Shown: positions 1 through 64,000 of the stretch, one piece after another
Layout of the letters: every line of letters starts with the position of its first letter
Numbering within the stretch: position 1 is the first letter of the stretch
Made by a program: the position numbers and the translations under genes
Notes under the pieces: model-generated
Seen by the model: the letters and a program-made list of their open reading frames with translations, nothing else
The model's database searches: none
What the model was told of the DNA's origin: nothing
Assembly: GCF_000425425.1 (NCBI RefSeq)
Contig: NZ_AUDK01000004.1
Location: 186,001 to 250,000 of the forward strand
Direction of reading: 5' to 3'
From: Flavobacterium daejeonense DSM 17708
GTDB taxonomy: Bacteria; Bacteroidota; Bacteroidia; Flavobacteriales; Flavobacteriaceae
DNA: 64,000 nt

Positions 1-728
1 AATGTTGTAAGCAGGAGCATAATGACCCAGGGTTTGTTTTTTACTAAATCGCCTAAATCTTCTTTAACACTTGATTTTTGTTCTGGTTTAGGAACAATAC
101 GCTCTTTTGTGGTGAAAAAAGTAATTAAAAGCATGATAGTTCCCACAATAGCCAGAATGGTCATTACTTTTTCAATACCGATTGCTTTATCGCCATTTCC
201 GGCACTTTTGATAATTCCTAGCATGAATACCTGCACAAAAAACTGAGCAAACATTACCGCAACAAACCGGTACGAGGATAAGCTGTTTCGCTCCGCCATT
301 TCTCCGGTAATTACGCCACTTAAGGCCGAATAGGGCAAGTTATTGGCAGCATATAGCAATAACAAACAGGAGTAGGTTATTACAGCATAAATTACTTTTC
401 CCTGATAAGCAAAATTTGGTGTGCTAAAAGCCAATAAGGCTACCACTCCTAAAGGAACCGAAGTCCATAAAATCCAGGGACGAAATTTTCCCCATTTTGA
501 ATTGGTTCTGTCAGCAATGGCACCAATAACCGGATTAAAAATAAATGCAGCTATCAATCCAACAATAAGCATAATTATCGAGGAATCAGTAGGGGATAAT
601 CCGTAAATATCGGTATAAAAATAAGCCAGATAAGTCATTAAGGTTTGGAAAACCAAATTGGCAGCTAAGTCACCCAGACTATATCCTATTTTTTCTTTTA
701 TGGATAATTTTTGTGAAGTCGTATTCAT
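1..728 (-). CDS. GPH-family sugar:cation symporter (partial, 3' end off window)
   Basis: The reading frame opens with ATG at 728 on the minus strand and stays open to base 1, so about 242 N-terminal residues are visible and the C-terminal half is missing. The protein begins MNTTSQKLSIKEKIGYSLGD, and KxxYxxGD plus the following hydrophobic helices are typical of the MelB/XynP-like glycoside-pentoside-hexuronide symporters. The motif ADRTNSKWGKFRPW between the second and third helices is the family's conserved cytoplasmic loop. It starts 9 bp after the GH10 xylanase stop and is the last visible gene of the GH67-GH115-GH10 operon. The inferred role is inner-membrane import of xylo-oligosaccharides or (methyl)glucuronate-bearing products. 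The substrate is inferred from context only. Confidence 0.85.
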   Translation of the reverse strand, partial: MNTTSQKLSIKEKIGYSLGDLAANLVFQTLMTYLAYFYTDIYGLSPTDSSIIMLIVGLIAAFIFNPVIGAIADRTNSKWGKFRPWILWTSVPLGVVALLAFSTPNFAYQGKVIYAVITYSCLLLLYAANNLPYSALSGVITGEMAERNSLSSYRFVAVMFAQFFVQVFMLGIIKSAGNGDKAIGIEKVMTILAIVGTIMLLITFFTTKERIVPKPEQKSSVKEDLGDLVKNKPWVIMLLLTT

Positions 729-737
729 GAAAGTTAT

Positions 738-1868
738 TTATTTGTTTTTTTGTTTTAAACTTAATACTTGATAATAGGCTTTCTTTGGCTGTAAATTAGC
801 ATCAAATAACAGAGGATAATCAGTTCTTCCTCTAATCGGGAAATCATTTAACCAGGACTGGGTATCATTGACTCCCCAGAAGGTAACTCTGCTTATTTTG
901 TCTTTGTGTTCCAGAAATAGTTTAAAGATATCCTCATAGCGTTGTGCAAGTTTAACCTGCATGGAATCTGGTAATGATTTAGGATAAGGATTCATTTTTT
1001 CATTATTTTCAAATCGTTGACTTACCTCGGCACCCTGTAATCCGAAAGGACTAGGTAATACAGATACATCAAGTTCAGTAATAGCAACTTTTACACCTAA
1101 ACTGGAATAAGCAAGAATACTTTTTTCTATTTCTTGAATTGTAGGTCTGTCAAGATGCCAGTGTCCCTGCATGCCAATACCGTCAATTTTAACTCCTTTT
1201 TCCTGTATTTTTTTTACCATTCTGATTACACCTTCTCTTTTTGCGGGATTTGTCATGCTGTAATCATTATAATAAAGATCAACTTTAGGGTCAGCTGCCG
1301 CTGCAAGTTGGAATGCCTTAGCTATAAAATCTTCCCCAAGTGTTTTTAAAAACACCGATTTTCTTAAACTTCCATCATCGTTGACTGCTTCATTAACAAC
1401 ATCCCATGAATTAATTAGACCTTTGTATTTTTTTACAATGGTAGTAATGTGGTTTTCGAATGCGGCATTCATTTCGACACTGTCTTTTATTTCAGAAAAC
1501 CATTTTGGTAATTGGCTATGCCAAATCAACGTATGCCCGTGAATAAACATATTGTGTTTTTTTCCGAAAGCCACATACTTATCGGTTGTTTTAAAATCAA
1601 ATTTATCTTTTTGCGGATGCACAAACATTGATTTCATGATGTTTTCAGCGGTAATGGCATTAAACTCTTTTGAAATAAACTGAGTTACCTTGGGGTCTTT
1701 TTCCTCAATTTGATTGACATCTAATGCGGTTCCAATATAAAAATCGCCATTAAAAGCATCTTTAAGCGAAGTGCCTGTAGTTGTCAATTTAGTATTGATT
1801 TTATTATTACAGCTACTTAAGGCAAAAACTGCCGAGAAGAAGAGTAAAATTGGTTTGGTTGATTTCAT
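738..1868 (-). CDS. GH10 endo-1,4-beta-xylanase, lipoprotein
   Basis: This 376-residue protein has a lipoprotein signal (lipobox ending SSC, Cys20). The GH10 barrel carries both catalytic signatures: WDVVNEAV with the acid/base Glu160, and ITELDVS with the nucleophile Glu265. Other GH10 hallmarks are HGHTLIWHSQLPKW and the late tryptophan motif TFWGVNDTQSWL. It cleaves the xylan backbone, and the lipobox places it on the outer membrane or in the periplasm. It lies 16 bp downstream of GH115 and 9 bp upstream of the symporter in the same operon. GH10 enzymes tolerate glucuronic acid decorations and produce aldouronic acids with the uronate at the non-reducing end, which are the substrate of the neighbouring GH67. 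Confidence 0.95.
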   Translation of the reverse strand: MKSTKPILLFFSAVFALSSCNNKINTKLTTTGTSLKDAFNGDFYIGTALDVNQIEEKDPKVTQFISKEFNAITAENIMKSMFVHPQKDKFDFKTTDKYVAFGKKHNMFIHGHTLIWHSQLPKWFSEIKDSVEMNAAFENHITTIVKKYKGLINSWDVVNEAVNDDGSLRKSVFLKTLGEDFIAKAFQLAAAADPKVDLYYNDYSMTNPAKREGVIRMVKKIQEKGVKIDGIGMQGHWHLDRPTIQEIEKSILAYSSLGVKVAITELDVSVLPSPFGLQGAEVSQRFENNEKMNPYPKSLPDSMQVKLAQRYEDIFKLFLEHKDKISRVTFWGVNDTQSWLNDFPIRGRTDYPLLFDANLQPKKAYYQVLSLKQKNK

Positions 1869-1884
1869 GTTTTATATTTTTTGA

Positions 1885-4794
1885 TTAATTTTTAATATTC
1901 AAACTTTGAGGAGGACCTAAATAACTTTGCTTTAAATTGCTTTTTTCTGTTTCGATTATAATTTTTTGTAGTACTAAGCCTTCGTCTACTCTAAAATAAT
2001 TTAGAGTATGATTGCCCTCTTGAATATCAAATTCGGTTGTAATCACTTTAATATTATCCGACACATTTTTATCCCAGTATTTAGGTACTTTTCCGTTATA
2101 ATCAAAAATATTAGGTTCTGAAGAATAATTTATTTGACTAGGTTTTTCGTTGTCAAAAGATAATCCATAGTAAAATCCTTCTCTTGTAGAATAGTTTATG
2201 GTTGGAGAAAAATAGAGTTGTACTTTAACTTTTCCAGAATGTTGAAAATTGACATTGTAAGTAAGTTTAGGAGAGTTTGGAGTTAATTCTACTCGTCCTT
2301 TTTTAATTGGTAAGGATATAACTCCGGCATTACTTTTACCTAAATTTTCAACCACTTCCCATTTAAAATCCTGAGATTCTGATTTATTTGAAAAATTTTC
2401 GGCATTGATGACGATATATCCATTGTTTTCTGCAAAGCCCTGAATCCCATCTTTGCTGAGGTTATTAGTTGTTATTGTAACCGGAATTTTTCTTCCTGCT
2501 CCTGAAATGATTGTTTCTGAAGTTTGAATGCCTTTAGGTGCTTTTTTCCAATTTATTTTAACGATGATACGTTCTTGTTGAGCAATTGTTCCTTTTCTTT
2601 TAGAAATCTGTATCCAATTAGATTTTGATGTAATTTTAAAATCAAAAGCTTTACTTCCCCGGTTAAAAATATCAATGTAAGAGCTATTATTTGAAAAAGT
2701 ACTTAATTCAGCTAATGTGGCTGCTTCGCCGGAGTTAGGCCACCATTGTGTGTTGCCTTCAACAGCGACTCCCATTTCGGCTTTTTCCGGAATTACAATT
2801 GTTTTAGTTTCGGGAATTATATTGGTTTTAGGATCCTGCCAGTTGGTATAGCCAATATGAGTTTGGGACATCATGTGATTCCATTTTCCATTAGCCATTG
2901 TTTTCTGGTAATAGTTAGAAAGTTCAGCATCTTTGCTAAACAATGTTTTTACTTTATCAGCATATTGATTAGTAGCTGCTCTTCCCTGACTGGCATACCA
3001 ATTGTTTTTTGCTGCCGTGACATACAATTCATTTAAATTAGCACTTGCTAAGACAGGATAAAATACTAATTGATAAAAAGCATCTTTATATTCCGGACTT
3101 AGTTTTTCATTTACTGCTTGTGCTTTTTGTACCAATTCGTTATAGTTTGCCACTATGTTTTCGGCTTCGTTATAATGAATTAAACTATAGGTTGAAGGAT
3201 TTAATAGTTCAGGTTTTCGATTTGAATTGTACTTGCTGTACATTTTTAATATTTCAGCAATAGCATTGGCATTTTGTGCACCAAAATTCGCTGTAGCCCA
3301 TTGGGTATAATAATCTTGTAAATTAGCTGCATTCCAATATTCAGGATTCCAGGCATAATCTAAGAAGAATTCTATAGGAAATTCCATAGGTTTTATATCA
3401 CCCACATTTACAATCCATACTTTATCAGCTCCGTGTTCATAAGCGAGATGCATTTGTTCCCAGGTGCGTTCAATTTGGTTGGTGTTAATCCATTTGTAAC
3501 TTCTGGGACCACCTACGTAATCAAAGTGGTAATAGATTCCAAAACCTCCTTGACGCGGCTTTGCATTCAATTCAGGTAGTTTTCTTAAATTACCCCAGTT
3601 GTCATCACATAGTAATAAGGTTACATCATCCGGGACTTGCATTCCTTTGTCATAGTATTCCTGAACTTCTTTATACAAAGCCCAAATTTGAGGTGTTTCT
3701 TCAGCAGGTTTTTGGGTTACGTTACTAATGATTTCACGTTGTGTTTTTACAATTTTTTCTAAAAGTTCAATCGCAGTACCTTCGGTCATAGGTTCGTCTC
3801 CATCGCCGCGCATACCAATGGTAACCAGTGTTTCTTTAGTCCCCATTCGTTGGATTCCATCTGTCCAGAATTTCTTTAAACTTTCCGGATTTTTATTAAA
3901 ATCCCATTCGCCATTAACAGCCTTATTCCATTCTCCATGCGCTTTTGCTAATGGTTCGTGATGCGAAGTTCCCATGACAATACCATATTCGTCAGCTAAA
4001 ATTCCGTTTTGAGGATCATCTGCATAAAACTTTTCACTCCACATAGCAGGCCATAAATAATTTCCTTTCAGTCTTAAGATTAACTCAAAAACTTTGTCGT
4101 AAAATTTCGCATTGAATTTTCCATAATTTTCACGAACCCAACCGGTAAGAGCAGGCGCTTCGTCATTGATAAAAATGCCCCGGTATTTTACTTTTGGTAC
4201 ACCCAAAGTATGAATCCCTGGTAAAACATGTAATTCCGATTGTTTTTTTACAGGAACATCAGCCCAAAAATACCAGGGAGATACACCAATTTGATTTGAT
4301 AAATCATACATGCCGTAAATTGTTCCTCTTTTGTCTGAACCTGCTATTACTAAAGCTCTTTTTATGTTTTTTGTTGGGTTTTCTACAATTTGAGTGGTGA
4401 ATTTTTCCCATTTTCCAGTTAGTTCAGCGGCATTTATTTTTCCGGCTTTAGCTAATTGATCGATAATAGTACTATGTCCGAGTGTACCAATGATGATGAC
4501 ATTTTCGGTTTCCTGATTTTTGTTTTCTAATTTTTTAGCGTGCAAATCAGTTACATTATAAAGATCATTTTCTAAATGTCCTGCAACACGTAAAACACCC
4601 GCAAAATCATTATCACTTACTAAGATTGAGGCAATTTTACCTTTGGTTGCAATAGGAAAACTTCCTTTTGTAGTTGAATTAGTTACATATTTATTAGGAT
4701 TGATTGCATAGTTGTTCTGAACAGTCAAAATCAATACTATCAATAAAGTATAAAAGCTATATTTTTTGATTATGTTGTTCATTCTATTTTTCAA
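1885..4794 (-). CDS. GH115 xylan alpha-1,2-glucuronidase
   Basis: The protein has 969 residues, the usual size for GH115 (about 800-1000). After an N-terminal membrane-spanning signal it has an alpha/beta domain (roughly residues 50-190), then the barrel, which opens with the recognisable YRGIFINDEAPALTGW. Further family-like stretches are NYLWPAMWSEKFYADDP, GTSHHEPLAKAHGEWNK, IGMRGDGDEPM and LLLCDDNWGNLRKLP. A C-terminal beta-rich part (about 690-969) follows. GH115 removes 4-O-methyl-glucuronic acid from internal as well as terminal xylose residues of glucuronoxylan. It is the second gene of a minus-strand operon, 34 bp after the GH67 stop. Having GH115 beside GH67 means both internal and terminal uronates can be removed. 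Confidence 0.93.
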   Translation of the reverse strand: MKNRMNNIIKKYSFYTLLIVLILTVQNNYAINPNKYVTNSTTKGSFPIATKGKIASILVSDNDFAGVLRVAGHLENDLYNVTDLHAKKLENKNQETENVIIIGTLGHSTIIDQLAKAGKINAAELTGKWEKFTTQIVENPTKNIKRALVIAGSDKRGTIYGMYDLSNQIGVSPWYFWADVPVKKQSELHVLPGIHTLGVPKVKYRGIFINDEAPALTGWVRENYGKFNAKFYDKVFELILRLKGNYLWPAMWSEKFYADDPQNGILADEYGIVMGTSHHEPLAKAHGEWNKAVNGEWDFNKNPESLKKFWTDGIQRMGTKETLVTIGMRGDGDEPMTEGTAIELLEKIVKTQREIISNVTQKPAEETPQIWALYKEVQEYYDKGMQVPDDVTLLLCDDNWGNLRKLPELNAKPRQGGFGIYYHFDYVGGPRSYKWINTNQIERTWEQMHLAYEHGADKVWIVNVGDIKPMEFPIEFFLDYAWNPEYWNAANLQDYYTQWATANFGAQNANAIAEILKMYSKYNSNRKPELLNPSTYSLIHYNEAENIVANYNELVQKAQAVNEKLSPEYKDAFYQLVFYPVLASANLNELYVTAAKNNWYASQGRAATNQYADKVKTLFSKDAELSNYYQKTMANGKWNHMMSQTHIGYTNWQDPKTNIIPETKTIVIPEKAEMGVAVEGNTQWWPNSGEAATLAELSTFSNNSSYIDIFNRGSKAFDFKITSKSNWIQISKRKGTIAQQERIIVKINWKKAPKGIQTSETIISGAGRKIPVTITTNNLSKDGIQGFAENNGYIVINAENFSNKSESQDFKWEVVENLGKSNAGVISLPIKKGRVELTPNSPKLTYNVNFQHSGKVKVQLYFSPTINYSTREGFYYGLSFDNEKPSQINYSSEPNIFDYNGKVPKYWDKNVSDNIKVITTEFDIQEGNHTLNYFRVDEGLVLQKIIIETEKSNLKQSYLGPPQSLNIKN

Positions 4795-4828
4795 TCCTTT
4801 ATTCTAATTTGTACTATTCTGTTTTTTA

Positions 4829-7021
4829 TTAATTATTTCCCGGAGCAAATGGAAATTTGAGTGATTCAAAATACTCTAGGGTTTGTGTCGGTTTTTCAAC
4901 TCCATTAGGTAATTCTTTACCAGAATATTGTTGAAAATAGAGTAAACAGGCATCACGCCACCATTTGGCTTCTTTGTGTTGAATATTTAAAAGCATTTCC
5001 ACTTCATGAAAACGTTGTTCATCAACATAAGGTTTTATCTTGTTCCAGGTGTTTTGCATACTGGCCACCTGATTTACTCCTTCCTGATATTTTAGTGCCA
5101 AGGAATTCCAAAGTGTAGCTCCATTTTTTAGTTTATAATCCCAGGATACATGATGAAACCACAATAAGTTTTTTTCTGGACAATTGGCTATATCGTTAAA
5201 TTCTTTTGCTACTTCGGGAGCGTATTGTGCGGTTGCATTGCTTCCGGTTGAAGAACGGTCAAATCCAATTCCATTTTTATCGGCTTTATGGTAATAGACT
5301 GGATTCCATTCGGGTCTGGATAAATTACTCACCCAGGGACCTGGGCCATAATGATGTCCTGTATCCATAATATGATGTAAACCTAGAGGAGTCATATAAT
5401 TGACAACGGCTTCTCTGGAATTTATTATCATTTCTTGAACAGGCAAAACAAATTTTTCATCATTAGAAAAGGTCATGCGCAACCATTCATCTGCAATGGT
5501 TTTTGAATCTAAGTTTGGATTCCAGGCCAGACGCCCAAATCCATACCAATTGGCTTGAGCAAAAGGATGTCCGCACCAATTGAGGTCACTGCCAATGTTT
5601 GCAACCCCGGCTATTCCTGTTAATTGATGATTATCTAAAGAACCGTCTATGATTTTTGTAATACTTGAACCTTTCCCTTTGCTGAAGGTATCTGCTTCTA
5701 AAGTTTCCTGAAATAATTTTGGAAGAAATACTAAATGCGTACTAAATCCTAAATATTCCTGAGTGATTTGAAATTCCATCATTAAAGGAGTTTTGGGCAT
5801 TGCACCGAATAATGGATGAAATGGTTCTCTAGGCTGAAAATCGATTGCTCCGTTTTTAACCTGGACGATTACATTATCTCTAAATTTTCCATCATAAGGA
5901 ACAAATTCGCTATAGGCTTGTTTGGCTCTGTCATCGGTATTGTGTTCAGAATATACAAAAGCCCTCCACATGACGATACCGCCAAAAGGAGCTAAGGCAT
6001 CCGCAAGCATATTGGCTCCATCCACATGATTTCTGCCATAATTTTGTGGTCCAGGCTGTCCCTCAGAGTTGGCTTTAACTAAAAATCCTCCAAAGTCAGG
6101 AATGTAATTATAGATTTCTTTGGCTTTATCTTTCCACCATTGTTGAACTTCAGAAGACAAAGGATCAGCAGTTTTTAATTTTCCAATTTCGATAGGAGCA
6201 GAAAAACGAGCTGTTAAATATACTTTTATTCCATAAGGTCTAAAAGTATTGGCCAAAGCCTGTACTTTTTCTAAATATTGCGGGGTTAATATCAATGCAT
6301 TGGCATTTACATTATTTAAAACGGTTCCGTTGATACCTATAGAAGCATTGGCACGCGCATAATCAATATAACGTTGGTCTATAAAGTCGGGTAATTTTTG
6401 CCAATTCCAAATAGACGATCCTGCATAACCCCTCTCTACGGTTTCGTTTAAATTATCCCAATGATTCAAAATGCGAACTTTTGTTTTTGGGGAATCAATT
6501 ATGTCTAAATTATTGATGGATTGATTGGTTTGAAGTAATCGTAAATAGTGAAATACACCATATAAAACACCAATATCTTTCTTGGCAGTAATTAAAATTT
6601 GAGGTTTGTTTTTTAACTGAATTGTTTTAATGACAAAGCCTTCATTATTTATTTTCTGTAATTCAGTTTTTGTTTGATCTAGTAATTCCGGTGATAAATT
6701 TGACTGATTGGCAAGAATGATATTGGCTGATTCAGCTGTTTTGTTTGATAACGGGACTGTTTTGTTAATTAGACTTTTGAAGGCATTCTGTAATTCTTTT
6801 GTGGCAATTTTAATTGTTTCTGAATTCCCAATCGTCACAATATTTTTGTTTTTTTCTTGGTATTCGGTTATTCTTTCTGAATTTACAACTTTATTATATT
6901 GAAGCCACAATTTATAGTCTGTTTGGGCTATTGTTTTCTGGATACCAAAGAGTAGTACCAATGCATATAGGAAAGTTGGATTTTTAGGAATATTTATAAA
7001 AAATAATTTAATTGAGTTCAT
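4829..7021 (-). CDS. GH67 alpha-glucuronidase
   Basis: The 730-residue length is typical of GH67. A hydrophobic N-terminus (residues about 12-33, ending KTIAQ) acts as a signal peptide. The barrel opens with HWDNLNETVERGYAGSSIW, a GH67 hallmark. Aligning from memory with Cellvibrio GlcA67A, the acid is Glu320 in KANSEGQPGP and the base pair is Asp394 (NGAIDFQPREP) and Glu422 (FQITQEYLG). The 28-residue spacing between the last two matches that enzyme. GH67 releases (methyl)glucuronic acid from the non-reducing-end xylose of oligosaccharides made by GH10 xylanase, which is encoded two genes downstream. It is the first gene of its operon and is divergent from GH3 across a 186-bp control region. 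Confidence 0.95.
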   Translation of the reverse strand: MNSIKLFFINIPKNPTFLYALVLLFGIQKTIAQTDYKLWLQYNKVVNSERITEYQEKNKNIVTIGNSETIKIATKELQNAFKSLINKTVPLSNKTAESANIILANQSNLSPELLDQTKTELQKINNEGFVIKTIQLKNKPQILITAKKDIGVLYGVFHYLRLLQTNQSINNLDIIDSPKTKVRILNHWDNLNETVERGYAGSSIWNWQKLPDFIDQRYIDYARANASIGINGTVLNNVNANALILTPQYLEKVQALANTFRPYGIKVYLTARFSAPIEIGKLKTADPLSSEVQQWWKDKAKEIYNYIPDFGGFLVKANSEGQPGPQNYGRNHVDGANMLADALAPFGGIVMWRAFVYSEHNTDDRAKQAYSEFVPYDGKFRDNVIVQVKNGAIDFQPREPFHPLFGAMPKTPLMMEFQITQEYLGFSTHLVFLPKLFQETLEADTFSKGKGSSITKIIDGSLDNHQLTGIAGVANIGSDLNWCGHPFAQANWYGFGRLAWNPNLDSKTIADEWLRMTFSNDEKFVLPVQEMIINSREAVVNYMTPLGLHHIMDTGHHYGPGPWVSNLSRPEWNPVYYHKADKNGIGFDRSSTGSNATAQYAPEVAKEFNDIANCPEKNLLWFHHVSWDYKLKNGATLWNSLALKYQEGVNQVASMQNTWNKIKPYVDEQRFHEVEMLLNIQHKEAKWWRDACLLYFQQYSGKELPNGVEKPTQTLEYFESLKFPFAPGNN

Positions 7022-7093
7022 TTGGTTAGCTAATTAAATACTATTGATCGTATGAATTTATTTTTTTATTCGATGCTATAATTTTTTTTGTTT

Positions 7094-7112
7094 TATATTT
7101 GCAATCGGTTGC
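7094..7112 (+). promoter_or_regulatory. GH3-operon promoter -7 box overlapping a LacI-type operator
   Basis: TATATTTG at 7094-7101 fits the Bacteroidota -7 consensus TAnnTTTG exactly. Starting on its last base, GCAATCGGTTGC (7101-7112) is a 12-bp near-palindrome (10 of 12 positions symmetric) with the central CG usual in LacI-family operators. It would cover the predicted transcription start (about 7108), a classic repression position. The same CAATCG core recurs as a perfect palindrome upstream of the LacI gene. The site lies in the divergent GH67/GH3 intergenic region and could affect both directions. I see no convincing -7 box for the GH67 side. Confidence 0.55.
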
Positions 7113-7207
7113 GTAAAAGTAAAGCATAGAAATATAATAAAAAAATTTTATGTTATTTTTTTTATATTCCTAATGATTTTTATTAAAAAGTAAAAAATAT
7201 TTAAATT

Positions 7208-9448
7208 ATGAAGAGATTTTGTTGTTATTCTGTTTTGGTACTCTTGTTTTTTACCATTTTGCCTTGTAAAGCACAATTGAAGGCAAAAAATGATGGATTA
7301 TTTAGGTTTAATAATCCTTCTTTGCCAATTGATGCACGCGTACAGGATTTAATTTCCAGATTAACATTGGAAGAAAAAATTGAGCAAATGATGAATAGTA
7401 CTCCGGAAATTAAAAGGCTCAATATAGCGCCTTATGATTATTGGAATGAAGCTTTACATGGAGTGGGGCGATCCGGAGTTGCAACTGTTTTTCCGCAGGC
7501 TATTGGTTTAAGGGCGACTTTTGATACCGATTTGGCATACAAAGTTTCCAGTGCAATTTCTGATGAAGCCAGAGCCATGCATAATGTAGCAAAAGCGAAA
7601 GGAAATCATTTAAGGTATAGCGGATTGACATTTTGGACGCCTAATATTAATATTTTTAGAGATCCAAGATGGGGACGCGGACAGGAAACTTACGGGGAAG
7701 ATCCGTTTTTAACTGCACAAATAGGAACAGCGTTTGTGAAAGGTTTACAAGGAGATAATCCAAATTATTTAAAAACGGCGGCCTGCGCCAAACATTTTGC
7801 CGTTCACAGCGGCCCTGAAAAAGTGAGGCATGGTTTTAATGCCGAGGCAACACCTAAAGATTTATGGGAAACTTATTTGCCGGCTTTTCAATCTTTGGTT
7901 GAAGAGGCAAAGGTAGAATCGGTAATGTGTGCTTATAATAGTACTAACGGTGAACCTTGTTGCGCCAATAAATATTTAATTAGTGACGTACTAAAAAAGC
8001 AATGGAATTTTAAGGGTCATATTGTTACAGATTGCGGGGCGATTGAGGATTTTTTTACAACCAAAGATAATGGTGGTCATGGAGTTTCTAAAAGCAAAGC
8101 CGAAGCTGCCGCACTTGTTTTAAAAAGCGGAATCAGTTTAAATTGCGGGAGTTCTTTTTCAGGTTTGTCAGAAGCGGTGAAATTAGGTTTGGTGAGTGAA
8201 AAAGAAATCGATGCGCAATTAGCAGTTCTTTTGAAAACAAGATTTAAATTAGGTTTATTCGATCCAATGGGAAGTAATCCTTATGATGTTATTTCGTATG
8301 AGGTTGTTAATAGTGCCAATCATAGAGCTTTGGCAAAAGAAGTGGCTCAAAAAAGTATTGTTTTGTTAAAGAATAATGGTGTTTTACCTCTAAAAACCAA
8401 TCTTCCAAGATATTTCGTCACAGGACCAAATGCGTCCAGTATTGAGGTACTATTAGGAAATTATTATGGAATTAATCCAAATATGGTAACTATTTTGGAA
8501 GGAATTACATCGGCAATTAGTGCTGAGAGCCAATTAGAATACCGCTTAGGTGCGATGCTCAATAAACCATCAATAAATCCGATTAATTATGCAACCGGAA
8601 ATGCCGGAAGCAGCGATGTGACGATTGTGGTTTTAGGGGTTTCAAGTACTTTAGAAGGAGAGGAAGGTGATTCGATTGATTCTAATTCAGCCGGAGACAG
8701 ATTGAATTATAATTTGCCTGAAAATCAAATAGCGTATCTTAGAGATTTAAGAAAAACAGCCAATAAAAAATCCGATAATAGAAATCCGATAGTTGCTGTT
8801 GTAACAGGCGGAAGTCCGATGAATTTAGCCGAAGTTCAGGAATTGGCTGATGCCGTTTTGCTTGTTTGGTATCCCGGAGAAGAAGGAGGAAATGCTGTCG
8901 CAGATATTCTTTTTGGAAAAGTGGCTCCTTCTGGAAAATTACCAATTACTTTCCCAAAATCTTTAGATCAATTGCCTCCTTTTGAGGATTATTCGATGAA
9001 AGGCAGAACTTATAAATACATGAATGTTGCCCCAATGTATCCTTTTGGTTTTGGGTTGAGCTATACTAATTTTACTTATAGTGAAGCTAAAATTTCTAAA
9101 AATAAAATTTCTAAAAAAGAGGACGTAACTGTAACGGTAAAAGTGACCAATACAGGTCAGGTTAAATCAGACGAAGTAGTGCAATTGTATGTATCCGATT
9201 TAAAAGCGTCTGTTGATGTTCCTAATTTTCAATTGAATGCAGTCAAACGAATTAGCTTAGAAGCGGGTGAATCTAAAGAAGTATCTTTTCAGTTGATACC
9301 AAAAGCTTTTGAAATAGTAAAAATGGATGGATCAAAAATGATAGAATCGGGAGATTTTAAAATTCATGTAGGAGGTTCCAGTCCAATGAAAAGAAGTTTT
9401 GAATTGGGTGCGCCAAAAATGGCAGAAATACTATTAACTGTGAAATAA
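7208..9448 (+). CDS. GH3 beta-xylosidase-type glycoside hydrolase
   Basis: This 746-residue secreted protein (signal peptide ending near CKAQ) has the GH3 N-terminal barrel, a C-terminal alpha/beta sandwich and a final fibronectin type III-like domain (about 640-725). The nucleophile is Asp275 in IVTDCGAIEDF. KHFAVHSGPEKVRH provides the KH(F) sugar-binding motif, and YDYWNEALHGVGRSG matches xylosidase-type GH3 enzymes. It would remove xylose from the non-reducing end of xylo-oligosaccharides in the periplasm, finishing the work of GH10, GH67 and GH115. It is followed after 16 bp by the SGNH esterase in the same operon. Beta-glucosidase or arabinofuranosidase activity cannot be excluded. Confidence 0.88.
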   Translation: MKRFCCYSVLVLLFFTILPCKAQLKAKNDGLFRFNNPSLPIDARVQDLISRLTLEEKIEQMMNSTPEIKRLNIAPYDYWNEALHGVGRSGVATVFPQAIGLRATFDTDLAYKVSSAISDEARAMHNVAKAKGNHLRYSGLTFWTPNINIFRDPRWGRGQETYGEDPFLTAQIGTAFVKGLQGDNPNYLKTAACAKHFAVHSGPEKVRHGFNAEATPKDLWETYLPAFQSLVEEAKVESVMCAYNSTNGEPCCANKYLISDVLKKQWNFKGHIVTDCGAIEDFFTTKDNGGHGVSKSKAEAAALVLKSGISLNCGSSFSGLSEAVKLGLVSEKEIDAQLAVLLKTRFKLGLFDPMGSNPYDVISYEVVNSANHRALAKEVAQKSIVLLKNNGVLPLKTNLPRYFVTGPNASSIEVLLGNYYGINPNMVTILEGITSAISAESQLEYRLGAMLNKPSINPINYATGNAGSSDVTIVVLGVSSTLEGEEGDSIDSNSAGDRLNYNLPENQIAYLRDLRKTANKKSDNRNPIVAVVTGGSPMNLAEVQELADAVLLVWYPGEEGGNAVADILFGKVAPSGKLPITFPKSLDQLPPFEDYSMKGRTYKYMNVAPMYPFGFGLSYTNFTYSEAKISKNKISKKEDVTVTVKVTNTGQVKSDEVVQLYVSDLKASVDVPNFQLNAVKRISLEAGESKEVSFQLIPKAFEIVKMDGSKMIESGDFKIHVGGSSPMKRSFELGAPKMAEILLTVK

Positions 9449-9464
9449 CTAAAAAATCGAAGTA

Positions 9465-11390
9465 ATGAAAGTATTCAAAAATGTAATTATCCTATTATTT
9501 TTTGTGCAAGTAGGAGCAGTTAAAGCTCAAATAAGATTGCCTAAATTGATAAGTGACGGGCTGATTTTGCAAAGAAATGAAAATGTAAAACTATGGGGTT
9601 GGGCTTCGCCAAATGAATCTGTTCAGTTAACATTTAAATCTAAAAAGTATGTTACCAAAGCCGATGAAAAGGGAAATTGGACTATTCAATTGCCTGTTCA
9701 AAAGGCAGGAGGTCCTTACGAAATGACTTTTAATGCTGGTAATGAAGTCATCGTAAAAGACATTTTGTTTGGCGATGTTTGGATTTGTTCAGGACAATCT
9801 AATATGGAATTGCCTATGGAGCGCCTGAAAGAAAAATATGGAGAGGTGATTAAAAACGCCTCCAATTCTAATATCCGACAGTTTTTGGTTCCCGATAAAT
9901 ATGATTTTAACGAAGAAAAGTCGGATGTAGATTCCGGAAGTTGGGTTTCGGCTAATCCAAAAACAGTGCTGGAGTTTTCGGGAGTGGCTTATTTTTTTGC
10001 TAAAGCAATATATGAAAAAGAGCAAATTCCTATTGGTTTGATTAATTCAGCCTTAGGGGGTTCTCCAATTGAATCCTGGTTAAGTGAGGGGGCTTTAAGG
10101 GCTTTTCCGGAAGCTTATAAGGAGAGTCAGAAATTTAAAAATAAAGAGCTAATCAAAGAGATTGAATCTGGTGATAAAAAAAGGAATGATGACTGGTATG
10201 ATTTATTGAATAAAACCGATTTGGGTTTAGAAAATCATTGGGATTTAGCAGGAACTTATGATAAAGATTGGAATACGATGCAAATACCGGGTTATTGGGC
10301 TGATTCTTCTATTGGAAATACCAATGGTGTAGTTTGGTTTCGAAGAGAAATTGAAGTTCCAAAATCCATGGTTGGAAAACCAGCCAAGTTGTTTATGGGT
10401 AGAATTGTTGACCAGGATTTTGTTTATGTAAATGATCAATTAATAGGGACAACGAGTTATCAATATCCCCCACGTAGATATGATGTAAATGCAGATGTAT
10501 TGAAAGAAGGAAAAAACACCATTTCTATTAGAGTAATAAACAATTCCGGAAGAGGTGGATTTGTAGAAGATAAACCGTATTTTCTGGCTGTTAATAAGGA
10601 TACGATTGATTTAAAGGGAGAATGGAAATATAAGTTAGGCGTAGCCATGCAGCCCTTAAAAGGGCCAACTTTTATAAGATGGAAGCCGGAAGGATTGTTT
10701 AATGCTATGATAGCACCTTTGACCCATTTAAAAATTAAAGGAGTGTTGTGGTATCAGGGTGAATCCAATGCGGGAAATCCAAAATTATATGCGAAAACTT
10801 TACCGGTATTGATTGAAGACTGGCGAACAAAATGGGGACAGGGAAACTTTCCTTTCTTGTTTGTACAATTGCCTAATTATATGGAAACTTATCCGGAACC
10901 AAGAGAAAGTAATTGGGCTGTTTTAAGACAGTCACAATTTGAAAGTTTGAAAATGCCTAACACGGCTATGGCTGTTGCCATTGATTTAGGGGAATGGAAT
11001 GATATTCATCCATTGAACAAAGAAGATGTTGGAAATCGTTTGGCATTGCTGGCTCGAAAAATAGCCTATGGAGAAAAGAATTTAAATGCATCAAGTCCGA
11101 TGCCTGCAAAATCGGTATTTGAGGAAAATAAGGTGATAATTTCTTTTAAGAATACAGGAAAGGGTTTGGTTGTAAAAAATGGAACAGATTTAAAATCATT
11201 TGCGATTTCCAATGATGGGAAAAAATTTGTTTGGGCAAAAGCTAAAATAGCAGGGAATACTGTTGAAGTTTGGAATAAAAATATAAAGAATCCGATAGTT
11301 GTTCGTTATGCCTGGGATAATAATCCGTCGGAGGCTAATTTATTTTCAAAAGAGGGATTGCCTTCGACTCCTTTTGAAGTGAAAAAATAA
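9465..11390 (+). CDS. SGNH sialate O-acetylesterase-like / acetylxylan esterase with inserted domain
   Basis: This 641-residue secreted protein has a signal peptide (cleavage near VKAQ), an Ig-like N-terminal domain (about 25-100), and an SGNH hydrolase domain that begins DVWICSGQSNMELPM with catalytic Ser112. The domain is interrupted by a jelly-roll-like insertion (about 245-385, with GYWADSSIG and GVVWFRREIEVP). The SGNH fold resumes with IKGVLWYQGESNAG and closes with the D-x-x-H motif in WNDIHPLNKED. An SGNH fold with an inserted carbohydrate-binding-like module recalls CE20 and sialate O-acetylesterase-like enzymes. The context suggests removal of acetyl groups from xylan. It is cotranscribed with GH3. 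Confidence 0.82.
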   Translation: MKVFKNVIILLFFVQVGAVKAQIRLPKLISDGLILQRNENVKLWGWASPNESVQLTFKSKKYVTKADEKGNWTIQLPVQKAGGPYEMTFNAGNEVIVKDILFGDVWICSGQSNMELPMERLKEKYGEVIKNASNSNIRQFLVPDKYDFNEEKSDVDSGSWVSANPKTVLEFSGVAYFFAKAIYEKEQIPIGLINSALGGSPIESWLSEGALRAFPEAYKESQKFKNKELIKEIESGDKKRNDDWYDLLNKTDLGLENHWDLAGTYDKDWNTMQIPGYWADSSIGNTNGVVWFRREIEVPKSMVGKPAKLFMGRIVDQDFVYVNDQLIGTTSYQYPPRRYDVNADVLKEGKNTISIRVINNSGRGGFVEDKPYFLAVNKDTIDLKGEWKYKLGVAMQPLKGPTFIRWKPEGLFNAMIAPLTHLKIKGVLWYQGESNAGNPKLYAKTLPVLIEDWRTKWGQGNFPFLFVQLPNYMETYPEPRESNWAVLRQSQFESLKMPNTAMAVAIDLGEWNDIHPLNKEDVGNRLALLARKIAYGEKNLNASSPMPAKSVFEENKVIISFKNTGKGLVVKNGTDLKSFAISNDGKKFVWAKAKIAGNTVEVWNKNIKNPIVVRYAWDNNPSEANLFSKEGLPSTPFEVKK

Positions 11391-11408
11391 TGCAGATCAA
11401 GTAAAATA

Positions 11409-11446
11409 AAAAACTCATTGAAAGCAAATTCAATGAGTTTTTTTAT
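11409..11446. terminator. Bidirectional intrinsic terminator
   Basis: A perfect 13-bp inverted repeat (11409-11421 with 11430-11442) is flanked by an A-run on one side and a T-run on the other. It sits between the convergent SGNH esterase and LacI genes and can serve both. Confidence 0.85.
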
Positions 11447-11470
11447 AACATTTATAGAAGGAAATGGAAA

Positions 11471-12502
11471 TTAGTTTTTTTGAGAAGACTCTCTAACTAA
11501 TACTTCCGTATCTAAATAAGTGATTCCTTTTTCTGCATTTTTTTTGGCCGATTTGATATTTTTTAAAATAATTTCGGCCGAAATTTGTCCCATTTTAGCT
11601 GCTGGATGTGTAATTGTGGATAAATTAGGGTCGATTATTTCTGAAATGGGATCATTGTTAAAGCCAATAATAGCAATATCTCCCGGAACGCTGAGGCCTC
11701 TTTTTTTAGCGCTTTGAATAGCACTGACAGCCATAATATCTCCCGAGGCAAAAATTCCGTCTGGAGGAGTTTTTAAATCGAGTAATTTATTGCTGGCTTT
11801 AACACCTTCTTCGTAGGTTACTGCTTTTAGGTCAACTATCAGTTCTTCTTTTGGAGTTATATTGTGTTTTTTCAAAGCATCTAGGTAACCTCGCATCCTT
11901 TCGGTGTATAAATTTCCAAATTTGGAACCTGCTGTAAGATGTCCTATTCGGGTACAGCCTTGCTCAATTAGATGCTCTGTTGCTTTAAATCCGGCAGCAT
12001 AGTTATCAATGATGACTTTAAAAGTGTCAAAATCTTTTGGAACCCTATCGACAAAAACTAACGGAATATCTTTGCTTACAAATTGTTGAAAATGAGAAGT
12101 GTCAGTCGTTTTCATTGCCAAAGAGCAAATGACACCGCTTACTCTACTGCCATACAAAGATTTGGCCATGCTTACTTCAGCTTCATAAGAGTCATTAGAT
12201 TGCATGATAATAACATTATATCCTGATTTTTGTGCTGTGATTTCAATACCACTAATCAAAGACGACAGAAAGGGTTGTGTTACTGTAGGAACAAGAACAC
12301 CTATGGTTTGGGTTTTATTTCCTCTTAATCCGGCAGCTAAAGTATTAGGAACGTAGCCCATTTCTTCAGCAACTTTTTTAACTTTTTTAATTGTCTTTTC
12401 GCTGATGGTATGATGGTCTTTTAGTGCCCGGGATATTGTTGAAGTAGCCAGATTTAATTTTTCAGCTATATCATATATGGTCACCACTTTATTTTCTTCC
12501 AT
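11471..12502 (-). CDS. LacI-family transcriptional regulator
   Basis: This 343-residue protein has an N-terminal LacI helix-turn-helix (VTIYDIAEKLNLATSTISRA, residues 7-26), a hinge region (VPNTLAAGLRGNKTQTIGVL) and a periplasmic-binding-protein-like sensor domain (about 65-340). It is convergent with the GH3/esterase operon, and CAATCG-type palindromes occur on that operon's promoter and upstream of this gene, so local control of the xylan genes plus autoregulation is the simplest reading. The inducer is unknown; a xylo-oligosaccharide or a (methyl)glucuronate derivative would fit. The start at 12502 places the HTH at the usual distance from the N-terminus. Confidence 0.93.
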   Translation of the reverse strand: MEENKVVTIYDIAEKLNLATSTISRALKDHHTISEKTIKKVKKVAEEMGYVPNTLAAGLRGNKTQTIGVLVPTVTQPFLSSLISGIEITAQKSGYNVIIMQSNDSYEAEVSMAKSLYGSRVSGVICSLAMKTTDTSHFQQFVSKDIPLVFVDRVPKDFDTFKVIIDNYAAGFKATEHLIEQGCTRIGHLTAGSKFGNLYTERMRGYLDALKKHNITPKEELIVDLKAVTYEEGVKASNKLLDLKTPPDGIFASGDIMAVSAIQSAKKRGLSVPGDIAIIGFNNDPISEIIDPNLSTITHPAAKMGQISAEIILKNIKSAKKNAEKGITYLDTEVLVRESSQKN

Positions 12503-12628
12503 AAATATTAATCGTTTGTAAACAAATATACATTTTATAATAAGTATTGAGGTGTTATCATCCTGATTTTTAGTTATTATTTCTTTTAACTAAATTTTGT
12601 CTGTTTGCTATTATAAAAGGATTTACTG

Positions 12629-12657
12629 CAAAAGTAGATAAAAAAACAATCGATTGT
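12629..12657 (-). promoter_or_regulatory. LacI gene promoter with palindromic operator
   Basis: On the minus strand, TACTTTTG (12636 to 12629) matches TAnnTTTG. Just upstream, ACAATCGATTGT (12646-12657) is a perfect 12-bp palindrome with the same CAATCG core as the operator on the GH3 promoter. The palindrome lies between the expected -33 and -7 regions, a good place for autorepression. A weaker core (AATCGTTT, 12510-12517) lies immediately in front of the start codon. Confidence 0.5.
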
Positions 12658-12801
12658 ATTTTTATGAGTAAGGAATAAAAAGCTTTTGTAAAATAAGATC
12701 TATTAGATGAAATATAGTTTAAAACTAAGTAAGCTGATAAATAATAAGAAAATAGCAAAAGACTAATTGGGTTGTTCTTTGTGAATATTTAATAAAAAAA
12801 T

Positions 12802-12828
12802 AACTGAATTTGCAATTCAAATTCGGTT
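12802..12828. terminator. Hairpin in the LacI-HTCS gap
   Basis: An 11-bp stem (12802-12812 with 12818-12828, one G-U pair on the plus strand) has a 5-nt loop. T-rich sequence follows on the plus strand, and the A-run at 12794-12800 gives a T-run on the minus strand. No gene ends here, so it may terminate an unannotated short transcript. The rest of the 778-bp gap (12503-13280) shows no coding region I can support. Confidence 0.35.
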
Positions 12829-13163
12829 GTTTTGTGTCACTTCTATTGGGTTAAGTAATATCAGATTGTGGTAATTTTTTAAAATTTAGTTGGTATGATT
12901 AGTCATTTTTTGTGGTTGATTTCTTTTGAAACTAATCCTCCTAATTTATCAGATTAACAATGGTTTAGTTTTAAAAAAAAAATGGGACAAAAAAGAAAAA
13001 ATTTTCTTTGTTCCGTCAAGTGACCTTAACTGAACAAATGTCGAAACATTTTGTAGAGGATTTGGAACGACTCAATGTCTTAAATTACAAGTTCTGATAA
13101 AATTTTTTTAACTCTAATTAGTTAGAGTCTCTTTATTAGTTGTGATTTTTTTGATTATAGATA

Positions 13164-13235
13164 TTCTAAAATATTAAGAATATTTAATTCTATTTTAGAA
13201 AAATAGTTCCCTTTAAATTTTAATTTATAAATTTG
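13164..13235 (+). promoter_or_regulatory. HTCS gene upstream region: inverted repeat and candidate -7 box
   Basis: A perfect 10-bp inverted repeat (TTCTAAAATA at 13164-13173, TATTTTAGAA at 13191-13200) precedes TAAATTTG (13228-13235), which fits TAnnTTTG and would give a leader of about 40 nt before the ATG at 13281. The region is very AT-rich, so the -7 match could be chance. The 21-bp-spaced direct repeats found at four other promoters are absent here. Confidence 0.35.
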
Positions 13236-13280
13236 AATCCTTCTAAAGCTATTCTCTAAACCATTTTATATTCCAGATTA

Positions 13281-16200
13281 ATGAAAAAATCAATCATCAT
13301 TTGGATGGTGTTATTATTTGTCAGTCATTTAAGTTTTGCACAATATTCCAATCTGAAATTTGAAAATTTTGATACTAATAAAGGACTTTCCAGTAGTACC
13401 AGTGTGGAAATTTTTCAGGATAATGATGGCTTTTTATGGTTTGGTACTATTGACGGACTAAACAAATACAATGGCTATGAATTTGAAATTTACCGTCCAA
13501 TTATTAATGATATTCATTCTATAAGTAATAACAGGATTAATGCCATTACTCAGGATGGTAAAGGTTATTTATGGGTAGGTACAAGCAATGGATTGAATGT
13601 TTTTGATAAAAAATCACAAAAATTTTACCGAATCAATCTTTATAAAAATAAAGATGTTAATGTCAGGGAAGAGATAAACAGTTTGTTATTTGATAAAAAA
13701 AACAGATTGCTATGGGTAGGAACTAAAAATGGTTTAGTGAAAATCATTTTAAATTCTGCGGACTATCCTTCATTTAAAAATTTTCATTTTGACCGTTATA
13801 CGAATAAGATTAACGATAAAAAGTCAATTGATAATAATAACGTTACTAATGTTATTCAGGATAAAAAAGGAGGTATTTGGATAGGAACCGAAGGGAATAA
13901 TTTACATCGTTATAATTTTAAGACAAATACATTCGACAGAATTAATATAGTTTTTGAAACCCATCAATATTTAGATCATTTGCCCAAACAAATTCTTCTG
14001 GATAGAGAAGGTTATTTTTGGATAGGGAACGATTTATCTCATCTGTATCTTTATAATCCTATTACTAAAATTGCGAAAAAAGTAGCACCAGTTGGACAAA
14101 GTACACCAGTTTTTCATTTGTATGAGGATAGAAAGGGAACAGTATGGGCTGCTACTGACGGGAGTGGTTTATATTTGTTAGACAGAAATAAAGGCGTATT
14201 ACAGCATCTTTTACAAAATCAGGATGATCCTTTTTCTTTGCCTAATAACCAGCCCTCAAATGTGTTAGAAGATAAAGATGGTATCTATTGGATTGCCAGT
14301 TATAATAAAGGAATTAATAAACTGGCTTTGTTTAAATCCTCTTTCGGACACTATTTTTATAAGCCAAACAGTGGAAATAAAGGTTTGAGTACCAAAATTG
14401 CGCAGTCGGTTATAGAAGATGGAAAACAACGTATTTGGATTGGTACCGATGGAGGAGGGCTTGATTTGTTTGATAGTAAAACACAAACGTTTAAACACTT
14501 TAAATCAATTCCAAGTTCAGTAAATACATTGAGTTCCAATAAAATTTTATATCTCGCGAGGGGAGAAAATAGCGATTTATGGGTATGCACCTGGGATGGA
14601 GGGCTCAATAAATTTAATACAGAAACCGGAACTGTAAAACGATATGAAAACAATCCAAATAATCCTTTTTCAATAGGACAAAATACAGTTTGGTGTGCGG
14701 TTAAAGATAATCAGCATAGGCTTTGGGTAGGTACTTCAACAGCTGGTTTAAATTTGTTGGATACCCAAACGGAAAAGTTTTACCAGTATAAAAATCAACT
14801 TAACAATTCTAAAAGTTTAATAAGCAATTTTGTTTTTTCCTTATTTGTTGATTCTAAACAACGACTTTGGGTAGGGACTTCTTTAGGTTTGTGTTATGTA
14901 AAACTGAATCATTTGGAAACCAGAATTCCTAAAAATATCAATTTTGAAGAAATAAAGATAAAAAACATACAGGGTAATCGTGTCAATCAGGTTATCGAAG
15001 ATTATAAAGGAAATATTTGGGTTGGAACCGATATGGGGTTGTACCAGCTAGGAACTGATTTAAAATTAAAACAGGCGTATTCTTCTAAAAACGGACTTCC
15101 AAATAATTTGGTAGTTGGAATTCAGGAAGATAATAATAAGAATATCTGGGTAAGTACTAAAAGTGGTTTGTCCTTATTAAATCCTAAAACTAAGAATATT
15201 AAAAATTTCAATGCTCATGATGGTTTGCAGGGATTAGAGTTTCAAAGTAAATCGATTGCCAAAACTTTTGATGGAAGAATTATTGTTGGAGGACTCAATG
15301 GGTTTAATATTTTTTATCCTAATGATATTGCTTTAAATACACACAAAGTACAGCCCATTTTAACCGATGTTAGAATATTCAATAAACGGGTAAATGCCGG
15401 TGATGCTGTTAACGGAAGAGTATTGTTCGATAAAGCTTTGTCAAATGTTAAAGAAATTGAACTAAAGTACAACGAGGGGTATATCTCATTTGGGTTTGTG
15501 GCCTTAAATTATCAAAATCCGGAGAGGGTAAAGTATGCTTATAAAATGAGCGGTCTGGATGATGAATATGTGAATGTAGATAACAATCGGGTAGCTAATT
15601 ATGCTAATTTGGCTCCGGGGCTTTATACTTTTGAAGTTATAGCATCCATTGACGGGCAATGGAAAAATGCCGGAAAAACAAATATCTTAATTAGAGTACT
15701 TCCGCCATTCTGGAAAACCTGGTGGGCTTATCTTTTATATTTTGCCCTTTTTGTAGCATTGTTGTGGTTCGGATTGGAATATTATACCAATAAAATTAAT
15801 GAAGAGAAAGAACATGAATTAGATCAGATGAAGTTGCGTTTCTTTATCAATGTTTCTCACGAATTCAGAACGCCACTTACTTTAATTTTAAATCCGGTAG
15901 AAAAGATTTTATCCCATTTTAACGATACCGAAGAAGTCAAAAAATCAGCTATGATTATTCAAAAGAGTAGTAAGCGATTGCTTTATTTGGTAGATCAGCT
16001 TTTGGATTTAAGAAAGATGGATTTGGGTAAATCCCGTTTAGAACTTTCAAATATGGATATTGTTGCTTTTGCCAGAGATACTTTTTCGCTTTTTGAAGAT
16101 TTAGCTAAAAAGAAGGATATTCGTTTTGTATTCAAATCTGTTTTAAAAGAATATTACGGACAATTCGATCCTGATAAAATAGAGAAAATGTTGGCTAATT

Positions 16201-17465
16201 TGTTGTCCAATGCGATTAAGTTTACCGATAATGGTGGAATAATTACGCTTTCCTTATCCGAAGTGATGATTTCAGAAAAGAAATATAAAAAGTTGTTCTT
16301 TAGTCCGACGACTGAGGTAAAAGGGATTCAAATTCAGATAAGTGATACAGGTATTGGTTTCAAGAAAAAACAATTAAAAGAAGTGTTTCAGCGGTTTTTT
16401 CACGCCGATGCTTCCAAAACAGGAACCGGAATTGGATTAAATTACACTAAGAGTTTAGTCGAATTGCACAAAGGACATATTACTGTGGAAAGTCAGTATA
16501 AAAAAGGAACTACTTTTTCTATTACACTTCCTGCTGATTTAAAAGCGGTAGTAAAACAAAAGCAGTCGGATAACTGGAGTACACAAGGTAAGGAAATGAA
16601 TGCTATCCAATCGGCAGAATATGAAATTGCTATTTCAGACGAAAAAATGAAACCGGATTCACTGGCTTCTGAAAGTGAAAATAAACCACTAATTCTTATT
16701 GTAGAAGATAATAAGGTGCTTCGCAATCACTTAAAAAGTGAATTGAAAGAATATTATCAGGTAAAAGAGGCTACAAATGGAGCAGAAGGTTTGGAGAAAA
16801 TCAGAAAATACCAGCCAAATATGGTAATTAGTGATGTGATGATGCCAAAGATGGATGGTTTTGAGCTCTGCCAACAGCTTAAAAATGATTTTGAAATCAG
16901 TCATATACCTATTTTGCTATTAACGGCTCGAAATTTAGATGAAGATATGATTCGAGGTTATCAAACAGGAGCCGATGCTTATTTGTCTAAACCGTTTAAT
17001 ATGGCGGTACTGAAAACCCGAATTGATAATTTGCTGGAATCCAGAAAAAGATCCAGAGAGCGCTTTGCTGCTATTGGAGGAATTGTAGCTGCCTCTGAAA
17101 TTACGATTAACTCATTAGATGAACACTTTTTGGATAAAGCTACCAAAGTAGTAGTGGATAATGTCAGTAATATCGATTTTACTTTGGATGATTTAATTGG
17201 TAATTTAGGAATGGGACGCTCACAGTTTTACAGAAAAATAAATTCCTTAACGGGTCAAAATCCAAGCAATTTTATTCGAACCATCCGATTAAAATATGCT
17301 TCAGAAATGTTACTGACCAATCAATTTTCGATTAAAGAAGTCGCACTTAATTGTGGTTTTAATTCAACAGCTTATTTTACGAAAACCTTTAAAGAAGTTT
17401 TTAATGTAACTCCTACGCAGTACATTCAGGATCAAAAAGAGTTAGACGAAACTACTGAAGAATAG
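13281..17465 (+). CDS. Hybrid two-component system sensor/regulator (HTCS)
   Basis: This 1394-residue one-protein signalling system has, in order, a signal peptide (to about residue 20); two sets of Reg_prop beta-propeller repeats (about 25-700, many copies of the type LWVGT..GL); a Y_Y_Y domain (about 715-800); a transmembrane helix near 814-832; a histidine kinase with phospho-acceptor His860 in NVSHEFRTPL, an N-box (LANLLSNAIKF) and a G-box (GTGIGL); a receiver with Asp1185 in ISDVMMPKMDG; and a C-terminal AraC-type helix-turn-helix (about 1294-1387). In Bacteroidota, HTCS proteins bind an oligosaccharide in the periplasm and activate the adjacent PUL. It precedes susC, so it probably controls the four promoters that carry the shared direct-repeat operator. 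Confidence 0.96.
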   Translation: MKKSIIIWMVLLFVSHLSFAQYSNLKFENFDTNKGLSSSTSVEIFQDNDGFLWFGTIDGLNKYNGYEFEIYRPIINDIHSISNNRINAITQDGKGYLWVGTSNGLNVFDKKSQKFYRINLYKNKDVNVREEINSLLFDKKNRLLWVGTKNGLVKIILNSADYPSFKNFHFDRYTNKINDKKSIDNNNVTNVIQDKKGGIWIGTEGNNLHRYNFKTNTFDRINIVFETHQYLDHLPKQILLDREGYFWIGNDLSHLYLYNPITKIAKKVAPVGQSTPVFHLYEDRKGTVWAATDGSGLYLLDRNKGVLQHLLQNQDDPFSLPNNQPSNVLEDKDGIYWIASYNKGINKLALFKSSFGHYFYKPNSGNKGLSTKIAQSVIEDGKQRIWIGTDGGGLDLFDSKTQTFKHFKSIPSSVNTLSSNKILYLARGENSDLWVCTWDGGLNKFNTETGTVKRYENNPNNPFSIGQNTVWCAVKDNQHRLWVGTSTAGLNLLDTQTEKFYQYKNQLNNSKSLISNFVFSLFVDSKQRLWVGTSLGLCYVKLNHLETRIPKNINFEEIKIKNIQGNRVNQVIEDYKGNIWVGTDMGLYQLGTDLKLKQAYSSKNGLPNNLVVGIQEDNNKNIWVSTKSGLSLLNPKTKNIKNFNAHDGLQGLEFQSKSIAKTFDGRIIVGGLNGFNIFYPNDIALNTHKVQPILTDVRIFNKRVNAGDAVNGRVLFDKALSNVKEIELKYNEGYISFGFVALNYQNPERVKYAYKMSGLDDEYVNVDNNRVANYANLAPGLYTFEVIASIDGQWKNAGKTNILIRVLPPFWKTWWAYLLYFALFVALLWFGLEYYTNKINEEKEHELDQMKLRFFINVSHEFRTPLTLILNPVEKILSHFNDTEEVKKSAMIIQKSSKRLLYLVDQLLDLRKMDLGKSRLELSNMDIVAFARDTFSLFEDLAKKKDIRFVFKSVLKEYYGQFDPDKIEKMLANLLSNAIKFTDNGGIITLSLSEVMISEKKYKKLFFSPTTEVKGIQIQISDTGIGFKKKQLKEVFQRFFHADASKTGTGIGLNYTKSLVELHKGHITVESQYKKGTTFSITLPADLKAVVKQKQSDNWSTQGKEMNAIQSAEYEIAISDEKMKPDSLASESENKPLILIVEDNKVLRNHLKSELKEYYQVKEATNGAEGLEKIRKYQPNMVISDVMMPKMDGFELCQQLKNDFEISHIPILLLTARNLDEDMIRGYQTGADAYLSKPFNMAVLKTRIDNLLESRKRSRERFAAIGGIVAASEITINSLDEHFLDKATKVVVDNVSNIDFTLDDLIGNLGMGRSQFYRKINSLTGQNPSNFIRTIRLKYASEMLLTNQFSIKEVALNCGFNSTAYFTKTFKEVFNVTPTQYIQDQKELDETTEE

Positions 17466-17491
17466 TTTTTTTAACATAATATTTTGCTAAA

Positions 17492-17530
17492 AAAGGCTCC
17501 GTTTTTAAGTTGAAACGGAGCCTTTTTTTT
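17492..17530 (+). terminator. Intrinsic terminator after HTCS gene
   Basis: A perfect 13-bp stem (AAAGGCTCCGTTT at 17492-17504, complement at 17513-17525) with an 8-nt loop is followed by a T-run to 17530. It separates the regulator from the susC operon. Confidence 0.92.
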
Positions 17531-17661
17531 ATGGTTCTTTGGGAGGATTAGAGGAAATATCATTTAATTTTTAGAGTTTTTTTTAAAATAGTTTAGATTT
17601 TTTTTAGATTTTAATGTAGTTGTTAAGTCCCTTAAAATAAGAGAAAAACAAAAAATGGTCG

Positions 17662-17721
17662 ATAAGTTATACTGTTTGAATCATAGGTTATACACTGCTT
17701 TTTTTTAAATCTATAATATTG
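17662..17721 (+). promoter_or_regulatory. HTCS-type operator and promoter of the susCD operon (site D)
   Basis: Direct repeats ATAAGTTAT (17662-17670) and ATAGGTTAT (17683-17691) are 21 bp apart start to start. After exactly 22 bp comes TAATATTG (17714-17721), a close match to the Bacteroidota -7 box. The same geometry occurs upstream of three other units in this window, and this copy is the most diverged. The 12-bp spacer ACTGTTTGAATC resembles that of site C. Predicted transcription start is about 17728, giving a leader of about 190 nt. Confidence 0.72.
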
Positions 17722-17836
17722 TAATGCTATTATCATCATTATGGTAAAATTAATGATTAAAAATTATGAGTATTAAAATTATTAACCTGTAAAAAATAAT
17801 TAAATGTAAAAAGAACTAAAATTTCATTACCAATCA

Positions 17837-17863
17837 TAATTCACCAATTTTAAGGGTGAATTA
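17837..17863 (+). other. Hairpin in the susC leader
   Basis: A perfect 9-bp stem (TAATTCACC at 17837-17845, GGTGAATTA at 17855-17863) with a 9-nt loop lies about 50 nt before the susC start codon. No T-run follows, so it is not a terminator; it could affect leader stability or translation. Confidence 0.4.
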
Positions 17864-17916
17864 ATAACAAAAACTAATTAACTAAATCAATTAATAACGA
17901 AAAAAAACAATTCATT

Positions 17917-20900
17917 ATGAAAATAAATGTTTTGAATAAAACCGAATTATGGAACAGGCTCAAACCATCCTTGGTTTTGTCTTTTCTGGTTTGTGTTTCT
18001 TCCCAAACGTATGCAGCAAATAATGGGAAATTAAATCTGGCTGAAAAATATGCTTTAAATACTCCTCAACAGCAAATTACAATTAAAGGGAAAGTAGTTT
18101 CTGCTGAGGATAAAATGGGAATTCCTGGTGTAAACGTAAATATAAAAGGAGTAAAAGGAGGAGTGAGTACAGATTTTGACGGAGGTTTTTCTATTAATGT
18201 ATCTTCTCCAAATGCAGTACTGGTATTTAGTGGAATAGGACTTAAAACTCAGGAAATTAAAGTTGGTACTCAAAAAGTAATAAATGTAACAATGGCGGCT
18301 GATGTTTCTACATTAAATGAAGTTGTTGTTGTAGGTTATGGTACCCAGAAAAAAACAACATTAACCGGTGCTGTCGAAGTGGTAAGCTCAAAAGTATTTG
18401 AAGATCGTGCGGTTACAAATGTTGGATTGGCATTGCAAGGACAATCACCGGGTTTGGTGGTTACCAGAACTTCTTCCAGACCGGGAAGTGAGGGACTGAA
18501 TATTCAAATTCGTGGTTATTCTTCTATCAATGGGTCTTCTCCATTAGTTGTTATAGATGGGGTACCGGCAATAAGTGATCAGGCTTTCTTGAATATGAAC
18601 CCGGATGATATTGAAAGTATCTCCGTTTTGAAAGATGGATCGGCTGCTATTTATGGTTCCCGTGCCGCTAATGGTGTTATCTTGGTAACTACTAAAAAAG
18701 GTAAAGGTGAAGTTAAAATTACTTTTAATTCTAATTTCCGATATGTTACTAATGGTTTAACGAAATTTTCTCCTAGTATGAATCAATATGCCACTATGTG
18801 GATTGAGGCTAATAAAGAGGAGACTAAACCTAATTGGTGGATTTGGGATAATGAAGAAAATTTAATAAAATTACAGCAGGGTGTTGAAGGCGCGTATCAT
18901 TTTAGTGCATTTCCGGGTAGAGATTTCTTTATATACAATGCTAACAGAATTAAAGAATTGTTTGGTCCACGTTTTTCATATCAACATAATTTAGCTATTT
19001 CCGGAGGAGGAGATAAATCTAGTTATAGATTATCTGCTAGTTATGCGGATAATCAGGCTAATTTGTTAACAGCTTATGATGGGGAAAAACAGATGAATGT
19101 TCGTTTTAGTTATGATTATAAGATAACGGATAAATTAAAATTAGAATCAAACGTAAGTATTAATAATATTAATAATTCTAAGCCTTCCAGAGGGTTAGGA
19201 AATATTCTTTATTCGTTTGATATGCCATTTTATCCGGCTAAAAACCCTTATGGTCAATGGAATGCGCCTTTTAATGGTGTTGATGCTGGTGCTGTAAAAA
19301 ATTCAGCAGCCGCAACTTCAGATGGGGGTAGGAATATTAAGAAAACATTAACAGGACGTATAGATTTAAAGGCAATATATGATATTGGAAATGGTTTTTC
19401 ATTTGAAGGTTTGACTTCTATTCAGAATGAACGAGTTGATAAAGAATTTTATGTTGTCCCTGTTCAACTATATAATTGGTATGGTAACCCTACATTTAAT
19501 GCTTATCAAACGGATGGGGCAAATAATGTATATTCAACAAGTGCTGAATCTAAATATTATTATTATTATCAGGCGTTAGCACGTTATAATAAAACTTTTA
19601 ATGGCGTCCATAATGTTTCGGTTATGGCGGGGGTAAATGGTGAAAAATTTACTTCACAAGGTATAGGTGGAACACGTCTTGGATTTACGGATTTAGGTGT
19701 TTATGATATTAGTTTAGCTCCTGCTGAAGGACAAACTAATGGAGGATATAAAACTCTAAGCGGGCGCTACTCTTACATTGCCAGACTAAATTATAACTAT
19801 GATGAAAGGTACATTGCTGAGTTTATTGGCAGAAAGGATGGTAATTCACGTTTTGGCACAGGTTATAAGTTTAAAAATTTCGGGTCTGCTCAATTAGGGT
19901 GGGTGTTTACAAAAGAAAAATTCTTAAAATCTCTTGATGGTATTGTCGATTTTGGTAAGATAAGAGCAACTATTGGTAGTACAGGTAACGAAGCTAAGGA
20001 TTTACGAGATTTTGAATATCTTTCTCTTGTGGGAATTGGGAGTGGAGTAATAGGGCAGGCACCAACACAACAAACAGCATCTTATTTGGAGAATAATGGA
20101 ATATACAGTCCGACACGAACTTGGGAAAAAGTAGTGCAAAAAAATATAGGTATAGATCTTGGATTTCTTAATAATCGTCTGACCACTACATTTGATGTTT
20201 ATCAAAAAGAAAATATTGGAATGTTGATAAATATTGTATATCCATCTGTTTTAGGAGCTAATTCACCGAAAACAAATAATGGAAACTTTAATAATAAAGG
20301 TTGGGAGTTTAGAGTAGGTTGGAAAGAAATAAAAAAGGATTATGGATATAATATGTCTTTTAATATTGGTAATTCAACAAGTAAAGTATCTGGTGTCTTA
20401 AATGGTGATAGTTATGGTGCAGGACAAAACGGTGTTGTTAATGGTTATGGGTATAAACCGATTTTTGTTTATAAAACCGATGGTTTCTTTAAAGATCAGG
20501 CAGAAGTTGATGCGTATTATGCAGCTTACGGAGGTAATGGAGATTTAGCTCAATTACAACAAACTAGTCCGGAAAAAACTTTACGTCCTGGTGATACTAA
20601 GAAAGTTGATGTAGCTGGTACAGGAATTATTACTGGTTCAGGTAATAAATTAAGTTCATTAGTATATGCGGGAGATTCAGCATCTCATTATACATTTGGT
20701 ATTAACCTTGGAGGTAATTTTAAAGGATTTGATATTAATACATTTTTTCAAGGACATTTAAAACAAAATGTAATGCGTACAGGATATATGGCTTATCCGT
20801 TTAGAGCCTTATTTACTAATCAAAATCCGAGATTTTTGGGAAAAACATGGACCGAAGAAAATCCTAATGCAGAGTTTCCTCGTTTAACAGTTAATCCAAC

Positions 20901-21180
20901 ACGTGCGGCTTGGAATTATGCTAATAATGATTTTATGTTGCAAAACAACCGTTATATCCGTTTGAAGACTTTAGTGGTGGGTTATACTATTCCTGAAAGA
21001 ATAACAAAAATTATGAAATTAGATAAAGTTAGATTTTATTTCTCAGGTAACGATTTATGGGAAGCATCTAAAATTAAAGATGGATTTGATCCGGAAGCTC
21101 AAGATAATGCTACTGATGGAGAAAATGCAGGTTATCCTTTTGGACGCACATGGTCTTTTGGTGTAAATATTGGATTTTAA
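17917..21180 (+). CDS. SusC-like TonB-dependent outer-membrane transporter
   Basis: This 1087-residue protein has a signal sequence (about residues 15-34, before ANNGK), a carboxypeptidase-regulatory-like domain (about 54-130, ITIKGKVVSAEDKMGIPGV), a TonB-box-like segment (EVVVVGYGTQKKTTLTGAV), a plug (about 135-260, with SIEVLKD-type SISVLKDGSAAIYGSRAANG) and a large beta-barrel ending in GVNIGF with a terminal aromatic residue. It imports oligosaccharides across the outer membrane, working with the SusD-like protein encoded 18 bp downstream. It is the first gene of the operon with the HTCS-type operator. The substrate is not readable from sequence. Confidence 0.97.
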   Translation: MKINVLNKTELWNRLKPSLVLSFLVCVSSQTYAANNGKLNLAEKYALNTPQQQITIKGKVVSAEDKMGIPGVNVNIKGVKGGVSTDFDGGFSINVSSPNAVLVFSGIGLKTQEIKVGTQKVINVTMAADVSTLNEVVVVGYGTQKKTTLTGAVEVVSSKVFEDRAVTNVGLALQGQSPGLVVTRTSSRPGSEGLNIQIRGYSSINGSSPLVVIDGVPAISDQAFLNMNPDDIESISVLKDGSAAIYGSRAANGVILVTTKKGKGEVKITFNSNFRYVTNGLTKFSPSMNQYATMWIEANKEETKPNWWIWDNEENLIKLQQGVEGAYHFSAFPGRDFFIYNANRIKELFGPRFSYQHNLAISGGGDKSSYRLSASYADNQANLLTAYDGEKQMNVRFSYDYKITDKLKLESNVSINNINNSKPSRGLGNILYSFDMPFYPAKNPYGQWNAPFNGVDAGAVKNSAAATSDGGRNIKKTLTGRIDLKAIYDIGNGFSFEGLTSIQNERVDKEFYVVPVQLYNWYGNPTFNAYQTDGANNVYSTSAESKYYYYYQALARYNKTFNGVHNVSVMAGVNGEKFTSQGIGGTRLGFTDLGVYDISLAPAEGQTNGGYKTLSGRYSYIARLNYNYDERYIAEFIGRKDGNSRFGTGYKFKNFGSAQLGWVFTKEKFLKSLDGIVDFGKIRATIGSTGNEAKDLRDFEYLSLVGIGSGVIGQAPTQQTASYLENNGIYSPTRTWEKVVQKNIGIDLGFLNNRLTTTFDVYQKENIGMLINIVYPSVLGANSPKTNNGNFNNKGWEFRVGWKEIKKDYGYNMSFNIGNSTSKVSGVLNGDSYGAGQNGVVNGYGYKPIFVYKTDGFFKDQAEVDAYYAAYGGNGDLAQLQQTSPEKTLRPGDTKKVDVAGTGIITGSGNKLSSLVYAGDSASHYTFGINLGGNFKGFDINTFFQGHLKQNVMRTGYMAYPFRALFTNQNPRFLGKTWTEENPNAEFPRLTVNPTRAAWNYANNDFMLQNNRYIRLKTLVVGYTIPERITKIMKLDKVRFYFSGNDLWEASKIKDGFDPEAQDNATDGENAGYPFGRTWSFGVNIGF

Positions 21181-21198
21181 TAATTTAAATGAGAGAAG

Positions 21199-22980
21199 AT
21201 GAAAATAAATTTAAAATATATAGTTTTTACGGGCCTTTTTTTGGGGATGATAGGATGTCAGAATGATTTTATAGACCTAGATCCACCAGCACAATATACT
21301 GATGCAGTTTATTTTAAAAATCCGAGTGATTTTAAAGCATATACACTTAGTTTATACGGAAGCTTGCAGGGATGGAGTTTTGGAAACTGGGATACTAATT
21401 CGGATTTGTCTGCGAACGCTAATAGTAATGGATATGATATTGGGCATGGTACGATTGGATCAGCAGGGATTGATTGGGGAGGATGGTATGGTACTATCCG
21501 CAGTAGCAATATCTTATTAGATAAAGCAACTGAATATGATAGTTCTAAAGGGGATATACGTCAATTTGTTGGAGAGGCTTATTTTTTTCGTGCCTATTCT
21601 TATTTTGGCTTATTAAAAACTTTTGGAGGTGTACCATTAATTACTACAGTACTTACTACTGATTCACCTGAATTGTATGGTTCTCGAAACAGTCGCTATG
21701 AGGTTTTTGCACAAATTTTAAAAGATTTGGATAAAGCTATAGCTAATCTGCCTAATGAACAGACATTAGCAAGTGCGGATAAAGGAAGAATAAGCAAAGG
21801 TGCAGCTATGGCTTTAAAAGCACAGGCAGAGTTGTATGAAGCTACCTGGGAAAAATATGTAGGTCAGGGTCCGGATGGAGATGGAATTACAGAAGGTGCG
21901 GGTACAGCAGGATATGACCCTGCTAATGCAGCTATTTATTTGGCAGATGCTTGGGCAATATGTGAGGAAATCATGGCAGACTCAGCTTATGAATTGTGGA
22001 ACAAGAATGCCGATACTAAGATGACTAACTTAAGTTCTTGGTACTTATTCAATTTGGAAGATTCAGGGTCTAATCCGGGAGGTTATGATAAATCAACAAA
22101 TAAAGAATTTATTTTGTATAGTGTTTACGATTATTTACTTAAGCAGTCAAGGATTAATATAACTTGGACTTCGTGGCAATTGTATCCAAGTAGGAAATTT
22201 GTTGACATGGCGGTATGTACCGATGGTTTACCGGCAGATAAATCGCCTTTGTTTCAAGGGTATCACACTGCTGACGGTGAATTTAAAAACAGGGATTTAC
22301 GTTTACTAAATTATTTATATGCATCTACTACAGCGCCAAGTTCAGTTGGTTTAGCATATGGAGTTTTGGGATACAGTGGTTACGGAAATTCGAAATATGC
22401 CGTGTATGGTTTTGGTGATCGAAGAAAAGATAATACGGAATCAGCTAACTGGCCTATTATTCGATTGGCAGAGGTGTACCTAACATATGCTGAAGCATTA
22501 TACGAATTAAACGGAAGTATTACTGATGCGCAATTGAACGCTTCAATCAATAAATTAAGAGCTCGTGCTGGTGTCGCACCTTTAACTAATGCTTTGGTTT
22601 CAGCTAATAGTTTAGATATGAAAGAAGAAATCAGAAGAGAACGTTGTGTGGAACTTTATCGTGAAGGCAAACGTTTTGACGATTTGAAACGTTGGGGAAT
22701 TTTAGAAGCTTCATTAAATCCTTCACGTTTGGGTAGAGTAGTAGGTAATGCTTCATATACTACGCCTTTTAAAGACGCATCTGGTAATGCAACTAGTTCT
22801 TATCAGCCTAATACGTATGTATATGGTGAAGAGCAAGTACAGACTGCAAAAGGGATGTTAGAATGTGTGGTAATTGACAGTAAGTTGAATCATTCTGTAG
22901 CTCCTAAACATTATTTGTTTCCTATTTCCCAATACCAAATGGGGATAAACAATAAGTTACTTCAAAATCCGGGCTACTAG
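21199..22980 (+). CDS. SusD/RagB-like surface glycan-binding lipoprotein
   Basis: This 593-residue lipoprotein has a lipobox ending GCQNDFIDLDP and the SusD architecture: FVGEAYFFRAYSYFGLLKTFGGVPL in the TPR-like part, and conserved C-terminal blocks WPIIRLAEVYLTYAEALYE, INKLRARAGV and EIRRERCVELYREGKRFDDLKRW. It forms the lid of the SusC transporter and presents oligosaccharides. It is cotranscribed with the susC-like gene. A hairpin at 22996-23028 separates it from the lyase-like gene downstream, which could lower expression of the distal genes relative to susCD. Confidence 0.96.
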   Translation: MKINLKYIVFTGLFLGMIGCQNDFIDLDPPAQYTDAVYFKNPSDFKAYTLSLYGSLQGWSFGNWDTNSDLSANANSNGYDIGHGTIGSAGIDWGGWYGTIRSSNILLDKATEYDSSKGDIRQFVGEAYFFRAYSYFGLLKTFGGVPLITTVLTTDSPELYGSRNSRYEVFAQILKDLDKAIANLPNEQTLASADKGRISKGAAMALKAQAELYEATWEKYVGQGPDGDGITEGAGTAGYDPANAAIYLADAWAICEEIMADSAYELWNKNADTKMTNLSSWYLFNLEDSGSNPGGYDKSTNKEFILYSVYDYLLKQSRINITWTSWQLYPSRKFVDMAVCTDGLPADKSPLFQGYHTADGEFKNRDLRLLNYLYASTTAPSSVGLAYGVLGYSGYGNSKYAVYGFGDRRKDNTESANWPIIRLAEVYLTYAEALYELNGSITDAQLNASINKLRARAGVAPLTNALVSANSLDMKEEIRRERCVELYREGKRFDDLKRWGILEASLNPSRLGRVVGNASYTTPFKDASGNATSSYQPNTYVYGEEQVQTAKGMLECVVIDSKLNHSVAPKHYLFPISQYQMGINNKLLQNPGY

Positions 22981-22995
22981 TAGCCAGAAATTTGA

Positions 22996-23028
22996 TAGAC
23001 CTTGCAGGGTTTATAGCTGTAAGGTCTA
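22996..23028 (+). terminator. Intraoperon hairpin after susD
   Basis: A 12-bp stem with one G-U pair (TAGACCTTGCAG at 22996-23007, CTGTAAGGTCTA at 23017-23028) has a 9-nt loop. Only a weak T-rich tail (TTTATAAAA) follows. With the next gene 18 bp away, it looks like a leaky terminator or 3'-end stabiliser within the operon. Confidence 0.5.
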
Positions 23029-23046
23029 TTTATAAAAATAGTAATT

Positions 23047-24375
23047 ATGAAAAAATATCAATTTAAATTTTATCGGCTACTTATACCAATACTAATTTTA
23101 AGTGTGGTATGTATTGTAGAGATGGGATGTTCAAAGTCGTCTTCTGTCGAGGAAGAGGATGCTATAATTACTCCTACTCCAACTGTTAATGTAATTGAGA
23201 CTTTAGATGTTTCTGTTCCTATGAAACATGTGGGAGGTATTCATACTGATGCAGATTATACCAGAGTAAAAGCTAAATTGGAGGCTGGAACAGAACCATG
23301 GACATCCGGATGGAATAAATTAATAGCCAATTCGCATGCACAATCTACTTATTCTCCGAGTCCAGTTGAAAAATTAATAAGAGGAGGAAAATCAGCGGAG
23401 GAACCAGATCCGGATAATTATAGCCGTGCTATGAATGATGTGGCGGCTGCTTATCAACTGGCATTGCGTTGGAAGATAAGTGGAAATGCTGTTTATGCTC
23501 AAACCGCTGTAAATATTCTTAATGCATGGGCTTCAACTTGTACTCGTATTAGTGGGGATTCCAATGTGGCTTTGGCAGCAGGGATTTATGGATATCAATT
23601 TGCTATAGCCGGAGAAATGCTGAGAGGCTATCCGGGTTGGAACGTAAATGATTTTGCCGCATACCAACAATGGATGAAAGATGTTTTCTATAGTTTGAAT
23701 AAAGCCTTTTTAGAAAGTCATTGGGGAACATGCAAATCGCATTATTGGGCCAATTGGGATTTGGCTAATTTAACCTCTGTATTGGCCATAGGTATTTTAA
23801 CAGATGACAGAGCTATTTACAATTATGCGATTAATTATTTACAAAAGGGAGACGGCAATGGTAACTGGTATAAGGCAATAAATCATGTTTTTAGTGGGGA
23901 TAATCAAGGTTTAGCCCAGATTCAGGAAAGCGGACGGGATCAGGGACACGCAACATTATGTATTGCATTAATGGGACATATTTGTCAGTTAACATGGAAT
24001 CAGGGAGATGATTTTTATGGATTAGACAATAATCGCTTTTTAAAAGCTTGTGAATATACAGCAAAGTATAATGTAGCTCGACTTAATGTTCCTTTTACAG
24101 AGTACACCAGAAATTATAAGGATGCCTGGAGTGTATGTGGAGGAGTGGAAACGCATACACAGGTAAGTAGCGCAGGTCAGGGAACGGTGCGTCCTATGTG
24201 GAGTGGTCCTTATTTTCATTATACAAAAATTAAAAAAGTCTCGGAAAATTTAGCAAAATATACCAAATTGGGAGTAACCAGTACGACTCCGGAAGGAGGA
24301 GGTGGTGATTATGGTCCGAACAGCGGTGGGTTTGATCAATTAGGATTTGGAACACTGATGTACACTTTGGATTAA
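23047..24375 (+). CDS. Alginate_lyase-fold (alpha/alpha toroid) lipoprotein, putative polysaccharide lyase
   Basis: This 442-residue lipoprotein has a lipobox ending in GCSKSSSVEEED; the acidic run after Cys is suggestive of surface export in flavobacteria. From about residue 60 it shows the toroid seen in Alginate_lyase (PF05426) proteins: HVGGIHTDADYTRVKAKL, PWTSGWNKL, DVAAAYQLALRWKISG, ANWDLANLTSVLAIG and ESGRDQGHATLCIALMGH. The Asn, Arg and His residues in the last two blocks, and the tyrosines in TEYTRNYKD, are plausible catalytic residues by analogy with alginate/glucuronan lyases such as PL38. It probably cleaves a uronic-acid-containing chain by beta-elimination. The substrate is unknown, and no alginate-specific PL6/PL7/PL17 gene is in view. 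Confidence 0.75.
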   Translation: MKKYQFKFYRLLIPILILSVVCIVEMGCSKSSSVEEEDAIITPTPTVNVIETLDVSVPMKHVGGIHTDADYTRVKAKLEAGTEPWTSGWNKLIANSHAQSTYSPSPVEKLIRGGKSAEEPDPDNYSRAMNDVAAAYQLALRWKISGNAVYAQTAVNILNAWASTCTRISGDSNVALAAGIYGYQFAIAGEMLRGYPGWNVNDFAAYQQWMKDVFYSLNKAFLESHWGTCKSHYWANWDLANLTSVLAIGILTDDRAIYNYAINYLQKGDGNGNWYKAINHVFSGDNQGLAQIQESGRDQGHATLCIALMGHICQLTWNQGDDFYGLDNNRFLKACEYTAKYNVARLNVPFTEYTRNYKDAWSVCGGVETHTQVSSAGQGTVRPMWSGPYFHYTKIKKVSENLAKYTKLGVTSTTPEGGGGDYGPNSGGFDQLGFGTLMYTLD

Positions 24376-24419
24376 TCTTAATAATTTAAATAGATATTAT
24401 ATAATAGAATAAAATTTTA

Positions 24420-25646
24420 ATGAAAATTATGAAAATATTAAAAATTAATAGATCAATCATTATAGTTTTTATAATGATTTTAAGCTTGTCTTTTTTTACC
24501 GCATGTGAAGAAGGACCTGTTTTTAGAATTGTTGAATATCCTGAGCAAACAGCGACAGGAATAGATCAAACTTCTGGATACCCTGGTATTAATGTTGCCA
24601 TAACCGGAACCGATTTTGGAACTTTAAAAGGAGCTGTAAAAGTATATTTTGGAGGTGTTCTGGCAACGAATGTAGTTTCTTGTGAGGATACTAAGATAGT
24701 AGTACAAGTTCCTGCTAATGCAATTTCCGGAGATGTAACCTTACAAGTATGGAAACATACTAATGAAGCCTTTGCTCAATTTACTGTTTTTCCTGCACCG
24801 GCAATTAGTACGGTAGTTTCAAGTAACACAAATAGTACTGTTGCGTTTCCTGAAGTTGATATTGTAACTATTAAAGGAGTTAATTTTGGTACTGACGCAT
24901 CAAAAGTAGCCGTTAGTTTTAATGGTACTGCTGCCACAATACAAACTATTGCAGATGACAAAATTACAGTTTTAGCTCCGGCTGATTATGCTACTGGTTA
25001 TGTTAGCATTACAATAGGTGGTTTAACGATTTCAGGAACAACTGCGATTATTAATCCAACGGCACCAGGTGATATTACGCCATATTTTATGAGTAATACT
25101 GGAGTTATGGATGCAAAAGGAGGAGGCTTTGTACGTAGTGCTTATGATGGAAGCAGATGGGGAACGCTTGCAGCTCCTTGGATAACAAACGCTGCCGGAT
25201 TAAATAAAGCAGGCAGGGGAGGATATGGAAGAGAGCAATGGAATGGGCGTGACGGATTTATTTGCTGGGAAACTTGGGGTAATACACCTGTTGTTGACGG
25301 AACAATCTATCAGCCAACGTCTATGGCTTTACCGGCAGGGAACTATACGCTGACACTTAATTATTATGGGGAAATTCAAACGGATTCTTCGGTACATTTA
25401 GTGGTTGCGGCAGGAGGAAATGGTATTCCTCTGTTGGCTGATATTTCGACAGCCTTAGCATCAGTTATGCTTTATAATGGAACGACTATTGGTGATACCA
25501 AGCCAAACTTTGGAGGAGAGGTAACCCTTGATTTTGAACTGCAAACTTCGAAGGTAGTTTCGATAGGGTTCTTAGGGAACATGAAAGGCAGGGATACAAA
25601 AGGGAATTACTTTTTAGGAAAATGGGTTAAGTTGGTTAAAAACTAG
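24420..25646 (+). CDS. IPT/TIG-domain surface glycan-binding lipoprotein (SusE/F position)
   Basis: This 408-residue lipoprotein has a lipobox ending TACEEGPVF. It has two IPT/TIG immunoglobulin-like domains (about 40-120 and 125-215; motifs GYPGINVAITGTDFG and VTIKGVNFGTDASKV) and a C-terminal domain of about 190 residues rich in Gly and aromatics (GGFVRSAYDGSRWGTL, REQWNGRDGFICWETWG). It holds the position of the variable surface glycan-binding proteins that follow susD in many PULs, where TIG domains act as spacers lifting a C-terminal binding domain off the membrane. Binding of the target glycan is inferred from position and architecture. It is the last intact gene of the susCD operon. 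Confidence 0.8.
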   Translation: MKIMKILKINRSIIIVFIMILSLSFFTACEEGPVFRIVEYPEQTATGIDQTSGYPGINVAITGTDFGTLKGAVKVYFGGVLATNVVSCEDTKIVVQVPANAISGDVTLQVWKHTNEAFAQFTVFPAPAISTVVSSNTNSTVAFPEVDIVTIKGVNFGTDASKVAVSFNGTAATIQTIADDKITVLAPADYATGYVSITIGGLTISGTTAIINPTAPGDITPYFMSNTGVMDAKGGGFVRSAYDGSRWGTLAAPWITNAAGLNKAGRGGYGREQWNGRDGFICWETWGNTPVVDGTIYQPTSMALPAGNYTLTLNYYGEIQTDSSVHLVVAAGGNGIPLLADISTALASVMLYNGTTIGDTKPNFGGEVTLDFELQTSKVVSIGFLGNMKGRDTKGNYFLGKWVKLVKN

Positions 25647-25662
25647 TTTAATTTTAAATAAG

Positions 25663-25692
25663 TGCAGGGGCATTCAAAAAGCGCCTGCATTT
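25663..25692 (+). terminator. Weak hairpin after the TIG lipoprotein
   Basis: TGCAGGGGC (25663-25671) pairs with GCGCCTGCA (25681-25689) with one mismatch, and a short T-stretch follows. It is a plausible first terminator; a better one lies at 25839-25870. Confidence 0.4.
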
Positions 25693-25838
25693 ATCTTGTC
25701 TTCCGCGCATAATTTTTTTTTTACTGTGATAAACAATAATTAAATAGGGAAGGTTTTATTTTTTAGGTTTTGGGACTTTATTGTTTACCTTAGAGTAGTT
25801 TTTTTTGCTTGATCAATAAGTCTTGATATGTTAACAAT

Positions 25839-25870
25839 CCATTAGAGATTGAAATCTAATGGTTTTTTTT
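25839..25870 (+). terminator. Intrinsic terminator of the susCD operon
   Basis: A perfect 8-bp stem (CCATTAGA at 25839-25846, TCTAATGG at 25855-25862) is followed by eight Ts. It lies directly upstream of the GH28-like relic. Confidence 0.7.
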
Positions 25871-25881
25871 AAAAATATGGG

Positions 25882-26112
25882 GGCCAGAGGAATAAGTTAA
25901 CAATTCGAAGAATCAAATTATTTAGCGGTAAAGGTTAGAGTGATGGTATCGATTTAATGTCCTGTTCGGATGTTGAAATCGATAATGTTTTTATGAGGAA
26001 TTCGGATGATTGTATTACTATTTATGGACATCGTTGGGATTTTTATGGAGATGCCAGGAATTATTTCATTCATAATGCTGTCTTATGGGCAGATGTTGCA
26101 TATCTAATTTAA
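25882..26112 (+). pseudogene. Relic of a GH28-like / parallel beta-helix glycosidase gene
   Basis: Translated in one frame, this stretch reads NKLTIRRIKLFSGKG, a TAG stop, then SDGIDLMSCSDVEIDNVFMR, NSDDCITIYGHRWDFYGDAR and NYFIHNAVLWADVAYLI before TAA. It aligns with residues of the intact protein at 38849-40276 (FFGWGDGMNIM, RSSDDCTTVYGTRKEFKGGA, NSTLWADVGHPILIG). The TAG stands where the pattern expects Trp (GWSDG), so a TGG to TAG change is likely, and the reading is lost again after WADVA. Neither a start codon nor the rest of the gene remains. The sequence differs from the intact gene throughout, so it is the remnant of a distinct paralogue and not a recent copy. Confidence 0.8.
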
Positions 26113-26175
26113 TGAAAATGTAATGATAAAAGTTGTTGTTCCAACAATTTAATAAGAATTAAAAATGTCACTAAA

Positions 26176-26877
26176 ATGAAAAAGCTCAATTTTTTAAAAT
26201 ACATATTCATAATCGTGGGGGTTGGATTGCTTACGACCACTTTTTTTCTACTTTATAATAATTATAAATTTTTAGAAACAGCTATTATATCTCAAGGCAC
26301 AGTTATAGGTTTTGAAAAATATCGCAGTTCTGACCATTCTGTTTTGTTTAGACCAATAGTTAAATTTATTGATGAGAAAGGGCAAAATGTTGAGTTTGTA
26401 TCTAATTCAGCTAATAGTCGTCCACAATATCATGTTGGTGAAAAAGTAGAAGTTATATATAATTCAATAGCTTCAAATGAAGCTAAGATAAATAGTTTTT
26501 TTGAAATTTGGGGAGTAGCTACCGTAACCGGAATAGGGAGTGTTGGTTTATTTATTTTTGGTTGGTCCAATTATGTTTTTGACAAAAAGAAAAGAGATCT
26601 TCTGCAACACCTAAAACAAAGTGGAACAACAATTGAAACTAATTTTCAAAGTGTAGTAATGAATAATAATTCCTCTACTAAAAATAGCCGTAATTATTAT
26701 CAAATAAAATCACAGTGGCAAAATCCAGTTACGTCAAAAATGCACGTTTTTACTAGTGACTACATTTATTATGATCCAACCGACTGTATAAAAACTGATA
26801 AAATAAAAGTTTTAATTGACAGGAATGATCCTAAAAAGTATTCGGTTGATGTATCTTTTTTACCAGAAATGGAATGA
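26176..26877 (+). CDS. DUF3592-like membrane protein
   Basis: The protein has 233 residues with an N-terminal transmembrane helix (about 8-28), an extracytoplasmic beta-rich segment (QGTVIGFEKYRSSDHSVLFRPIVKF, VGEKVEVIYNS), a second helix (about 115-137, GVATVTGIGSVGLFIFGW) and a soluble C-terminal part of about 95 residues. The two-helix arrangement with the PIVKF and GEKVEVIYN blocks matches DUF3592 proteins, whose function is unknown. It has no evident carbohydrate role and sits between the decayed GH28-like relic and a strong terminator, so it looks like an insertion into the PUL. Confidence 0.7.
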   Translation: MKKLNFLKYIFIIVGVGLLTTTFFLLYNNYKFLETAIISQGTVIGFEKYRSSDHSVLFRPIVKFIDEKGQNVEFVSNSANSRPQYHVGEKVEVIYNSIASNEAKINSFFEIWGVATVTGIGSVGLFIFGWSNYVFDKKKRDLLQHLKQSGTTIETNFQSVVMNNNSSTKNSRNYYQIKSQWQNPVTSKMHVFTSDYIYYDPTDCIKTDKIKVLIDRNDPKKYSVDVSFLPEME

Positions 26878-27010
26878 TTTACTAACCGAATAAAAATGAA
26901 TTAAAAATCCATTTATTTTGAAATAATTACAAAATCGGATAGCGAAAAACGGTTATATGCGAATACGAAATTTAATATAATCAATGATCTTTTTTTATAC
27001 CATTTGATCT

Positions 27011-27056
27011 GCCAAAATTGTTTTTTTTAAAATACAATTTTGGCTTTTTTTTTTTG
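27011..27056 (+). terminator. Intrinsic terminator after the DUF3592 gene
   Basis: A perfect 11-bp stem (GCCAAAATTGT at 27011-27021, complement at 27034-27044) is followed by a 12-base T-run. The surrounding gap (26878-27593) otherwise holds only the operator/promoter described next; I see no coding region in it. Confidence 0.9.
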
Positions 27057-27271
27057 TAATGGTCGGAACTTTTGTTCTGTTTTTAATCCAACTTTCATTT
27101 GGATTTTGCATTATGAAGTAAAAAAATATTACTTCAATACCTCCAATTTAGATACATTCATTACTCATAAAATAAAAGCTTTGAGGTTATTAAAAACGCA
27201 GTTTTTTTAATAATAAAAACATATTGTAAAAATTAACTGCTTTTTTAATGAGATATATTTAGTAAAGAACT

Positions 27272-27331
27272 ATAATTTATGCTATATGAACTATAATTTA
27301 TATACAAAACAAAACATTCAAATTAATTTTA
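27272..27331 (+). promoter_or_regulatory. HTCS-type operator and promoter of the 2609-residue lyase gene (site A)
   Basis: Two identical repeats ATAATTTAT (27272-27280 and 27293-27301) are 21 bp apart. Exactly 22 bp after the second comes TAATTTTA(G) at 27324-27331, in the position of the -7 box at the other three sites, though it matches the consensus less well. Predicted start is about 27338, leaving a leader of about 255 nt. A CAATCGTTTA sequence at 27376-27385 inside the leader resembles the LacI-type core and could add a second input, but support for that is weak. Confidence 0.7.
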
Positions 27332-27593
27332 GCAAATAAATAAACGAATAAAGTACAACGTAAATTATTTGTTAACAATCGTTTAATTGTAAATTAAAAT
27401 TAAGTTGTGTATGGTAAATTAAAACTTTAAAAAAAATATTCTAAGATGTTTTTTGTAGAACTAATTTTAGAGTAAAAGAGTCTTCTAGTGTAGAAAAACT
27501 CCTAAAAATAGATACAACCCTAATTAATCTTTCTTTTCTTTTATTAAGATTAAAAATAAGTATCTAATTCAATATTAACTAAATAACTAATCA

Positions 27594-30500
27594 ATGAAAA
27601 ACAAGTACTCTATTTTTCTCTATGGGATTTTGTTGCTGATTCTGGGGTTTACCCAGCAAATTTCAGCACAACAAATGTTTGTACATCCTGGGATACCCTT
27701 TACTCAATCTGATCTGGATCAGTTGAAGGTCAATATTACCAAGGAACCCTGGCTTTCGGCTTACAATGCCTTTAAAAATGATTCAAGATCCAGACTAGAC
27801 TATTGGATGCGGGGTCCGTTTGCTTCGGTGAGCCGCGCTCCAAATTTAAATAATGATCAATGGAAGAGCGATATGCAAGCCATCCACAATCTGGCATGGA
27901 TGTGGTGGTTTACTGGTGATACAGCTTATGCCCAAAAAGCCACTAATATGCTAGATGCGTGGGCAGTAACCAATACTAGCTGGGGCGGCAATGAGAATAT
28001 GCTGGATATTGGCGACTATGCTCATTACTGGGCTACAGCTGCCGAAATACTCCGCTATACATATCCTGGCTGGACGCAAGCCAATACAGATCATGTTGAA
28101 AAATATTTTTCTGAGGTGTTGTTCCCAGCTTCCTGGGTGCCTTATCCGTTACGCGACCAGAACAAAGGAGCTATTCAGTTGAAAATAGCTTTGGCTGCAT
28201 CCGTATTTTGTAATGATGTCACCAGATTTAATCAGGCTGTGGAAGTTTATAGAATGGACGCTGGCGGTGGTATGCGTAACTCGCTGCCAAATGGTGAAGT
28301 TGGAGATACCGGTCGTGATGACCACTGGCGTGTGCAGGCTGCAGCTTTGGCCTGGGGAGCAGAAGTTGCCTACAAGCAAAACGTAGATATGTTTTCGGAG
28401 TTAGACAATCGGGTATTGGCAATCGGTGAATTGTATCATAAATATGCTTTTGACGGTGCAAATATGGAATTTATCCCCTTCGGAGGTTATGCTACATATT
28501 GGACTAATTGGGGGATTCAACCTGGGGCAAGAGTGGGGGATATGACTAATCTTATTTATAGTGCTTATAATGTTCGTAAGGGAATACCAACCCCTGATAC
28601 CGACAGGATGAGAGCAGCTTTGGGTGGAGCAGGTGGTGATTTCTTGTATCTAAAATCCTCAGATGCTTCTACAGCAGTTAGTTTACCTCCTGTATATTAT
28701 CCTGCTGATTATGTGCAGCCGGTAAGTAACCTTACTAATATAGATATTGGCAATCCTGGATTGACAGGCAGTTCTTCTTTCAATAATGGGATATGGACAC
28801 TCAAATCTGCTGGGACTTCAACTTCTAATGCTTTTAGTTTCAATTTTAAAAAAGTTAGTGGTGATGCAGGATTAGTCGTGAAAGTTGAAAATATGTCGCT
28901 AACAACTGGTGGATGTGGTGTTATGTTACGTGAATCTCTGGCACCTGATTCCCGCTTTTGGGATATTTACCTTGGTGCTAATGGAGGAGTTGGCAGGCAT
29001 TGGCAGCCTAAGGCTCCCTGGTGGTTGAAAATTGAACGTGTGGGTACCCGCATATTTACGTATCATTCACAGGATGGTATTCATTGGACTAATATTGGTT
29101 GTGCCTATTCTGCTACTGGTTTTCCAAATGATTTGTATGCAGGTTTTTATACTGTTTCAAATAATTCGTCGGCACAAAATATAGCCACTTTTAGTAATGT
29201 GGGATATAGTCAAACCGCACCAGTCGGAGCTCCAGAGATTAGTAGTGCTACTACAGCCACGGCTACTATTGGTTCGTCTTTTAGTTATAACATTATTGGT
29301 AGTGCTAATCCATCTTCTTATAGTGCCAGCGGGTTGCCGGCAGGTCTTAGTCTTGACACCACTACCGGAGTTATTTCGGGTACAGCAACTGAGTTAGGAC
29401 AAAGTGAAGTTACTATAGCAGCTACCAATGCAAATGGAACAGGAACAGCCACTTTAATACTCAGAGTGATTAATAGTGAAGTACCTGCTGCACCTTCGAA
29501 CTTATTGGCAAGCATTGTTAATTCTACACGGATTAGTCTTTCCTGGGCAGCTACTTCAGGTGCTACCAGTTACACTGTAAAACGTTCACTTTCAGCTGGC
29601 GGTCCATACAACATTGTACAATCAGGTATAACAGGTACATCTTATGTGGATACAATGCCGGAACCAGAAGTAAACAATTATTATGTAGTGACGGCATTGA
29701 CAGGAGAATTGGAAAGTGCAATTTCTAATGAGGTTTTTGCATCAGTTCCACCGGCAGTTCCATCTAAACCTATTGTGGTAAACAAAGACCAACAAATAGA
29801 TTTAAGCTGGGAACCTGCTTTGGGGGCTATAACCTACAATGTAAAACGAAGCACAGCTATGGGCGGACCCTATACTACTATTGCTTCTGTTACGTCTAAT
29901 GTTTACTCAGACATCAATCTTACTAACGGAAATGCTTACTATTATGTAGTTTCTTCAGTTGGTAATACCCAAGAAAGCGGAAATTCACCAGAAACTTTCG
30001 GAGTTGCTGGTTCAAATACTGTTACTTGGAGTCCTACCCCGCCATCAGCAATCTGGAATCAAGCCTCTAACTGGGAAGAAGAGGTAATCCCTACAAGTCC
30101 AGCTATAATCACTTTTAATAATTCAACAGAAAGCACTTTGACCAATGATATGTCAGGTTTGGAAGTTTCCAGAATACTTTTTGGTTCTGATGCCAACTCC
30201 TATACCATTGGAGGAAATGAGCTTACTTTGAAAAGTGATTTAGTTAATAATTCATCAAGTTATCAAATCATAACTACGCCTGTGAATCTAAACACCCAAT
30301 TGAACGTGAATACCAATACAGAGGGGATAAGTCTTTCAGGAGTTATCACTGGTACGGGAAGTTTGCTTAAAACAGGAAGCAGACTCCTGTATATTTCAGG
30401 AGCTAATAACTATTCTGGAGATACAACCATTAACGGAACAACCGGTGGTTGGCCTCCACAAAATGGAATCGGGATATCTGGCACCGGAACGGGAACTCAA

Positions 30501-33500
30501 AGTGTACCAACTTCAGGGCCGTTAGGAACTGGAAAAATTATCATGAATGGAGGTACATTATACTCTGAGTCTGGAGATGCTACCATTTATAATGATATTG
30601 AAGTTACAGCAGGAAAGAGAAGTTATATGTATGAAACCAGTTGGGCATTGAACCTAAGAGGAAGACTTATTGGTAGTGGTACATTGGAACACGATGGAAA
30701 TACCTATGCCGGTTTGCATCTTTTTGGAGATAACAGCGAGTTTACCGGTACATTTATATCAAAATTACGTAGTGGTAGTCAGAGAGTTCGTTTTGAAGTA
30801 CCTCAGTCGGGAAGTGCTAAAGCACATTGGTTACTAGATGCTAATGGTGTTGATTGTCATAGTATTCAGTTTCAAAATGGGACGTTGCATTTTGGCGGAC
30901 TTTCAGGAAGAGGTTATTTGCGTAACAACGTGGGGGGTTCACCAATAATCAGTATCGGTGCCTTAAATACCAATTGCTATTTTTCAGGTACTTTTGCAAA
31001 TTTTCTTAACGTAGAAAAAGTAGGAACCGGAGACTTGGGTTTTGGTGGAAACCATACTTATGGGGGTACTACCACGGTAAAAAAAGGAAGATTCCTTTTA
31101 GCTAATAATCCAACTTCGGGTGTTTTTGTCAGCCCAATAATTGTAGAAGAAGGAATATTTGCCGGAACAGGAAAAAGTACAGCTCCAGCCACTATCGGAA
31201 CCGGATCGGGACCAGGTGCTGCCCTTGAACCAGGATATCTGGGAATAGGTACACTTACAATTGGAGCACTTACCATGAAAGCTGATGCTACTTTTAAGGA
31301 AGAAATTAATCTGGATACTGCCATAGGAGACAAAATCAATGTAACTAGTGTAAACTTGCTTAACAGTCCAAAATTAATCATAACCAGTATTGGAAGTACA
31401 TTACCATCTGGAGCAGCATATACGCTTATTGATAATATAGGGACAGAGGCTATAACAGGAACCTTTATGAATTTACCCGAAATGGCCTTACTTAACATAG
31501 GTGGTTATGATTTCCGTATTACGTATAAAGGAGGTGATGGAAATGATGTACAGTTACTAGACGAACGTACGTTGCCAGTTGTCATTACCAGTGCCACTAC
31601 AGACATAACTCTCATTAACAAGCCTTATAGCTATACTATTACAGGTATCAAATCACCGAATAGCTTTAATGCCTTGGGACTTCCTGCAGGTTTAAGTATC
31701 GATAGTACTACAGGGATAATATCGGGGACACCTACAGAATATGGTGTTTTTCAAGTGGTTTTAACTGCTTCTAATGGAACTACGACTGGTACGCTAACTT
31801 TAGCTTTAACAGTACAGGATATTGTAGTAAGCAATCTTATGGTTGCATCAGGTGATGCTAAAAATGTTGTAGAATGGAATGTTATTCAGAATTTCAGCTA
31901 TAACATCAAGCGTTCAACTACTTCTGGTGGTCCATATACTACCATCGGAACTGCTACTGGAACAAAATTTACCGATACGGATATTATTAATGGAACCACT
32001 TATTATTATGTAGTTTCTTCTGTTGATACTATTGGGGAAAACCCTAACAGTACTGAAGTTGTGGCAACACCTAATATCGGACAAATCAGTTACCTGAAAT
32101 TTGACGAACAAACAGGAACACTTGCTATTGACAACTGGGGAGCAAATCATGGAACATTGGCTGCTACAGCAAGTCGAAGTGAGGGTAGAATCGGAAACGC
32201 ACTTAAACTGGACGGAGGAACTAACTCTTATGTTAGCCTTCCAACCGATATAGTTAGTACATTAAATGATTTTACCATATCATCATGGGTAAAAATGGAT
32301 GCTTTAGCTAACTGGATGCGTGTATTTGACTTTGGTACCGGAACCAGTAAATATATGTTTTTATCCGTTCAGACAGGAACTGTAGGTCAGGTACGTTTTG
32401 CAATTAAAAATGGAGGTTCAGAACAGGGTATGACATATAATTATGCTGTTCCTCTTAACACCTGGACTCATTTTGCAATTACTCAATCAGGAAACACCTG
32501 CAGTATGTATATTAACGGAACCTTGGTTTCCACTAATACCGGCGTTTCGATTAAACCTTCAACAATAGGCGCTATGAATCAGAATTATCTTGGCAAATCT
32601 CAATGGCCAGACCCCATGTTTAAAGGAGCTATTGATGAGTTTAAAATTTACAGCAGGGCTTTAAGTGCATCTGAAATAGCAGGAACTTATCAAAACCAAA
32701 CGATCACTCTAAATCCAGTTGCTCAAAAAGCATTGAGCGATGACGATTTTAATCCGGCTACAGTAAGTTCAGGTCTTCCAGTAACTTATACAAGTTCGAA
32801 TGAATCAGTAGCAAGTATTGTAAACGGTAAAATTCATGTTCTTTCTACCGGAACTGCAACTATTACTGCTTCACAAGCAGGAAATGACACTTACTGGCCA
32901 GCACAATCAAAATCACAAGTTTTGACGGTGGTTATTATAAATGATACTCAATTGACTACATTGATAGGTAAATCATTTAACTATACTTTTACTGGTAATA
33001 CATCGCTAAATAATTTTACTGCAACTGGATTACCAACAGGTTTAAGCATTGATAACGTTACAGGAACAATTTCTGGAACACCTACAGAAACTGGGACTTT
33101 TACCGTGACCTTAACTGCTAGCAATGGCAGTGTTACAGGTTCGCAGACGATTTCTTTAATAGTACAGAATATTGTAGTAAGCAATGTTATAGTGGCATCT
33201 GGTGATGCTAAAAACACCATTGAATGGGATGCTATCCAGGATTTTAGTTATAATATTAAACGCTCCACTACTTCAGGTGGCCCTTATACTGTTATCGGAA
33301 ATACTGCCGGTACAAAATTTACCGATACTACAGTTAGTAATGGAACTACTTATTACTATGTAGTTACTTCTGTTGATGGTGTTAAAGAAAACTCTGTTAG
33401 TGAGGAAGTTGCGGCAACTCCTAATGCAGGACAAATAACTTACCTGAAATTTGATGAACAAAGTGGAACGCGTGCTATTGACAACTGGGGAGCAAATCAC

Positions 33501-35423
33501 GGAACATTGGCAGCCACAGCCACTAGAGATACCGGTAAATACAGCCAATCGCTTAAACTGGATGGAACAGCCAATGCTTATGCTACATTACCAACCGGAA
33601 TTGTAAATACACTAAATGATTTTACCATATCAACATGGGTAAGAATGGATGCTAAAGCAAACTGGATGCGCGTATTTGATTTTGGTACTGGAACCAGCAA
33701 ATATATGTTTTTAACTATTCAGGCAGGAAGTGCTAATGTTATGCGTTATGCTATTAAAAATGGAAGTTCAGAACAGCAGGTCAGCTTTAACTATAATCTG
33801 CCTCTTAACACCTGGACACATTTTGCTGTTACTCAGTCTGGAAACATTTGTACCTTGTACATTAATGGGGCAGCTGTGGCTTCTAATTCAAATGTTACCA
33901 TAAAACCAATGACTATTGGTAGTACCAATTTGAATTATTTAGGAAAAGCACAATTTAACGATCCTATGTTCAAAGGTTCCATTGATGAATTCAAAATTCA
34001 CAACAGGGCTTTAAGTGCATCAGAAATTGCCGGAAGTATGATGTCAACTCAAACGATTACGTTTAATACGCTTGCTCAAAAAGAAATGGGAGATGCTGAT
34101 TTTGACCCTTCAGCTACAGCTTCTTCAGGTCTTCCTGTAACTTATACAAGTTCAGATACCTCGGTTGCAACTATTGTGGATGGGAAAGTGCATATTTTAG
34201 CTATTGGAACATCAACTATTACTGCATCGCAGGCAGGAAGTACCGATTACACATCAGCATCGTCGGTAGCACGAGTATTAACGATAGTGAAAAAAAATCA
34301 GACGATTGCTTTTGCTTCAATTGAAGCAAAAATAGTAGGTGATGTTGATTTTAATATTGGTGCCACAGCTAGTTCAGGATTAGCGGTTAGCTATACGAGT
34401 TCTAATCCGGAAGTTGCTATAATTGTTGACGGTAAAGTTCACATTGTTGGTGCAGGAACAACCATTATCTCAGCTTCGCAGTCAGGAGATGAAATCTACA
34501 ATGCTGCAACTTCAGTTACACAACCGCTAACAGTGAATAAGCTGTTTTATGTTGATGCAGATAAAGATGGTTTTGGATCGATTACAGCTGTTTTGCTCTC
34601 TGTAAATGATGCTCCGGAAGGATATGCTACTAATAACAGCGATTGTGATGATACTAAAATACTGTATGCTGACAATGATGATGATGGATTAGGAGCGGGT
34701 AGCCCAGTAGCCTGTGGTGTAGCAAATACTAATGATTGTGATGACACGAATCCGGTACAATTAACCGCAACGATTCCGGATGTGTATGCTCTTAGTGCGA
34801 CAGTTGACGAAAAAAATACTATTTATATTGGTTATGGACCAACTTCTCTTAGTATTACTGCAACTCCTTCAGGAGGAACAGCGCCCTACACTTATGTGTG
34901 GAGTACAGCCCAAACAACACAAGCAATCAATGTATCAGCTACGGGAACCTATACTGTAATTGTAACTGATGCTAAAGGTTGTCAAACATCAGCTTCTATT
35001 GAGGTTAAAACTTTAAATGTACAATGTGGTAATTCCAATGACAAAGTTATGGTTTGCCATAATAACCAGGCAATTTGTGTAAGTTCAAATTCGGTTCAAT
35101 CACATTTAGATCACGGAGATAAGTTAGGTTCATGCGCCGTTGCTAATAAAGAAGCTGTTAAAAGTTTAATTACTGATGGAGATACAACTGAAGATGTTGT
35201 TGTTTATCCAAATCCTGTGACTTCTATTTTGAATGTAAAAGTGAATGAAGTTTACAGTGGCGCAACACTTGAAGTATATAATATTTTAGGTGTTAAGTTA
35301 CGTTTTCAGGCATTAACAAATAAACTACAAGCTATTTCTTTAGAAGGATTGCCTTCAGGAAACTATTTGTTATATGTTTTTAACGGTCATAACATTACTA
35401 TTAAAAACATTATCAAACAATAA
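27594..35423 (+). CDS. Giant T9SS-secreted multidomain protein with N-terminal alginate-lyase fold
   Basis: The protein has 2609 residues. In order: signal peptide (to about 25, ISAQ); Alginate_lyase-like toroid (about 26-370, with NLAWMWWFTGD, DIGDYAHYWATAAEILR and GEVGDTGRDDHWRVQAAALAW); a DUF1349-like beta-sandwich (about 377-540); a putative-Ig domain (545-628); two FN3 domains (632-800); an autotransporter-type beta-helix segment (about 803-1325, with GTGSLLKTGSRLLYISGANNYSGDT-type repeats); then two copies of putative-Ig, FN3, LamG, Big_2 (about 1330-1780 and 1780-2230); another Big_2; a Ca-binding-like DADKDGFGS segment; a PKD/SprB-like domain (YTYVWSTAQTTQAI); and a T9SS C-terminal domain (about 2530-2609, VVVYPNPVTSILNV). 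It is probably a cell-surface or released lyase with binding arms. Catalysis is unproven. Confidence 0.85.
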   Translation: MKNKYSIFLYGILLLILGFTQQISAQQMFVHPGIPFTQSDLDQLKVNITKEPWLSAYNAFKNDSRSRLDYWMRGPFASVSRAPNLNNDQWKSDMQAIHNLAWMWWFTGDTAYAQKATNMLDAWAVTNTSWGGNENMLDIGDYAHYWATAAEILRYTYPGWTQANTDHVEKYFSEVLFPASWVPYPLRDQNKGAIQLKIALAASVFCNDVTRFNQAVEVYRMDAGGGMRNSLPNGEVGDTGRDDHWRVQAAALAWGAEVAYKQNVDMFSELDNRVLAIGELYHKYAFDGANMEFIPFGGYATYWTNWGIQPGARVGDMTNLIYSAYNVRKGIPTPDTDRMRAALGGAGGDFLYLKSSDASTAVSLPPVYYPADYVQPVSNLTNIDIGNPGLTGSSSFNNGIWTLKSAGTSTSNAFSFNFKKVSGDAGLVVKVENMSLTTGGCGVMLRESLAPDSRFWDIYLGANGGVGRHWQPKAPWWLKIERVGTRIFTYHSQDGIHWTNIGCAYSATGFPNDLYAGFYTVSNNSSAQNIATFSNVGYSQTAPVGAPEISSATTATATIGSSFSYNIIGSANPSSYSASGLPAGLSLDTTTGVISGTATELGQSEVTIAATNANGTGTATLILRVINSEVPAAPSNLLASIVNSTRISLSWAATSGATSYTVKRSLSAGGPYNIVQSGITGTSYVDTMPEPEVNNYYVVTALTGELESAISNEVFASVPPAVPSKPIVVNKDQQIDLSWEPALGAITYNVKRSTAMGGPYTTIASVTSNVYSDINLTNGNAYYYVVSSVGNTQESGNSPETFGVAGSNTVTWSPTPPSAIWNQASNWEEEVIPTSPAIITFNNSTESTLTNDMSGLEVSRILFGSDANSYTIGGNELTLKSDLVNNSSSYQIITTPVNLNTQLNVNTNTEGISLSGVITGTGSLLKTGSRLLYISGANNYSGDTTINGTTGGWPPQNGIGISGTGTGTQSVPTSGPLGTGKIIMNGGTLYSESGDATIYNDIEVTAGKRSYMYETSWALNLRGRLIGSGTLEHDGNTYAGLHLFGDNSEFTGTFISKLRSGSQRVRFEVPQSGSAKAHWLLDANGVDCHSIQFQNGTLHFGGLSGRGYLRNNVGGSPIISIGALNTNCYFSGTFANFLNVEKVGTGDLGFGGNHTYGGTTTVKKGRFLLANNPTSGVFVSPIIVEEGIFAGTGKSTAPATIGTGSGPGAALEPGYLGIGTLTIGALTMKADATFKEEINLDTAIGDKINVTSVNLLNSPKLIITSIGSTLPSGAAYTLIDNIGTEAITGTFMNLPEMALLNIGGYDFRITYKGGDGNDVQLLDERTLPVVITSATTDITLINKPYSYTITGIKSPNSFNALGLPAGLSIDSTTGIISGTPTEYGVFQVVLTASNGTTTGTLTLALTVQDIVVSNLMVASGDAKNVVEWNVIQNFSYNIKRSTTSGGPYTTIGTATGTKFTDTDIINGTTYYYVVSSVDTIGENPNSTEVVATPNIGQISYLKFDEQTGTLAIDNWGANHGTLAATASRSEGRIGNALKLDGGTNSYVSLPTDIVSTLNDFTISSWVKMDALANWMRVFDFGTGTSKYMFLSVQTGTVGQVRFAIKNGGSEQGMTYNYAVPLNTWTHFAITQSGNTCSMYINGTLVSTNTGVSIKPSTIGAMNQNYLGKSQWPDPMFKGAIDEFKIYSRALSASEIAGTYQNQTITLNPVAQKALSDDDFNPATVSSGLPVTYTSSNESVASIVNGKIHVLSTGTATITASQAGNDTYWPAQSKSQVLTVVIINDTQLTTLIGKSFNYTFTGNTSLNNFTATGLPTGLSIDNVTGTISGTPTETGTFTVTLTASNGSVTGSQTISLIVQNIVVSNVIVASGDAKNTIEWDAIQDFSYNIKRSTTSGGPYTVIGNTAGTKFTDTTVSNGTTYYYVVTSVDGVKENSVSEEVAATPNAGQITYLKFDEQSGTRAIDNWGANHGTLAATATRDTGKYSQSLKLDGTANAYATLPTGIVNTLNDFTISTWVRMDAKANWMRVFDFGTGTSKYMFLTIQAGSANVMRYAIKNGSSEQQVSFNYNLPLNTWTHFAVTQSGNICTLYINGAAVASNSNVTIKPMTIGSTNLNYLGKAQFNDPMFKGSIDEFKIHNRALSASEIAGSMMSTQTITFNTLAQKEMGDADFDPSATASSGLPVTYTSSDTSVATIVDGKVHILAIGTSTITASQAGSTDYTSASSVARVLTIVKKNQTIAFASIEAKIVGDVDFNIGATASSGLAVSYTSSNPEVAIIVDGKVHIVGAGTTIISASQSGDEIYNAATSVTQPLTVNKLFYVDADKDGFGSITAVLLSVNDAPEGYATNNSDCDDTKILYADNDDDGLGAGSPVACGVANTNDCDDTNPVQLTATIPDVYALSATVDEKNTIYIGYGPTSLSITATPSGGTAPYTYVWSTAQTTQAINVSATGTYTVIVTDAKGCQTSASIEVKTLNVQCGNSNDKVMVCHNNQAICVSSNSVQSHLDHGDKLGSCAVANKEAVKSLITDGDTTEDVVVYPNPVTSILNVKVNEVYSGATLEVYNILGVKLRFQALTNKLQAISLEGLPSGNYLLYVFNGHNITIKNIIKQ
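31600..32700 (+). repeat. Internal duplication, copy 1 (putative-Ig/FN3/LamG module)
   Basis: This part of the giant gene recurs 1350 bp downstream. Identical anchors occur at 31821 and 33171 (ATTGTAGTAAGCAAT) and at 32131 and 33481 (ACAACTGGGGAGCAAATCA), both at an offset of exactly 1350 bp (450 codons). Boundaries are approximate. Confidence 0.85.
32950..34050 (+). repeat. Internal duplication, copy 2
   Basis: This is the second copy of the 450-residue module. Third-position and some amino-acid differences from copy 1 show that the duplication is not recent, while the LamG parts remain very similar. Boundaries are approximate. Confidence 0.85.
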
Positions 35424-35444
35424 TTAATTAATACGAATTGAATT

Positions 35445-35469
35445 AAAGCCGGCTCTTGTAGTCGGCTTT
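35445..35469 (+). terminator. Hairpin after the giant lyase gene
   Basis: A 7-bp stem (AAAGCCG at 35445-35451, CGGCTTT at 35463-35469) lies about 20 bp after the stop codon. The T-run is short (TTTCTC), so this is a moderate terminator. Confidence 0.55.
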
Positions 35470-35575
35470 CTCATTTATACAATAGATTAAATTTTTATAT
35501 TTTATAAATACTATTGATTATAGGTGTTAAATGGTAAAAGTCAGTAATATAGCGGTTTTCGATTGTTTATGGCTT

Positions 35576-35635
35576 ATAATTTATAGTAAATGAATTATAA
35601 TTTATCCTTAAAAAAATGGATTCTTAGTAATATTG
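35576..35635 (+). promoter_or_regulatory. HTCS-type operator and promoter of the heparinase-like operon (site B)
   Basis: Identical repeats ATAATTTAT (35576-35584, 35597-35605) are 21 bp apart, and TAATATTG (35628-35635) follows exactly 22 bp after the second. Predicted transcription start is about 35642. The resulting leader of about 390 nt is the longest of the four and contains the two structured RNA units described below. Confidence 0.75.
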
Positions 35636-35770
35636 AAAAAGATTAAAGCTGGTATGAGAATTAAATAATCACAATACCGGTTTACTCTGATTATTGAATG
35701 ACAAAATCAAAATTCATATAAAAGTTTGTATCCTTTCTAAGGATAGTTATACTGATGAATTTAAAAAAAA

Positions 35771-35854
35771 CAAGTTTAGGTTAACTTGTAATTAGTGTGT
35801 TTCTAATATTTATGACAGTTGCTGGTTTGGTTAGCCAGCAACTGTTTATTAGAA
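35771..35854 (+). ncRNA. Structured leader RNA, unit 1 of 2
   Basis: Hairpin 1 pairs CAAGTT (35771-35776) with AACTTG (35783-35788). Hairpin 2 has an outer 8-bp stem TTCTAATA/TATTAGAA (35801-35808, 35847-35854) and an inner perfect 10-bp stem CAGTTGCTGG/CCAGCAACTG (35816-35825, 35835-35844) with loop TTTGGTTAG. Unit 2 repeats this architecture with a different stem sequence. No T-run follows, so it does not look like an ordinary terminator. I do not recognise it as a known riboswitch. Confidence 0.6.
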
Positions 35855-35929
35855 TTTTAAAAATTTAATAAATGATTCTATGTTTTTGAAACAGTTTAAA
35901 AATGCTTCTGACATAGATTGAATACGATA

Positions 35930-36008
35930 CAAATTTTGGTTAGTTTGTAGTTAGTTTGATTACTTGTAGTATAGTTGCTGGTTTGGTCACTAGCAACTAG
36001 TAATCAAA
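35930..36008 (+). ncRNA. Structured leader RNA, unit 2 of 2
   Basis: Hairpin 1 pairs CAAATT (35930-35935) with AGTTTG (35942-35947). Hairpin 2 has an outer 9-bp stem TTTGATTAC/GTAATCAAA (35955-35963, 36000-36008) and an inner 10-bp stem TAGTTGCTGG/CTAGCAACTA (35972-35981, 35990-35999, one G-U) with loop TTTGGTCA. It ends 26 nt before the ATG at 36035, close enough to influence translation initiation. Pairing is preserved relative to unit 1 although the outer-stem sequence is different, which supports RNA function. Confidence 0.6.
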
Positions 36009-36034
36009 TTTTCTGTAACTTTCTGATATAAATA

Positions 36035-38830
36035 ATGATTAATATGCAAAATAAAATTCTGGTTCTTCTTTTTCTACTATTTTCAATAAGTAATGTAGAA
36101 TCTCAAAACTTGCCTGTTCCCCAAGAGATTGGGACACAGCATCCGCGTGTTTTTGGGAAAGACATGTCATTGGAACAAGTAAAAGAACTGGTACAGAAAG
36201 AAGATTGGGCTGCAGCTATTATTGCAAAAACTCAAAATAACGTTGCACCCTATATTAATTATTATAAAACAGATAAAACCTGGTTAGTTTCCCGATTGCA
36301 GATGTATTGGAAAACCAAATCAACACAAGTTTACATTAATGGAGGGAAATATGATCATGCTGATGGAGAAGCACCGGTTCCTACTGTAAAGTTTATTGGC
36401 GGACGTGGAACACCTTCCAGTTATAGAACTCCAAAATTAGAAGATATTAAGCCCTACATGGATGATCCACGAGGTTTGTATCTTCAAAACAGTACCACCA
36501 ATGTTTGGGAATGGGGACCTATAGCTGCTACAAGTGGTATTACGAATGCTATTAACAGACAAATTTTAAGTATTGCCCGAGATGCAGCATTTTTGTATTG
36601 GTACACCGGAAAGGAAGAGTATGCAAATTTAGCCTACCATGTTCTGGATACTTATTTAAAAGGGGTTTACTATTTGAATGAACCTATTGATTTAAGTCAT
36701 GGTCACCATCAAACTTTGGTAAGCTACATTCAGTTTGAAGTTATTCAGGATCACATTTTAAATGAAATAACACAATGTTATGATTTTCTACACGATTTTA
36801 TAAGAGATAAAAATCCGGAAAGTTTAGCGATTTATGATGCTACTTTACAAAAATGGGCCGACTTACAAATTAAAAACGGAGTTAGTTTTAACAATTGGAA
36901 TTTATTGGAAGCAGCTCATATTTCACATATTGCTTTGGTTTTAGAAAATAATTCAGCTTATAAAAATGCTAAAGGAGCCCAATATTATTTGGATCAAATC
37001 ATGAATCAAAACTCCACCAGACAATGGTCTATGAATAAATTGATGGATTATGGTTATGATAAAAAAACAGGAATTTGGAATGAAAGTCCGGGTTACTCTA
37101 TGAACGTTTTGAGTGATTTTATTTCGTTTGCCGAGTTCTATGACCGCAATTTTGATATTGATTTATTAAAAGAAATGCCCCTATTAAAACAGGCAGTAAA
37201 ATCAAGTGCACAATATCTTTATCCTAATAAATATATGGTTTCTTTTGGAGATGGACATTACAATAAATTGCGTAATGAGCCCATCCGTTACATGATTGAG
37301 AATGCTCAAAAATATGGTAAAGTTGAGGATGAAAATTATTTTACCAAAATGTACAAAACGATTTATGCTGATGGTGTAACTGAGGGTAAATTTATTGGGA
37401 AAAATATTCAGGATCTTTTTGGTGGTAAAGCTTTACTCTTTAAAAACAGTATCAAGTCAGGAAAATTAACCGATTTTACTACATCCTTATTTTATGTGCC
37501 TCATAACAGCTGGCTGGTACAACGCCAAGGGGAAGGAGATTCTGCATTAATGATAAGTCAAATTGGATCCTTGGGAAATCACATGCACTCTAACGGAATT
37601 GCAATGGAATTGTATGGAAAAGGCTTGCCGTTAGCTCCGGAAATGGGACACGGATCGAGTTATTTTTCGATAGAATATGCCGAATATTACACCCAATTTC
37701 CAGCGCATAATACCGTGATTGTAAATGGAAAATCCAAATATCCAGAGATGAAAAGCAATCACGCTTTTAGTGTAAATGCTGCTTATCCAAAAAGTGAAAT
37801 TGCTGAAGGGGTCATGCCTGGTGTTACTTTTTCGGATGTTTCTTTTTTAGAACCGGAAACCGACAGTAATCAACGCAGAGTAATGGGAATTGTAAAAGAT
37901 AATACTGAAGATGGCTATTATATCGATATTTTCCGTTCGACTCAAAATAAAGGAAATAATGTAAAAAATGAATATTTCTTTCATAATCTGGGACAAAATT
38001 TAGAATTGACGGCTACAAACGGAACTCCATTAGATTTAAAACCGACTACAAAATTGGCTTTTGGTGATGGCGATTTGATGGCTTACGATTATATGTGGGA
38101 TAAAAAATCAATGGAAACGTCTCAGGATTTTAAAGGCAAATTTAACTTGGCTTTAAAAGACAAAACAGTAAATATGAATCTTTGGTTTCAAGGACAATCA
38201 GACAGAGAAGTTTTTTCAGTGCTATCGCCAAAATCAACTGCTTTAACTCATGGCTTATTACCGGATGATATTAACAAAAGTCCAATTCCAACATTGGTAG
38301 TGAAACAAAATGGAGAAGCCTGGAACAGACCTTTTGTAGCTGTTTATGAACCTGCTTTGAATAATGAAACCAATATTCAATCAGTAGATTATTTTGGAAA
38401 AAATGAGTTTGTAGGGATTCATGTGACTAATAAATCAGGAAAAGAAGATTTTATTTTTTCGAATACTACTGCTGATATAAAATTAAATGAGAAACAATTT
38501 TATGTGACAGGAACTTATGGAATGATTAGTAAAAAAGCGGATGATTTTACACTTTTTCTAGGCAATGGGAAAAACATTTCTAATGGTAATTATACGCTTG
38601 ATTTGGGGAATAAAATAGGTTCGGCTGTATTGAAAAATGAAAACGGAACAATGTATTTCAGTGCCGATGCGGCTTCGGTCTTGACAGTATCAGTAGAAGG
38701 AAAAATCAAGAGCGCTACTTTGACTGTTCCCGGTGCTCAATGTAAAGGAACATACAATAGTAAGGAAAAAACGGTAAGTTTTGAGATACCACCATTGCCT
38801 TATCAAATAGTAAAAATTGAGATTAACTAA
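36035..38830 (+). CDS. Heparinase II/III-like polysaccharide lyase
   Basis: This 931-residue secreted protein (signal peptide ending near VESQ) has an alpha-helical toroid (about 130-470; ARDAAFLYWYTGKEEYANLAYHVLDTYLKG, NNWNLLEAAHISHIAL, WNESPGYSMNVLSDF) followed by the heparinase II/III beta-sandwich part (about 500-930). The latter contains the characteristic NHMHSNGIAMELYGKGLPLAPEMG and AHNTVIVNGKSKYPE. The His in MHSNG and the Tyr/His residues of the toroid (NESPGYSMN) are candidate catalytic residues. Members of this fold cleave uronic-acid glycans by beta-elimination. I cannot assign a PL family from sequence alone. It is the first gene of the site B operon, followed after 18 bp by the GH28-like gene. 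Confidence 0.8.
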   Translation: MINMQNKILVLLFLLFSISNVESQNLPVPQEIGTQHPRVFGKDMSLEQVKELVQKEDWAAAIIAKTQNNVAPYINYYKTDKTWLVSRLQMYWKTKSTQVYINGGKYDHADGEAPVPTVKFIGGRGTPSSYRTPKLEDIKPYMDDPRGLYLQNSTTNVWEWGPIAATSGITNAINRQILSIARDAAFLYWYTGKEEYANLAYHVLDTYLKGVYYLNEPIDLSHGHHQTLVSYIQFEVIQDHILNEITQCYDFLHDFIRDKNPESLAIYDATLQKWADLQIKNGVSFNNWNLLEAAHISHIALVLENNSAYKNAKGAQYYLDQIMNQNSTRQWSMNKLMDYGYDKKTGIWNESPGYSMNVLSDFISFAEFYDRNFDIDLLKEMPLLKQAVKSSAQYLYPNKYMVSFGDGHYNKLRNEPIRYMIENAQKYGKVEDENYFTKMYKTIYADGVTEGKFIGKNIQDLFGGKALLFKNSIKSGKLTDFTTSLFYVPHNSWLVQRQGEGDSALMISQIGSLGNHMHSNGIAMELYGKGLPLAPEMGHGSSYFSIEYAEYYTQFPAHNTVIVNGKSKYPEMKSNHAFSVNAAYPKSEIAEGVMPGVTFSDVSFLEPETDSNQRRVMGIVKDNTEDGYYIDIFRSTQNKGNNVKNEYFFHNLGQNLELTATNGTPLDLKPTTKLAFGDGDLMAYDYMWDKKSMETSQDFKGKFNLALKDKTVNMNLWFQGQSDREVFSVLSPKSTALTHGLLPDDINKSPIPTLVVKQNGEAWNRPFVAVYEPALNNETNIQSVDYFGKNEFVGIHVTNKSGKEDFIFSNTTADIKLNEKQFYVTGTYGMISKKADDFTLFLGNGKNISNGNYTLDLGNKIGSAVLKNENGTMYFSADAASVLTVSVEGKIKSATLTVPGAQCKGTYNSKEKTVSFEIPPLPYQIVKIEIN

Positions 38831-38848
38831 AGATTAAAATAAAAGAAC

Positions 38849-40276
38849 GTGAAAAAAATAATTACAATAGCATTTTTATTAAGTATGAGTTTTAATATGA
38901 CTGCTCAGGAATTAGTAGTTTATGAAACGACTGAGGATATTATAAAAACGATGCACAATGATGACTTTTCTGTAAAGGTTAGAAAACCGGGCGGACTGTG
39001 GAAAGATTTATTTGAATACAATGTAAAAGTGGATCAGGTAATTGGTACCGGACATTCGGTACAAAATGCCTCTATGGCTTCTTTTGATTTTTCGGGTACG
39101 GTAGAAATAGCTGTAACTTCTAGTAAAGGAACGATTAACAAGGCCAGGGTAAGACCTTTGTCTAAAGGAATTAAAACCCAAATAAATGAGAATACGCTCT
39201 ATTTTACTTTAACAAATCCGGCGAATCTATCGGTAGAAATCAATGATGATATTTTTCATAATCTGCATTTATTTGCTAATCCAATTGAAAAAAACAAACC
39301 CAATCCTAAAGATAAAAAGGTACTTTATTTTGGTCCTGGTATTCATGAAATTCCAAATCAAATATTAAAAGTACCATCGAATAAAATTCTTTATTTAGCC
39401 GGTGGTGCCGTATTAAAAGGGCAGATATTGATTGACAATGTTCAAAATGTGAAGGTTTGTGGCAGAGGTATAGTAGATCAGGAAGTTAGGTTGGGTGTTA
39501 AAATAGCTTTTTCTAAAAATATTACTGTTCAGGATATTTTTGCTTCACAATGCTTGACGGGCGAATCGGATAGGGTAACCATTCAAAATGTAAAAACCAT
39601 CAGTTTTTTTGGTTGGGGTGATGGGATGAATATAATGGCTGCTAATAATGTCTTGTTTGATGGGGTCTTCATTCGCTCTTCAGACGATTGTACTACGGTT
39701 TATGGTACTCGTAAAGAGTTTAAAGGCGGAGCAAAAAATATTACTATGCAAAATTCTACACTATGGGCAGATGTGGGTCATCCTATTTTGATTGGTACAC
39801 ATGGAAATAGTGAGAAACCCGATGTGCTGGAAAATTTGAATTATCAAAATATTGACATTTTAGATCAAAAAGAAAAACAACTCGATTATCAGGGCTGTTT
39901 GGCTATCAATGTTGGGGATAATAATCTGGCTAAAAACGTCCTTTTTGAGAATATCAGAGTAGAAGATTTCAGAGAAGGACAATTGCTTAATTTGAGAGTG
40001 TTTTATAATACCAAGTATTGTACGGCACCTGGTTTAGGAATTGAAAATGTAGTGTTTCGTAACATCGATTATAATGGACAAAATGCCAATACTTCGATAA
40101 TAGCCGGTTACAACGAACAAAGAAAAATTAAGAACATCAGTTTTGAAAATCTAAAAATAAACGGAGTTTTAATTACAGATGAAATGCAGGGAAAACCCAA
40201 ATGGTATAAAACGGCTGATATGGCCGGTATTTTTGTGGGGGAACATGCAGAGGGAATTATTTTTAAAATGAATTAA
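38849..40276 (+). CDS. GH28-like parallel beta-helix glycosidase
   Basis: The protein has 475 residues. The start is GTG at 38849, chosen because it gives a proper signal peptide (MKKIITIAFLLSMSFNMTAQ); the next in-frame ATG would cut into it. The beta-helix region (about 150-420) has pectinase-type turns: VKVCGRGIVDQE, FFGWGDGMNIMAANN, IRSSDDCTTVYGT and HPILIGTHGN. The pair DD in SSDDC corresponds to the catalytic aspartates of GH28 (GDDC), but the NTDG and RIK motifs of true polygalacturonases are not present, so this is a divergent relative, like proteins often labelled GH28- or GH49-like. A decayed paralogue lies at 25882-26112. The role is probably hydrolysis of a glycosidic linkage in the PUL's target glycan. 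Confidence 0.75.
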   Translation: MKKIITIAFLLSMSFNMTAQELVVYETTEDIIKTMHNDDFSVKVRKPGGLWKDLFEYNVKVDQVIGTGHSVQNASMASFDFSGTVEIAVTSSKGTINKARVRPLSKGIKTQINENTLYFTLTNPANLSVEINDDIFHNLHLFANPIEKNKPNPKDKKVLYFGPGIHEIPNQILKVPSNKILYLAGGAVLKGQILIDNVQNVKVCGRGIVDQEVRLGVKIAFSKNITVQDIFASQCLTGESDRVTIQNVKTISFFGWGDGMNIMAANNVLFDGVFIRSSDDCTTVYGTRKEFKGGAKNITMQNSTLWADVGHPILIGTHGNSEKPDVLENLNYQNIDILDQKEKQLDYQGCLAINVGDNNLAKNVLFENIRVEDFREGQLLNLRVFYNTKYCTAPGLGIENVVFRNIDYNGQNANTSIIAGYNEQRKIKNISFENLKINGVLITDEMQGKPKWYKTADMAGIFVGEHAEGIIFKMN

Positions 40277-40287
40277 AATTAAAAATT

Positions 40288-41487
40288 ATGAAATACAATC
40301 ATTTTAAAAGTGTACTGGTTGCAGTAAGCTTTTTTCAACTGATAGCTTTAACGGCTTGTACAAAAAAGGGTCAAGCAGAGGAGATTACTATTGAAATACA
40401 AAATAAACTCAATTTTAGCAGAAATGAAGTTGTTAGCATCCAGCGTAATAAATTACTTTCTCTTTTAGACAAAAATGATGAAAAAAATATTCGTGTCAAA
40501 CTTCCGGAAACCGATAAATATTTGGTAACGCAATGGATGGATAATAATGGAGACGGAAAAGGGGATGAATTGCTTTTTCAGGCGAATGTAGCGGCCAATT
40601 CGACAACTAAATATGTAATTATGCTAGATACAGTGTCGGTTACAATTCCTAAAGCAAAAACCTATTCCCGTTTTGTTCCCGAGCGTATCGATGATTATGC
40701 CTGGGAAAATAATAAAGTAGCTTTTAGAGCTTATGGTCCTGTAGCACAGCAATTAGTAGAACAGGGAAAAGAAGGAGGAACGCTTTTCAGCGGAATCGAT
40801 TTATGGCTTAAAAAAGTAGATTATTCGATTATTGACAGTTGGTATCAAAAAAATGTAAAAAGCCCTGGATATTATCATATTGAGCATGGTGAAGGTTATG
40901 ATCCTTATCATGTGGGAGCAAGTAGAGGTACTGGTGGCACAGGAATTTGGAGAAATGACAGTTTGCAGGTATCTAAAAACTATGTGAGTTACAAAACTAT
41001 TGCTACAGGACCTTTGCGCACCGTTTTTGAATTGATTTATGCACCATGGAGTACTTATGGCCTTCATGAAGTAAAAAGAATTTCACTGGATTTGGATTCT
41101 AATTTCTCAAAATTTGAAATCACTTATCAATCCGATAAAAAGATTCCTAATTATACGGTAGGGATTACGCTTCATGATAAAAAAGGAGAAGTAAATATTA
41201 ACAGGCAAAAAGGCTGGTTTCGTCATTGGGAACCAATGGATAGTACTTTTGTTGGAGAAGGGATTGTATTAAGTCCCCAATTAATTGATACTGCTTTTGT
41301 TCACGATTCAAATGCAACTGATCAAAGTAATTTGTTAATACTGACTCATCCGGATAACAAAATAACCTATTATGCCGGTTTTGCCTGGACGGGAAGTAAA
41401 CAAATTAGAGATGTTATGGATTGGGATGAGATGCTTAATAAACAGGCGAAAATTATAGCAAATCCTTTACAACTGATTGTCAAATAA
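40288..41487 (+). CDS. DUF4861-family lipoprotein
   Basis: This 399-residue lipoprotein (lipobox ending TACTKKG) begins its mature part with the DUF4861 pattern IEIQNKLNFSRNEVVSI and WMDNNGDGKGDELLFQ, and continues with FVPERIDDYAWENNKVAFRAYGP, YHIEHGEGYDPYHVGASRGTGG and GWFRHWEPMD. DUF4861 proteins are frequent in PULs for uronic-acid and rhamnose-containing glycans, and the His/Tyr/Arg-rich blocks suggest an enzyme active site. I cannot state a reaction. It starts 12 bp after the GH28-like gene and belongs to the same operon. Confidence 0.75.
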   Translation: MKYNHFKSVLVAVSFFQLIALTACTKKGQAEEITIEIQNKLNFSRNEVVSIQRNKLLSLLDKNDEKNIRVKLPETDKYLVTQWMDNNGDGKGDELLFQANVAANSTTKYVIMLDTVSVTIPKAKTYSRFVPERIDDYAWENNKVAFRAYGPVAQQLVEQGKEGGTLFSGIDLWLKKVDYSIIDSWYQKNVKSPGYYHIEHGEGYDPYHVGASRGTGGTGIWRNDSLQVSKNYVSYKTIATGPLRTVFELIYAPWSTYGLHEVKRISLDLDSNFSKFEITYQSDKKIPNYTVGITLHDKKGEVNINRQKGWFRHWEPMDSTFVGEGIVLSPQLIDTAFVHDSNATDQSNLLILTHPDNKITYYAGFAWTGSKQIRDVMDWDEMLNKQAKIIANPLQLIVK

Positions 41488-41556
41488 TACTAGTTGATTG
41501 AAATCATCAAATTTGATTTGGACACTAAACCGTCCTTAGTTTCCGCAGTCGAGTGT

Positions 41557-41650
41557 CAAATGTTTGAAGAATACGTAAAAAGAAAAGCTGTCTGAGTCCC
41601 GAAAGCTTTCGGGACGAGTTCTTTTCTTTTAGTATTCGAAAACTAATTTG
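41557..41650. repeat. Long intergenic hairpin, probable dispersed repeat
   Basis: Nested inverted repeats pair 41557-41561 with 41646-41650, 41562-41565 with 41640-41643, 41569-41574 with 41632-41637, then A-rich with T-rich arms, closing on the perfect 20-bp palindrome GTCCCGAAAGCTTTCGGGAC at 41596-41615. From memory, CGAAAGCTTTCGGGA-type palindromes recur between genes in Flavobacterium genomes. The 324-bp gap (41488-41811) has no supported gene; a minus-strand frame across it is an artefact of the repeat. Confidence 0.6.
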
Positions 41651-41729
41651 ACCGACGAGAAAGCGTAAGACTTGAAATCGAAGATTCATGAATACCAAAA
41701 AACAATAAAAACGCATGAATATTTTTTTG

Positions 41730-41757
41730 TTTCTTTTTTGATCAAGCAAAAAAGAAA
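41730..41757. repeat. Short perfect inverted repeat
   Basis: TTTCTTTTTTG (41730-41740) and CAAAAAAGAAA (41747-41757) form a perfect 11-bp stem around ATCAAG, 54 bp before the GH43 start. No T-run follows on either strand. Confidence 0.5.
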
Positions 41758-41811
41758 ATTAGTAAAACAAATATATAAATAAGACCAATATCAATTTAAG
41801 ACACTAATCTA

Positions 41812-43476
41812 ATGATCTCTAGAATTCAATATGTAATTTATATTGCAATAGCTTTTTTTACTTTATACTCTTGTAAGTCGGGAAGTGAAAAACAGCCTGG
41901 AAGTCAATCTAATTCTCAAAACTATGTTTCTAAAGTTTGGCAATCAGATCGAGGAGACGGGACTTTTACGAATCCTGTTTTATATGCTGATTATTCTGAT
42001 CCTGATGTAATTCGGGTAAAAGATAATTTTTACATGACTGCCAGTAGTTTTAATTGTGTACCGGGTTTACCCATTTTGCATTCTAAAGATTTAGTGAATT
42101 GGGAGATTATCAATTATGCTTTGGAAAAACAGATTCCTGAAGCTATTTTTAATATTCCGCAGCACAGTAAAGGAGTTTGGGCTCCGGCAATACGCTTCCA
42201 TAAAGGTGAATTTTACATCTATTGGGGTGATCCTGATTTTGGTGTTTATATGATTAAAACCAAAAATATTTATGGCAAATGGTCAAAACCCATACTAGTT
42301 CTGGAAGGAAAAGGAATTATTGATCCCTGTCCGCTTTGGGATGGAGAAAATACTTATTTAGTTCACGCCTGGGCAGGAAGTCGTGCCGGTATCAACAGTG
42401 TACTCACCATCAATAAAATGAATGCTGAAGGGACAAAAGTATTGGATGAAGGACAAAATGTTTTTGATGGTCATGACAATCACCATACGATGGAAGGACC
42501 AAAATTATATAAAAAAGACGGCTATTATTACATTTTTGCTCCTGCCGGTGGCGTTGAAACGGGTTGGCAGGTGGTGATGCGTTCTAAAAATATTTACGGA
42601 CCTTATGAAGATAAAATTGTTTTAGAACAGGGAAGTACTGCAATAAATGGTCCGCATCAGGGAGCTTGGGTAACGACTCCTGATAATGCTTCCTGGTTTA
42701 TCCATTTTCAGGATCAGGGAGTTTACGGACGTGTGTTGCATCTACAACCAATGGAATGGAAAGAAGCCTGGCCAATGATAGGGAAAGATTATGATGGCAA
42801 CGGAGTTGGAGAACCGATACTTTCCGGAATAAAACCAGTAACCAGAAATAATTTACCAATTGTACATCCCGTTGAGAGCGACGAATTTGATAATGGAAAA
42901 TCGGGTTTACAATGGCAATGGTATGCAAATTCTTCGATAAAATGGAGTGCTCAAATTCCCGGAACAGATTATTTGAGGCTTTTTACTTTAAGTCAGAAAG
43001 GGGAACCCAATCTTTGGAATGTACCCAATCTTTTGTTACAAAAATTACCGGCTCCTGATTTTACAGCAACGACTAAAGTTAAATTAACTAGCGAGTGGCA
43101 AACTTCGGGGAAAAAAGCAGGTTTGCTATTAATGGGAAAATCCTATGCTTATGCTGCTATTGCCTATCATGATGGGAAATATTGGGTGCAACAAATCAGT
43201 TGTACCAATGCAAATGAAGGAACGGTGGAGAAAATAATAGAAGAAAAGCCTTTGTCTTCGAATGAGATACAATTACGAATGAGAATCACCGCTCCTGATG
43301 CCGTTTGTCAATTCAGTTACAGTGAAAACGGAACTGATTTTACTGAAATAGGAGAAAAAGCCAAAGCCGAAAAGGATTTATGGATATCAGCCAAAATTGG
43401 AATTTTTGCCATCAGTCAACCCAATGTTAAAATGGGAGGCTATGCCGATTTTGACTGGTTTAGGATAACAAAATAA
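41812..43476 (+). CDS. GH43 beta-xylosidase/alpha-L-arabinofuranosidase, lipoprotein
   Basis: This 554-residue lipoprotein (lipobox ending YSCKSG) has an N-terminal five-bladed propeller with GH43 residues in place: base Asp63 in ADYSDPDVIR, pKa-modulating Asp171 in IIDPCPLWDG and acid Glu228 in HTMEGPKLY. A C-terminal beta-sandwich (about 355-554, FDNGKSGLQWQWYAN) is typical of the long GH43 subfamilies such as 12. It would remove xylose or arabinofuranose from the non-reducing end of side chains. No HTCS-type operator lies in front of it, so it is probably transcribed by readthrough from the site B operon or from an unrecognised promoter. Confidence 0.88.
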   Translation: MISRIQYVIYIAIAFFTLYSCKSGSEKQPGSQSNSQNYVSKVWQSDRGDGTFTNPVLYADYSDPDVIRVKDNFYMTASSFNCVPGLPILHSKDLVNWEIINYALEKQIPEAIFNIPQHSKGVWAPAIRFHKGEFYIYWGDPDFGVYMIKTKNIYGKWSKPILVLEGKGIIDPCPLWDGENTYLVHAWAGSRAGINSVLTINKMNAEGTKVLDEGQNVFDGHDNHHTMEGPKLYKKDGYYYIFAPAGGVETGWQVVMRSKNIYGPYEDKIVLEQGSTAINGPHQGAWVTTPDNASWFIHFQDQGVYGRVLHLQPMEWKEAWPMIGKDYDGNGVGEPILSGIKPVTRNNLPIVHPVESDEFDNGKSGLQWQWYANSSIKWSAQIPGTDYLRLFTLSQKGEPNLWNVPNLLLQKLPAPDFTATTKVKLTSEWQTSGKKAGLLLMGKSYAYAAIAYHDGKYWVQQISCTNANEGTVEKIIEEKPLSSNEIQLRMRITAPDAVCQFSYSENGTDFTEIGEKAKAEKDLWISAKIGIFAISQPNVKMGGYADFDWFRITK

Positions 43477-43487
43477 ATATTGAAGAA

Positions 43488-45437
43488 ATGAAATTATTTA
43501 AAATTTATACAATAGGTGTTTTCCTTTGTTGTGCAGCAACAATAAATGCACAAACGATCATAAAGGAAACAGTACAAAACCTAAAGTCTCCTGACGGAGC
43601 TTACGAATTCGCTTTTTATCAAAAGCAGAATAATGAAGGTGAGAAACAAATGTATTATACTCTTTCTTTTAAAGGGGAAAAAGTTGTAGAGGAATCAGAA
43701 CTGGGCGTTTTGATTGAAAATCAGACTTTCGAGTCGGCTCTTGGAATACCAAATGATAGTTGTAAAGTTTGGGGCGAGAATTTAAATTTTACCGGAGTTC
43801 AACGTAATGCCGTAAATGAAACATGGAAGCCCGTTTACGGTGAAAATGTTGCTATTCATAATAATTATAACGAAATGACAGTGTCGTTTCGTAAAGGTGA
43901 GCTTCCCAAAGAAAAGCAAGGCGATGGTTACGATAAGAACAAAAGCTATTTTATGAACGTTATTGTTCGTGCTTACAATGAAGGGGTAGCTATTCGATAC
44001 CATTTTCCAGAGCCTACAAATGGATTATTCCTGCATATTGTAGGAGAACAAACCCAGTTTACGATGCCAGAAGGTACTTTGGCTTATTATGAACCCTGGG
44101 CGCAAGGGCATTATTCTTTATTGCTACTGAAAGATTGGAAAGGTCAGAGCGAACGCCCTTTGACAATGAAACTTACAAATGGTTTGTCAGTCGCAATTGC
44201 TGAAGCTCAAATGATTGACTATGCCCGAATGAAGTTTAGTTTAAATGCCACAAAACCCAACACCTTACAGGCTACATTATACAGTAGTGTAGATGTAATT
44301 CCTGCCTATAGTACTCCTTGGCGTGTAATTATGGCTGCGGATAAGGATATTGATTTAATAAAAAACAATACAATCATTTTGAATCTAAATCCGGAAAATC
44401 AAATTAAGGATACTTCTTGGATTAAACCGGGAAAAGTAATTCGTGTAGCAAAATTAACTCAGGAGGATGCTAAAAAATGTGTCGATTTTGCTGCCGAACG
44501 AGGTTTACAATACATTCATTTAGATGCGGGCTGGTATGGCCCTGAAATGAAAATGAGTTCCAATGCAACTACAGTTTCTGAAACCAAAGATTTTAATATG
44601 CCTGAATTGACGGCTTATGCCGCTTCAAAAGGAATTGGGCTTTGGGTTTATGTGAATCAACGAGCTTTGATTCAACAATTAGATTCTATTTTGCCTTTAT
44701 ATAAAAAATGGGGAATCAAAGGAATTAAATTTGGTTTTGTCCAGGTAGGAAATCAGCGTTGGACAACCTGGATGCATGAAGCGGTAAAGAAATGTGCGGA
44801 ATTCGGTTTGATGGTGGATATTCATGACGAATACCGTCCTACCGGTTTTAGCCGTACCTATCCTAATTTAATGACACAGGAAGGAATCCGCGGCAACGAA
44901 GAAATGCCGGATGCCGATCATAATACGATTTTACCATTTACACGTTTTTTAGCAGGACCAGCCGATTATACGATTGCGTATTATAGCAAAGCGATTAAAA
45001 ATACACATGCACACCAATTGGCATTAGCAGCGGTATATTACAGTCCAATTCAATTTATGTATTGGTATGACCAGCCTTCTGCATATCAGGGAGAGCCGGA
45101 AATTGAATTTTTTGATAAGGTAAAAGCGGTTTGGGATGAAACTAAAGTAATTAATGGTGAAGTAGGAAAATATATTACAGTTGCCCGAAGAAGTGGAAAA
45201 GAATGGTTAGTAGGGGCAATTACAAACAAAGAGAATCGTAAAATTAAAATTCCAACTAACTTCCTTCAAAAAGGAAAAAAATACATAGTACAATCATTTC
45301 AGGATGATGACAAAGTAGCAACGCGTACCAAAGTAGCTGTTTCTGAATTAAAAATTAAAGGAGGAGAAGTATTGAATTTTGATCTAAAAGCTTCAGGCGG
45401 TGTGGCGCTGATTATTTCTGAAGTTTCTAAAAAGTAA
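43488..45437 (+). CDS. GH97 glycoside hydrolase (alpha-glucosidase/alpha-galactosidase family)
   Basis: The protein has 649 residues with a signal peptide (ending TINAQ). GH97 features are the N-terminal beta-supersandwich opening SPDGAYEFAFY, TPWRVIMAADKD, LQYIHLDAGWYGP, the barrel motif VDIHDEYRPTGFSRTYPNLMTQEGIRGNE (Glu448 in HDE) and a C-terminal beta-domain. The strand GIKFGFVQVG carries Gly where retaining members have an Asp nucleophile, so by comparison with SusB from memory the enzyme should be of the inverting, Ca-dependent type. The spacer after GH43 is 11 bp, indicating cotranscription. The alpha-linked sugar it removes is unknown. Confidence 0.88.
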   Translation: MKLFKIYTIGVFLCCAATINAQTIIKETVQNLKSPDGAYEFAFYQKQNNEGEKQMYYTLSFKGEKVVEESELGVLIENQTFESALGIPNDSCKVWGENLNFTGVQRNAVNETWKPVYGENVAIHNNYNEMTVSFRKGELPKEKQGDGYDKNKSYFMNVIVRAYNEGVAIRYHFPEPTNGLFLHIVGEQTQFTMPEGTLAYYEPWAQGHYSLLLLKDWKGQSERPLTMKLTNGLSVAIAEAQMIDYARMKFSLNATKPNTLQATLYSSVDVIPAYSTPWRVIMAADKDIDLIKNNTIILNLNPENQIKDTSWIKPGKVIRVAKLTQEDAKKCVDFAAERGLQYIHLDAGWYGPEMKMSSNATTVSETKDFNMPELTAYAASKGIGLWVYVNQRALIQQLDSILPLYKKWGIKGIKFGFVQVGNQRWTTWMHEAVKKCAEFGLMVDIHDEYRPTGFSRTYPNLMTQEGIRGNEEMPDADHNTILPFTRFLAGPADYTIAYYSKAIKNTHAHQLALAAVYYSPIQFMYWYDQPSAYQGEPEIEFFDKVKAVWDETKVINGEVGKYITVARRSGKEWLVGAITNKENRKIKIPTNFLQKGKKYIVQSFQDDDKVATRTKVAVSELKIKGGEVLNFDLKASGGVALIISEVSKK

Positions 45438-45447
45438 ATTTTCAAAA

Positions 45448-47049
45448 ATGAGAATTCTAAATTATTTAAATTTTGCTTTGTGTTTCATTTGTCTGAACAG
45501 CTATGCACAGGTTTGGCAATGGAGTACTCCGGTAAAAGGAATGATTTCTGACGAAACAAAGCAGCATCCGCAGGCTTATTTATGGATTCCTGAGAATTGC
45601 AAGCAGGTTAAAGGAATTGTTTTGGGCCAACACAACATGATCGAAGAAGGAATTTTGGAACACGCCTATTTCAGAAAAGTAATGGCCGAACTGGGTTTTG
45701 CTGAAGTATGGGTCACACCGGTGGTAAGCTGGATGTATGATATGACCAAAGGAGAGGATAAGATTATTACAGATATGTTCAACGATTTGGCTGAAGTTTC
45801 CGGTTATCAGGAATTAGCTTACGCTCCAATCATTCCTATCGGGCATTCGGCAATGGCAAGTTTTCCATGGAATTTTGCGGCTTTTAACCCCGAGCGAACC
45901 TTAACTTTAGTTTCAATTCATGGTGATGCTCCTCAAACGAATCTAACAGGAAACGGGAAACCGAATCCCGATTGGGGTAACAGAAATATAGACGGAATTC
46001 CATCCTTATTCATCATGGGGGAATACGAATGGTGGGAAAAACGGATACAGCCAGCTTATAACTATATTCAAAAACATCCCCAAAGCGTAATTACATTATT
46101 TGCCGATGCCGGTCATGGTCATTTTGATTATTCAGATGAAATGGTAAAATATGTGGCCAATTATATTCGGGAAGCTGCAAAAAAAAGAATCTCAGCTAAA
46201 GCTACATTAAATGAAAAACCACAGCTTAACGTTGTTAAACCCGAATCAGGTTGGTTAATGGATAAGTGGCGACAGGATTCTATTCCATTGGCAAAGGCTG
46301 CTACATTCAAAAATTTTAAGGGAGACGGAGAAACCGCTTCCTGGGTTTTTGATAAAAAAATGGCAAGAAATACAGAACAGTTTTACGCCCAATCCAGAGG
46401 AAAGAAAAAGCAATACATTGGTTTGATTCAAAATGGACAAATAGTTCAGTCTGATAAAACCCATGCCAACTATACTTTAAATTTTAAACCTTTACAGGAT
46501 GGTATTTCTTTTACTTTAAAAGCTTTTTTTTCAGATAGCTTAAGGTTAAAACCAGTTTCTGATTTTGCAAAAACACCACTTTTAATTGACCGTATTTGTG
46601 GTCCTGTAAAGAAAGTTAATGATACTGTTTTCCAAATTAGCTTTGATAAACTGGGTTTTAATAATAGCAAACGAAGCAATGATATTTGGCTTTTGGCTCA
46701 CAATGATGGTGATTCTGTTTATAAAAGTGCGGTACAACAGTTGCATTTACGTTTTCCAATTAAAAATCAAGAAGGAACACCACAGCAGATTGATTTTTCA
46801 ACAATTAATGATGTAGCATTTGGTGTGAAAAAAATAGCATTAAATGCTAAATCAAGTGTTGGGGTCAAAGTAGGGTATTATGTAAAAGAAGGTCCGGCTT
46901 ATATAGAAGATAATGCATTACATTTTACTAAAATTCCTCCACGAACAAAATTTCCAATTAAAGTTATCGTGGTAGCTTGGCAATATGGAGTTGCAGATGA
47001 ATTACAATCTGCGGAACCTGTTGAACAAAGTTTTTGGATTAAGAAATAA
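45448..47049 (+). CDS. Alpha/beta hydrolase, putative carbohydrate esterase
   Basis: This 533-residue secreted protein (signal peptide to about residue 20, NSYA) has an alpha/beta hydrolase domain (about 35-245) with a nucleophile elbow IGHSAMAS (Ser134) and a candidate histidine in DAGHGHFDY (His223 or His225). The domain GKPNPDWGNRNIDGIPSLFIMGEYEW includes a possible acid residue. The C-terminal part (about 260-533) is beta-rich and unrecognised. The position after GH97 in a PUL suggests removal of an ester such as acetyl or methyl from the glycan. I do not recognise the family. Confidence 0.6.
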   Translation: MRILNYLNFALCFICLNSYAQVWQWSTPVKGMISDETKQHPQAYLWIPENCKQVKGIVLGQHNMIEEGILEHAYFRKVMAELGFAEVWVTPVVSWMYDMTKGEDKIITDMFNDLAEVSGYQELAYAPIIPIGHSAMASFPWNFAAFNPERTLTLVSIHGDAPQTNLTGNGKPNPDWGNRNIDGIPSLFIMGEYEWWEKRIQPAYNYIQKHPQSVITLFADAGHGHFDYSDEMVKYVANYIREAAKKRISAKATLNEKPQLNVVKPESGWLMDKWRQDSIPLAKAATFKNFKGDGETASWVFDKKMARNTEQFYAQSRGKKKQYIGLIQNGQIVQSDKTHANYTLNFKPLQDGISFTLKAFFSDSLRLKPVSDFAKTPLLIDRICGPVKKVNDTVFQISFDKLGFNNSKRSNDIWLLAHNDGDSVYKSAVQQLHLRFPIKNQEGTPQQIDFSTINDVAFGVKKIALNAKSSVGVKVGYYVKEGPAYIEDNALHFTKIPPRTKFPIKVIVVAWQYGVADELQSAEPVEQSFWIKK

Positions 47050-47074
47050 TTAGGTTTTTATAAATGAAAAAAGC

Positions 47075-47110
47075 AAAGCAGTTAAGCAACAAAGTTTAAC
47101 TGCTTTTTTT
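47075..47110 (+). terminator. Intrinsic terminator of the site B operon
   Basis: A perfect 11-bp stem (AAAGCAGTTAA at 47075-47085, complement at 47096-47106) is followed by a T-run to 47110. The rest of the gap to 47354 holds the site C promoter. Confidence 0.88.
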
Positions 47111-47173
47111 GTGGAAATAAGAGAGTGATTGGTAAACTGCAGTATTTACAGGTTTTTATAGGGTATAAGGATG

Positions 47174-47233
47174 ATAATTTATACTGATTGCATCATAATT
47201 TATCTGTCGAAAATATTTTTCTGACTAACATTG
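47174..47233 (+). promoter_or_regulatory. HTCS-type operator and promoter of the GH127-GH88-MFS-SDR operon (site C)
   Basis: Identical repeats ATAATTTAT (47174-47182, 47195-47203) are 21 bp apart, with TAACATTG (47226-47233) exactly 22 bp after the second. The spacer ACTGATTGCATC resembles that of site D. Predicted start is about 47240, giving a leader of about 115 nt. Confidence 0.75.
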
Positions 47234-47354
47234 AATATTCTTAGCAAGGATAATTTTTGTTGATGAAAAGTAGCAAAGAAATAAGTAAAAAGAACTTTTG
47301 TCAGGAAGCATTTTTAGATAAAAAACAGAATGATTTTAATAAAAAAGAAAATTA

Positions 47355-49271
47355 ATGATTAAGTATTTAATCTTAGTAGCAGGCATGTCAATTAGTATGT
47401 ATGGGCAATCTCATTATCCGGGACAGCATCAGGGGAAATTGAAATTAGATGATACTAAAAACGTAAAAGTTTTAGGATTTGATCTCCATGATGTGAAGTT
47501 ATTGGACAGTCCTTTTAAGGATAATATGGTGCGTGAAAGTAAGTGGATCATGAATATAGATGCTAATCGATTGTTGCATAGTTTCAGGACTAATGCAGGG
47601 ACATTTAGTAGTCAGGAAGGTGGTTATTTTACGGTGAATAAATTAGGAGGTTGGGAATCGCTGGATTGTGATTTAAGAGGTCATAGTACGGGGCATATTC
47701 TTTCCGGTTTGGCTTTATTATATGCTGCTACGGGAGAGAAAATGTACAAAGTTAAAGCGGATAGTTTGGTTACGGGCTTGGTTGAGGTTCAAAAAATATT
47801 GAATCAAAAAGGCTATCTGAGTGCATTTCCACAAAATTTAATAGACCGCGCCATTGGAGGAAAAAGTGTTTGGGCTCCTTGGTATACCCAACATAAATTA
47901 TTTTCGGGTTTAATAGACCAATATCTGTATTGTGATAGTAAGCCGGCATTAGAAATTGCTAAAGGAATGGCTGATTGGGCTTATGAAAAGTTCAAGCCTT
48001 TGACTGATGAAGAACGTAAAAGAATGCTTAGAAATGAGTTTGGGGGAATGAATGATTCTTTTTATGCTTTATATGAAATTACAGGAGACAATAAGTATAA
48101 ATTCCTTGCCGAATTTTTCTATCACGAAGAAGCATTGAATCCGCTTTTGGATAAGGTTGATAATCTCAATAAAAAACATGCCAACACCTATATCCCTAAA
48201 CTAATAGGTTTGTCACGAAATTATGAATTGGAAGGAGGAAATAAAAACCGTGAAATCCCTGAGTTTTTCTGGAATACGGTTGTTGATCATCACACATTTG
48301 TTACAGGTAGTAATAGTGATAAGGAGAAATTTTTTGAACCAGATCATCTTTCAGAGCATTTGAGTGGTTATACAGGAGAGTCCTGTAATGTGTATAATAT
48401 GCTAAAACTGACCCGTCATTTGTATGGCTATAATCCGCAAATAAAATATGTGGATTATTACGAAAAAGCACTTTACAATCACATTTTGGGACAGCAGGAT
48501 CCAAAAACAGGGATGGTAGCTTATTTTTTACCGATGAAACCCGGTGCACATAAGGTTTACAGTACGCCTGAAAATTCATTTTGGTGTTGTGTGGGAAGTG
48601 GTTTTGAAAATCAGGCAAAATACGGGGAGTTTATTTATTACCATGATAAAGGGCTTTATGTGAACCTTTTTATTCCGTCTGAATTGAATTGGAAAGAAAA
48701 AGGAATAATTATCAGGCAGCAAACAAGTTTTCCAAATAACGGAAATGTTAACCTTAGTTTGAGTACAAAGACAGCTGTTAACATGCCAATCCATATTCGC
48801 TACCCTTCATGGGCAAACAATGTGGAAGTGAAAGTAAACGGTAAAAAACAATTGGTTAAATCAAAACCAGGAAGCTATATAGTATTAAACCGTACTTGGA
48901 GTGATGGTGATAATATTGATATTTCTTTTGGAATGCAAATAAAAGTAGTTCCTACAGCTGATAATCCTAAGGTGGCAGCCATAACCTATGGTCCGGTAGT
49001 TTTAGCAGGAGTTAAAGGTACTGATGGAATGCGGAATCCAGCTCCATATAGCAATCCAAAGCTCTATAACGATTATTATACTTATGACTATTATGTTCCT
49101 GCTAGTCTAACAAATAAACTGGATTTTTCATTGAAACAGCTAACAGAAAACAGTTTAAGATTGAATAAAGAAACATTAGATTTCCAGATTAAAGGTACAG
49201 GCAACATTTTGAAACCTATCTCAGCAATTCATGGGGAGCGTTATATTATTTATTGGAATTTGACAAAATAA
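47355..49271 (+). CDS. GH127/GH146-like beta-L-arabinofuranosidase family protein
   Basis: This 638-residue secreted protein has the DUF1680 pattern: FDLHDVKLLDSPFKDN, GGWESLDCDLRGHSTGHILS, WAPWYTQHKLFSGLIDQY and HLSGYTGESCNVYNMLKLTRHLY. Zinc ligands of the family are present: Glu342 and Cys344 in GESCN, and Cys411-Cys412 in FWCCVGSG. The first Cys of the CC pair is the nucleophile in characterised GH127 (HypBA1 Glu338, Cys340, Cys417, Cys418). The enzyme family hydrolyses beta-L-arabinofuranosides, though some DUF1680 proteins have other activities. It is the first gene of the site C operon. Confidence 0.82.
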   Translation: MIKYLILVAGMSISMYGQSHYPGQHQGKLKLDDTKNVKVLGFDLHDVKLLDSPFKDNMVRESKWIMNIDANRLLHSFRTNAGTFSSQEGGYFTVNKLGGWESLDCDLRGHSTGHILSGLALLYAATGEKMYKVKADSLVTGLVEVQKILNQKGYLSAFPQNLIDRAIGGKSVWAPWYTQHKLFSGLIDQYLYCDSKPALEIAKGMADWAYEKFKPLTDEERKRMLRNEFGGMNDSFYALYEITGDNKYKFLAEFFYHEEALNPLLDKVDNLNKKHANTYIPKLIGLSRNYELEGGNKNREIPEFFWNTVVDHHTFVTGSNSDKEKFFEPDHLSEHLSGYTGESCNVYNMLKLTRHLYGYNPQIKYVDYYEKALYNHILGQQDPKTGMVAYFLPMKPGAHKVYSTPENSFWCCVGSGFENQAKYGEFIYYHDKGLYVNLFIPSELNWKEKGIIIRQQTSFPNNGNVNLSLSTKTAVNMPIHIRYPSWANNVEVKVNGKKQLVKSKPGSYIVLNRTWSDGDNIDISFGMQIKVVPTADNPKVAAITYGPVVLAGVKGTDGMRNPAPYSNPKLYNDYYTYDYYVPASLTNKLDFSLKQLTENSLRLNKETLDFQIKGTGNILKPISAIHGERYIIYWNLTK

Positions 49272-49292
49272 AAGATTTATCTAGAAAATATT

Positions 49293-50534
49293 ATGAATAT
49301 AAAAAAACAAATTATAGGAGCTCTTATTACTTCCTCTCTCTTAGTGGGATGTGGAAGTAAATATACAAATGCTAAATTGGATAAAGACTTTGATGTTGAT
49401 GCGCAATTAAATTATTGTGTTAACCAAACTACTGAAGCCTTAAAACAAATACCTGAGGAAGGTTCTATTCCCAGAAATATTGCTCCAGATAGCAAACAAT
49501 GGCGTTATGTAGATTATACAGATTGGACCAGTGGTTTCTGGTCGGGAGAGCTTTGGTATCTATATGAAGCAACTGGCAATCAAAACTGGGCAACAGCGGC
49601 GGATAAATTTACTAATTATCTGGCACCACTTTCTGTTAGTCCGGCATTGGATCATGATTTAGGCTTTCAGGTTTTTAATAGTTATGGAAATGGATATCGT
49701 ATCACTAAAAATCCGGAATATAAAAGTGTTTTATTAAAAACAGCCGATACCTTGGCAACGCTTTACAATCCAAAAGTAGGAACGATTTTATCCTGGCCAA
49801 GAGAGGTGCCTAATATGGAATGGCCTCAACATAATACGATTATGGATAACATGATTAATCTCGAATTGTTGTTTTGGGCTTCTAAAAATGGTGGAAGTAA
49901 AAAATTATACGATATGGCGGTGAGTCACGCCACCGTAACGATGAACAATCATTTTAGACCGGATTATACTTCGTATCATGTAGTGATTTACGACAAAGAA
50001 ACCGGTAAAAAAATAAAAGCGGTAACGCATCAGGGTTATAGTGACAGCAGTATGTGGGCTCGTGGGCAGTCCTGGGCAATTTATGGTTATACTATGGTTT
50101 ACAGAGAAACGAAAGATCCTAAATTTTTGGATTTTGCACATAAAGTTACCCGGGTATATTTAGACCGATTACCAAAAGACTTAATTCCCTATTGGGATTT
50201 TGATGATCCAATGATTCCAAAGGCTCCTCGTGATGCTTCAGCTGCAGTAGTTGTGGCATCGGCTCTTTTAGAATTATCGACCTATACTCAGGATGCTGTT
50301 TTAGCAAAAGAATATTTTGATAAAGCCGAAGCGATGCTAAAAGAACTTTCAGAACATTATCAGAGCAGGGATAAAAATACAGCATTGTTGTTGCATTCTA
50401 CAGGGCATAAACCGGCAGGATCAGAAATTGATTACTCAATCATTTACGCTGATTATTATTATGTAGAAGCTCTATTGAGATATAAAAAAATGAAGGAAGG
50501 AGAACAACCTTTACTAACTTATAAATTCAATTAA
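49293..50534 (+). CDS. GH88 unsaturated glucuronyl hydrolase, lipoprotein
   Basis: This 413-residue lipoprotein (lipobox ending VGCGSK) forms an alpha6/alpha6 barrel with GH88 signatures YTDWTSGFWSGELWYLYE, DHDLGFQVFNSYGNG (Asp122) and HNTIMDNMINLELLFW (Asp185), plus GYSDSSMWARGQSWAIYGY. The two Asp positions are 63 apart, close to the 61 of Bacillus UGL (Asp88, Asp149). It hydrates the 4,5-unsaturated uronic acid left at the non-reducing end by polysaccharide lyases, releasing it for conversion to a keto-uronate. Its presence strongly supports lyase activity upstream in this PUL. It lies 21 bp downstream of the GH127-like gene. Confidence 0.93.
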   Translation: MNIKKQIIGALITSSLLVGCGSKYTNAKLDKDFDVDAQLNYCVNQTTEALKQIPEEGSIPRNIAPDSKQWRYVDYTDWTSGFWSGELWYLYEATGNQNWATAADKFTNYLAPLSVSPALDHDLGFQVFNSYGNGYRITKNPEYKSVLLKTADTLATLYNPKVGTILSWPREVPNMEWPQHNTIMDNMINLELLFWASKNGGSKKLYDMAVSHATVTMNNHFRPDYTSYHVVIYDKETGKKIKAVTHQGYSDSSMWARGQSWAIYGYTMVYRETKDPKFLDFAHKVTRVYLDRLPKDLIPYWDFDDPMIPKAPRDASAAVVVASALLELSTYTQDAVLAKEYFDKAEAMLKELSEHYQSRDKNTALLLHSTGHKPAGSEIDYSIIYADYYYVEALLRYKKMKEGEQPLLTYKFN

Positions 50535-50565
50535 TAAATAACCAATCAAAAAATAAAATATAAAA

Positions 50566-51891
50566 ATGAATAATAAAAAAATAATATACTGGTCTATAGT
50601 TGTTGCCTTAGCCGGTTTTCTATTTGGTTTTGATACCGTAGTGATTTCAGGTGCTGATAAGCAATTGCAACAATTATGGAATTCTTCCGATTTGTATCAC
50701 GGTTTGGTAGTGATGTCATCAGCCCTTTGGGGGACGGTAATAGGAGCTATTTTTGGAGCTATCCCTACCAATGCTTTAGGACGTAAAAAAACTTTAATTG
50801 CTATTGGTATTTTATTTTTCCTTTCAGCTGTAGGAACTGCTTTTGCAAATGATTCTATAGTATTTTCAATTTTTAGATTCTTAGGAGGCTTAGGTATTGG
50901 AGCATCAACGATTGCCGCACCGACCTATGTTTCTGAAATTGCTCCTGCCAAAGATAGAGGAAAGTTAGTAGCCTTATACCAATTTAATATTGTATTCGGA
51001 ATTTTGATTGCTTTTCTATCCAATTATTTATTGCAGGATATTGGCGAAAATTCCTGGCGTTGGATGTTGGGTGTACAAGCAGCTCCGGCTTTAATTTACA
51101 CCGTATTAGTTTTTGGAATTCCCGAAAGTCCGCGTTGGATTTATGAATATAAAAAAGACAAAGAAAAAGCGGTTGAGATATTACGTTTGGTGAATACAGA
51201 GGAAGAAGTGGCTGAGGAAATAAAAGCCATGGAAAATGAAAAAGGACAAGAAATAGCTGATGAGTCTATTTTTATGAAAAAATATAGAAAACCATTAATG
51301 CTGGCTTTTTTCATCGCACTTTTCAATCAGTTTTCAGGGATTAATGCTTTCTTGTATTATGCGCCGCGTATTTTTGAATTGGCGGGTTTAGAAAAATCAG
51401 CATCGTTTTTTAGCAGTATTGGGATTGGAATTGTTAACCTGATTTTTACCCTAATTGGAATTTCCTTAATTGATAAATATGGTCGTAAAACTTTAATGTA
51501 TTTAGGTTCTGTAGGCTATATTGTTTCCTTAGGATTAGTAACTCTGGCTTTTTATTTTGAGTGGAAAGGAATGGCAGTTCCTGTATTTTTCTTTTTATTC
51601 ATCGCTTCTCATGCAGTAGGACAGGGTTCGGTAATTTGGGTTTTTATATCTGAATTATTTCCTAATAAGTTAAGAGCAGCAGGAACTTCATTTGGAACCT
51701 CAGTTCATTGGGTATTGGCTGCCTTAATCCCCTCATTCATTCCGTTTTTGTTTAAAGAAATTGGTTCTACAACAGTGTTCGCTATTTTCTGTCTGATGAT
51801 GGTTTGGCAATTATTATGGGTTTTCTTTAAAATGCCGGAGACTAAAGGAAAGACTTTGGAAGAATTATCAGAAAGTCTGGCAACTAAATAA
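50566..51891 (+). CDS. Sugar porter (MFS) family transporter
   Basis: This 441-residue membrane protein has 12 predicted helices and sugar porter motifs: GFDTVVISG in helix 1, NALGRKKTLI after helix 2, GLGIGASTIAAPTYVSEIAPAKDRGKL, PESPRWIYE after helix 6, NQFSGINAFLYYAPRIFE in helix 7, DKYGRKTL and PETKGKTLEEL at the C-terminus. It carries a sugar across the inner membrane, probably by proton symport. The position between GH88 and an SDR suggests import of a monosaccharide or keto-uronate produced by the locus. Confidence 0.93.
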   Translation: MNNKKIIYWSIVVALAGFLFGFDTVVISGADKQLQQLWNSSDLYHGLVVMSSALWGTVIGAIFGAIPTNALGRKKTLIAIGILFFLSAVGTAFANDSIVFSIFRFLGGLGIGASTIAAPTYVSEIAPAKDRGKLVALYQFNIVFGILIAFLSNYLLQDIGENSWRWMLGVQAAPALIYTVLVFGIPESPRWIYEYKKDKEKAVEILRLVNTEEEVAEEIKAMENEKGQEIADESIFMKKYRKPLMLAFFIALFNQFSGINAFLYYAPRIFELAGLEKSASFFSSIGIGIVNLIFTLIGISLIDKYGRKTLMYLGSVGYIVSLGLVTLAFYFEWKGMAVPVFFFLFIASHAVGQGSVIWVFISELFPNKLRAAGTSFGTSVHWVLAALIPSFIPFLFKEIGSTTVFAIFCLMMVWQLLWVFFKMPETKGKTLEELSESLATK

Positions 51892-51921
51892 GTGAAACTA
51901 ATAACTAATATATAATAAAGA

Positions 51922-52707
51922 ATGACAAATTTATTTAGTCTTGAAGGTAAAACAGCTATGGTTACCGGAGGAATACACGGATTAGGAATGGCAATGGCAG
52001 AAGGTTTAGCCAAAGCAGGAGCAGAGTTAATTATTACCAATAATGTTCAGGAACCTTTAGATACAGCTATCGAACAATACAAAAAGGCAGGATTCAAAGC
52101 AACAGGTTATGCGTTTGATGTAACCGATGAGGTTGATGCCGAAAAGAAAGTGGCAGAGATTGAAGCTAATCACGGTAAAATTGACATTTTAGTAAATAAC
52201 GCTGGTATTATCATGCGTGTTTTAGCTATTGATATGAAAGTAGAAGATTTCCGTAAAGTAATCGATGTCGATTTAGTAGGACCCTTTATCATGTCAAAAT
52301 TAGTAGCCAAAGGAATGATAGCACGTCAGTCTGGAAAGATTATTAATATCTGTTCGATGATGAGTGAGTTGGGGCGAGACAATGTTAGTGCTTATGCTTC
52401 CGCCAAAGGAGGTTTGAAAATGTTGACCAGAAACTTAGCTACAGAATGGGCTAAATATAATGTACAGGTAAATGCAATTGGTCCGGGGTATTTTGCCACT
52501 TCACAAACAGCGCCAATTCGTGTGGACGGTCATCCCTTCAATGAATTTATTATAGGAAGAACTCCGGCAGGACGTTGGGGTGATCCGGAAGATTTAGCCG
52601 GAACAGCAGTTTTCTTGGCATCTGATGCGAGTAATTTTGTGAACGGTCAGGTGATTTATGTGGACGGTGGAATTTTGGCTACCATCGGAAAACCTTCAAA
52701 TGAATAG
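51922..52707 (+). CDS. SDR oxidoreductase, gluconate 5-dehydrogenase / KduD-like
   Basis: This 261-residue cytoplasmic short-chain dehydrogenase has the nucleotide-binding motif TGGIHGLG (15-22), NNAG (92-95) and the catalytic Ser145, Tyr158 and Lys162 (YASAK). The N-terminus FSLEGKTAMVTG and the end GQVIYVDGG are as in gluconate 5-dehydrogenases and 2-keto-3-deoxy-gluconate-forming KduD enzymes. Following GH88 and a transporter, it most likely reduces the keto-uronate derived from unsaturated uronic acid. KduI, KDG kinase and aldolase genes are not in this window. It is the last intact gene of the site C operon. Confidence 0.85.
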   Translation: MTNLFSLEGKTAMVTGGIHGLGMAMAEGLAKAGAELIITNNVQEPLDTAIEQYKKAGFKATGYAFDVTDEVDAEKKVAEIEANHGKIDILVNNAGIIMRVLAIDMKVEDFRKVIDVDLVGPFIMSKLVAKGMIARQSGKIINICSMMSELGRDNVSAYASAKGGLKMLTRNLATEWAKYNVQVNAIGPGYFATSQTAPIRVDGHPFNEFIIGRTPAGRWGDPEDLAGTAVFLASDASNFVNGQVIYVDGGILATIGKPSNE

Positions 52708-52711
52708 ATTA

Positions 52712-53393
52712 ATGGATATTAATACAGATAAAAATAATATTAAAGAGCTGGTTTTTAATTGAATTGAAGCTGAATTAAAAAAAGAAAATTTTACGGTTGT
52801 CAGGAAAGATAATTCTAGACCTTGGGGGAGGTTTTTTCGTAATTGACGAAGGTCAGGCAGCTGATTTTGCAGCTAAATATTTCCCTCACCTTGAAATGGA
52901 CTCGATTAGAATTACCAATAAGTTAAGTCCAAAAATTTTAGTGGTTGCTCCAAATAAAAGATTGTCTTGGCAATATCATTTTCGAAGAGCCGAAATTTGG
53001 AAAATAGTAGCCGGAATTGTAGGAGTAAAGACCAGTCTGACGGATAAAGAAGGAGATGTACAAAGTCTTGTTCCGGGTGATTACATCCATGTTCCTGTAA
53101 GTGTAGATTGTGATATTGCTTTTCCAACTTTTGGACATTCAATGTATCCTGAAATTTCAAATGGAGATAAAGTAGGTTATAAATTTATTAAAGACTGGAG
53201 TTTTTTTAATTACGGTATGAAGTATTTAATTGTTACCGAAGAACAACGTATGGTTAAATATTTGAAGAGATCTACTATTGAAGGTAATGTTTTGTTGACT
53301 TCAAGAAATGAAGATTATGAAGATATTGAAATGCCTGTGAGTAGTATTCGTTCTATTTTACAAGTGAGATATATTTGTAAAACAGAAATGTAA
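52712..53393 (+). pseudogene. Broken cupin gene fused to a LexA/S24-like repressor tail
   Basis: From ATG at 52712 the frame reads MDINTDKNNIKELVFN, then TGA at 52760-52762, and resumes IEAELKKENFTVVRKDNSRPWG. A run of five Gs (52824-52828) then shifts the frame; with four Gs it would continue RPWGGFFVIDEGQA, and the rest follows in the other frame to 53393. Cupin features are the SRPWGGFFVIDE segment and LSWQYHFRRAEIWKIVAGIVGV. After about 53095 the sequence changes to an S24/LexA-like C-terminal domain (FPTFGHSMYPEISNGDKVGYKF, MVKYLKRS, VSSIRSILQVRYI). The normal cupin C-terminus is missing. An alternative 198-residue frame (52797-53393) exists but would begin inside the broken domain. Confidence 0.75.
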
Positions 53394-53457
53394 ATAGGTT
53401 TAAATTCAATAGTAAATTTATAAGTTTATATATAAATAGGTTTGTTTAGATATAATA

Positions 53458-53481
53458 ATGTTGATACAAATGTTGATACAA
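53458..53481. repeat. Two tandem copies of a 12-bp repeat
   Basis: ATGTTGATACAA occurs at 53458-53469 and again at 53470-53481, between the cupin/S24 relic and the tRNA cluster. Together with the fused S24 tail this might mark an old recombination or integration point beside tRNA genes, but no integrase or second att copy is visible. Confidence 0.5.
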
Positions 53482-53500
53482 ATACCAGTATAAATAATAA

Positions 53501-53526
53501 AAAACCCCAGTGTTTGCTGGGGTTTT
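53501..53526 (-). terminator. Terminator of the tRNA transcript
   Basis: A perfect 10-bp stem (AAAACCCCAG at 53501-53510, CTGGGGTTTT at 53517-53526) is followed on the minus strand by further Ts. It lies just after tRNA-Leu and may also stop plus-strand transcription from the SDR operon. Confidence 0.85.
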
Positions 53527-53539
53527 AAATATTTCAAAG

Positions 53540-53622
53540 TGACCATGGAGGGATTTGAACCCTCACGCCCTTGCGAGCACCACCCCCTCAAGATGGCGAG
53601 TCTACCGTTTCTCCACATGGCC
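53540..53622 (-). tRNA. tRNA-Leu (GAG)
   Basis: On the minus strand a 7-bp acceptor stem (GGCCATG with CATGGTC), an anticodon stem CCATC/GGTGG with loop TTGAGGG (anticodon GAG), a class II variable arm (GCTCGCAAGGGC region) and the T-arm GGGTTCAAATCCC are readable. The discriminator is A and CCA is not encoded. Confidence 0.9.
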
Positions 53623-53663
53623 TAAAAGAAAAAAAGGTTAAGTAAATTTTACTTAACCTTTTG

Positions 53664-53736
53664 TGACCCGACTGGGGCTCGAACCCAGGACCCCATCATT
53701 AAAAGTGATGTGCTCTACCAACTGAGCTATCGAGTC
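53664..53736 (-). tRNA. tRNA-Lys (TTT), copy 1
   Basis: On the minus strand the 73-nt gene has acceptor stem GACTCGA/TCGGGTC, D-arm AGCTCAGTTGGTAGAGC, anticodon stem CATCA/TGATG with loop CTTTTAA (anticodon TTT), and T-arm CTGGGTTCGAGCCCCAG. CCA is not encoded. It is identical to the copy at 53781-53853. Confidence 0.95.
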
Positions 53737-53780
53737 GTTGCATCAGAAAACGTTTGTTTTTCAAGTGAATCACTCGTTTG

Positions 53781-53853
53781 TGACCCGACTGGGGCTCGAA
53801 CCCAGGACCCCATCATTAAAAGTGATGTGCTCTACCAACTGAGCTATCGAGTC
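53781..53853 (-). tRNA. tRNA-Lys (TTT), copy 2
   Basis: This is an identical second copy of the 73-nt tRNA-Lys gene, 44 bp upstream of the first in the direction of transcription. The three tRNA genes are probably one transcript (Lys, Lys, Leu). Confidence 0.95.
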
Positions 53854-53878
53854 TTGCATCGTTCCCTGATTGCGGGTG

Positions 53879-53910
53879 CAAATATAAGGACTTTATTTTA
53901 AGTTTTCCAA
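53879..53910 (-). promoter_or_regulatory. Promoter of the tRNA cluster
   Basis: On the minus strand TATATTTG (53886 to 53879) fits TAnnTTTG, with TTG at 53910-53908 and a 21-bp spacer, matching the Bacteroidota -33/-7 arrangement. Predicted start is about 53872, 19 nt before the first tRNA. Confidence 0.7.
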
Positions 53911-53980
53911 GCATTTTTATTATAAATTTGTCTTTTTTTAATAATAAATTTTAACACTCTAATTTATAGGGTTTTATTCT

Positions 53981-54499
53981 ATGAAGAAAATTATACTGTT
54001 AGGTTACATGGGTTGTGGTAAGTCAACCATCGCTAAAGAATTGTCAAAAAAAATAGCTGTCCCGTTCATCGATTTAGATGAATTTATTGAAAAAAAGGTC
54101 AAAATGGACATTAAAACTATTTTTGCCGAGAAGGGAGAAATTCATTTTAGAAAGCTAGAACACGAATGTTTTGTCGAATTATTAAATTTAACAGAGCCCG
54201 TTATTATAGGATTAGGAGGAGGAACTCCATGTTATGCCAATAATCATGAGTTGTTAAAGCGAGAAGATGTATTGTCGGTTTATTTAAAAGCCTCTATCAA
54301 TACTTTAGTAAGCCGTTTGTCTTTAAACAAGAGCAACAGACCCCTTATCGCCAACAAAAATGATGCGGAGATGAAAGAGTTTATTGCTACTCATTTATTT
54401 GAAAGAAGTTATTATTACAATCAGGCACAATATATTGTTGCTGTAGATGAGCAAACTATTGAGCAGACCGTAGGGGAAATTTTGGCAATTTTAGCTTAA
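53981..54499 (+). CDS. aroK: Shikimate kinase
   Basis: This 172-residue cytoplasmic kinase starts MKKIILLGYMGCGKST, a Walker A motif at residues 8-16, followed by FIDLDEFIEKK (shikimate-binding Asp), IFAEKGEIHFRKLE and GLGGGTPC (the GGG motif), and a lid arginine in KSNRPLI. It phosphorylates shikimate in the aromatic amino-acid pathway. Its 3' end overlaps that of the convergent phosphoribosyltransferase gene by 9 bp. Confidence 0.95.
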   Translation: MKKIILLGYMGCGKSTIAKELSKKIAVPFIDLDEFIEKKVKMDIKTIFAEKGEIHFRKLEHECFVELLNLTEPVIIGLGGGTPCYANNHELLKREDVLSVYLKASINTLVSRLSLNKSNRPLIANKNDAEMKEFIATHLFERSYYYNQAQYIVAVDEQTIEQTVGEILAILA

Positions 54500-54988
54500 C
54501 CAGGCGCAGCTGTTATTTTGGTCAAATTCTACCTGTACATGTTCTAATAAGGAAGTAGAAAGGGAAATACCTTTAAAATCGGCTTTTACAGGGTATTTTT
54601 TATGATTACGGTCTACTAATACCGCAGTTTTGAATTTTTTTAAAGGCACATCCAGGAAATGTTTTACTGCATAAATTAAGGTTGTGCCTGAATTCAAAAC
54701 GTCATCAATAAGAATAAGTCCTTTGTTGGCATATTCCTGAGCTGGAACAGAAGTTTGAATAGGCTGTTGCGGATGTTGTTTGTCAATATAAACTTCGCAT
54801 AATAACACTTTGAGGTCGGAAATGGATTGAAGTTCCTGAGCAATTTTTTCGGCAAATACATAACCGTTTTTTGCAATACCGGCCAAAACTACTACTTCTT
54901 CTTCAATAAAGGTTTCGTAAATTTGGTATGCAATTCTTTTGGTTTTGTGTTTAATTTCCTGATGACTAAGAATGATATTTTTGCTCAT
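54491..54988 (-). CDS. PyrR-like phosphoribosyltransferase
   Basis: This 165-residue type I phosphoribosyltransferase has the PRPP-binding motif LILIDDVLNSGTTL (residues about 89-102) and an N-terminal block AYQIYETFIEEEVVVLAGIAKNGYVFA. It resembles the bacterial PyrR/uracil phosphoribosyltransferase-like group, but purine salvage (hypoxanthine) is an alternative. It is convergent with shikimate kinase, with a 9-bp overlap of the stop regions. Confidence 0.85.
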   Translation of the reverse strand: MSKNIILSHQEIKHKTKRIAYQIYETFIEEEVVVLAGIAKNGYVFAEKIAQELQSISDLKVLLCEVYIDKQHPQQPIQTSVPAQEYANKGLILIDDVLNSGTTLIYAVKHFLDVPLKKFKTAVLVDRNHKKYPVKADFKGISLSTSLLEHVQVEFDQNNSCAWLS

Positions 54989-55019
54989 GATTTGTTTTTT
55001 TGCTAATATAATTAAATTT

Positions 55020-55165
55020 GAATTCCAATATAAAAAAATCCAAATCCTAATAAGAAAATCCCAAATTCCAATTTGGAAACAGGTTTATAATTTTGATTTC
55101 TAAAACTTCAGGATTGGAATTTGTGATTTGTGATTTGGAATTTTACACTGAAGTTTTGGAATTTA
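55020..55165. repeat. AT-rich intergenic stretch with AATTTGG/CCAAATT-type repeats
   Basis: The 179-bp gap between two minus-strand genes contains imperfect copies of CCAAAT(C/T)C and GATTTGTGATTTGGAATTT-like sequence and a 16-bp palindrome-like CCAAATTCCAATTTGG at 55061-55076. Such repeats are common between flavobacterial genes. I see no gene here. Confidence 0.45.
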
Positions 55166-55167
55166 AC

Positions 55168-55557
55168 TCAATCCTCATCATCTTCGGGATAATTCTCGTT
55201 TCCGTAATCATCAATATCTCTACGGTCTTTTTTAGTGGGACGACCGGTTCCGGCTTTACGATAATGTTCTTTGGATAATTTTAGTAATTCCAGATGTTGA
55301 TAAACTTCGGGCGGCGTATCATTTCTTCTGTAAATATCGACCAATTTGGCTCCCACACGATTATCGGGGATGTCTAATACGGTAATGGTTTGGGTAATTT
55401 GATCTTTTCTAAAAGTAATTATATCGGTAGGGAAAACTTCTTTAGAAGGTTTAGCAACCACGCCGTTTACGGTGATATGATTCTTTTTACAGGCCTCGGT
55501 AACCATATTTCGGGTCTTGTAGTATCTTACACACCATAAATATTTATCTATTCGCAT
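55168..55557 (-). CDS. S4-domain RNA-binding protein, HslR/Hsp15-like
   Basis: This 129-residue protein begins MRIDKYLWCVRYYKTRNMVTEA, the S4 RNA-binding motif, followed by ITVNGVVAKPSKEV. The charged C-terminal tail (GRPTKKDRRDIDDYGNENYPEDDED) is as in Hsp15-like proteins, which in E. coli recycle stalled 50S subunits carrying nascent chains. The ribosomal role is known for the family and inferred here. Confidence 0.9.
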   Translation of the reverse strand: MRIDKYLWCVRYYKTRNMVTEACKKNHITVNGVVAKPSKEVFPTDIITFRKDQITQTITVLDIPDNRVGAKLVDIYRRNDTPPEVYQHLELLKLSKEHYRKAGTGRPTKKDRRDIDDYGNENYPEDDED

Positions 55558-55636
55558 AAAAAGTTATAAAATCAAAGTTAAATAGTTTACAAAAATAAAT
55601 CAATATTGTATCTTGCGCACTTAAAATTCAGCTATA

Positions 55637-56677
55637 ATGAACAAATTTAAGTATTATTTTATTTTAATAATTACAAGCCTCGCGTTATTTTCGTGTTCGA
55701 AAGACGATAACAATTCTATTGAAGTAGTACCTCCTAAAGATTATGCAGAACAATATGTAATTGAGAAAGCCACTATTGAGGAATATCTGGAGACTTATAC
55801 TTTTGTGCATACCAATGCTCCTGGACAACCAGAAGACCAAGATATAGTTTTTACTAAAATTACAGATCCTGTTAATCAAAGATCTATAAAGTCATATTTG
55901 AATAGTAATACTTTTCCAAAACTTTTGAGTCGTGATGTAAAAGATGACGGAATTACGTATAAATTATATTATTTAGTTTTGAGAGAAGGTGTTGGTGAAA
56001 AACCTTGTAATGTAGATGAAGTTTTTACTTCCTATAATGGTAAATACTTGAAAGAAGTGGATTCTAATGGAGTCACTAGTATTACTTCTACACTATTTGA
56101 AGAAGTATTGTATCCACGAGGATTTATGGGATTATTTGAACTGATAAGGGGATGGAAAGAAATTTTTCCGCAGTTTAAAACAGGAACATATGTATCTAAT
56201 TCTGACGGTACTATTTCTTATAATGATTTTGGTGCGGGTGTAATGTTTATTCCTTCGGGACTAGGGTATTATAATGCCGAACAAGGAAGAATTCCATCCT
56301 ATTCACCTTTAGTTTTTAGTTTTAAATTGTATGAAATAAAAAGAAGTGATATAGATGGTTTCATACGATTTGGAAATGGAGCTAATGATTATACTGTAAA
56401 TCCAGATAAAATTTTATCTTATCAAGAAGATATAGATGGTGATGGTTATATGTGGACAAAACAGGAGTTGCCAGAGGGTGCAATTAATCCGGACGATTCT
56501 GATGGAGATGGAGTTCCTGATTTTTTAGATGTTGATGATGATAACGATGGTTATGTAACTAAATTTGAAATAACGGTTAATGGTGTTGTGACTCCTTTTG
56601 CTTCAATTCCTGATTGTGGTGGAAATACAACTAATGAAGCAAGAATTAAAAAGCATTTAGATAAAAATTGTCACTAG
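55637..56677 (+). CDS. FKBP-like lipoprotein with Ca-binding repeats
   Basis: This 346-residue lipoprotein (lipobox ending FSCSKDDNN; the SKDD after Cys resembles a flavobacterial surface-export signal) has a mid-region (about 105-240) that reads like a divergent FKBP-type peptidyl-prolyl isomerase (LFELIRGWKEIFPQFKTG). Near the C-terminus (about 270-310) DxDxDG repeats (DIDGDGY, DSDGDGVPDFLDVDDDNDG) form thrombospondin type 3-like Ca-binding loops. FKBP active-site aromatics are not clearly conserved, so isomerase activity is doubtful. Confidence 0.65.
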   Translation: MNKFKYYFILIITSLALFSCSKDDNNSIEVVPPKDYAEQYVIEKATIEEYLETYTFVHTNAPGQPEDQDIVFTKITDPVNQRSIKSYLNSNTFPKLLSRDVKDDGITYKLYYLVLREGVGEKPCNVDEVFTSYNGKYLKEVDSNGVTSITSTLFEEVLYPRGFMGLFELIRGWKEIFPQFKTGTYVSNSDGTISYNDFGAGVMFIPSGLGYYNAEQGRIPSYSPLVFSFKLYEIKRSDIDGFIRFGNGANDYTVNPDKILSYQEDIDGDGYMWTKQELPEGAINPDDSDGDGVPDFLDVDDDNDGYVTKFEITVNGVVTPFASIPDCGGNTTNEARIKKHLDKNCH

Positions 56678-56699
56678 ATTTTCATTTTGAGATAATAAA

Positions 56700-56737
56700 A
56701 AAATCCTGTCCTGAGATTCATCAAGACGGGATTTTTT
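56700..56737. terminator. Bidirectional terminator
   Basis: An 11-bp stem with one G-U pair (56700-56710 with 56725-56735) is followed by Ts on the plus strand and preceded by As, which give Ts on the minus strand. It separates the convergent lipoprotein and carboxylesterase genes. Confidence 0.88.
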
Positions 56738-56766
56738 GTGTAATTAATTTGGGAAAAAATTAATTT

Positions 56767-57414
56767 TTAGTTTTGTGTAAGCCAATTTCTGAAATCATAA
56801 AATTCCTGAGGTGAAACACCGTGACCGATAGGGTATTCGTGATATACAACGTCAATTCCTAAATTACTCAAAAACGATTTTGTTTTTCTGGCCCATTCTA
56901 CCGGAATCACCTGATCGACTGTTCCATGAGCAGCGAAAATTTTTAAATTGGAGAAATCATTGTTTTTATAATTTTCTTCAAATATAGGTTCGCTAATATA
57001 ACCGCTTAACGCAATTACTTTTTGCACTTTATCTGGATGTGATAAGGCGATGGAATGACTTAAAATCGCACCCTGGCTAAAACCTAAAAGACTTACTTTC
57101 TTTTCATCAATAGGATAATTAGCAACCAATTCTTCGATAAATTGAGCAATCAAATCACGGGATAATTTTGCCTGTTCGTGATCAGAAAATTTATTTTCAT
57201 TGGCATCAAAATTAATCGCATACCAGGCATAACTTCCATATTGTAAGTCATAAGGAGCACGTGCAGAAATTACATAATATTCTTCGGGTAATTCAGAAGC
57301 AAAAGAAAACAAATCGGCTTCATTGCTGCCGTAACCGTGTAATAATAATAGAAGCGGATTTGTGTCTAATTTTATTTTGGGTTCTCTGATGAGGTATTCT
57401 AAGGATAAATTCAT
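56767..57414 (-). CDS. Alpha/beta hydrolase, carboxylesterase/phospholipase family
   Basis: This 215-residue cytoplasmic hydrolase has an oxyanion-hole segment LLLLHGYGSNEADL, a nucleophile elbow GFSQGAILS, a catalytic Asp in AAHGTVDQVIP and His in PIGHGVSP. This pattern is that of the Abhydrolase_2 carboxylesterases. The substrate is unknown. It is followed in the same direction on the minus strand by no close partner; the small membrane-protein gene lies 7 bp upstream. Confidence 0.9.
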   Translation of the reverse strand: MNLSLEYLIREPKIKLDTNPLLLLLHGYGSNEADLFSFASELPEEYYVISARAPYDLQYGSYAWYAINFDANENKFSDHEQAKLSRDLIAQFIEELVANYPIDEKKVSLLGFSQGAILSHSIALSHPDKVQKVIALSGYISEPIFEENYKNNDFSNLKIFAAHGTVDQVIPVEWARKTKSFLSNLGIDVVYHEYPIGHGVSPQEFYDFRNWLTQN

Positions 57415-57421
57415 TTTGGAA

Positions 57422-57742
57422 TTAGATGTTTTTGAATATTTTTTGGAATTGTTCGCCTAAAATAGGAATCGCTTTCATTTGTCCTTGCAAAGCTCCCAGA
57501 AATCCGTAAATCCAAAGAATAAAATAAAAGATATAAAAGGCAGAAGAAATGGTCCAGCTGTCAAAATAACCAATAAAATACCCAATTAAAAAAAAGGATA
57601 AAAAGATACCCAACGCCTGACGAATATGGAAAGAGGCAAAAGGATCTTTTTTGTCATTATTCATAAACAGCGCAATTACAGCTCCAATAATCGTGAAATA
57701 GCTTATGATGGCTATGTTTTTACTTTCTTTATCTAAAGTCAT
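57422..57742 (-). CDS. Small four-helix membrane protein (DUF4870/Tic20-like)
   Basis: This 106-residue protein has about three to four hydrophobic segments and the conserved motif DPFASFHIRQALGIFLSFF near residues 32-50, typical of small DUF4870/import-component-like membrane proteins. Its function is unknown. It is cotranscribed with the dihydroorotase-like gene (7 bp upstream) and the carboxylesterase gene. Confidence 0.75.
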   Translation of the reverse strand: MTLDKESKNIAIISYFTIIGAVIALFMNNDKKDPFASFHIRQALGIFLSFFLIGYFIGYFDSWTISSAFYIFYFILWIYGFLGALQGQMKAIPILGEQFQKIFKNI

Positions 57743-57749
57743 TGTATTT

Positions 57750-59006
57750 TTATTTGCTTAAAATTATTTTTCCCTGATTTACAATTCCGTAGGCTTTTCC
57801 TTTTAATTCCTGACCTAAAAAAGCAGAGTTTTTAGATTTGGACAAAATGGCTTCTTTGGTAAAAATGCTTGTTCCTTCCGGATTAAATAAACTCAGATTG
57901 GCTTTTTTGCCTTCTTTTATCGGATGATTTTCGATGCCAAAAATAGTTTTTGCCGCTGTTAATTTTTCGATTACTTTTTCTAAAGGCAACACTTTTGTCA
58001 AAGTTCCAAAAGCAGTTTCCAGACCAATAGTTCCGTTTTTAGCCAAATCAAATTCCATTTTTTTGTGTTCAATGTCTATCGGATTATGGTCGGAAGTAAT
58101 AATGTCGATGGTGTTGTCCAGTACTCCGGCTAATAAAGCCTGACGGTCTGCTTCCGTTCGTAATGGCGGAGCTACTTTGTAACGGGTATCAAAACTGTCT
58201 AATTTTTCGTCCGTCATTGTTAAATGATGTACGCTCACGCTGCAACTTACATTTAAACCTTTGGCTTTGGCTTCTTTGATTAAAGCAACCGATTTTGCTG
58301 TAGAAATCGTAGGAATATGCATTTTTCCACCGGTGTATTCAAGTAAGAATAAATTACGGGCTACCTGCAATTCTTCAGCTAAATTTGGAATTCCTTTGAG
58401 TCCTAAACGGGTAGAAACAACGCCTTCATTAACCACTCCGTTTCCTTTGATGTTGGCGTCCTGAGCATAAGCAATTACCACGCTGTCAAAATCCTGTGTG
58501 TATTGTAAGGCAATTTTAAGCAAATTGGCATTGTCTAAACTTTTATTATAATCCCCAAAAGCAATGGCGCCTGATTGTTTCATGTCGTACATCTCTGCCA
58601 TGTCTTTTCCTTCGGAATTTTTGGTCAAAGCTCCAATAGGAAAAAGTTCTGTTGCCTGTCCGAAAGCTTTGTTTTTAACAAAATTGATTTGCGATTGATT
58701 GTCAATTACCGGAAAAGAATTCGGTTGCAAAGCAATGGCTGTAAAACCACTTTGGGCAGCAACGTTTAATCCGTTGGCGATGGTTTCGCGGTCTTCAAAA
58801 CCGGGTTCTCCCAATGAAACACTGCTGTCAAACCAGCCTTGGGAAACATGAAGATTATTCAGTTTTAGTTCTTCGGCATGATCTGGATTGGGTAAATTAC
58901 TCCCCATTTTTTCAATTAAACCATTTACTATTAAAATATCTGCCGTTTGCTGATGAAAAGGGCTTTGCGGATCGATAATTTTTGCGTTTCGGATAATGAT
59001 TGTCAT
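57750..59006 (-). CDS. Dihydroorotase-like amidohydrolase lacking the HxH motif
   Basis: I place the start at ATG 59006 (MTIIIRNAKIIDPQSPFHQ), giving 418 residues; an upstream ATG at 59084 would overlap the next gene by 73 bp. The fold is dihydroorotase-like (LGEPGFEDRETIANG, SCSVSVHHLTMTD, ITSDHNPID). The metal-binding HxH of active enzymes (DxHVHLREPG) is replaced by DSSVSLGEPG, with Ser62 and Ser64 in place of both histidines, and the Arg is Gly. It may be a non-catalytic paralogue associated with pyrimidine synthesis (for example with aspartate carbamoyltransferase), but a different metal arrangement is possible. Confidence 0.85.
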   Translation of the reverse strand: MTIIIRNAKIIDPQSPFHQQTADILIVNGLIEKMGSNLPNPDHAEELKLNNLHVSQGWFDSSVSLGEPGFEDRETIANGLNVAAQSGFTAIALQPNSFPVIDNQSQINFVKNKAFGQATELFPIGALTKNSEGKDMAEMYDMKQSGAIAFGDYNKSLDNANLLKIALQYTQDFDSVVIAYAQDANIKGNGVVNEGVVSTRLGLKGIPNLAEELQVARNLFLLEYTGGKMHIPTISTAKSVALIKEAKAKGLNVSCSVSVHHLTMTDEKLDSFDTRYKVAPPLRTEADRQALLAGVLDNTIDIITSDHNPIDIEHKKMEFDLAKNGTIGLETAFGTLTKVLPLEKVIEKLTAAKTIFGIENHPIKEGKKANLSLFNPEGTSIFTKEAILSKSKNSAFLGQELKGKAYGIVNQGKIILSK

Positions 59007-59011
59007 ATTTT

Positions 59012-60940
59012 TTATTTCAGGAATTTTATAATCGCCATTTCGCATATCAGGAAGAGCAGTGCAAAGATAACAAACCATTTCCAAAGTTGCTTATCCATTC
59101 GGTCGCTTTGTAGGCGGTGAAAAATACTTTCTGCCGAATCGGTTGTTGGGTAATTGGATAGGATTTGGGTATTGGTTTGCTGAAGATTGCTTTCGCTTCG
59201 GTTGTAATTAAAACTGATATTTTCAACCCATTGTTTTTGATTGTAAATTTCAAAATTTCCGGCTTGCTGTGGCAGGTCGTTAAAAGTGAGTTTTACTTTT
59301 GTATTCCTCATTTGTTGGGTTGGGATAAATTGTTCGTGTTCATTTTTGATTTCCAAAATACCGTCTTTGGAAAGAGAAGTTTCAACAATAAATGCATTAG
59401 AATTGCCAATTGTTAGCGCGTTTACGCCGTTATTTTGGTTAAAAAGTGCCATTTTGTAAAAAACAGGAACAATTAAAGGTGATTGTTGAAAATTAGAATT
59501 TTCGGTATTTAAAGCTGCCGAAAAAACATAAACGGTTCCGGAAGTATTTTGGATTGCCGATAAAAACGGACTTTGATCTTCGTACAATAAAGCGGCCGAC
59601 TGTTTGTTTGAAATTCCAAACGAACTTTTAGTCATTGGATATTGAAAATTACTGATTTTGTTTTCAAAAACGCCTGAAAACAAGGGATGATCAAAGTTTA
59701 TTTTGGTGATTAGTTTTGAGTTGGTTTCGATAGATTTAAATTGGAAATTGCCAAAAGCGCTCATAAAAGAAGTTAGCGCCGTGGCGGAACTTTTGACAGA
59801 CGGAATAAGAATCAGATTGCCGCCTTTTTGAACAAAATCCTTCAGCGTAATTTGCAAAGCCTGCGGAATTTCTTCCAATTCATTGAGTACAATCGCGTCT
59901 TGTTTTTCGAGTGTATTATAGTCTAAAGTGCTTAACTCACTGTTACTGTAATTAAATTCGTCCGGCGTATAAATGCGTTGTAAAAAGTTGCTTTTGGCAT
60001 TTTTGCCAATGCTGATTAGCTTTGTTTTTTTGGTGTTGGCAATGCTAAAATAATAATTGTTGTCGTAAGTCAGGCTGTTGTCGGAAATGGAAACATAACC
60101 CTGAAAAGCCTGTTTGGCAATATTAAAATGTAATGATTTTTTGGAACTGTTTAAATTAGCAACCGTTTTTGCGATTAACTTTTTCTGGTTATAAATTGCT
60201 ACAGGAACCGATTTGATTTCGTTGCCAAAACGGGACAAATTGACTTCAATATCATAAAAATCATTCGTGGTTTCAGCAATAAAAACGCTGTCAATGCTCA
60301 GGTTGTTTTTTTGTTCCGATTCCGGAATTACAAAGTAACAAAGGTCATTTTTAGAAATGCTTTTGAGTTGTTTTTCATTCATTCCTACAGCATCGCTAAT
60401 CACAATAATGTCTTTTTTAGCATTTGTAGGATGAGCATTGATTCGGACTAAAATGGCGTTTAACTCAAAGGGAATCGCACTGTATTTTAGATTTTGAAGC
60501 GTACTTCTAATCGATTTAATATCGGTGTTCCAATAGCTTTCGGTATTGGTTAGTAAGGAGAATTTTTTGTTTTCCGGCGTAGTTTCCAGCAGTTCCTGAA
60601 TGGCTCTTTTTAATAATTCGCCTTTTTTGCCTTTGGCCTGCATACTAAAAGAGTTGTCCAGAATAATGTAGGTTTCATTCGAACGGTTTTGGCTGTCTTT
60701 TGCATCAAAAAAAGGTTGGGTAAAAGCCAAAATCAGGCAGAAAAAAAGCAATAATCGGCAGGCGAGTAACAACCATTTTTTGAGTTGGGAACTTTTTCGG
60801 GTTTGAATAGAAATCGATTTTAAGAAACGAACATTGGTAAAATATTCTTTTTTAAATTTTCGAAACTGAAACAAATGAACCAAAATAGGTATCAGCAATA
60901 AAAAAAGAAAGTATAGAATTTCCGGATGTTTAAAATGCAT
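59012..60940 (-). CDS. BatA-type membrane protein with VWA domain
   Basis: The start at ATG 60940 (MHFKHPEILYFLFLLLIPIL) gives 642 residues and fits the family; the longer frame from 61003 adds an unlikely N-terminus. Aerotolerance-regulator N-terminal region: helix 1 (about 8-23), then FRKFKKEYFTNVRFLKSI and a second helix (about 56-77). A VWA-like domain follows with a MIDAS-type DNSFSMQ motif (about 91-97), and a C-terminal helix ends the protein near 620-640. Function is unknown; related Bat proteins are involved in stress tolerance. It lies 5 bp upstream of the dihydroorotase-like gene. Confidence 0.8.
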   Translation of the reverse strand: MHFKHPEILYFLFLLLIPILVHLFQFRKFKKEYFTNVRFLKSISIQTRKSSQLKKWLLLACRLLLFFCLILAFTQPFFDAKDSQNRSNETYIILDNSFSMQAKGKKGELLKRAIQELLETTPENKKFSLLTNTESYWNTDIKSIRSTLQNLKYSAIPFELNAILVRINAHPTNAKKDIIVISDAVGMNEKQLKSISKNDLCYFVIPESEQKNNLSIDSVFIAETTNDFYDIEVNLSRFGNEIKSVPVAIYNQKKLIAKTVANLNSSKKSLHFNIAKQAFQGYVSISDNSLTYDNNYYFSIANTKKTKLISIGKNAKSNFLQRIYTPDEFNYSNSELSTLDYNTLEKQDAIVLNELEEIPQALQITLKDFVQKGGNLILIPSVKSSATALTSFMSAFGNFQFKSIETNSKLITKINFDHPLFSGVFENKISNFQYPMTKSSFGISNKQSAALLYEDQSPFLSAIQNTSGTVYVFSAALNTENSNFQQSPLIVPVFYKMALFNQNNGVNALTIGNSNAFIVETSLSKDGILEIKNEHEQFIPTQQMRNTKVKLTFNDLPQQAGNFEIYNQKQWVENISFNYNRSESNLQQTNTQILSNYPTTDSAESIFHRLQSDRMDKQLWKWFVIFALLFLICEMAIIKFLK

Positions 60941-61114
60941 GGAGTTCAAATGTTTACTGGCTGTTATAAAAATAATAGCAGTGAATTCTTTCCAAAAATA
61001 CAAATTTGTGCCAAAGTTCTAAGCATGTAGACTTGGTATTTTTTCAATCGTAGCAGGAACCGATAGTTGTTAGTATTTTATATGTATTTTAGCGTTCAAC
61101 TAAAAACGATAAAA

Positions 61115-62224
61115 ATGAAGAAAAGCTTTTTAATTGCATTTGCATTATTGTGTTGTGAACAATTTCAGGCGCAGGAAAAGAAATTTAATTTAGTCATTGG
61201 AACTTACACCAAGAGTTGCGAAAGCAAAGGGATTTATGTTTATGATTTTGATGCAGAAACCGGAGTTTCTCAGTTTAAATCTGCAACAGAGAATATTATC
61301 AATCCCAGTTTTGTAACGGTTTCTAAAAAGAATGATTTTGTGTATTCGGTTAATGAAGACGGACCTAAAAGTACCGTTAGCGCTTTTAGCTACGATTCGA
61401 AAAATGCAAAGTTAGATTTTTTGAATAAGCAAAAGATTCAAAATCCGGGACCTTGTTACATTATTAATGATGACAAAAACGTGATAACAGCCAATTATAC
61501 CGGCGGAAGTGTGGCGGTTTTTGGTAAAAATAAAAATGGAAGTCTTACGGAATTAAAGCAGCTTATAGAGCATTCAGGAAAAGGAGTAAATCCTGCCCGT
61601 CAGGAAAAATCGCATGTGCATTCGGTACAATTTTCACCCGATCACAAGCTTGTGTTGGCAACCGATTTGGGAACTGATAAATTGTATGTGTACCAATATG
61701 ATTCAAAAGCAGTAAAGCCTTTAGCTTTAAAAGACAGCATCAGTGTGAAAGCAGGGAGTGGACCAAGGCATTTTGTTTTTAGCAAAAATGGACGTAAGTT
61801 GTATTTGTTACAGGAATTGGATGGAACGCTTTCGGTTTTTGATTATAAAAAAGGAAAAATGCAATTAGTTCAGGAAACTACTGTAGTAGCGGATGGTTTT
61901 ACAAAACCTTTTACAGCTGCCGATATTCATATTTCGCCAGATGAGAAATTTTTATATGCAACCAACAGAAAAGAAGCCAATACGATTAGTTGTTTCAAAA
62001 TTTTAAAAGATGGAAAATTAGCATTGGCTTCCCGAATCAGTACTTTGGGTGACGGTCCTCGTAATTTTGCGATTGACCCAAGCGGTAATTTCTTGTTAGT
62101 TGGACATCAGTATACTAATAATGTGGTTGTTTTTAAACGTAATAAAGAAACAGGAGCATTGACTGATACCGGAAAAAGAATCGAATTGTGTGCTCCGGTT
62201 TGTTTGGTTTTTACGGAGAAGTAA
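61115..62224 (+). CDS. Secreted lactonase-family (7-bladed propeller) protein
   Basis: The start at ATG 61115 gives a clean signal peptide (MKKSFLIAFALLCCEQFQAQ); a longer frame from 61067 does not. The 369-residue protein has propeller repeats of the YbhE/6-phosphogluconolactonase type: LVIGTYTKSCESKGIYVYDFD, NPSFVTVSKKNDFVYSVNE, HVHSVQFSPDHKLVLATDLGTDKLYVYQY, GSGPRHFVFSKNGRKLYLLQELDGTL and GDGPRNFAIDPSGNFLLVGHQ. Because it is secreted, it probably acts on an extracytoplasmic lactone or sugar and not on 6-phosphogluconolactone. It stands alone between convergent/divergent genes. Confidence 0.88.
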   Translation: MKKSFLIAFALLCCEQFQAQEKKFNLVIGTYTKSCESKGIYVYDFDAETGVSQFKSATENIINPSFVTVSKKNDFVYSVNEDGPKSTVSAFSYDSKNAKLDFLNKQKIQNPGPCYIINDDKNVITANYTGGSVAVFGKNKNGSLTELKQLIEHSGKGVNPARQEKSHVHSVQFSPDHKLVLATDLGTDKLYVYQYDSKAVKPLALKDSISVKAGSGPRHFVFSKNGRKLYLLQELDGTLSVFDYKKGKMQLVQETTVVADGFTKPFTAADIHISPDEKFLYATNRKEANTISCFKILKDGKLALASRISTLGDGPRNFAIDPSGNFLLVGHQYTNNVVVFKRNKETGALTDTGKRIELCAPVCLVFTEK

Positions 62225-62276
62225 AACTGATTTCAGGCTGCAGAAAGGAGAAAGCAGGTTTAAGAATTTAAAAGAA

Positions 62277-62326
62277 AAAAAAGTTTTCAGATTATAGGTT
62301 ATTCTTAATCTGAAAACTTTTTTTAT
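62277..62326 (+). terminator. Intrinsic terminator after the lactonase-family gene
   Basis: A long stem of about 18 bp (AGTTTTCAGATTA at 62282-62294 pairs with TAATCTGAAAACT at 62306-62318, extended by A/T pairs) is followed by Ts. The rest of the 390-bp gap (62225-62614) is AT-rich and I see no gene or convincing promoter in it. Confidence 0.9.
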
Positions 62327-62614
62327 TTCTGTAAACTGCAGATTGCTTTCTGAAATCTCAAGACTATTTCTAATTATTTTTTTTGCAGCAGGATATTTTA
62401 TTGGCTACTAAACGAATATAATTCCTAATTATAAGCAATAATAAAATTAGAGTAAGAATTTAGCTTAATTTTATGATATTTTAATAGTGTTTTGATAAAA
62501 AAATATGTATCATCGTATTTGAATTATTTAAAGAAAAATTTTACTGTTAATAGTCTATTTATGAGGCTAACTAGAATTCTAAAATTATAATAATAATTAA
62601 TAAAAAAGATTAAT

Positions 62615-64000
62615 ATGAGTTTATCAGAATGGTTAATTTTTATTTTTGTACTACAAATTATTCATGGATTATCTACTTGGAAACTTTATCTAAAAGCTGG
62701 TAGAAAAGTTTATGAAGCTTTTATACCATTATATAATTTAGTCGTTTTAATGAAAATTATTAAACGTCCAATATGGTGGTTTTTATTACTTTTCATTCCC
62801 ATTATTAATCTTATAATGATTCCTGTAATTTGGGTTGAGACAATTAGAAGTTTTGGAAAAAACACCACTCAGGATACTTTATTAGTCTTAGTAACATTCG
62901 GTTTTTATATTGCTTATTTAAATTATACTTCTGAAAATCTAGTTTATATAGAAAATCGTGATTTAAAATTTCAAACAAAAACAGGAGATACAATAAGCTC
63001 ACTTTTATTTGCAATTATTGTAGCTACATTAGTTCATACTTATGTTATTCAGCCTTTTACGATTCCATCTTCATCTTTAGAAAAGACCTTATTAATTGGA
63101 GATTACTTGTTTGTAAGTAAAGTTAATTATGGCGCGCGAACTCCAATGACAGCAATTGCATTGCCAATGGTGCATGATTCAATACCTTTTTTTAAACTAA
63201 AGTCTTATCTATTTAGCGATGATGCTACAAAGAAAGGAACAAGTTGGTTAAATAAATTCCAATTACCTTATTTTAGATTTCCTGCAATAGAAAAAATTGA
63301 GCGTAATGAAATTGTTGTGTTTAATCAACCTGCAGATACTTTAAGAGATATGGATAATTTTAAACCAGACAGAAACTATTATAAACCTATTGATAAAAAA
63401 ACAAATTTGGTAAAAAGGTGTGTTGGTGTAGCTGGAGATTCTTTAGAAATTCGTAATGGAGCTATTTACATTAATGGCAAATTGAGTAAAATGCCGGAAA
63501 GTGCCAAGCCTCAATTTAATTTTTTAGTAGATACAAAAGGAGAAAGTATAAATCAGGATGCTCTCGTACATCGATATGGAGCCAGAGAAGGTATGAAGTA
63601 CGAAAATGGAACTTTCGCTTTAACAAATGAGGGGCAATATTTTTTAACTTTAACAGACAAAGAAGCCGATTTAATAGCCAAAAATCCAGTTGTAAAAAGT
63701 GTTACAAAATACTTGACACCAAAAAGACAAGGTAATAATGAAGAAGTTTTTCCTCATGTTCATTCATTGGGATGGAACATAGATAATTTTGGACCTATCT
63801 ATATTCCTAAGAAAGGTGTAACTGTAAAGCTAGATATAAAATCACTTCCATTTTATAAGCGTATTATTCAGGAGTATGAAAAAAATAGTTTAGAAGTTAA
63901 TGGTAATGAAATTATAATTAACGGAAAAGTAAATAATAGCTATACTTTTAAGCAAGATTATTATTGGATGATGGGAGATAACCGTCAAAACTCCTTGGAT
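62615..64000 (+). CDS. lepB: Signal peptidase I (partial, 3' end off window)
   Basis: ATG at 62615 opens a frame that stays open to the window end (462 codons seen). Hydrophobic N-terminal segments (WLIFIFVLQIIHGLSTWKLY, WWFLLLFIPIINLIMIPVIW) are followed by the membrane anchor VHTYVIQPF. The serine nucleophile is in PSSSLEKTLLIGDYLF; family members usually have Met at the position of Leu (SxSM). The catalytic lysine is in LVKRCVGVAGDSLEI and the late motif MMGDNRQNSLD is reached at 64000. The long bacteroidal form (about 500 residues or more) is expected. It processes signal peptides of exported proteins at the inner membrane. Confidence 0.9.
   Translation, partial: MSLSEWLIFIFVLQIIHGLSTWKLYLKAGRKVYEAFIPLYNLVVLMKIIKRPIWWFLLLFIPIINLIMIPVIWVETIRSFGKNTTQDTLLVLVTFGFYIAYLNYTSENLVYIENRDLKFQTKTGDTISSLLFAIIVATLVHTYVIQPFTIPSSSLEKTLLIGDYLFVSKVNYGARTPMTAIALPMVHDSIPFFKLKSYLFSDDATKKGTSWLNKFQLPYFRFPAIEKIERNEIVVFNQPADTLRDMDNFKPDRNYYKPIDKKTNLVKRCVGVAGDSLEIRNGAIYINGKLSKMPESAKPQFNFLVDTKGESINQDALVHRYGAREGMKYENGTFALTNEGQYFLTLTDKEADLIAKNPVVKSVTKYLTPKRQGNNEEVFPHVHSLGWNIDNFGPIYIPKKGVTVKLDIKSLPFYKRIIQEYEKNSLEVNGNEIIINGKVNNSYTFKQDYYWMMGDNRQNSLD

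Follow-up and report, generated by a model that had tools for sequence, protein, structure and literature searches.

We predict that the HTCS encoded at 13281 has its operators in four tandem direct repeats in a 64-kb stretch of Flavobacterium daejeonense DSM 17708 DNA (the window; 64,000 nt), and we consider it highly likely that this regulator would jointly switch on the four transcription units behind them by class II activation. The assignment draws on the geometry of the repeats, on their co-occurrence with orthologs of the HTCS and on a nearly invariant distance to a putative −7 promoter box.

Repeat pairs and gene units of the window

The initial annotation had described, at four promoters, 9-bp repeats spaced 21 bp apart and followed by a box 22 bp after the second. 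Reading all four places in the sequence confirmed this: the repeat pair and box are present at each, and in all four copies the repeat spacing is 21 bp and the gap from the second repeat to the box, which is TAnnTTTG-like, is 22 bp (Table 1). The cores of operator 1 are ATAAGTTAT at 17662 and ATAGGTTAT at 17683, and both cores of operator 2 (27272, 27293) read ATAATTTAT. The copy at 27272 fails the strict full pattern because its box lacks the final G. A full-architecture pattern, composed post hoc around the four copies, matched four places in the window and none in 200 dinucleotide shuffles. In a histogram of core-pair spacings across the window, 21 bp formed the peak (seven pairs; next-highest value, three).

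Table 1. Predicted regulatory sites and associated genes in the window
Feature	Position	Strand	Description
HTCS	13281..17465	+	Reg_prop sensor, Y_Y_Y, HisKA, HATPase, receiver, AraC-type HTH (Pfam)
Operator 1 (predicted)	17656..17691	+	Two direct half-sites, cores 17662-17670 and 17683-17691; upstream of susC
−7 box 1 (putative)	17714..17721	+	TAATATTG; 22 bp downstream of operator 1
Unit 1	17917..25646	+	susC, susD, PF05426 lyase-like, TIG/DUF5013 protein
Operator 2 (predicted)	27266..27301	+	Cores 27272-27280 and 27293-27301; upstream of 2609-aa protein
Box 2 (putative)	27324..27331	+	TAATTTTA; final G absent
2609-aa protein	27594..35423	+	LamG domains, Por sorting tail
Operator 3 (predicted)	35570..35605	+	Cores 35576-35584 and 35597-35605; upstream of heparinase-like operon
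Box 3 (putative)	35628..35635	+	TAATATTG
Unit 3	36035..47049	+	Hepar_II_III_C protein, GH28, DUF4861, GH43, GH97, 533-aa protein without assignment
Operator 4 (predicted)	47168..47203	+	Cores 47174-47182 and 47195-47203; upstream of GH127 operon
Box 4 (putative)	47226..47233	+	TAACATTG
Unit 4	47355..52707	+	GH127, GH88, MFS transporter, SDR

The 9-mer of the initial annotation is present but is only the core of a longer unit. To define this unit, a weight matrix was trained on 31 sites from 16 loci, all in other genomes with the window left out, that were selected for having a TAnnnTTG box at 22 bp and no more than three repeat mismatches. Conservation of the box among these sites is accordingly by construction, and some of the sites come from close relatives (L027 and L172; L030 and L031). 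The aligned unit is aaaaTGaa(c/t)(t/g)ATAATTTATAgt, corresponding to a half-site of ~15 bp, TG-N4-ATAATTTAT, that recurs as a tandem direct repeat with 6 bp between units. A G five bases 5′ of each core carries 1.73 and 1.91 bits, respectively, against at most 1.28 for any core base; part of this high information comes from the rarity of G in the sequence here. The pair has the ~21-bp period expected of HTCS operators.

Although ATAAnTTAT alone looks palindromic, the conserved G 5′ of each core identifies the arrangement as a direct repeat. A palindromic operator, in which each 9-mer would be read as ATAAnTTAT, was rejected: the G is conserved solely on the 5′ side of the cores, and matrix scores on the reverse strand did not exceed 8.2, as compared to 38.1–42.5. 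Recent duplication of one promoter was also ruled out, as the mean flank identity of the four sites (0.34 and 0.33) is at the level expected from composition (0.33 and 0.35). Using the held-out matrix for the full site, the window's four copies scored 54.9, 51.0, 50.0 and 39.8 bits and ranked as the top four, the next-best place in the 64-kb window reaching −2.6 bits. The repeats-only matrix gave 39.1–42.9 for the four sites and 8.3 for the next place in the window.

The gene order that had been claimed downstream of each copy holds (Table 1). The 'giant lyase' of the initial annotation corresponds to the 2609-aa protein, which does lie downstream of copy 2, but its alginate-lyase match is sub-threshold (20.2 bits; cut-off 22.2). 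A search of the PDB with the PF05426 protein of unit 1 yielded no match. The heparinase-like protein (36035–38830) matches the sequence of Uly1040 (solved structure 9vtk) with an E value of 1e-26, far better than its match to the Pfam family (25.5 bits, E 1e-5). Uly1040 is presumably an ulvan lyase. Its likeness, together with the GH88 gene, provides a lead towards a uronic-acid-containing glycan as the possible substrate. Among the top-scoring places listed for the window, none lies inside unit 3 (before the GH43 gene at 41812) or before the HTCS gene. High-scoring copies of the motif are missing from the xylan-type cluster at 738–11390 (GH10, GH115, GH67, GH3, SASA esterase), which is adjoined by a LacI-type gene at 11471; this cluster is probably a separate regulon.

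The initial annotation had also proposed a genome-wide search. At zero mismatches, this search returned five matches: the window's four and a fifth on contig C1 of the same genome (C1:355649-355729; L001 1501-1551, minus-strand reading). The fifth site comprises two overlapping pairs of 21-bp units, scoring 26.8 and 13.1 bits, and a box, TAGTTTTG, at exactly 22 bp, followed by a Wzy_C (O-antigen ligase) gene, which is no obvious PUL gene. This gene was found in none of 39 other genomes at E 1e-40, and a 37% relative occurs elsewhere in its own genome. An operon-like run of GH2, GH43, DUF4861, SDR and UxuA genes lies just upstream of the site on the same strand. The fifth site could be either a genuine target at a distance or a chance occurrence.

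Association of the motif with HTCS orthologs

The HTCS at 13281 had been named as the candidate regulator, and conservation of the repeats in orthologous PULs had been suggested as a check. The tight association of the pattern with HTCS orthologs supports the former, and the repeats are indeed kept near these orthologs. We searched 199 genomes of the genus and 299 of the family, two sets that share G000 and G060. The strict full pattern occurred at 13 places in seven of the genus genomes, one of these places (in G051) repeating another, and at 19 places in 11 of the family genomes. The reversed-control pattern occurred in none of the 199 and none of the 299. The HTCS was matched at E 1e-200 or better in 11 genus genomes, nine at 54–100% identity and two at 35–38%. 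All seven genomes with the pattern were among the nine with an ortholog of at least 54% identity, and none among the other 190; the 20-kb stretches around the two distant HTCSs contained no site. Similarly, all 11 family genomes with the pattern were among the 14 in which the HTCS was matched at E 1e-250 or better, as compared to none of the 285 others. Fisher's exact tests with our own genome excluded returned 3.6e-10 (genus) and 2.2e-16 (family), under an assumption of independence that the genomes do not fully satisfy.

Two of the nine genus and three of the 14 family ortholog genomes are without the exact pattern, yet they contain weaker sites (G118 and G066 in the genus; G424, G448 and G385 in the family, that of G385 without a recognised box). 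By contrast, none of the 2,992,934 positions at 85 non-ortholog HTCS loci (74 from elsewhere, nine paralog loci of our own genome and two distant homologs) reached 15 bits with the repeats-only matrix. Overall, the motif is conserved upstream of PUL operons that are accompanied by an orthologous HTCS and was not found without one in the genomes searched. Joint inheritance of HTCS and PUL explains part of this co-occurrence.

The PUL of the window itself encodes a cognate HTCS with a receiver and an AraC-type HTH, as expected of HTCS operators. The recognition helices (G/N)xG(R/K)SQFYRKI and FNS(S/T)AYFxKTF(K/R)E were present in all 13 ortholog rows (the window HTCS and 12 others) of a 70-row table compiled without the 13 family orthologs, and both were absent from the remaining 57 rows. 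The DNA-binding domain of the window HTCS shares 59–89% identity with those of the 12 tabulated orthologs, and the two recognition helices are nearly identical among these proteins. Its sensor is closest in the PDB to 4a2l, which we take to be BT4663. Regulation through the four putative operators can very probably be ascribed to the HTCS at 13281.

In relatives, sites were found before susC (L027, L030, L031, L032, L172, L177, L180, L184, L187), the GH127 operon (L174, L178, L179), the heparinase-like gene (L027, L175) and GH88 units (L030, L031, L188). A divergent susC and GH88 gene, with one site each, occur in six of 14 family stretches (L225, L226, L230, L231, L232, L235), and sites remain near the HTCS gene within clusters that are otherwise rearranged. 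The HTCS gene itself is preceded by a site in L032, in L180 and, weakly, in L177, so autoregulation may be lineage-specific. Two genomes have sites far from the HTCS gene: operons of G051 lie ~0.7 Mb away, if the contig is circular, and a site in G334 lies 593 kb away. No HTCS match was found in the stretches around these remote sites, so control of the remote operons is likely to be in trans. The stretch of G042 that contains a GH127 site (L179) also has another, distant HTCS-like match (27%). Finally, L174 and L176, from the start and end of contig C1 of G051, repeat the same genes, with the matches fragmented in one copy; the end repeat looks like an unmerged circular overlap.

Promoter layout and proposed mode of activation

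The cleanest measure of the distance between repeats and box came from 13 stretches of 12 genomes, the window excluded, that hold an HTCS ortholog or adjoin it, some of them placed to take in a known pattern match too. Among 25 repeat pairs with at most two mismatches, picked irrespective of the box, 22 had a TAnnnTTG box at exactly 22 bp. No box occurred elsewhere between 0 and 60 bp, and three pairs had none; the unit scores of these three were −13.6 and 5.4, which are low, and 29.8. In a family set of 14 stretches from 13 genomes, in which sites were called from the repeats alone at 18 bits or more, the box was at 22 bp in 24 of 30 sites, at 21 bp in one and missing in five. Once the 15 sites already found by the full pattern were removed, nine of the other 15 had the box at 22 bp, one at 21 bp and five had none. 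Across 19 loci that included the window and the remote sites (420,819 bp), some chosen by the full pattern, there were 26 boxes no more than 60 bp from a 21-bp pair, of which 24 were at 22 bp, one at 30 and one at 56. A fixed distance to the putative core promoter, as expected of class II activation, is seen in most of the box-blind pairs (22/25) and of the unselected family sites (9/15).

In Flavobacteriaceae, the −33 TTG of sigma-A promoters sits about 17–23 bp upstream of the TAnnTTTG box. A TTG at a spacer of 15–25 bp upstream of the box was found in two of the 31 training sites, suggesting that these promoters have no −33 element, as expected if an activator replaces it. The putative sigma-A box has a variant form, mostly TAAYATTG (18 of the 31). 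In 90% of the 31 sites, a T precedes the −7 box by four bases (offset +48 from the first core); this position was unselected, and the T possibly represents an extended −7 element. The sigma-A box of F. psychrophilum is reported to be TAnnTTTG at −12 to −5 (PMC9723704); the boxes described here differ from those promoters in being mostly TAAYATTG and in lacking the −33 TTG. Taking our box likewise as −12 to −5 places the half-sites at about −70/−56 and −49/−35, in keeping with the class II placement that had initially been suggested. Provided that the inferred box is right, the putative operators have a class II layout of the AraC/XylS type, with tandem 15-bp half-sites of which the proximal is at or overlaps −35. 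The exact 22 bp and the missing −33 element fit direct contact with the polymerase.

The araI1-I2 arrangement of AraC is comparable to the present half-sites, and those of XylS at Pm, which we assume to be at −70/−56 and −49/−35, share their layout. The XylS site at Pm consists of two direct repeats of 15 bp, with TG as the first letters of box A (PMC5481539). The blocks of MtlR at PmtlE are located at −72/−58 and −50/−36 (PMC4514859). Both XylS and MtlR are soluble regulators of −35/−10 promoters, whereas the HTCS is a membrane-bound phosphorelay hybrid and the promoters here are of the sigma-A −7 type.

In the mechanism that we propose, the periplasmic propeller of the HTCS would bind an oligosaccharide released from the target glycan, and the histidine kinase would then phosphorylate the receiver. 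Each protomer of the HTCS dimer would contribute an AraC-type DNA-binding domain, and these two domains would occupy the two direct half-sites (TG-N4-ATAATTTAT, 21 bp apart), next to each other on the same face of the DNA. With the proximal half-site ending at about −35, the usual place of the −33 element, the bound HTCS would contact sigma-A RNA polymerase and substitute for that element (class II activation), and all four units would be switched on together.

A different regulator, AraC-type or other, that is merely linked to the PUL could in principle bind the repeats. Ten proteins of the genome have matches to the receiver as well as to the AraC-type part of the HTCS, further AraC-type proteins exist, and the fifth site is far from 13281. 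Nevertheless, we regard this as improbable: the pattern was found in no genome without an HTCS ortholog in either searched set (199 + 299), the matrix had no match near the nine paralogs, and sites adjoin the HTCS gene even where the clusters are otherwise rearranged. Chance emergence of the repeats from A+T-rich sequence has a negligible probability. When the repeats alone were sought genome-wide with up to two mismatches, there were 51 matches as compared to 41 in the reversed control, which leaves strict or weighted searches as the informative ones. Those searches agree with the earlier judgement that chance is unlikely: in addition to the empty shuffles (0/200), the reversed control had no match in the 199 and 299 genomes, and the held-out matrix left a gap of more than 40 bits.

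We attach a similarly small probability to the HTCS binding the repeats and acting otherwise, in a class I-like or repressing manner, the 22 bp then reflecting, for example, phasing with a separate activator. The recurrence of exactly 22 bp, and of no other distance, in 22 of 25 box-blind pairs argues against such action, as does the missing −33 element, while the inferred nature of the −7 box leaves it some room. Class II activation by the HTCS remains our preferred reading. Under this reading, a single sensor is given a regulon of several operons that, in relatives, includes operons far off on the chromosome, and the matrix is directly usable on new genomes. The predicted spacings (21 and 22 bp) and lack of a −33 element are measurable and bear on how HTCSs, which are a main class of switches for PULs, engage the unusual sigma-A promoter of Bacteroidota.

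Relation to other HTCSs

The general architecture is present here but is not new: Ravcheev et al. 2013 (PMC3878776) predicted HTCS motifs of Bacteroides thetaiotaomicron as direct repeats averaging 21 bp. As here, those predicted operators are upstream of PUL operons, and binding by HTCS dimers was proposed. The lineage differs, ours being Flavobacteriaceae, and the half-site probably does as well. The term 'transcription start' has no occurrence in that main text, so a distance to a mapped promoter is not to be expected there. In EMSA, the AraC-type response-regulator parts of the HTCSs BT4124 and BT4663 bound promoters of susCD units (PMC11253607); the main text of that report has no occurrence of 'repeat' and gives no repeat geometry. 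In the portions available of the HTCS papers cited, no distance from an HTCS site to a promoter box was found. A literature search found no HTCS motif in Flavobacterium, which does not prove that none has been described. As far as this search goes, the novelty lies in the motif associated with this HTCS group in Flavobacteriaceae, in how rigidly it is spaced from the promoter box and in the regulon.

We tentatively raise the possibility, which we rate somewhat below even, that AraC-type HTCSs in Bacteroidota generally follow a promoter grammar with the 21 + 22 bp layout, irrespective of the sequence of their half-sites. If so, the proximal half-site would end a fixed distance before the sigma-A −7 box and replace the −33 element. 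Geometry and recognition helices alone could then be enough to locate HTCS promoters and regulons and to pair regulators with sites. Some counts suggest that the rigid distance is general, and others do not. Near 74 other HTCSs, repeats matching at 12 or more of 16 positions had 21 as their commonest lag (34 of 312 upstream regions), followed by lags of 22 (23 regions) and 20 (21 regions), with 2–18 at other lags; at 14 or more of 16, lag 21 was not raised (2/312). When the nine paralog loci of our own genome were added, lag 21 gave a box 18–25 bp downstream in 12 of 351 regions, as compared to 0–6 at other lags. The top cell of the box-anchored count combined lag 21 with a distance of 22 bp (seven of 335 boxes). 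Lag 21 was not raised at the paralog loci themselves (3/39; lag 20, seven). For genes of 800–1300 aa, a box at 18–25 bp was no commoner (2/77) than one at 4–11 bp (4/77), and the box-anchored top cells for large genes were at distances of 10–14 bp. In two Pedobacter stretches (L035, L037) with another HTCS group, 21–22-bp direct repeats that differ in sequence from ours (TTTAAGA..TT.ACCCC) lie upstream of HTCS-adjoining genes and are followed 19–21 bp further on by TACATTAG or TACATTGG, hinting that the layout may be general.
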